Positions 1 through 24,100 of a stretch of DNA of 24,100 bases are shown here, in pieces (within the stretch, counting starts at the first letter, position 1; the number at the start of each line of letters is the position of its first letter). This DNA comes from a virus. Both the position numbers and the translations under genes were made by a program. The stretch covers positions 1-24,100 of the IMG/VR virus record IMGVR_UViG_3300047481_001082; one strand, written 5' to 3'. Below the pieces are notes generated by a model, which was not told the origin of the DNA, did no database searches, and was given only the letters and a program-made list of their open reading frames with translations.

Positions 1-126
1 GAGAAGTCTGCCCAACTTCCGGAATCCGAGAAACTTCCGGAGACGGAATAACTCGAAGTCAACGAGAAGTCTGCCCAACTTCCGGAATCCGAGAAACTTC
101 CGGAGACGGAATAACTCGACGACTCA
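1..126 (-). repeat. Tandem 63-bp coding repeat in fibre gene
   Basis: Bases 1-56 and 64-119 are identical, giving a 63-bp period (21 residues per unit) in frame with the fibre gene. The encoded unit contains SVSGSFSDSGSWADF. The array continues beyond the left edge or ends there; the copy number cannot be seen. Confidence 0.95.
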
Positions 127-2528
127 ACCGATCCCAATAGTGTCCCAGCAAATTCAGCCCAACTAGACGATTCCACGTAACTCGAACTCAAAGCAACACT
201 CGCAGTTCCATGAAACTCACCAGCTATAAATCGTGATGAACTTATTTCACCGGATGCACTTACAATTGTTAACACCGTTCCATCCGAATCCTTCCACTCG
301 GTTAAATTCGCCGCCTGTGAAGCGGCGCCTTTGACGATTTGTCCGACTACGGAATTCGTCGCCGATACAACATCCAACATCGAAGTCGGCGCAGTTTGAT
401 TGACCCCCACCTTACCAGCGAAGTAGTTCAACGCAGCTGCGTCCGCCGCGAAAAAACTGAAAGGAGTATTGGTCTGTGTCCCCGTTGTGATGTCGCCGCA
501 GTAAAAACCATAGGTATTAGTAATAGTTCCACTATTTGAAATATTACCGAGTCTGTATCCGTATGCGGTTGTTATAGTTGATGCCGCATTGGGGGCTCCC
601 CACGCAGCCAGATCATACCCATATAAAGACGTTACTGTAGATGATCCTGCATGCGTAACGTATCCATAAAATCCCCTCATTCCACCGACATTTCCAGTTG
701 CGCCGGCTTGTATAGTTGATTGAGCACTGATACCTATCAACGCTGTGTCCTGCGTCCAAGCCTGTGTATTGCTCGCAGGCAAAGCGACGGAGCCACCGTT
801 TGCCCACACTACAATACCACCTGCGGCTCCAGCGTCTGTTATTCTAGGAATCACAGAAGTTAAAAAACCATAGTTACTCGTTGGATTTGTTAAGTTTTTA
901 GAAACAACAGTTTGAGTCCTTGCGTTTGTTAATGAACTCCCATTGCCAATAACGGATTGACCATTATCGTTTATCCGGATGATATTTTTATTCTTAACAA
1001 TATATAGAGCTGCGGAATTTGTTCCTGTCCAATCATCCGTCGTCATCGAAGTTGAACTTGCAATTGTGACAATTGTTCTAGTTTCTCCAGCACAGATAAT
1101 CGTATCCCCGACTACGAATGATAGTAAAAAGTTTGTGCCAGACCCAACTACAGTCCCAACTCCAGATGTAGTTGTGATTGTTCCCGGCCCATACTCCTGC
1201 ATCTCGTAAGTTAAATCAGTCGCAGTAGACGCCCAGTTTGAAATAGATGTCATTACCGTATCCGAGGTAATTGTTTTAATAATGTGAGTCTCACCGTTTG
1301 CTACAATCAAATCACCGACCGTAAACATTGAGAGAAATTTAGTGCCAGTCCCCGATGTCGTGGATGAACCGGATGTCACAGATATTGTTCCAACAGTGTC
1401 CGTCCCTCGTTTTCTAATAAACAATGACGACTGAGGATAAGCACTAGACGCTCCAGTTGAGTTGTCACCAAATTTTAACGTATTGTAAGTATCGTCATAA
1501 AACAGATTGGCGTTGTTCTGGCTCACCACACCTGATGGACCTGTAAATAATATTGAACCGGTTGTCATTCCACTCAATATAAGTCCATCCACTGTGCCCC
1601 CCGTCAAAGGAAGATAACCGCTCGCTGTTAATGTTGAGTTTGAATTCAAAGAATAACTTGCTGAAAGTATTGAACCATGAACATTTGAACTCGTTATATA
1701 GCTAGCTGTGATGGAAACATTAGAGTTTACAGCGTGACTCCCGGATGTAGAATAAAACGAATTACTTGAACTTATTGATTGACTGGATGTAATTGGTTGT
1801 GCAGAACCACTTGTTGTGGGTGTTTTTCCAAAAAATCCCAATTTATTCCCAGAGATTTGTATAACTGTTTCTAGTTGATTGTCATTAACTCCACTAATCG
1901 TACCAGCCACAGAACCTTTCAAAATAATCCCGGCCTCAGCTGTTCCCGTCGAAACTCCCGGCAAAAGACATAGATCTCCTCCATCAGAGTCTAACGATCC
2001 AACTCCTGCACCTCCTGCTTGAATTATCAATGCACTTCCCGTTGACGCTGACGAAGTAGCCCTCTCCATCCATAAATTCCTCTCCATATCTCCACCAATC
2101 GAGATAAACTTAGACGGCGACACAGTTCCAATCCCAATATCACCAACGTTGTCAATCCTTATGGCAGAGTTTCCGCTGCCATCATAAATTTGAGTATAGT
2201 TTGAAGGATTCCCTATAATGGATTTGGAATCGTCGTAAGATTTTAATAAATTCGTTCTAACGTTAGTTGCAGCTAGTAACGATGGAGTAGTAATATTCCC
2301 CGACATCGTATCTCCCGACAATCTCACATAAGCGCTGGCACTTACAGCAAAACTGGATGTGTTAGGCGTTATGAGCGACGCCAGTTGGGTATACGTTTTT
2401 GCGACTACCGAAGAAGTCGAATCAAATGAAATCACCGACGACGTCACATTTCTAAGAATATGCTCTTCGAGACTCGTGCTTCCCGATTGTCGGCGTGTTA
2501 GTAATATATCAGAATACTCTAGTGCCAT
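1..2528 (-). CDS. Repeat-rich tail fibre protein, 3' end beyond the window
   Basis: An uninterrupted minus-strand frame starts at an ATG at 2528 (protein begins MALEYSDILLTRR) and is still open at base 1, giving about 842 visible residues. The start has AGGA four bases upstream and lies 45 nt after the previous fibre gene. Near the N-terminus is a GIGTVSPSKFISIGG stretch, and near base 400 a GKVGVNQTAPTSMLDVV stretch; both are typical of phage fibre and appendage proteins. Between them lie two tandem copies of a Gly/Thr-rich beta domain (1391-985). The visible C-terminal part becomes Ser/Tyr/Ala repeats (SSSY, SGSFSDSGSWADFS) and ends in a perfect tandem DNA repeat at the window edge. The family assignment rests on composition and repeats. 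No receptor-binding tip or chaperone domain is visible, because the 3' end is missing. Inferred role: host-contacting fibre or a decoration of the tail. Confidence 0.8.
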   Translation of the reverse strand, partial: MALEYSDILLTRRQSGSTSLEEHILRNVTSSVISFDSTSSVVAKTYTQLASLITPNTSSFAVSASAYVRLSGDTMSGNITTPSLLAATNVRTNLLKSYDDSKSIIGNPSNYTQIYDGSGNSAIRIDNVGDIGIGTVSPSKFISIGGDMERNLWMERATSSASTGSALIIQAGGAGVGSLDSDGGDLCLLPGVSTGTAEAGIILKGSVAGTISGVNDNQLETVIQISGNKLGFFGKTPTTSGSAQPITSSQSISSSNSFYSTSGSHAVNSNVSITASYITSSNVHGSILSASYSLNSNSTLTASGYLPLTGGTVDGLILSGMTTGSILFTGPSGVVSQNNANLFYDDTYNTLKFGDNSTGASSAYPQSSLFIRKRGTDTVGTISVTSGSSTTSGTGTKFLSMFTVGDLIVANGETHIIKTITSDTVMTSISNWASTATDLTYEMQEYGPGTITTTSGVGTVVGSGTNFLLSFVVGDTIICAGETRTIVTIASSTSMTTDDWTGTNSAALYIVKNKNIIRINDNGQSVIGNGSSLTNARTQTVVSKNLTNPTSNYGFLTSVIPRITDAGAAGGIVVWANGGSVALPASNTQAWTQDTALIGISAQSTIQAGATGNVGGMRGFYGYVTHAGSSTVTSLYGYDLAAWGAPNAASTITTAYGYRLGNISNSGTITNTYGFYCGDITTGTQTNTPFSFFAADAAALNYFAGKVGVNQTAPTSMLDVVSATNSVVGQIVKGAASQAANLTEWKDSDGTVLTIVSASGEISSSRFIAGEFHGTASVALSSSYVESSSWAEFAGTLLGSVESSSYSVSGSFSDSGSWADFSLTSSYSVSGSFSDSGSWADF
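985..1391 (-). repeat. Two tandem beta-domain copies inside the fibre protein
   Basis: Copy 1 (1391-1185) and copy 2 (1184 to about 985) each encode a domain of about 69 residues with the pattern GT(I)..TSG...GxGTxFL..F.VGDxI...GET..I.TI.S.T.MT. The DNA has diverged but the residue pattern and 207-nt spacing are clear, so this is an old internal duplication of a fibre shaft domain. Confidence 0.8.
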
Positions 2529-2535
2529 GTATCCT

Positions 2536-2542
2536 ATAAGTA
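2536..2542 (-). promoter_or_regulatory. TACTTAT box 7 nt before fibre gene start
   Basis: The coding strand reads TACTTAT, then AGGATAC, then ATG. It is a one-mismatch version of the TATTTAT element seen before several other genes here, with the same 7-nt spacing. In this case AGGA also offers a ribosome binding site. Confidence 0.3.
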
Positions 2543-2573
2543 TCTACAGACATCAGTTATCAAAACAAATAAT

Positions 2574-3353
2574 TCAATAGAGAGAGAGTGGAGATCTCTT
2601 CCAAAGCCCTGCACTTGTTCTTAGATAAATATAATCGTCATCATAACGAATTTCACCCGTAACTCCTGCACTACCTGTCTCAGGAGAGGAACCGGGGTTA
2701 AATATAACCAATTGCCCAGCAGAAACTAATCCGACAATTTTTACAGACGATCCAGAAAGAAATCCGCTGCCGCTTATATTACTAGCAGTTACATTGGTCG
2801 CAGAAACATAACCTCCTACAAGATTTACGGTTGTGGTTGAAGTTGTCGAATTAGCCGCATGTGATGATGTAAGAGCGTAGCTCGCCGATTCTATTGAACC
2901 CAACAACGTTCCAGCAAAATTTGCATAACTTGAAGTTTCAGTGTAACTCGCGGAAGTCACCGAACCCAATAGTGTATTAGCAAACTCAGCGTGACTAGCG
3001 CTGTCAGAATTGCTTGCAGATGTAGCCAAATCCGCTAACGTTACATTTCCATAAATAGCGGAACTAGAAACGTAACTGGCTGTATTAGCCATACTGGCGC
3101 TTAAAGCATAACTGGATGTCAATGAATAACTGGATGAAACAACCGAACCGAGCAATGTGTTTGCAAACTGAGCATGACTTGCGGTGACTGAATAACTCGA
3201 TGAGACACTAGAAATCTCGGCGGGTATGTTATTTGAGGCGGAAATTCTTCCATCTGCACCTAAAACCAATACACGGTTAGATCCTGATAGAATTCTCTCA
3301 TACCACGATGAACCCGAATATTGTTGTGAATAAAAGTCAAATTGGTTTGGCAT
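2574..3353 (-). CDS. Ser/Ala repeat fibre-like structural protein, complete
   Basis: This 259-residue protein starts MPNQFDFYSQQYSG, preceded by AAGGA four bases before the ATG. Residues about 45-175 are built of SSSY / SASHAxFAxTLLGS units. The unit F-A-[NG]-T-L-L-G-S occurs three times here and once in the neighbouring larger fibre gene. The C-terminal 30 residues (GEIRYDDDYIYLRTS...LWKRSPLS) form a compact module that also ends the gp15-like protein and the 51-residue protein just upstream. Composition and position after neck and completion genes suggest a virion appendage protein. No enzymatic motif is visible. It may be a paralogue or partner of the long fibre gene downstream. Confidence 0.75.
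   Translation of the reverse strand: MPNQFDFYSQQYSGSSWYERILSGSNRVLVLGADGRISASNNIPAEISSVSSSYSVTASHAQFANTLLGSVVSSSYSLTSSYALSASMANTASYVSSSAIYGNVTLADLATSASNSDSASHAEFANTLLGSVTSASYTETSSYANFAGTLLGSIESASYALTSSHAANSTTSTTTVNLVGGYVSATNVTASNISGSGFLSGSSVKIVGLVSAGQLVIFNPGSSPETGSAGVTGEIRYDDDYIYLRTSAGLWKRSPLSLY
2880..3185 (-). repeat. Dispersed FA-TLLGS coding repeats
   Basis: Three degenerate copies (near 2880-2930, 2946-2996 and 3137-3185) encode A-x-F-A-[NG]-T-L-L-G-S-[VI]-x-S-x-S-Y. A fourth copy lies at about 122-172 in the next fibre gene. The related DNA in two adjacent genes could support recombination between them. Confidence 0.75.
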
Positions 3354-3371
3354 AAATCCTTAATGTCAGTA

Positions 3372-3378
3372 ATAAATA
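3372..3378 (-). promoter_or_regulatory. TATTTAT box upstream of fibre-like gene
   Basis: The coding strand reads TATTTAT, 18 nt before the ATG at 3353. It sits in the 53-base gap after the 51-residue gene and could be a phage late promoter element. Confidence 0.35.
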
Positions 3379-3406
3379 TATAATAAACTTAGATCAACAT
3401 ATTTTT

Positions 3407-3562
3407 TCAGTCTTCCCAAGAACTTATCGGCATTCTTGCCCAACTACCTTGTTGATATATGTAGATATAAGACTCGTCTACGGCCCACCAACCTTCACCT
3501 CCCGGTGAATTAGAGGACGATGGAACTGAACGAAAAAGGGAATTTTCATCATAGATTTTCAT
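3407..3562 (-). CDS. Small 51-aa structural-tip-like protein
   Basis: The reading frame begins at an ATG at 3562, immediately after the stop of the gp15-like gene (TAA directly followed by ATG), and ends with TGA at 3407-3409. The product (MKIYDENSLFRSVPSSSN...) has 51 residues. Its second half, GWWAVDESYIYIYQQGSWAR followed by MPISSW, closely matches the C-terminal module of the gp15-like protein (GWMSYDGDYHYIYVGGSWKR...LSAW) and of the downstream fibre-like protein. The back-to-back junction and the shared module support a real, translationally coupled gene. It may be a detached copy of that module. Function unknown; probably a minor virion component. Confidence 0.7.
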   Translation of the reverse strand: MKIYDENSLFRSVPSSSNSPGGEGWWAVDESYIYIYQQGSWARMPISSWED

Positions 3563-4726
3563 TTAGAATCCCTCCCAAGCAGAAAGCGAATGTCTCTTCC
3601 AGGACCCCCCTACGTAAATGTAATGATAATCTCCATCGTAAGACATCCACCCTTCTTGTCCATATGAATTAGCACTGGTTGGTGCATCGTGCCACAATTC
3701 TACACCATTTTCGTTATTGTATGTATTAGTTACAAGATTTTCATAGAATCCACGAATACTAGCTAACTGTTCGTTGGAAACATCCGTTACCGATCCGTTC
3801 ATGTTTATCTTAGGCTTTTCAAAAGAATCTCCGTCAGGAACCATAGGATTCTCGTGAGTGTAATCAATTGGTTTTTTATACGAAGTATTCTTGAGATTAT
3901 TGTTAATATCAGCCATCTGCTTACCGGATACAATCTCTGTTCCAATCTTAATCACCCTTGGAGTTAGACTCCTCTTTACGGTTTGTTGTCTTTCCTCAAA
4001 GGATTCCTCCAAAAGATATGCTTTAACCTTCAAACTAAAAGTAGCCTTCACGAGTCTGTCATCATCAGATGGACTCTCTGAAGAAAACGAAAACGTGTCA
4101 GCATAAACTCTAAATTTGAACCTCTTAGGGTCGCCCCAGTATTCTTCACACGCGAAATTAATCTTTTGGACTATGGTGTTTATCTGTTCAACATATTCAC
4201 ACCAACAGATAAACTCGTAGGTAACGTCGATGTGATCCGGCAGCGAGATGCTCAAAATTTGATTTACAGGAGCAGCATAATTATTCAATATTGAGAATCT
4301 ATCATACTTGTTCTTAGCATCAAACTTTCTTAGAACCGGATATGTAAGATGACGATTGACTGTCATTAAATTTAAATCCTTGACAAATGATGTTCTGGAA
4401 AATACTATAACCGGAAGTTGGATCTTCCCTTGTTGGTCACGTATAACACCGTCTTGTTGAATCGATTTCCACTTTTCTTGTGAAGCGTAATGTATCGGAA
4501 CCTTTATACTCTGTCCGTTATCCAACACACTTATGTTGATTTCGTCGGAAAGGTGCTTAAGCACTGCGGTATCTACATCCAATAATCTAACAGTGAAGTT
4601 CTTTGACGAATCTTGATCACGTCTAACATTTAACGCACGGTTTTCAGAAACCTTAACACCTGCGACAGATGTCGATGATTGAATATTATTCGGTGCTGGG
4701 TTGTTAGTATTTCCTTGCCATGCCAT
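3563..4726 (-). CDS. 15: gp15-like tail completion / sheath-stabilising protein
   Basis: In T4, gp15 caps the tail tube and sheath and joins the tail to the neck. This 387-residue protein carries the gp15 pattern: a VPIHYASQEKW motif near residue 77 (T4 has VPITYASKEHF), an LPVIVFSRTSF segment, then a long domain with ITYEFICWCEY-like sequence (VTYEFICWCEYVEQINTIVQKI) and a charged strand region ending in LKVKAYLL. T4 gp15 is about 272 residues; the extra length is a C-terminal extension from about residue 260 that ends in a GWMSYDGDYHYIYVGGSWKR module shared with the next two genes. Its position after gp13- and gp14-like genes matches the T4 order 13-14-15. The assignment is from remembered motif similarity, not a database search. 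Confidence 0.75.
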   Translation of the reverse strand: MAWQGNTNNPAPNNIQSSTSVAGVKVSENRALNVRRDQDSSKNFTVRLLDVDTAVLKHLSDEINISVLDNGQSIKVPIHYASQEKWKSIQQDGVIRDQQGKIQLPVIVFSRTSFVKDLNLMTVNRHLTYPVLRKFDAKNKYDRFSILNNYAAPVNQILSISLPDHIDVTYEFICWCEYVEQINTIVQKINFACEEYWGDPKRFKFRVYADTFSFSSESPSDDDRLVKATFSLKVKAYLLEESFEERQQTVKRSLTPRVIKIGTEIVSGKQMADINNNLKNTSYKKPIDYTHENPMVPDGDSFEKPKINMNGSVTDVSNEQLASIRGFYENLVTNTYNNENGVELWHDAPTSANSYGQEGWMSYDGDYHYIYVGGSWKRHSLSAWEGF

Positions 4727-4732
4727 AATTTA

Positions 4733-5209
4733 TTAGATTTGTCTATCCACTAGATTTATCTTACTCAACCTTGAATAATGTGTATTACATATTATAGATA
4801 AACTCTTCTCTGGTTGTCCCGCTAAAAACTGTTCTTGCACTACATTATCAATTTCGTGATATCTCTCATTAAAGAGAATCAAATCTCCAACTTGAGGAAA
4901 GAAGTTTATCTGCTGAAGCATCTTCTCTCTGAACATAAAAACTGGATTCTGTTTTCTATCAGGACCAAACTCAGCATCTTCAGTTGTTATATCACCACCG
5001 TCACGTAAACACGTTATATCTATTCCTGGAAAATAAAATTTTCCAGACGATTGATCAGTTTCTCCGTATATGTTTGTGACTGTTTCTAACGGAGCTATCT
5101 TGTAAAGAGTAACAACCACCTGAACTATGTCAGAAAATAACTCTCCTTGAACAGAGTTCAAAAATAACCTATCCCGTGACGAGTAATATCTTCCTAGAAA
5201 ATCTCCCAT
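4733..5209 (-). CDS. 14: gp14-like neck protein
   Basis: This 158-residue protein sits between the gp13- and gp15-like genes with gaps of only 3 and 6 bases. Its C-terminal half has PQVGDLILFNERYHEIDNVV, typical of neck and connector proteins that form a ring below the portal (GD-[LV]-I followed by Y-x-I). T4 gp14 is about 256 residues, so this is a shorter version. The call depends strongly on gene order; the sequence alone supports a connector-type virion protein. Inferred role: part of the neck that closes the filled head and receives the tail. Confidence 0.6.
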   Translation of the reverse strand: MGDFLGRYYSSRDRLFLNSVQGELFSDIVQVVVTLYKIAPLETVTNIYGETDQSSGKFYFPGIDITCLRDGGDITTEDAEFGPDRKQNPVFMFREKMLQQINFFPQVGDLILFNERYHEIDNVVQEQFLAGQPEKSLSIICNTHYSRLSKINLVDRQI

Positions 5210-5212
5210 AAA

Positions 5213-6382
5213 TTATCCAATATAAATCAAGTTAGGAATTTTCTTCAAAACGTCATTGGTTTTGTCCGACTTATTAGCATTAGCTTCCAATTGTTTATCC
5301 ACCGTCATAGATTCCAACATTTCTCTTAACTGAGACATCAACGCTTCCTTCTCAGCGGCAGCTTCAGAACGAAGTTCTCCGCCATCCAAAGAAACTTCTC
5401 CTCCAGGAATAGGAACCGTGGAATACTTCTGACGAATTGCCCCCAAAACCTCTTTACATAAAGCAAGGAAATATTTCTTTATCCATTGGCGACCAACCGA
5501 GTTTATCGTATAATACGGTATGTTCTGATATGGTATATTAGAGTAATCAGATGACTTCTGATAAGCAGAGCTTGACAAAAAGACCGATGCGCTCTTGTCG
5601 TTTTCCACAAAATATTCAAAATATAGTTTGTATGACACAGTCGGTATCGGAAAAATCTTCAATTTGTTATTAACCACTTCAAACGTGTACGCACTCTTTC
5701 TGACCATATCATTGAACTCTATGGCTTGACCCCTAAGCAAATCTTCAAAAATCGGAGTCATCAAGAATTGTGTTGCAGGCGAATAACCAGCAAACCCCAT
5801 TTCATTTAGGACGTTGCTATAACTCATACCAGTCATACTGAATGGATCGTATATTCTCGCGAAGGCCGGAGTTGGTCCATGAAATACACGACGAAGTTCA
5901 ATTCTATTGAAGCTTTCCGATGTATCTCCCCATAAAGACTGAAGGTCATAAATTTGAGTTCCTTGAGCCACATCTATATGACCTTTTTTTAAGTCAATCT
6001 TTCCCCCCACCATTGCCTCCGAACCATATGCTTTAGATATATCTACGACGTAATTTAAACCTGAATCCACCACCGTTTTTCCACCAACATTTGTAGTTCT
6101 GGTCTGACCAATGAGGTTAAGATAATTATTTTTTATATTGAATTGATTTACTTGGGCACCGTATTCAGAGACGGCTTCTTCAAAGCAAGAGTAGAAATTC
6201 ACATCCATTAACTCTATATCTACAACAGGGTATCCGAGTCTTCGCCCTGCCCATGTTGCGCCGTTGTAACAATCTAAGGTAAACTCAGTATCCGTGTCGT
6301 ATAAACCAAAAGGTGTAGAACCAGATACGGCGGAGCCGCTTCCGGGCCAGCGAATTCGGTCCTGGTCAATTCCAATACTCAT
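5213..6382 (-). CDS. 13: gp13-like neck (head-tail adaptor) protein
   Basis: This 389-residue protein has an N-terminal region, LGYPVVDIELMDVNFYSCFE, continuing into EAVSEYGAQVNQF, that fits the adaptor-type neck proteins of T4-like phages. In those, a conserved start (L-G-x-P-V-x-x-[IV]-[ED]) precedes a helix binding the portal. T4 gp13 is about 309 residues. Residues about 230-290 form a beta-rich segment (FEVVNNKLKIFPIPTVSYKLYFEY), and about residues 335-375 are an acidic helical segment. It is the first gene of the neck block. The start at 6382 has no Shine-Dalgarno sequence but lies 7 nt after a TATTTAT box. Main alternative: a different neck or baseplate protein. Confidence 0.6.
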   Translation of the reverse strand: MSIGIDQDRIRWPGSGSAVSGSTPFGLYDTDTEFTLDCYNGATWAGRRLGYPVVDIELMDVNFYSCFEEAVSEYGAQVNQFNIKNNYLNLIGQTRTTNVGGKTVVDSGLNYVVDISKAYGSEAMVGGKIDLKKGHIDVAQGTQIYDLQSLWGDTSESFNRIELRRVFHGPTPAFARIYDPFSMTGMSYSNVLNEMGFAGYSPATQFLMTPIFEDLLRGQAIEFNDMVRKSAYTFEVVNNKLKIFPIPTVSYKLYFEYFVENDKSASVFLSSSAYQKSSDYSNIPYQNIPYYTINSVGRQWIKKYFLALCKEVLGAIRQKYSTVPIPGGEVSLDGGELRSEAAAEKEALMSQLREMLESMTVDKQLEANANKSDKTNDVLKKIPNLIYIG

Positions 6383-6389
6383 ATACCAT

Positions 6390-6396
6390 ATAAATA
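6390..6396 (-). promoter_or_regulatory. TATTTAT box 7 nt before gp13-like start
   Basis: The coding strand reads TATTTAT, ATGGTAT, ATG. The 51-base gap after the GP88-like gene holds no ribosome binding site. This is one of four boxes at exactly 7 nt. Confidence 0.4.
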
Positions 6397-6433
6397 GTAT
6401 GGTCTACCCAAACACGAAAGAGTTTCGTAAGTA

Positions 6434-7612
6434 TTAGTGGATCAAGAGATATGTTCCCAGAACATCTTTTCGGCTCGCAGAGTCATCTCCGTCTCTAGGG
6501 CGGACGATAACATTATATTTACCAATTTCATCGGATTCCGGAGTATTTCTCAACTCATCATACGTCAATATAGAATCTTTGGCCACGTTAAACTTCTTCG
6601 ACATTCTATCCTTCAATGTTTCCAAATCCGCGTCGGATTTAAACTTCACCCTACCTTTTTCATCCTTCACATACTTTACACGTCCCTTAGCTCCCGGCTC
6701 GAATTGAAGCAAATCCAAAAAATCTTCTTTCGGAACCACGGTGGAATTCTTAGTCTTTGTAAAATCAATACGTTTTTCTTCCTCCTTCTTAGCACCCATA
6801 GAGAAATTTATCAAGAAATTTGCAGGTTTGTCACCCTGTGCCACGGATGCCATTTTAGTGTAGGCGTAGAAATTCACCTTTGGAAACTTCCTAGCAATAG
6901 AATATGCAAGAGCCAGATAATCGGGTGAGAAGAAATCTCCCGCATCGTGCCAACGAATTACGTTCTGTATATCTTTTTTATCAAAAGTGCTTGCCATCTT
7001 CGTTATTTCTGATTCCAACATCTTGGCAAACCCGGCCGGATCATTCAAAAGGAAGTTGAGAACTTTTGTTTGTGACAGAGAAGCGTCTTTGAACTGAATG
7101 TATCCACCCTTCCTTGCATAACAATAAACCTTACACGCACCTGCTCCTGGACACGTATCCACGACGACGAACTTTCCGGTCTTTTCATCTACTGCTAATC
7201 CCTTTAACGCTGGCAGACCTATGTTGTAAAATTGAACAAATCCCTTGCCGCCGGAGTGAGCCAATTTTTCATTCTGTTTGAGTAACGTTTTTGGTCTTGT
7301 CATCACCGCTTTTTTCAACGCTTCAAGGTCATACTTCTTGTCATCTTGATTCCGTATTTCTATGTTACTCGCGTGAATATAAGGCATATCAAACCTGTCC
7401 TTCGCGGTCTTCTCGCCGGTCGCAGTCTTAGCCATATATTGTTGCATTTCATCATCCGTCACATCTCTAGTGGTCGCACCCAAGAAATCAGCTTCGTTTA
7501 GATTATTTCTAACGAAATCTTCGATAGGAATCACTTTCATCTCCAATAAAGATTCAGTTTTAATCTCAGTCAAACATTCAGATACAAGTTTTTTAAAGGC
7601 AGAAATTTTCAT
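6434..7612 (-). CDS. GP88-like cysteine-motif protein with possible capsid-targeting leader
   Basis: This 392-residue protein has hallmarks I associate with the phage GP88 family (Pfam 'Gene product 88'): N-I-G-L-P-A near residue 130; a cysteine cluster CPGAGACKVYCYARKG with C154, C160 and C164; then VIRWHDAGDFFSPDY (218-232) and FYAYTK (248-253). The biochemical role of the family is not known to me; the clustered cysteines and His-Asp motif could bind a metal or iron-sulfur centre. The N-terminus, MKISAFKKLVSECLTE, is an amphipathic leader ending in L-T-E, with a second L-L-E at residues 22-24. Both fit gp21-type protease sites. The start lies one base after the stop of the 71-residue gene, which has a similar leader. 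The presence of leaders suggests the two may be packaged together; that is inference. Confidence 0.7.
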   Translation of the reverse strand: MKISAFKKLVSECLTEIKTESLLEMKVIPIEDFVRNNLNEADFLGATTRDVTDDEMQQYMAKTATGEKTAKDRFDMPYIHASNIEIRNQDDKKYDLEALKKAVMTRPKTLLKQNEKLAHSGGKGFVQFYNIGLPALKGLAVDEKTGKFVVVDTCPGAGACKVYCYARKGGYIQFKDASLSQTKVLNFLLNDPAGFAKMLESEITKMASTFDKKDIQNVIRWHDAGDFFSPDYLALAYSIARKFPKVNFYAYTKMASVAQGDKPANFLINFSMGAKKEEEKRIDFTKTKNSTVVPKEDFLDLLQFEPGAKGRVKYVKDEKGRVKFKSDADLETLKDRMSKKFNVAKDSILTYDELRNTPESDEIGKYNVIVRPRDGDDSASRKDVLGTYLLIH

Positions 7613-7613
7613 A

Positions 7614-7829
7614 TTATTTTACAGTAACAAAAACAACCCCATTCACAGATTTCAACTCCACGTTTATAATATCACGTCTCAGGTTAGTAAGAAAAACTGA
7701 TTGACCTTCGACGGTTTTTGTTTCATGTGAATTCGGTGCAACCTGAAACTCAACCGAGGAACTATTGGGCTGTCCCTCGCGGCCGGAATCGGAATGCTCC
7801 TCAGATAATAAGTCTTTAAGTTTAATCAT
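7614..7829 (-). CDS. Small protein with LLSE leader (71 aa)
   Basis: The 71-residue product begins MIKLKDLLSEEHSDSG, very like the start of the 142-residue protein at 14085-14513 (MIKLKHIVEG). After a polar Ser/Glu-rich stretch, the C-terminal half looks like a small beta-sheet (SVFLTNLRRDIINVELKSVN). It is the first minus-strand gene after the plus-strand island and is followed one base later by the GP88-like gene. A TATTTAT box lies 7 nt upstream of the ATG. Function unknown; the L-S-E at residues 8-10 fits a prohead-protease site. Confidence 0.65.
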   Translation of the reverse strand: MIKLKDLLSEEHSDSGREGQPNSSSVEFQVAPNSHETKTVEGQSVFLTNLRRDIINVELKSVNGVVFVTVK

Positions 7830-7836
7830 GGTGTCA

Positions 7837-7843
7837 ATAAATA
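7837..7843 (-). promoter_or_regulatory. TATTTAT box 7 nt before 71-aa gene
   Basis: The coding strand reads TATTTAT, TGACACC, ATG. There is no Shine-Dalgarno sequence between box and start. The box lies in the divergent gap between minus-strand and plus-strand units. Confidence 0.4.
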
Positions 7844-7858
7844 TCGTTGGACATTATA

Positions 7859-7874
7859 AAATGTTGAAACATTT
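7859..7874. promoter_or_regulatory. Operator-like dyad in divergent promoter region
   Basis: AAATGTT and AACATTT form perfect 7-bp arms around a 2-base centre, between the divergent starts at 7829 and 7898. The TATAAA at 7855-7860 overlaps its left arm and could be the -10 region for the plus-strand island. A dyad at this place could bind a dimeric repressor. No promoter has been verified. Confidence 0.4.
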
Positions 7875-7897
7875 CAATAATCGACTAAGATACATAT

Positions 7898-8371
7898 ATG
7901 TTCACAGAACTAAAAACCGACCTTTTGACAGCTGAAGTGGATGCCATTGCACATTGTGCCAACTGTTTTTGCATAATGGGATCTGGTATAGCTAGGCAAA
8001 TAAAGGAAAAACTTCCCGAAGCTTTTTTAGCCGACACCAAAACACAGCCTGGCGATAGAGATAAACTCGGTAAGTTTTCGTGTGGTGAAATCACCCAACC
8101 GAAGATTAAAACTACAGTAAAGTTCGTATATAACCTATACGGGCAATTTTATTACGGTAGGGATTCCCGTAAATTGAACTACGAATCCATCTATACCGCA
8201 CTTGAGGGCATGAGACATGATTGTGTTTCGCATCCGATAACAAATATAGGGTTCCCAAAAAACATGGGATGTATGTTGGCGGGTGGTTCGTGGCCAATAG
8301 TGGAATCCATGATTCACAGTGTATTTGACGAATCCCCATTCCACATCTACATCTGTGAATACACTGTATAA
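7898..8371 (+). CDS. Macro-domain protein (ADP-ribose binding or hydrolase type)
   Basis: This 157-residue protein is essentially one macro domain. Visible motifs are the ADP-ribose-binding region AHCANCFCIMGSGIARQIK (residues 18-36, with N22 and the G-S-G turn at 28-30), NLYGQFYYG (79-87), and the distal loop GFPKNMGCMLAGGSW (118-132), equivalent to the G-x-G-L-A-G-G-x-W loop of Poa1p/TARG1-type domains. Such domains bind or hydrolyse ADP-ribose, ADP-ribose-1''-phosphate or ADP-ribosylated targets. The substrate here cannot be told from sequence. It is the first gene of a plus-strand block, with the next gene starting two bases after its stop. In a phage it could salvage by-products of tRNA repair or oppose ADP-ribosylation-based defence; both are inferences. 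Confidence 0.85.
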   Translation: MFTELKTDLLTAEVDAIAHCANCFCIMGSGIARQIKEKLPEAFLADTKTQPGDRDKLGKFSCGEITQPKIKTTVKFVYNLYGQFYYGRDSRKLNYESIYTALEGMRHDCVSHPITNIGFPKNMGCMLAGGSWPIVESMIHSVFDESPFHIYICEYTV

Positions 8372-8373
8372 TT

Positions 8374-9366
8374 ATGCCTAAGATTCTGTCAACACGGTCT
8401 GTTTATTATAACGATTGCAATTTGATTGCCCAACCGGTTCACTATTCTCTCAAAAGTCGAGGAGATGTTCCAATAGAACTTGACAGAATTTTTGTATCAC
8501 CGATGTCTGCGATAGTAGGAAATACATTCACAGAGGAGGCCACGGATTTAGGTTTAAATGTCGGAATACATAGATTCTGTGACATCGGCAAACAAATAGA
8601 AATGGTAAAGTCTTCTCCACATAATTACAACAATGCATATGTGAGTATAGGATTGAATGACTGGGACAGGGTATCCCTTTTGAGGGATTACACATCCAAT
8701 TGGATAATAGATTGCGCCAATGGTTATTTATTCAATCAGATAATACCGACTATAAATCGGTTGAAATTCGAAGCAAGTATCAAAAATTTAGTGATAGGAA
8801 ACATACACTCCAAAGAGGGGATAGAGATTTACAAGGAGTTATCCGAGGAAAACTTCCTGGTTTATTTCAGAGTGGGGATAGCATGTGGATCAGCCTGTTC
8901 GACCTCTGACGCAACAGGAATAAACCGTGGACAGATAACCGAACTTATTGAATGCCGTGAATATATTGACAGTGAAGAGTTTTCTAATTTTTTCATAATA
9001 GCCGATGGTGGAATTAAAAATGGAAATTACGCGTCAAAAGCATTTGGTGCTGGAGCGGATTGTATAATGTTAGGTGGATTCTTTTCGAGAGCAAAAGAGG
9101 CGGAAACACACGTCATAAAAGACGGAACATATTGGGGCGGTGCTAGTAAAAAACAACAAGAATTGTTCGGTGGCGTAAAACGACATAGTGAAGGAAAGGT
9201 CTATCAGGTTGATGGGGAACTACTTCCGTTAAAAGAACTTGTGGATGAATTATGGGGAGGCATAAGCAGTTGTGTAAGTTACAGTGGATATTCCACATTG
9301 AATGATTTTATAGGACACGGTGTTTTTGAGATAAAAGAAAACAGTTTGCCCCCACGGGGAAGATGA
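8374..9366 (+). CDS. GMP reductase / IMP dehydrogenase-like protein
   Basis: Members of this TIM-barrel family interconvert purine nucleotides using NAD(P)H. The 330-residue protein aligns by eye along most of bacterial GMP reductase: LKSRGDVPIEL (26-36), DCANGY (113-118), VIGNIHS (140-146), the active-site loop VGIACGSACSTSDATG (167-182, Cys175 and Thr177), ADGGIKNG (210-217), FGAGADCIMLGG (224-235), and a C-terminal LWGGISSCVSYSG (293-305). No CBS domains are present, which favours GMP reductase over IMP dehydrogenase. However, where GMP reductase has an S-S-E segment with the catalytic Glu, this protein reads GGASKKQQ (255-262). The activity is therefore uncertain. The ATG lies two bases after the macro-domain stop, without its own ribosome binding site, so translation is probably coupled. 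Confidence 0.85.
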   Translation: MPKILSTRSVYYNDCNLIAQPVHYSLKSRGDVPIELDRIFVSPMSAIVGNTFTEEATDLGLNVGIHRFCDIGKQIEMVKSSPHNYNNAYVSIGLNDWDRVSLLRDYTSNWIIDCANGYLFNQIIPTINRLKFEASIKNLVIGNIHSKEGIEIYKELSEENFLVYFRVGIACGSACSTSDATGINRGQITELIECREYIDSEEFSNFFIIADGGIKNGNYASKAFGAGADCIMLGGFFSRAKEAETHVIKDGTYWGGASKKQQELFGGVKRHSEGKVYQVDGELLPLKELVDELWGGISSCVSYSGYSTLNDFIGHGVFEIKENSLPPRGR

Positions 9367-9376
9367 AAGGAAAATT

Positions 9377-9784
9377 ATGGGATGGATGGGATATGGAATA
9401 TACGATGGAGACGAAACACAAACTCGTCATTATGACTTCATTAAATGGAGCAAATGTGGAAAAGAAGACGAAGTTTATGACGATTGGTTTAGATATAGAA
9501 AGACTGTAATTCCTAAAGAGAGAATCCCTATATTAGAAAAAAACTTGGAACTGGTCATTGAAAAGATGCCCAACGTCAAGTTTTGGAATGAGGACAAAGC
9601 AATCGCGTGGCAGATGCTTTTGGCGTTGTTATTAGACAACAAGATTAAACCTCCAGTGATTGTAAAAAAGAATGGAATTCTTGGAACGGAGTTCTTGATG
9701 GAGGAACACGCTTCAGATTTTAATGAACCCCATGTAAGACGAAAGGTATTGAGAAACTTCATCAAACGGACAAAATCCTTATGA
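9377..9784 (+). CDS. Hypothetical protein, MGxMGYGIYDGD start (135 aa)
   Basis: This 135-residue protein has a good ribosome binding site (AAGGA six bases before the ATG), ten bases after the GMP reductase-like gene. The N-terminus MGWMGYGIYDGDETQTRHYD resembles the start of small bacterial proteins of the DUF4259 kind (G-x-x-G-x-G-I-[FY]-D-x-D), but the match is only in this short piece. The rest is helical and charged, with a short hydrophobic helix (AWQMLLALLLDN, residues 77-88) and a basic C-terminus. No catalytic motif is recognised. Function unknown; a cytoplasmic protein acting with its neighbours is likely. Confidence 0.7.
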   Translation: MGWMGYGIYDGDETQTRHYDFIKWSKCGKEDEVYDDWFRYRKTVIPKERIPILEKNLELVIEKMPNVKFWNEDKAIAWQMLLALLLDNKIKPPVIVKKNGILGTEFLMEEHASDFNEPHVRRKVLRNFIKRTKSL

Positions 9785-9837
9785 AAGATAAGAAAATCTG
9801 TCTACCTCCCGTTATGTTTTCAATCGATAATGAATAG
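9781..9837 (+). CDS. Possible 18-aa mini-ORF
   Basis: An ATG overlapping the previous stop (ATGA) opens a frame of 18 codons, MKDKKICLPPVMFSIDNE, ending in TAG. The overlap is typical of coupled phage genes, but the product is very short and without recognisable features. It may be a chance frame or the remnant of a longer gene in the 102-base gap before the DUF4326 gene. Confidence 0.2.
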   Translation: MKDKKICLPPVMFSIDNE

Positions 9838-9886
9838 ACCAGAAAACACGGAAAGTAGAAACAAATAGTTTGGATAGAAATTAAAG

Positions 9887-10162
9887 ATGAAAACTTACAT
9901 AGTAAACAAGTATCATAAAGTTCAATACGACGTCTATATCGGCCGTGGATCAGATTTCGGAAACCCTTACGTAATCGGTGTGGATGGTGATAGAGACGAG
10001 GTAATCAAAAAATATAGGGAATATTTCTATAAAAGAATTGATGAAGATCCATCATTCAAACTTAGAGTGGAAGAGTTGAGAGGAAAGACCTTAGCGTGTT
10101 TTTGTAAACCCAAATCTTGTCACGGCGACGTCATTATTGACTATCTATCCGATGGGTGTTAA
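9887..10162 (+). CDS. DUF4326 family protein
   Basis: This 91-residue protein matches the DUF4326 pattern throughout: VYIGRGSDFGNPYVIG (residues 16-31), a central helix DEVIKKYREYF, ELRGKTLACFCKPKSCHGDV (63-82) with C71, C73, C78 and H79, which could bind a metal. The family is common in phages and bacteria; its function is unknown to me. It is the last gene of the plus-strand block and ends 17 bases before the convergent minus-strand gene. No clear terminator hairpin is visible in that gap. Confidence 0.85.
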   Translation: MKTYIVNKYHKVQYDVYIGRGSDFGNPYVIGVDGDRDEVIKKYREYFYKRIDEDPSFKLRVEELRGKTLACFCKPKSCHGDVIIDYLSDGC

Positions 10163-10179
10163 TGGATACATTCTATCAT

Positions 10180-10752
10180 TCACGGAATTCTATCAAAGTC
10201 TAGTTTGTGTTTTTCACAAAGTTTTTTGGCCATTCTATAGGCTGAGAATGCCTCAGATTCGTTTGGACTGTTTGCAAGAGATTTCAATTTTTTAATCTTA
10301 TCAAACATCTCTACATCCGCGTCTCCATAAATATAATTTCCTACATTTGGTTGAGAAGGACATTCAAATTTATCTAACTTATTCTCGACGGGCCCATCAC
10401 TTATCTGTTTATTGTAGTGCTCTAACAATTCTTTTGAATCTTTTCCGAGGTCTTTCTCCTCACGTAAAACGGTTATATCTCCACCAAATTCATCTCTTAA
10501 TGTGAAAAACAGAAAATTAAGAACAGGAGTTTGTTCGGATGGAATGAAACTGGGGCCAAAATCTATTTCACTTGGTTTTAATCCTTTAGAAATCCCCTCC
10601 GTTAAAAGAAGTTGTCTCTTTTGCGTTCCCTCTTTTATTTCACCTGAGTAATTGGTGTTATACTCCTGAGCACGGGACCTCAAATTCAGAGCATCCTTTA
10701 AGACTTGTTTCGACTTCTCACGAACGGTATCCGATAGTATAAATGTAGACAT
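10180..10752 (-). CDS. Protein with C-terminal DUF2786-like domain
   Basis: The 190-residue product ends in MFDKIKKLKSLANSPNESEA followed by FSAYRMAKKLCEKHKLDF (about residues 149-187). This fits the helical DUF2786 pattern (K-I-x-K-L-x-x-L-A-x-S-x-N-x-x-E-A-x-x-A). The N-terminal 100 residues are charged and helical and contain LLLTEGISKG near residue 50, a sequence that also fits a gp21-type site but is internal. In bacteria the DUF2786 domain occurs in proteins of unknown function. The gene lies 36 bases downstream of the 102-residue gene and converges on the plus-strand island. Confidence 0.65.
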   Translation of the reverse strand: MSTFILSDTVREKSKQVLKDALNLRSRAQEYNTNYSGEIKEGTQKRQLLLTEGISKGLKPSEIDFGPSFIPSEQTPVLNFLFFTLRDEFGGDITVLREEKDLGKDSKELLEHYNKQISDGPVENKLDKFECPSQPNVGNYIYGDADVEMFDKIKKLKSLANSPNESEAFSAYRMAKKLCEKHKLDFDRIP

Positions 10753-10788
10753 AACCTATCAATAGATATGTCAATTACGTTTATAAAA

Positions 10789-11097
10789 TTATTTTTCTTT
10801 CAACATTCTCACAATCTGATTCACCACAGACTCCTTAGCATCCGTGGTCAAGGTTATGAGATTGTATTGTTTATCCGGATGTTCCGGCGAAGTCATCCGT
10901 TCCACTGTCACTTTTAATGGGATATGCGTTCCATTTATTACGGTCAGCCATCCAGAAAAATCTGGGTGTGAAAAGAATCTCGCTGACACGTCTTCTCCAT
11001 GAACTGGCGTCAAGTTCTTAACCTCGGAATGTCGGTCTATTGTATTTGACTCTAAAATACATTCTTTTATAAGAGCTTTAAGTTCATCACGATTCAT
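10789..11097 (-). CDS. Small protein with LIKECILE leader (102 aa)
   Basis: I chose the ATG at 11097. The open frame extends further upstream to 11145, but that extension lies in the capsid-gene terminator. From 11097 the protein begins MNRDELKALIKECILESNTI, an amphipathic helix ending in I-L-E followed by Ser, like the leaders of other proteins in this module. The remainder (about 80 residues) looks like a small alpha/beta domain (GWLTVINGTHIPLKVTVERM, then a helix VVNQIVRMLKE). A TATTTAT box lies 4 nt before the start. Function unknown; a minor packaged protein is possible. Confidence 0.65.
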   Translation of the reverse strand: MNRDELKALIKECILESNTIDRHSEVKNLTPVHGEDVSARFFSHPDFSGWLTVINGTHIPLKVTVERMTSPEHPDKQYNLITLTTDAKESVVNQIVRMLKEK

Positions 11098-11101
11098 ATC
11101 A

Positions 11102-11108
11102 ATAAATA
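11102..11108 (-). promoter_or_regulatory. TATTTAT box 4 nt before 102-aa gene
   Basis: The coding strand reads TATTTAT, TGAT, ATG. It sits between the capsid terminator and the 102-residue gene, a place where a new transcript must start if termination is efficient. Confidence 0.35.
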
Positions 11109-11120
11109 TACATGGAAATG

Positions 11121-11152
11121 AAAAACCCGGTGGAATTTCTTCCACCGGGTTT
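11121..11152 (-). terminator. Intrinsic terminator after the major capsid gene
   Basis: A perfect 13-bp stem (11123-11135 with 11140-11152; AAACCCGGTGGAA and its complement) encloses a 4-base loop. On the minus strand the stem ends in a run of five T. It begins 21 bases after the capsid stop. The plus-strand side has only a short T run, so the main direction is minus. Confidence 0.9.
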
Positions 11153-11172
11153 CTCTAACTAATCCTTACAGA

Positions 11173-12825
11173 TTAGACGTAGTTAAGATCCGCGATAAGG
11201 ATCTTGCCGTAGAACTCAGGACGGACGACCTTCTTGGCATAACGGGTCATTACTCCACGACGAGGCGTGAAGTTAATCGGGTCATACACCAAAGGTGTCT
11301 GAACGAGCGGAACATATGGGCTGTAAACAGCACCAGACTCAAGGAAGTTGGAACCACGGAATCCGATAAGGATCTGGTTCTCAACCATGTATGGGTTCTT
11401 GTAAACCTGGAAGCGACTTGCGAAGCTACCAACCTTACTTACACCCATCGCGAACTTGGCACTGTCACCATCGGTTCCGACGACGAATCCAGGGATCGAC
11501 TCAAGGATAGTGGCAACATCAGGACTTACGACCATGAAGTTAGCACCACCACGGAGGGTCAACTGGTGAATCTTGTTGCTGGCACGTTGAATCTTGTTAC
11601 CAAGAGTCTGGAACCAGGTCGACTTGACATACGCTGTGCGGTTAGCAGCAGAGTCTTCAATACGAGTGAACACGGCGTTACCGCTTCCATCGAGGGTCTT
11701 GGTGAACTCGGTTCCGATCTTGGCACTCCAAGCTTCGGTCGTCTCACCAGGAGCTGCTGTGAGTAGCATGTCCAAGATTTCGAGGTCGATTTCCATCGAG
11801 ACATACTCGCTCAACAGAGCGGTCAATTCTGCCTCAGCATCAATGCTGTGGTAGGCGTTCAAGTCTTGAGCAAGTTCTGGGGTCCAGACTGCCTTCAACT
11901 TACGTGTCTTAGCGACGATTGGCTCACTCTTGAGTTCGAGGTTGACCTCAGGAATACCAATCGTGGAAAGACTGTTTCCACCAGTGGTGTCTTCAAAGTC
12001 ACCACGAGTTGCATCGGTCGGCTGCTTGCTACCAGAAACAAACGTTCCGTTGGCCACATCAGTCACAGCCGAAGCAGTGACAACAGCGGTCAAGTAGTAG
12101 TTAGGGGCAGCAGCGGTTCCTGCGTTATAGACCTTGGTGAACCTTGAGAGAACAGCAGAGTCAACAGAGGCTGACTGGAATGTGAAGCTGCGAACAGCGT
12201 TCAAGTCCCAATTTCCTGCATTGGTGGAGATGTTCCAAGTGATCGTCTTATACTTCGCGGCAGCAACGCTGGCGGAGTAGTCGGCGTCATAGTTCACATC
12301 GGCCCAGACTGATGCACCTGCAGCAGAACCGGTCGTTACCGTGATCGATGAAGCGGATGGGTTAACCGTATAGGCAAACTCACCAGCACCATAAAGACCG
12401 TTGACGGCAGAATCCGTCGAACCGAGCTTCTTCAAAGTTCCACCGAAGAGAGACTCTCCAGAGGTCTTACCACCACGGGTGTTACCATACTTGAAATCCA
12501 AGTAGAAGATAAGTCCGCTAGGAAGATTCATCGGCTGAACGCTGACGAATTCCTTGGCTGCGATTTCAGCAAACACACGACGGACGAGTGGGAGAGCAAC
12601 GCCTGCCCACTGTTCGCTGTTGGTGCTTGTTCCGGTGGAGGTTGCCTCGGAAATAAGCTGTTGAGCCTGATTTTCGAGAAGCACAGACATATTTGCTTTG
12701 TCGGTGCCCTGCAATCCTTCAAGCAAGCCGGTCTTTTCCCACTTGCCCTGGAGTTGACGAGTCTCTTCAAGAAGACGAGACATCGGATTTGAGTTGTTTG
12801 TCAATAATGACTTTACATTGTCCAT
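11173..12825 (-). CDS. 23: Major capsid protein (gp23 type)
   Basis: This 550-residue protein matches gp23: a helical N-terminal delta region with several [L/I]-x-E sites (LLE at 34-36, LISE at 57-60), followed by WAGVALPLVRRVFAEIAAKE and VQPMNLPSGLIFYLDFKYG. T4 gp23 (521 residues) is cleaved after E65; here E60 in QQLISE, followed by A-T-S-T, is the likely site. Residues about 125-290 are a Ser/Thr/Ala-rich variable segment at the place of the T4 gp23 insertion domain. The C-terminal half keeps the HK97-fold core (KAVWTPELAQDLNAYHSIDA, GGANFMVVSPDVATILE, YAKKVVRPEFYGK). It forms the hexamers of the shell. It is flanked by scaffold gene and terminator. G/C-ending codons look commoner than in neighbours, which fits very high expression. 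Confidence 0.97.
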   Translation of the reverse strand: MDNVKSLLTNNSNPMSRLLEETRQLQGKWEKTGLLEGLQGTDKANMSVLLENQAQQLISEATSTGTSTNSEQWAGVALPLVRRVFAEIAAKEFVSVQPMNLPSGLIFYLDFKYGNTRGGKTSGESLFGGTLKKLGSTDSAVNGLYGAGEFAYTVNPSASSITVTTGSAAGASVWADVNYDADYSASVAAAKYKTITWNISTNAGNWDLNAVRSFTFQSASVDSAVLSRFTKVYNAGTAAAPNYYLTAVVTASAVTDVANGTFVSGSKQPTDATRGDFEDTTGGNSLSTIGIPEVNLELKSEPIVAKTRKLKAVWTPELAQDLNAYHSIDAEAELTALLSEYVSMEIDLEILDMLLTAAPGETTEAWSAKIGTEFTKTLDGSGNAVFTRIEDSAANRTAYVKSTWFQTLGNKIQRASNKIHQLTLRGGANFMVVSPDVATILESIPGFVVGTDGDSAKFAMGVSKVGSFASRFQVYKNPYMVENQILIGFRGSNFLESGAVYSPYVPLVQTPLVYDPINFTPRRGVMTRYAKKVVRPEFYGKILIADLNYV

Positions 12826-12858
12826 ATATTTGTTTGTTTGAATTTACGAGTTTTTAGT

Positions 12859-13944
12859 TTACTTCTTGATACCAGCGAGTTTTTGGAACCTTGAAGCCAT
12901 TTCGTTGACCGGCGCCGTGACGATTTTCTCGACAGGTTTGGTCGTTCCAACAGATTGTGACGCGAAGCCTTCAGTAATCGCCTTTTTGGCCGGAGCCTTG
13001 ACTTTACTGAAATTTAATGCCTCTGATAGATTATTGAAAGCGAGCTTGACTTCACGAACGGACTTAGCCAAGTCGAACGATTCAATAATTTTCATTTTCT
13101 GACCTTGATTCAATGCGTGTGCTTTAAATATCTTGTTTGTGTAAAGCAATTTAGCATTCAATAAATTAACTTCATTCAACTGGTCACGTAAAAACTCGAT
13201 GGTCTTTAGTGCCTCAGCCAAATGTTCCTTGCTCTCATCGACGTCGCATTTCTCTTCACCATTGTCGTCGTCCTTAGACTCTACGACAGTAGGAGCCTCT
13301 TCCTTAACGTCATTCAACTCAGCAAGGAGTTCTTCCAAATTGATCTCATCATCTTCACCTGCAACGTCGGCGCCGAGGTCAACGGAGTCACCTTCGGGAG
13401 CCACAGGAGCGTCGCCGACCGGAGCAACCGGAGGAACACCACCAGCAGGGGCACCGGCAACAGGCAACTGACCAGGAGCTACTACCAAAGCAGGAGCTTC
13501 GACTGTCTTGACATCACCAAGTCCCTCAATCGGTGTAACTGCCGGAGCAGCAGGAACCGCTGCAGCGTCAGGTGCCGGAACAACAGGTGCGTCGGGAGCT
13601 GCGGGAGCAGCCATATCACCCTCAGGAGCCACAGGAGCGTCAGCTGAAGGAACTTCTTCACCTTCATCTTCTCCGTCAGCTTCCTTGATGTCCGAATCCA
13701 ACTCTTTCAAAATCTGGTCAATCTCATCAGATGTAACTGTCACATCGTCCGAAGGTTGTGCGTCTGCGGATGGAACTACTTCTCCAGCGTCATCCTCACC
13801 CAACTCTTCTTTAAGTTTAGCACCCAACATAGACTTTAGCTTTGGGGTAAAAGCTTCCTCAAGGAGAGACTTTGCGTTAGCGAGGGCAGTGGCGCGGACG
13901 GCTTTAGCGTCGGCGATTGCCTCTTCAAATAATTGTGATTTCAT
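12859..13944 (-). CDS. 22: Prohead core scaffold protein (gp22 type)
   Basis: The 361-residue protein lies directly upstream of the capsid gene, as gene 22 does in T4. Its N-terminus is helical and charged (MKSQLFEEAIADAKAVRATA). Residues about 75-200 are extremely Ala/Pro/acidic and low in complexity. The C-terminal part from about residue 230 is a coiled-coil helix with the pattern L-N-E-V-N-L-L-N-A-K-L-L-Y-T-N-K typical of gp22 scaffolds, ending KLAGIKK. T4 gp22 is about 269 residues; the difference is the Ala/Pro-rich segment. Several [L/I]-x-E sites (SLLE at 26-29, TPIEG, AITEG) suit degradation by the prohead protease during maturation. It should form the core on which the shell assembles. 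There is no Shine-Dalgarno sequence; the start follows a structured 140-base leader. Confidence 0.88.
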   Translation of the reverse strand: MKSQLFEEAIADAKAVRATALANAKSLLEEAFTPKLKSMLGAKLKEELGEDDAGEVVPSADAQPSDDVTVTSDEIDQILKELDSDIKEADGEDEGEEVPSADAPVAPEGDMAAPAAPDAPVVPAPDAAAVPAAPAVTPIEGLGDVKTVEAPALVVAPGQLPVAGAPAGGVPPVAPVGDAPVAPEGDSVDLGADVAGEDDEINLEELLAELNDVKEEAPTVVESKDDDNGEEKCDVDESKEHLAEALKTIEFLRDQLNEVNLLNAKLLYTNKIFKAHALNQGQKMKIIESFDLAKSVREVKLAFNNLSEALNFSKVKAPAKKAITEGFASQSVGTTKPVEKIVTAPVNEMASRFQKLAGIKK

Positions 13945-14084
13945 AAAATTTGTTGTTATTGTGAAGTTATTAGAACTTCAAGAAGGTAAACCGTCTACTG
14001 GCAACAACATATAGGATAATGTTGTATTATGAATATAAATATGCCGATTTTTTGAAAACGTCAATTTTTTTCAAAAAAAGTGAA
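13945..14084 (-). promoter_or_regulatory. Structured leader of the scaffold-capsid unit
   Basis: This 140-base gap, the longest in the window, holds no gene. In minus-strand order it has an A/T-rich inverted repeat with 11-bp arms (14048-14058 with 14068-14078), a TATTTAT box (14035-14041), a 7-bp hairpin with 8-base loop (14004-14010 with 14019-14025), and a 7-bp hairpin with 5-base loop (13962-13968 with 13974-13980). This suggests an own transcript start for scaffold and capsid, with a structured 5' leader. The function of the hairpins is not known. Confidence 0.45.
14035..14041 (-). promoter_or_regulatory. TATTTAT box in the scaffold leader
   Basis: The coding strand reads CATATTTATATTC, 90 nt before the scaffold start and just after an A/T-rich inverted repeat. 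It is a candidate late promoter element for the two most expressed head genes. Confidence 0.35.
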
Positions 14085-14513
14085 TTATCCCTTAATATCG
14101 AAATACCGTTCTAACACCCTACCCATGTCTTCATACAAAGCTTCCATCTGTTGTTGACGGATCTTTGCTTCCTTTGCAATCTTATTAAAAGTCTCGTTAT
14201 ACTTCTTTAGTTCTACCATGTTTCTTTTCACAGTAGTCTCTTCAATGAAATCCCCACACTCATTCAACGCATATGCTTCAGCCAACTCCGCAATCTCTTG
14301 GAGATGTGCAGCAACCTCGGCAATATCCTTCTCTCTGTATATAGATTTTCCGTATTCGTTAAACTGAGCCACCATTGAAGACAATTTCTTCTTCTGTTCG
14401 ACGGACAATCTCTTATCCATGCTGCTCGTTTGAAGTTCCTCGTTCTTCATTGGTGCCGGCTGTGCTGGTGTTCCAGAAGTGATTCCCTCTACGATGTGCT
14501 TTAATTTAATCAT
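14085..14513 (-). CDS. Helical protein with HIVE leader (142 aa)
   Basis: This 142-residue protein starts MIKLKHIVEGITSGTPAQPA. The leader ends in I-V-E followed by Gly, the best match here to a T4-type prohead-protease site. From residue about 35 to the end it is almost entirely charged helix, with heptad-like spacing (EVAAHLQEIAELAEAYALNE), consistent with a coiled coil. Location next to the scaffold gene is where T4 encodes small prohead core proteins (gp67, gp68). A core or internal head protein is likely, but no homologue is recognised. A TATTTAT box is 7 nt before the start. Confidence 0.65.
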   Translation of the reverse strand: MIKLKHIVEGITSGTPAQPAPMKNEELQTSSMDKRLSVEQKKKLSSMVAQFNEYGKSIYREKDIAEVAAHLQEIAELAEAYALNECGDFIEETTVKRNMVELKKYNETFNKIAKEAKIRQQQMEALYEDMGRVLERYFDIKG

Positions 14514-14520
14514 ACGTTCA

Positions 14521-14527
14521 ATAAATA
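14521..14527 (-). promoter_or_regulatory. TATTTAT box 7 nt before 142-aa gene
   Basis: The coding strand reads TATTTAT, TGAACGT, ATG, almost identical to the site before the 71-residue gene. No Shine-Dalgarno sequence is present. Confidence 0.4.
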
Positions 14528-14528
14528 G

Positions 14529-14831
14529 TTAGAATTTTTCAAAAATGTCGTGTATCTTGTTCAACATCGAACCGCTTTGTTTAAAGCGTAGGGTCGGGAG
14601 AGTTTTACCGCCAGCCTCGTGTTCGAGATACCAACCATCCTTTTTCTTATAGACAGTTAATTTCAGTTTCTTCTCATCACCGTTCACGGTATCCTCATGT
14701 TCAAATACCATTTTGAACAATCCGTTAGACTCGAATCCAAGGTCATCTAATCCATCCCACTCGTGAATTTCCCATTCATCCGGAGGCAACATATCACTCT
14801 CCATCAAACGTTTCATACCAAACATATTCAT
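14529..14831 (-). CDS. Small protein with RLME leader (100 aa)
   Basis: The start at 14831 overlaps the preceding stop (ATGA) and has AAAGGA about ten bases upstream, one of the clearer ribosome binding sites here. Met3 and Met6 are alternatives. The N-terminus MNMFGMKRLMESDMLPPDE carries L-M-E followed by Ser, fitting the leader pattern. The body (EWEIHEWDGLDDLGFESNGL onward) looks like a small beta-rich domain with alternating strands (KLKLTVYKKKDGWYLEHEAG). Function unknown; possibly an internal head protein. Confidence 0.65.
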   Translation of the reverse strand: MNMFGMKRLMESDMLPPDEWEIHEWDGLDDLGFESNGLFKMVFEHEDTVNGDEKKLKLTVYKKKDGWYLEHEAGGKTLPTLRFKQSGSMLNKIHDIFEKF

Positions 14832-15337
14832 ATCTGATATTCCTTTGTGATGGTGTTTATGAAATTGAAAAGCAAAGAAGCATCGTAAGGTTTGGAACCA
14901 TCATCGAAGGGTCTACTAACCTTTATGATAATCTCATCCCTATCGTCTTCCTCGTCACCAGGAACGTCTTTCAAATCCGTGGAAGTAGATACGTCTGTGG
15001 GTTTCCTCACCGAAAAGAACGCAATATATCTGCCTTGCTTCTTGACCACAGCTAGTTCCTTGTTTCGATTGTTGGTCATCTCCGTTGAACTAAACCGAAG
15101 TTCATTTGGAACCTTTTTATAAGGTTTTGAATCGAGGGTATCTAATATGTCGAGCTCTTCCTGAACAAAATTCTCCCCACGGTTTTCAGGCTTCGATACA
15201 TAATCATCGAAATCATCCTTCGCAGTTATATTCTTTACTATAGGACTCTCCATAGCTTCACGCAGAACCGACCTGATAAGTTCCGATGTTAAATACATCG
15301 ACTCTCTCGCAAGGATGACATCAGATTTAGTAGACAT
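14828..15337 (-). CDS. Hypothetical protein downstream of the protease (169 aa)
   Basis: I placed the start at 15337, where the protease stop and this ATG share one base (TAATG), a typical coupled junction. The alternative ATG at 15298 has GAGAGAG just upstream. It would give MYLTSELIRSVLREAMES, closer to the leader pattern of the other small proteins. The frame is open above 15337, but that extension would overlap the protease. The protein is acidic, with a disordered Asp/Glu-rich stretch (DVPGDEEDDRDE, near residue 130) and a final helix (SLLFNFINTITKEYQ). No family is recognised. It overlaps the next gene by four bases. Function unknown. Confidence 0.65.
   Translation of the reverse strand: MSTKSDVILARESMYLTSELIRSVLREAMESPIVKNITAKDDFDDYVSKPENRGENFVQEELDILDTLDSKPYKKVPNELRFSSTEMTNNRNKELAVVKKQGRYIAFFSVRKPTDVSTSTDLKDVPGDEEDDRDEIIIKVSRPFDDGSKPYDASLLFNFINTITKEYQI
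15299..15312 (-). promoter_or_regulatory. Ribosome binding site for the alternative start at 15298
   Basis: The coding strand reads GCGAGAGAGTCG immediately before the ATG at 15298. It is one of the few purine-rich sites here and bears on which start the 169-residue gene uses. Confidence 0.35.
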
Positions 15338-15978
15338 TAACGTATTTCGTTTAGAATATCGTGGACAACTTCTTCTACCTTTACCCACTTGTTTGAAATC
15401 GGGTCGAGCACAGCTGGTTGTGACTGTAGAGATTCTTGAAGCTGACCGTTAGGAAACATGAAAGCTCCTATTGTAGATGGATTACTAACAAAATCGAACG
15501 CAATCAGTTCAAAGTCATCATCAACTTCGACTGTGTTTTCATTAACCTTCTTGACAGACCCAAGCCCACGACTAGAGATTCCCAAGGTTATCCCACAATT
15601 AAACAGTTCCTTTAAAATGTTTCCGCTCGGCGTCGTCAATATCTCAACCTCACCGTTGAGGTCGGAACCATCCCACCACATTCTGGATATGTTATGAGAG
15701 ACATTCTTCAAATTTACAACGGAACTCTCTGGGTGATCCAACTCTCCCATAGCCCTCTTTTGCTTTACAAAATTCTCCTCATACTTCTTGGCTTCCCTTT
15801 GTAAAATTTCCAATGGATATACACGTCCGTTCTGATTCTTCGCCTCAGCACGCTGCAAAACTCCACTTACGATAAGCTTTCTAGCTGCATCGCCTACGCC
15901 TTCAGTCAAACATTTTGACTTTATGGTGAACTGCATACACTCAAGAAGTAACGGTTTTTTTTGATTTAGGTCATTCAT
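15337..15978 (-). CDS. 21: Prohead maturation protease (gp21 type)
   Basis: T4 gp21 is a serine protease that cleaves capsid, scaffold and internal proteins after [L/I]-x-E inside the prohead. From the ATG at 15978, one base after the upstream stop, the protein has 213 residues against 212 in T4. An open extension to 16158 only overlaps the upstream gene and reads as Arg/Gln/Pro-rich nonsense. Motifs: GVLQRAEAKNQNGRVYP (39-55), the His region RAMGELDHPES (75-85, His82), SHNISRMWWDG (94-104), the Ser region ITLGISSRGLGS (130-141, Ser135/136), and DFELIAFDFVSNPST (155-169). L-T-E followed by Gly near residue 26 could be a self-cleavage site. The protease may act on the leaders found on neighbouring proteins. 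Confidence 0.95.
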   Translation of the reverse strand: MNDLNQKKPLLLECMQFTIKSKCLTEGVGDAARKLIVSGVLQRAEAKNQNGRVYPLEILQREAKKYEENFVKQKRAMGELDHPESSVVNLKNVSHNISRMWWDGSDLNGEVEILTTPSGNILKELFNCGITLGISSRGLGSVKKVNENTVEVDDDFELIAFDFVSNPSTIGAFMFPNGQLQESLQSQPAVLDPISNKWVKVEEVVHDILNEIR

Positions 15979-15979
15979 A

Positions 15980-16636
15980 TTACTTCGAGATGGCTTTATC
16001 CAATTCGGTTGATGGTTGTGGGGCTGCTGGAGCGGCTGGTGCTGGAGCGGCTGGTTTTTGAACTTGCGGAGTTTGAGCGGCCGGCGGAGCTGCTGCGGGT
16101 TTCGCCGGGGCCTTCTCAGCAGAGTCAACGATCTTGATAGGAACGGTGACATCAACAAAATATTGTTTCTTATCGTCGCCGGTTATTATCAACTGATAAT
16201 CGTCCTTACCATACCAGTCCTCGACTGTTACATCCACCACTCTTAAAGCGTATTTCGTCTTAAATTGACCGTATCCCTTACTTCCCTGAACTTCTATGTT
16301 CTTGCCGAGAAGCTTTTGTTTAAGAGCGGATGAAAATTTTTGTGAAATGCCTGCCTCAGCTGCTGACAAGCTTTTTCTGAAAGCGTTAATGTCCTTTGAG
16401 GAATCATATTGGACGTCTTCCAACAAAACTCCATCCTCAATGGAATCACCATCGTTGTTAGATTCGACGTCTGAACAAACCTTATATCCTAATTTTTCGA
16501 TATAAGCGGTGGCTTTATTCTTACCTCCCTTTCGGAAAGCAAATGGTGTAGCATAGCCTGCAACGTTTCCGGTGGAAGTCATCTCTTCGAGAACTTCTTC
16601 AACGAGTTTTTTGATTATACTGCTTATATCTTTCAT
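15980..16636 (-). CDS. Head-module protein with leader and Ala/Pro tail (218 aa)
   Basis: This 218-residue protein begins MKDISSIIKKLVEEVLEEMT, an amphipathic leader similar to others here, then TGNVAGYATPFAFRKGGKNK. Residues about 80-170 look like a folded alpha/beta domain (KSLSAAEAGISQKFSSALKQ, YQLIITGDDKKQYFVDVTV). The last 45 residues are a flexible Ala/Pro/Gln tail (KPAAAPPAAQTPQVQKPAAP). It overlaps the upstream gene by four bases and ends one base before the protease start. Position between portal and protease matches the T4 core-protein genes 67 and 68, but no sequence link is visible. Probably an internal or core component of the prohead. Confidence 0.65.
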   Translation of the reverse strand: MKDISSIIKKLVEEVLEEMTSTGNVAGYATPFAFRKGGKNKATAYIEKLGYKVCSDVESNNDGDSIEDGVLLEDVQYDSSKDINAFRKSLSAAEAGISQKFSSALKQKLLGKNIEVQGSKGYGQFKTKYALRVVDVTVEDWYGKDDYQLIITGDDKKQYFVDVTVPIKIVDSAEKAPAKPAAAPPAAQTPQVQKPAAPAPAAPAAPQPSTELDKAISK

Positions 16637-17505
16637 TTGTGGATGACGTTATTTACCTCTTTAAGTAACTCATGTGACATCAAAAGAAGCATTACGTGAC
16701 TATCCTTAACTCCACGTTGAACGTTTAACGAGCTCAACTGATTCACGACTTCCATGATTTTTATTTGGGTGATCTTAGAATCAACCTTCTCACAGATGGT
16801 TGTGAGGTTTGTCTTCAGCTTCTCTCGTTCAGCTATAACAAATGTAGAAATTGAATTTGTGTTGGAAATGTTGTTAATATACTCTCTCAGAATAGATTTT
16901 TGGTCAGAGTTTAGAGAATCATATTTCTTGTTTAGATTGTCCACCAAAAACTTGTAAGCCAACAACCTTATATCTTCACTCTGATTCCTATACTCTTCCA
17001 ATAAAACGTCTTCCTTACTTACAGTTGGGGAATTTTTGACCTTGACTAAATTTTCAATGAGGAAATCTTTGGCTTGAATAACTTCGGCAATATCGAACCT
17101 ATCTGAACTAACATGACTCTCAAAAACCTTAAACGCCGATGCATAGACCTTGTAATTCTTGATAGATGACTTTAGAAAGCTCTCTATTGGATACGTCTCC
17201 TTTATCTCTTTTATGAGGGTATATTTTTCAGAATTGAGTTTTCTGTTATCCAATCGGTCCCTAGCCTTCAACACGACATCCAACGCTCTTGAGGCTTTTT
17301 TGTCATCCAAAAACTGCTCATTTACGATGAAGTTGTAAAGTTGCCATTCTTTTCCGAGTTCCGTAGACTCCTTAAAATACTTGAAGAGAATATCTTTCGC
17401 CCTCGAATCTTTTTTATCCGAGAGTATCTCAGCGGTAAGCTGACGTGTTAGCAATTCAAACAATATTCCTGTATTTTTGAACTTTGAGTGTTTTGATTTT
17501 TGCAT
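16633..17505 (-). CDS. Head-module protein of unknown function (290 aa)
   Basis: This 290-residue, almost all-helical protein begins MQKSKHSKFKNTGILFELLTRQLTAEIL. Charged helices run its full length; no catalytic motif, membrane segment or leader cleavage site stands out. It sits directly after the portal gene, where T4 has small prohead core genes, but it is much larger than gp67 or gp68. A structural or assembly role is inferred from position. The 67-base gap before it contains two TATTTAT boxes and a GAGG element 13 bases before the ATG; the GAGG is partly inside a weak 6-bp stem (17520-17525 with 17542-17547). Confidence 0.65.
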   Translation of the reverse strand: MQKSKHSKFKNTGILFELLTRQLTAEILSDKKDSRAKDILFKYFKESTELGKEWQLYNFIVNEQFLDDKKASRALDVVLKARDRLDNRKLNSEKYTLIKEIKETYPIESFLKSSIKNYKVYASAFKVFESHVSSDRFDIAEVIQAKDFLIENLVKVKNSPTVSKEDVLLEEYRNQSEDIRLLAYKFLVDNLNKKYDSLNSDQKSILREYINNISNTNSISTFVIAEREKLKTNLTTICEKVDSKITQIKIMEVVNQLSSLNVQRGVKDSHVMLLLMSHELLKEVNNVIHK

Positions 17506-17527
17506 ATTGTCGAGTTTACCTCAATTT

Positions 17528-17534
17528 ATAAATA
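17528..17534 (-). promoter_or_regulatory. TATTTAT box upstream of the 290-aa gene
   Basis: The coding strand reads CATATTTATAAATTGAGG, 22 nt before the ATG. It also contains TATAAATT, one base off the T4 late -10 sequence TATAAATA in the correct orientation. A second TATTTAT lies at 17557-17563. Confidence 0.4.
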
Positions 17535-17572
17535 TGTTTGGATTGAGCAAAATTTAATAAATACTTCACTAT

Positions 17573-19600
17573 TTACCCTTTTATATCACCGGGCTGTTCC
17601 AGTATATTGGATTCATCTAATAGGGATTTGGTCGTCCCAGATGATTTTGACTCTCTCAATAGCGACTTTTTATTGGATTCCACGTCAATTTTAAGAAACT
17701 TCTTTAAACGAGACACATCCACAGACTCTCTTGCCAGCGGGCTTCCCTTCGCAAACTTGTGTCTTATCGGGTCCACCCGGCTCACAGAATTGTTTTCAAG
17801 TCTTCCTGTGGGGTCTTCTCCGAAAGGATAGTCTGTCGCTTTTTTAATCCCTGCTTGCGACGCTCTTGGTTTCGCCTTCTCGGTCAAAGGCGCCTCAGTA
17901 TCCTCCGGCGGCTCACCCTCAGCACCCGGTTCCTCACCTTCGGCTCCCGGCTCTCCGCCTTCAGCGCCTGGCTCTCCCTCGGCTCCCGGCTCACCCTCTG
18001 GAGCAAACTCATCTCCACCGAAGCCTCCTCCGCCTCCGCCTCCGCCGCCCATAGAAGGTTCGTCGCCTCCGCCGCCGACGTCTTCCAATTCGCCCTCGGC
18101 GTTTACCTTTTGGAGAGAAACAGCAGGATCATTACCCTCTTCTTCAATCTGCTTGAATCTCCATGACTGCTTAACATCGCCGATTACCTCGTTCTTCGAC
18201 GTGAGTATGTCATCATCAGACATATTAAAGATGTTTTTGTATATCCAATCCTTAGAGAAAAGTTTATTCTCCATCATGTCTTTAGCAACACCGACCTTAT
18301 TTCCCCAAATATCTATCTTCTCTTTTTCAAAGATAGTTGATGGATTCGTAAGCTCCAACGAAAAATCCACCAAGTTGGCATCGGTGTAACCCTGTGAATA
18401 CAAATGAACCACCGCTATCTTTGTGAGCTCGGATGTAAGAATCTTCTGGATTCTGTTGACAGTCCTCGAAAATCTGACGTCTTCTGATGCGAGAGTTGCT
18501 TTGCCGCTCAAATCTTCTTCATACCCCAAGAACGCCTTAGGTATCTTCAGCGCTGCCATCATCTTATTTCTTAGATACTCAATATCTTCGGTTCCGGTAA
18601 ACTCCATTCCGCCGAGGGGTTCTATACTGGTTCCACTATCACTTCCACGGACTGGCAGATAGAAATCCTCCACCATGTTTTGAAGATTGAATCTCAAATT
18701 GTAATCCCCTGTGTTTTCATCCATATAGGGAATCTTCTTCATCTTCGATATGGTTCTTTCCATAAAGTTGTCCACTTCGGATGGAGGAATGTTTCCGACG
18801 TCGATTTTGAAGACACGCTTATCTGGCGCACGCATTATTCTATGAATAAGCATCGCGTCTTCCATAAGACTCAACTGTTTCCAAACACGTCTAGCACCCT
18901 CAACCATAGATTTACCGTATGGCAAGAAGTTACTGTCGGATATTAATCTGAAATGTGCAATTTGATAGTTCTCAAGCTCTTCCATTACGCCCGCTGGGGT
19001 GGTAATCTGATACCGAACGTAATTTTTGTTCAATGGGTCGGAGTTTTCTACACGGACCACATTGTATGCGGAAATCGGTTCGACCAAATAAACACCATAC
19101 TCGGGAGAAATGTTCATCTTCAAATAGAAGTCTCCATACTTGCACATATTCCTAGTCCAAGACCAGAGATTGAATTCTATGTTCAGAATGTCATAAAAAA
19201 GATTTTCGAGTATTTTCTTTATGTTGTTGTCTGCCGCTTTGATGTTCAGAACAAACCCCATCTCGTTATGAGTTAGACACTCATCGGCATAAATATCCAA
19301 AGCCGACGCGATGATTGGATCCATATCCATCGTATCGTAATCTCTGAAAAGTTCTAACCTTGAAGCCTGATATGCGAGGTTGAAATCTCTTCCATACTGA
19401 TTGTAACCAGAAGTCCGGATTCGATTGAATCTATCACGAAGAGAACTCCGGTCCGTAGCATACTGAACCTGGTCAGTATCCTTTATCTTAAGCATCTTTC
19501 CGCCGACGTTTCTTACAATGACATCGGTAGAGAAAAGTCTTTTAAGTCTCGAATAAAGACTGCGAGACTTTAAATCGAGAGGTTTATCTGAATCAATCAT
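17573..19600 (-). CDS. 20: Portal protein (gp20 type) with long C-terminal extension
   Basis: The portal is the dodecameric ring at one capsid vertex through which DNA is packaged. Residues about 1-495 match gp20: YQASRLELFRDYDTMDMDPI (about 77-96), ALDIYADECLT, NLWSWTRNMCKYGDFYLKM, PYGKSMVEGARRVWKQL (227-242), RAPDKRVFKIDVGN, and LKIPKAFLGYEEDLSGKATL (351-370). T4 gp20 is 524 residues; this protein has 675. The extra part is a Gly run and acidic GAEGEP repeats (about 507-570), then a basic helical tail of about 100 residues. The tail contains LTE, LLRE, LLDE and ILE sites suitable for the prohead protease. The start lies 34 bases after the terminase gene, with no Shine-Dalgarno sequence but a TATTTAT box 16 nt upstream. 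Confidence 0.96.
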   Translation of the reverse strand: MIDSDKPLDLKSRSLYSRLKRLFSTDVIVRNVGGKMLKIKDTDQVQYATDRSSLRDRFNRIRTSGYNQYGRDFNLAYQASRLELFRDYDTMDMDPIIASALDIYADECLTHNEMGFVLNIKAADNNIKKILENLFYDILNIEFNLWSWTRNMCKYGDFYLKMNISPEYGVYLVEPISAYNVVRVENSDPLNKNYVRYQITTPAGVMEELENYQIAHFRLISDSNFLPYGKSMVEGARRVWKQLSLMEDAMLIHRIMRAPDKRVFKIDVGNIPPSEVDNFMERTISKMKKIPYMDENTGDYNLRFNLQNMVEDFYLPVRGSDSGTSIEPLGGMEFTGTEDIEYLRNKMMAALKIPKAFLGYEEDLSGKATLASEDVRFSRTVNRIQKILTSELTKIAVVHLYSQGYTDANLVDFSLELTNPSTIFEKEKIDIWGNKVGVAKDMMENKLFSKDWIYKNIFNMSDDDILTSKNEVIGDVKQSWRFKQIEEEGNDPAVSLQKVNAEGELEDVGGGGDEPSMGGGGGGGGGFGGDEFAPEGEPGAEGEPGAEGGEPGAEGEEPGAEGEPPEDTEAPLTEKAKPRASQAGIKKATDYPFGEDPTGRLENNSVSRVDPIRHKFAKGSPLARESVDVSRLKKFLKIDVESNKKSLLRESKSSGTTKSLLDESNILEQPGDIKG

Positions 19601-19616
19601 AGTTTACTGTGTGTTG

Positions 19617-19623
19617 ATAAATA
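19617..19623 (-). promoter_or_regulatory. TATTTAT box upstream of the portal gene
   Basis: The coding strand reads CTATTTATCAACAC, 16 nt before the portal ATG, in the 34-base gap after terminase. Candidate late promoter element. Confidence 0.35.
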
Positions 19624-19634
19624 GTGTGACAGTG

Positions 19635-21257
19635 TTATAATAACCACTTTAGGTCTTCGTTTCTTCTAGCACCTGGGCTAGTTGTGAACGTAGACCCAAC
19701 GGGTGACGGCATAGACCAGTATTCACGGCCTCTGTCAACAGAACGGCGATAGACGGGTTCTCCGCCGCCAGTTTTGTTTATTCCGTCCAACAATGCTTTT
19801 TGATATTCCCCCGAATCGGCCCTTAACCTAAGAGCTGTGTCTCTGACCCACAGCCCAACACCTAACGATGTAACCAAATCGTCATTATAACCGGTCATGG
19901 CTTCCGCCTTACTTCCGTTCCATATGAATACGGAAAGTTCCTCGTAAAGCCGGACGGAATTTGTTTTAACAGATTTGTCTCTGAAATATGTCTCCAGCTT
20001 CGATATTATCAGCGGTCTAGTTCTCGTGGTTGTCGTGAAGCCAGGCACCATATTTTTTTCTTGACGATTGATCTTGTTCGATGTCTGTCTTTCGAGGTCA
20101 ACATACTGGAGGTCAGCGCTGCTATAGAAAGTATTCGGATAACCGATGTCAATTATTTGTTGAAGGGTTGCCCACCCCACGTTGTTGTTTTCTACCACCA
20201 AAATAGCATTGTTGTATTCCGTGGCCACACTTACCAGAAGATTTCCATAACCCTTCGTATCCACAAGACCCTTGAATTCCGCCACTTGTTCCATGCTTTG
20301 CATATCCAGCACATGAAATGCAGATTTGTCACGTCCGTCGCCCCGAGCCACGTCCGCGCACACCAAATAGGAACGAGAATAATCCGCCGGCTTCCATATC
20401 CACAACGATTGGTCAACCCATCTACGTTCAATCGGGTCTTCTATGCCAGCAGACTTTATCCACTTTAAAGTATCGACGTCAAGAACAGTATGCCCCGTGG
20501 TCGTAAAGTCACAATCACACTCCTGTGCTGAACCTTTCACTCCCAACAGTTCCGTCTGTTCATTTCTCCAATCCTGTGTTCTTTCTGGGTGAAGATGCCA
20601 CGGAAGGTTTATCGTGTTAAATTTGTTTTCTTTCTGTTCTGATGCTACCCACGTTTTATGAAAGAAGTTTCCTACACCGTTTGGAGTGCTTAGAATTATG
20701 GCCTTTCCTCCCGTGGAGAGGGTCTGTTGAGCCGACAACCAAATTTCTTCTATGTTGTCGATGAATGCGGCCTCATCAATGATTAGAAGGGATAGAGCAG
20801 AAGAACGGCCCGCATCTCCGGAAGAAGACACCGCTTTTATCTGAGAACCGTTCTTCAAACGAAGGGACAATCTATTATCCTCAATACAAGGTATCTTCAA
20901 CCACGATGGGAGGTTGTTATTAGCAAACCTCACCCTGGTAACAATTTCTTTTGAAGTCTCCTGTTTGATGCTGATACAGAGAATGTTCTTGTCGCTGTGG
21001 AACACCATCAACCAAAGAGAATACGCAGAAGTCAGCGTGGTTATTCCCATCTGACGAGACTTCAATATGATGTTATAGTCAAAGTCTACGAGGTTCTTGA
21101 GCGCGGATTCTTGGAACGGATATAAGTCAAATGGAATTGTTCCCCTCAACGGATGTTGAATCTTGACATACTTTTTCATAAAGTATATCGGGTCGGAAAG
21201 ACACTTCTTGTATTCTTCCTTAATTACATCCCGTATGTTTACTTTAACATCACTCAT
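19635..21257 (-). CDS. 17: Terminase large subunit (gp17 type)
   Basis: This 540-residue protein is the ATP-driven packaging motor and headful nuclease. The ATPase domain has the adenine-binding FDLYPFQ region (43-49), Walker A SRQMGITT (67-74), Walker B LLIIDEAAF (157-165, D161, E162) and the coupling motif STPNG (190-194). The nuclease domain keeps three acidic positions: D302 in CADVARGDGRDKS, E356 in VVENNNVG, and D459/D460 in GYNDDLVTSLGVG. This agrees with T4 gp17 (610 residues), which uses D401, E458 and D542. The gene overlaps the upstream zinc-ribbon gene by eight bases, as expected for a small/large terminase pair. No intein or frameshift is visible. Confidence 0.98.
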   Translation of the reverse strand: MSDVKVNIRDVIKEEYKKCLSDPIYFMKKYVKIQHPLRGTIPFDLYPFQESALKNLVDFDYNIILKSRQMGITTLTSAYSLWLMVFHSDKNILCISIKQETSKEIVTRVRFANNNLPSWLKIPCIEDNRLSLRLKNGSQIKAVSSSGDAGRSSALSLLIIDEAAFIDNIEEIWLSAQQTLSTGGKAIILSTPNGVGNFFHKTWVASEQKENKFNTINLPWHLHPERTQDWRNEQTELLGVKGSAQECDCDFTTTGHTVLDVDTLKWIKSAGIEDPIERRWVDQSLWIWKPADYSRSYLVCADVARGDGRDKSAFHVLDMQSMEQVAEFKGLVDTKGYGNLLVSVATEYNNAILVVENNNVGWATLQQIIDIGYPNTFYSSADLQYVDLERQTSNKINRQEKNMVPGFTTTTRTRPLIISKLETYFRDKSVKTNSVRLYEELSVFIWNGSKAEAMTGYNDDLVTSLGVGLWVRDTALRLRADSGEYQKALLDGINKTGGGEPVYRRSVDRGREYWSMPSPVGSTFTTSPGARRNEDLKWLL

Positions 21258-21858
21258 GTTTGGATGTCAGTTCTTCCAATGATTTAGATATTCTACCCAA
21301 CGCCAAATCACACTCTTTCAAATCATTCTCAGCATCTTCCAAAACCATCGCCTTTGTGGTATCTTTCCAAACATCTTTGCTTCCGTCCTCATTAAAGTAA
21401 ACGATGTCATCGGTAGTCGTTTTCAGATGATGTATGGTTTCCAGCAACTTCGCTCGGAAATCTTCCACCTTTCCACGTTGGAGTTTCAAAACTTTTTCGA
21501 TTTCATAATCACGAAACTTACCGTCCACTTTCAACTTAGATTCAAACTCTGAGTTACACTCGTAACATCTGCCGGTTCTCGGGAAAACTCTGTCATCCAA
21601 ATAATTTCCCCACTTCATGTCACGTTTACACATCGAACACAGCAAGGTGCTCGACTCGGAAGAAACCTTACCCAATTTATTTACACGTTTCTTATAACCA
21701 TTCTTTTTTATCCAACATCTACCAGCAGAGTCTTCCCAAGATTCGCCTTCTTTCCGAGACTCCAAATTAGAATCCCATCCAACCTGAGTAAAAGGCCTGT
21801 CTCCTGCTAGGTATCCCCGAACGATGTCTATGTTACTGCGATTTTTTGCGTGATTCAT
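21250..21858 (-). CDS. Zinc-ribbon protein, candidate terminase small subunit
   Basis: This 202-residue protein lies immediately upstream of the large terminase and overlaps it, the place of gene 16 in T4. The N-terminal half includes DRPFTQVGWDS and WEDSAGRCWIKKNGYKKRVN. A four-cysteine ribbon follows (C74-x2-C77, then C98-x2-C101), and the C-terminal 85 residues are a charged coiled coil. T4 gp16 is 164 residues and forms oligomeric rings through helical segments; I know of no zinc ribbon in it. The gene pair and size support a small-terminase role in recognising DNA, with the ribbon as a possible DNA-binding part. Alternative: a regulatory DNA-binding protein of unrelated type. Confidence 0.6.
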   Translation of the reverse strand: MNHAKNRSNIDIVRGYLAGDRPFTQVGWDSNLESRKEGESWEDSAGRCWIKKNGYKKRVNKLGKVSSESSTLLCSMCKRDMKWGNYLDDRVFPRTGRCYECNSEFESKLKVDGKFRDYEIEKVLKLQRGKVEDFRAKLLETIHHLKTTTDDIVYFNEDGSKDVWKDTTKAMVLEDAENDLKECDLALGRISKSLEELTSKHE

Positions 21859-21867
21859 AAATGTAAC

Positions 21868-23724
21868 TTAAAACTTTACTCCATATTTAATTAGTGTCTC
21901 ACGAGCGTCAGCGACCATATTTTCAAAGTCTTTACTATTTTTAATTCTCTCTACAATAGACTCAAAGTAATCCAAGTCTGACGATTTAGCACCATCACCC
22001 AACAATAAGACTGCAATTTTAGAAGGGTCCTTTGTGATGGTATTCCCAGACTCTCTATCGACGAGTCCATTTTTATAAGACCATTTCATATTTTTAAACT
22101 TTGCGATGCTAGCAAGCAGAACGTGTCGGTGCATACCCTTGTATTCCGAGTTTTCTTTTCCACCCTGTAAACTCCATCGCATCCAATCGGGGTCACCAAA
22201 CATAAAATCAGTCTGAACAAACCCTTTGCCAAAATCACCGTTTATAGGAGTCTTGAAGTGAACGGAGTCGCCTGACTTCTTGACAAATTCTTTCGGATTT
22301 ACGTTTTTAGATACGGCCCAAGCTGCCAAAACCTCCGCCAACTTCTCTTTTGTAGTAGATTTCTCATCCACCGCCAAATCCAAGTCTCCCGACGTTTCTC
22401 TTTTTCCACCGGTTCCGAGCAAGTTGTTTAACAATGGCAGGGACGTAACAGTTTCGAGCCACTTTACCGTTGGGATTACATCGGACCTCGATATTCTAGT
22501 CGTCCCTGAAGAACCGTCTTCAGATTTAAAAACATTCCCGCCTTCAGTGACCACGGATTCAGTTCTAACCACGGCCCGATTTGCTGCCGAGAACCCTGCC
22601 CTTGAAACGAATTTGATATTCCCCTTCGGGTCGGAAACAACATAACCTTCACCTCCAGGAAACTCTCCGATAGAAGCACGGACCACCATAGGATTCTTCT
22701 CTAAATTAGATATTATCGAATCCTTTATGTCCATGATTTCAGAAACGATAAACCATAGAGCTGTAAAACCTCCGATATTTTCCTTTACGTGTTCAAGGAC
22801 ATTTTTCTTTTTCTGTGAACTCAATTTTTCGTTATTTGACACCCAATCTAAGAAATCTTTACCCAAATCCACGAGTCCGGTATCCACTTTGCTATTCAAA
22901 TATGTGTAAAGAATATCAGGAAAATCCGTCATTTTCTTCGCTGACAATTTCGATTTATCTATGAGCGTATTTACCTCGGTGGAATGTTCCTTGATATAGG
23001 ATAGAAGGTTTTTTATCCTTTTCAAATCTACATCGGACTTAGATTCTACTGTCACCGGAGGAATTACACACAACTCGTCTCCTAAGAAAACATTCAAATC
23101 CGCCTCGCTGACTGCGTTGGTAGAACCGTCTATACCGATTCTACCGTGAATCACTACGCCAGCAGAACTCTTCGCAATCTTCTCTCCGAGATGGGACTCT
23201 CTCGCCACCTTATATGTGACTATATTAGGTTTGAATACAAAATCGTCGTTAACGTCAGCCTTGAGTTTTCCCATGTAAAGAAGATCTCCAAAAAAGTATC
23301 CTACGAAATCCTTTGGAACGGATTTTTCAAACACACTAAAAGAGTTCGCCATGTTTCTGGCAAAAGTCTTAAATCCCACACTCTTTTCCGCTGCTGGAGT
23401 CCCTCCACGATTCAAAAGCATAGATTCCAACTCGTTTGGAGATTTACTCTTACCATCATAACCCTTTGCGGAGAATCCGTTTTTATCCGTGAATATGAAC
23501 TCACCCCGTTCATTCCTACCAAACACCACAGCCGGAGAACCATCCCACTTAACCGTCATGTTTCTCTTTTTTCCCTTGGAAGAATCTATCAAAGACTTTA
23601 CGGCTCTCGTGGCTCCTGCTGAACCTTCCCAGAAAATCAAATCTTCTGCGTGCTGAATCCGGACACCTTCCAATAGTGAACGAGATACACACTCGTCTAT
23701 CAAATCTTTCAAAAAATCTTTCAT
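21868..23724 (-). CDS. Two-module nucleotidyltransferase-like protein with capsid-type leader
   Basis: This 618-residue protein starts MKDFLKDLIDECVSRSLLEG, an amphipathic leader with L-L-E followed by Gly. Residues about 25-385 have the order of motifs of covalent nucleotidyltransferases (ATP/NAD ligases, RNA ligases): K59-W-D-G (motif I), GYFFGDLLY (142-150, motif III-like), E359-G-Y-V-V (motif IV) and IKFVSR (370-375, motif V). Residues about 430-515 show a Pol-beta-type nucleotidyltransferase signature: L-L-G-T-G-G-K-R then S-G-D-L-D-L (D447, D449) and a third acidic strand VQTDFMFGD (D506). It resembles proteins I remember as DUF6267 in marine T4-like phages, but this was not checked. 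Inferred: an RNA- or DNA-modifying enzyme that may travel in the capsid. The substrate is unknown. It lies upstream of the terminase genes; a TATATAT box is 4 nt before its start. Confidence 0.65.
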   Translation of the reverse strand: MKDFLKDLIDECVSRSLLEGVRIQHAEDLIFWEGSAGATRAVKSLIDSSKGKKRNMTVKWDGSPAVVFGRNERGEFIFTDKNGFSAKGYDGKSKSPNELESMLLNRGGTPAAEKSVGFKTFARNMANSFSVFEKSVPKDFVGYFFGDLLYMGKLKADVNDDFVFKPNIVTYKVARESHLGEKIAKSSAGVVIHGRIGIDGSTNAVSEADLNVFLGDELCVIPPVTVESKSDVDLKRIKNLLSYIKEHSTEVNTLIDKSKLSAKKMTDFPDILYTYLNSKVDTGLVDLGKDFLDWVSNNEKLSSQKKKNVLEHVKENIGGFTALWFIVSEIMDIKDSIISNLEKNPMVVRASIGEFPGGEGYVVSDPKGNIKFVSRAGFSAANRAVVRTESVVTEGGNVFKSEDGSSGTTRISRSDVIPTVKWLETVTSLPLLNNLLGTGGKRETSGDLDLAVDEKSTTKEKLAEVLAAWAVSKNVNPKEFVKKSGDSVHFKTPINGDFGKGFVQTDFMFGDPDWMRWSLQGGKENSEYKGMHRHVLLASIAKFKNMKWSYKNGLVDRESGNTITKDPSKIAVLLLGDGAKSSDLDYFESIVERIKNSKDFENMVADARETLIKYGVKF

Positions 23725-23744
23725 GTGAATATATAGTAAATTGG

Positions 23745-24100
23745 TTATACGCTTGTATAATATGGAACGTAAATTCGGTTTCCGTTCAACGTGGCAGTCA
23801 GATAACCGGCTACCGTCGGTGAACCAACCGGTGCCACATCAACGTCGTATATCAGATGGCTGCTCGACAACGAACTGCTTGCTTTGTATGCGTAACTGGA
23901 ACTTATAGCCCAACTCGAAGACAATGCACTTTGAGCACCACTTGCCGACAACGAACTGCTTGCTTTGTAGGCGTAACTGGAACTCACAGCCCAACTAGAT
24001 GACAACGACGAGTCAGCTCCGCTTGATGACAACGAACTGCTTGCTTTGTAGGCGTAACTGGAACTCACAGCCCAACTAGATGACAATGAGGAATCAGCAC
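23745..24100 (-). CDS. C-terminal part of a repeat-rich fibre protein
   Basis: The frame is open at the right edge, so only the last 117 or so residues are visible; no start lies in the window. The visible part consists of 27-residue repeats (SSSWAVSSSYAYKASSSLS...) followed by a unique C-terminal end, HLIYDVDVAPVGSPTVAGYL and NGNRIYVPYYTSV. The N-G-x-x-I-Y-V-P-Y-Y ending is common at the C-termini of aquatic phage tail proteins. It ends 20 bases before the nucleotidyltransferase-like gene. Likely a tail or fibre component related in style, but not in repeat unit, to the fibre genes at the left end. Confidence 0.75.
   Translation of the reverse strand, partial: ADSSLSSSWAVSSSYAYKASSSLSSSGADSSLSSSWAVSSSYAYKASSSLSASGAQSALSSSWAISSSYAYKASSSLSSSHLIYDVDVAPVGSPTVAGYLTATLNGNRIYVPYYTSV
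23866..24100 (-). repeat. Tandem 81-bp coding repeats in fibre gene
   Basis: Near-identical units begin at 23866, 23947 and 24028, a period of 81 bp or 27 residues. The two rightmost units share long identical stretches; the leftmost is more diverged. The array runs off the right edge, so total copy number is unknown. Confidence 0.95.

Follow-up and report, generated by a model that had tools for sequence, protein, structure and literature searches.

In phage T4, propeptides of 10-19 residues target proteins into the prohead core and are removed by the protease gp21, and hydrophobic residues at positions 4 and 7 are reported to be important for targeting (PMC9026906; PMC5694885). A review already suggests that T4-like phages use leaders of this kind to load a variety of proteins (PMC9026906; PMC5694885). 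A literature search returned neither virion proteomics for phages of the group described here nor any description of their leaders, and the leader strings were likewise not found. The best reading of the sequences presented below is that leaders of the T4 kind would be used far more broadly in this phage than in T4.

The window, which is the whole stretch of DNA analysed, is a viral contig of 24.1 kb from an uncultured far-T4 (T4-like) phage. The gp21-type (S77) protease encoded in its head module is intact. By capsid protein identity the closest annotated phage is Microcystis phage Mel-JY01 (52%), followed by Flavobacterium phage immuto (51%) and, more distantly, Rhodothermus phage RM378 (38%). 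The gene order on the minus strand starts with a 618-aa DUF6267 protein followed by a 202-aa protein, the terminase, the portal, 290-aa and 218-aa proteins and the S77 protease, and continues with proteins of 169, 100 and 142 aa, a scaffold-like protein, gp23, and proteins of 102 and 190 aa. Four genes on the plus strand follow the 190-aa protein, and beyond them lie a 71-aa protein, GP88, and neck and tail genes. Gene starts were taken from a simple custom gene caller, and most of the contigs compared are fragments. A sequence-only reading of the window had proposed that one leader ending in [L/I/V]-x-E serves as a packaging tag for a whole set of proteins. The features bearing on that proposal are as follows, a slash marking the predicted cut.

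23668..23724, minus strand: leader MKDFLKDLIDECVSRSLLE/ of the 618-aa DUF6267 protein (gene 21868-23724)
22543..22554, minus strand: second predicted cut in the 618-aa protein, VVTE/GGNVF (Glu394), between the tentative ligase-like and Pol X-like domains
16583..16636, minus strand: leader MKDISSIIKKLVEEVLEE/ of the 218-aa protein (gene 15980-16636)
15337..15978, minus strand: gp21-type prohead protease (Peptidase_S77; PF03420, E 8.7e-30)
15901..15978, minus strand: protease leader MNDLNQKKPLLLECMQFTIKSKCLTE/
15257..15337, minus strand: leader of the 169-aa protein, predicted cut SVLRE/AME
14799..14831, minus strand: leader MNMFGMKRLME/ of the 100-aa protein, motif in 5/7 orthologue N-termini
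14487..14513, minus strand: leader MIKLKHIVE/ of the 142-aa protein
12859..13944, minus strand: putative gp22-like scaffold, from position and composition
11173..12825, minus strand: major capsid protein gp23 (PF07068, E 6.9e-74)
12646..12825, minus strand: capsid protein propeptide, predicted cut ENQAQQLISE/ATSTG (Glu60)
11050..11097, minus strand: leader MNRDELKALIKECILE/ of the 102-aa protein
7800..7829, minus strand: leader MIKLKDLLSE/ of the 71-aa protein, a member of the MIKLKxLLxE class
7565..7612, minus strand: leader MKISAFKKLVSECLTE/ of the GP88 protein (gene 6434-7612)

All seven leaders named in the sequence-only reading are present, each beginning with an ATG on the minus strand (23724, 16636, 14831, 14513, 11097, 7829 and 7612), and the proteins that bear them were confirmed to be without significant similarity to one another. 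The reading was also correct in assigning a similar leader to the protease (MNDLNQKKPLLLECMQFTIKSKCLTE/G, ATG at 15978) and in identifying that enzyme as gp21-type, based on the match to PF03420 and on aligned catalytic residues: the His of GELxHP, the Ser of G[IV]SSRG and the Asp of DxVxxPS are shared with T4 gp21, P-SSM2 and immuto. The site it had suggested for the 169-aa protein, ending in AME, was rejected in favor of VLRE three residues earlier, an LxE site conserved as ILRE, VLKE, VLLE or VLSE in relatives in which AME varies to AVE, EVD and AMD. The seven leaders are 9-19 residues long and those of the protease and 169-aa protein 26 and 27 residues, respectively. At least nine otherwise unrelated proteins of the window probably bear a short, removable N-terminal packaging tag. 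The scaffold-like protein, encoded directly before the capsid gene, contains 19 [LIV]xE triplets in 361 aa; its gp22-like identity is based on position and composition since the family search gave no matches.

The frequency of the motif was evaluated by counting N-termini with [LIV]xE at residues 8-20, K or R present, and P and G absent. In the window 9 of 26 N-termini had the motif versus 2.7 ± 1.3 in shuffles (z 4.7), while internal windows gave a rate of about 7.5%. The enrichment over shuffled N-termini sought by the reading was therefore found in the window, but it was also found in SPO1, which lacks gp21 (26/188 versus 12.9). Among pooled S77-bearing phages the motif was present on 10.3% of N-termini versus 6.1% when shuffled, and among pooled phages without S77 on 8.5% versus 5.8%, mostly from SPO1. 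The bare motif is a weak test because SPO1 is enriched as well and, the motif being merely suggestive, tests independent of it were sought. For the profile scan that had been called for, a score matrix trained on the window family, with the family to be scored left out, recovered the leaders of GP88, the 102-aa protein and the protease, and 0/603 control proteins scored as high. The same matrix missed the short leaders and separated genomes poorly. Motif-bearing genes were modestly clustered near the protease (immuto, P 0.03; G001, P 0.05; pooled, 0.09).

Comparison of orthologues revealed that the motif before the folded body is retained while the adjacent residues and linkers vary, and this comparative evidence for the predicted leaders is strong. 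An [LIV]xE precedes the conserved body in 23/24 nonredundant N-termini of the protease, 13/16 of DUF6267, 9/9 of the 142-aa family and 8/8 of the 218-aa family, each exceeding shuffles, and a conserved N-terminal [LIV]xE was absent from the control families, portal and neck. Retention alone is not proof, since the terminase, the 290-aa protein and the capsid protein also have a conserved [LIV]xE near their starts; in the terminase and 290-aa protein it apparently lies within conserved domain sequence. For the capsid protein, 25 of 26 homologues have [LIVF]xE following an ENQ motif, at the position that corresponds to the gp23 site. The cleanest case is the 142-aa family, in which MIKLKxxLxE is present in both clades and a linker of 24 residues (residues 10-33) is variable or missing among 20 aligned orthologues; the model of the window protein shows a helix at 4-13, disorder at residues 11-33 (pLDDT <50) and a core from 38. 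Close relatives of the DUF6267 protein have [LV]xE/G fixed with variable residues upstream, and the AlphaFold model of the 618-aa protein shows a leader helix at 2-16, pLDDT <50 for residues 8-21 and a folded body from about residue 24. The immuto homologue of the 218-aa protein reads MKKSQIVKAVQEVLEE/MSTTG, and further cuts are predicted in proteins of immuto or Mel-JY01 at MADNFNLRSFLTE/NKL, MKKLIRIVE/AGE and MIKLKSLLQE/IIS. Exceptions are the L007 orthologue of the 100-aa protein, which has LLQ, the 218-aa orthologues of the marine clade (L010-L025), which are without [LIV]xE, and distant DUF6267 proteins without the Glu or without a leader.

Leaders were also found detached from their bodies. 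A tblastn search with the 102-aa protein matched an unrelated 159-aa protein of L227 through residues 1-16 only, at 81% identity. Leaders of GP88 orthologues end in ECLDE/ or ECIDE/, that of L146 has the T4-like MKTFTQHINE/ instead of the long leader, and in the GP88 homologues of actinobacterial and archaeal phages the core lies close to the N-terminus. In immuto, 12 pairs of N-termini on non-homologous proteins scored ≥28 versus 0.23 in shuffles, some of them fibre or signal-peptide pairs, and the same pairing returned the known internal proteins of T4 as a positive control.

A DNA pattern for MIKLK[DENK]LLxE was then used to scan IMG/VR and returned at least 133 matches on at least 119 stretches, at least 121 of the matches at ORF starts, whereas the permuted pattern with the same codons returned 8 stretches from the entire collection, of which six are a single 17-aa ORF. 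The ORF-start matches represent at least 105 distinct viral proteins in at least 55 unrelated body families. Cellular genomes (257 Gb) gave 65 matches to the leader pattern, 12 of which start an ORF of ≥40 aa. When 66 carriers among the matches listed were aligned, conservation was confined to MIKLKxLLxE, as expected because the carriers were picked by that pattern, with nothing in common downstream. Domains that start just past the leader include NUDIX (residue 16), ADP-ribosyltransferase (16) and zeta-toxin-like kinase (22), and a lysozyme is also among the leader-bearing accessory enzyme-like proteins. Of 110 N-termini of the leader shape, chosen with no requirement for Glu, 85 have it at position 9 or 10, versus 17% of all proteins; the former figure is not an unbiased rate because the sampled loci are enriched for leader genes. 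Among the matches listed, S77 is on 27 of the 44 leader contigs of ≥20 kb versus 2 of the 20 contigs forming the random control (P = 1e-4), and for contigs of 20-40 kb on 11/20 versus 1/17.

Clustering of 4,572 N-termini with no motif imposed, the groups ranked by their spread over unrelated bodies, returned MIKLKxLLxE with 75 body families (a number inflated by the pattern-based fetch), MKxxQLKxLIKEVxxE with 14, MKITKxQLKExIREExxE with 9 and MENFDLKKFLVEN with 4, and none of the members of these leader clusters is from a phage without gp21. Hydrophobic residues occupy positions 4 and 7 in the MIKLKxLLxE class, and the long class has another register. The proposal of one leader for all proteins was thus not upheld, there being several types (MIKLKxLLxE, MKxxQLKxLIKEVxxE, MENFDLKKFLVEN and the T4-like MKSFKxYIAEE); what the results do support is a swappable tag that ends in the gp21-type motif and is borne by many unrelated proteins, in phages enriched for gp21.

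The motif also occurs inside the 618-aa protein. An [LIV]xE directly precedes GGN[VI]F in 23 of 24 homologues, either internally or at the N-terminus of a separate gene, and the lone exception starts Met-GGNVF. Relatives with the second half as a separate gene start with M(x)ILKE/GGNVF or similar, and the model of the 618-aa protein is of low confidence at 384-396. The best Foldseek match to the second half, which has a conserved SGDxD motif, was Pol lambda (E 1.4e-3), and the first half has a KWDG motif and weak matches to ligase domains. A sequence search with DUF6267 against solved structures gave no matches. The halves are tentatively described as ligase-like followed by Pol X-like.

What can be read from the sequences is that the leaders are present, conserved and shared, that the protease has its catalytic residues and that the sites match, and it is very probable that the leaders serve this far-T4 phage as T4-type capsid-targeting propeptides. 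For the tagged proteins we infer, by T4 precedent, docking, cleavage, retention in the virion and injection. Each leader, a short amphipathic helix, would dock its protein into the growing prohead core on the gp22-like scaffold. Once the shell is complete, the gp21-type protease would cut after the [L/I/V]-x-E at the end of each leader, and it would also cut the capsid protein (LISE/A), its own N-terminal region (CLTE/G) and the 618-aa protein between its two domains. The mature bodies would be retained alongside the DNA inside the head, and cargo proteins would probably enter the host together with it. A wider reading, advanced here tentatively, is a general delivery code of far-T4 phages in which interchangeable leaders load dozens of unrelated enzymes that are released by gp21, injected, and act in the first minutes of infection. 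As part of the same tentative reading, the enzymes would include ADP-ribosyltransferases, kinases, NUDIX proteins and a ligase-like/Pol X-like polyprotein split into two enzymes.

The most probable of the alternatives, although judged rather unlikely, is that the leaders dock, and are cleaved from, assembly proteins of the prohead core comparable to T4 gp67, gp68 and gp21, which would largely not be injected cargo. The genes for the 218-aa protein, protease, and 169-, 100- and 142-aa proteins lie between portal and scaffold, like T4 genes 67, 68 and 21, and many relatives retain the families of the 142-aa protein and the protease; however, leaders are also on GP88, on the ligase-like/Pol X-like protein and on enzyme-like accessory proteins that show turnover (NUDIX, ADP-ribosyltransferase, zeta-toxin-like kinase and lysozyme). 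The protease may be a core component rather than cargo, as may, probably, the conserved 142-aa and 218-aa proteins encoded near it, and both core components and cargo are probably among the tagged proteins. It is improbable that the N-termini are addresses to a membrane, replication site or host factor, or a start cassette acting at the DNA level, with [LIV]xE incidental. Although gp21 was not found on some contigs with matches (16 of 44 leader contigs among the matches listed have neither S77 nor gp23, all possibly fragments), the Glu is retained without having been selected for, and the capsid, protease and internal polyprotein sites bear the same motif; against a cassette, 100 of 121 leader DNAs among the matches listed are distinct while the peptide is kept. 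Chance resemblance, the reader having picked out examples of a common kind of N-terminus (charged, helical, with a Glu near its end), is very improbable despite the loose motif in phages without gp21 and the enrichment in SPO1, being contradicted by orthologue retention, sharing by unrelated bodies, the cellular and permuted-pattern controls and co-occurrence with S77.

If propeptide targeting of this breadth is correct, a mechanism known from few T4 proteins would become a readable code. Since the same kinds of tag are on many different proteins of related phages, the tag could flag head-loaded proteins by sequence; the first ten to twenty residues would show which proteins of very many uncultured T4-like phages are loaded into the head and possibly injected, proteins that are mostly labelled hypothetical at present. 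Several tagged proteins resemble enzymes, with the potential to act on the host or the incoming DNA before transcription starts, and many natural leaders would be on offer for loading proteins into phage heads.

Among known systems, the N-terminal 30 residues of P1 DarB suffice to send a foreign protein to the capsid, a likeness to the leaders proposed here, although unlike here a consensus was not found among the Dar proteins (PMC9024508). The gp245 system of the phiKZ-like phage SPN3US is alike in that inner head propeptides are cut by a related prohead protease and identical N-termini occur on diverged paralogues; it differs in the SPN3US motif AxE and in that several phiKZ-like propeptides exceed 100 residues (PMC5694885). 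The closest likeness is to the capsid-targeting sequences of T4 IPI-IPIII and Alt, where unrelated proteins likewise begin with a short peptide closing in [L/I]-x-E and an S77 protease is present; the short leader type of the window phage also has hydrophobic residues at positions 4 and 7. Unlike in T4, the leaders here have other sequences (MIKLKxLLxE and the longer MKxxQLKxLIKE...E), reach 26-27 aa, and are on dozens of body families, several enzyme folds among them; one site, moreover, lies between two domains of a single protein. Added to prior knowledge are the broad use of leaders, their new classes and the site at the domain junction.

In the small-gene cluster at 4078-6458 of L346, a viral locus carrying such leaders, the classes MIKLKDLLxE and MKITKTQLKEMIREELxNE alternate, and this alternation suggests that neighbouring genes swap leaders. 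Three proteins of Microcystis phage Mel-JY01, encoded at 116583, 117010 and 118384, have in common the N-terminus M[ND]T[EK]EIDFKFN. The third pairs with each of the other two, and no similarity was detected past residue 20 in either pair. This start lacks [LIV]xE and is a different kind of shared N-terminus. The loose [LIV]xE motif was also enriched in phage SPO1, which is without an S77 protease, occurring in 26 of 188 N-termini versus 12.9 in shuffled sequences, mostly in short genes.

Within the minus-strand head module of the window lies a plus-strand island:

7898-10162 (+), encoding proteins of the macro domain, IMPDH/GMP-reductase-like and DUF4326 types

Head genes of some relatives show signs of insertion. 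Extra ORFs split the terminase in two close relatives and the portal frame is 1099 aa in a third (loci L003 2805-5618, L005 2403-5225 and L006 3854-7153), which are probably inteins or homing insertions. The prohead protease of L227 (839-2518) appears to contain an intein after GELDHPE.

The 618-aa DUF6267 protein of the window (21868-23724) looks like a fusion of two domains, one ligase-like and marked by a KWDG motif, the other a Pol X-like nucleotidyltransferase with the motif GKRETSGDLDL. The two halves are adjoining, separate genes in marine relatives, and the protein is possibly a head-carried NHEJ-like pair. In more distant DUF6267 loci, including L191, L185 and L200, the leaders read MFSFKGF[FI]T[KQ][DEA]K, with the hydrophobic positions kept and the Glu lost, as if they would direct targeting without cutting. 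These Glu-less leaders resemble the situation in T4, where Asp at position 10 results in targeting but no cleavage (PMC9026906).
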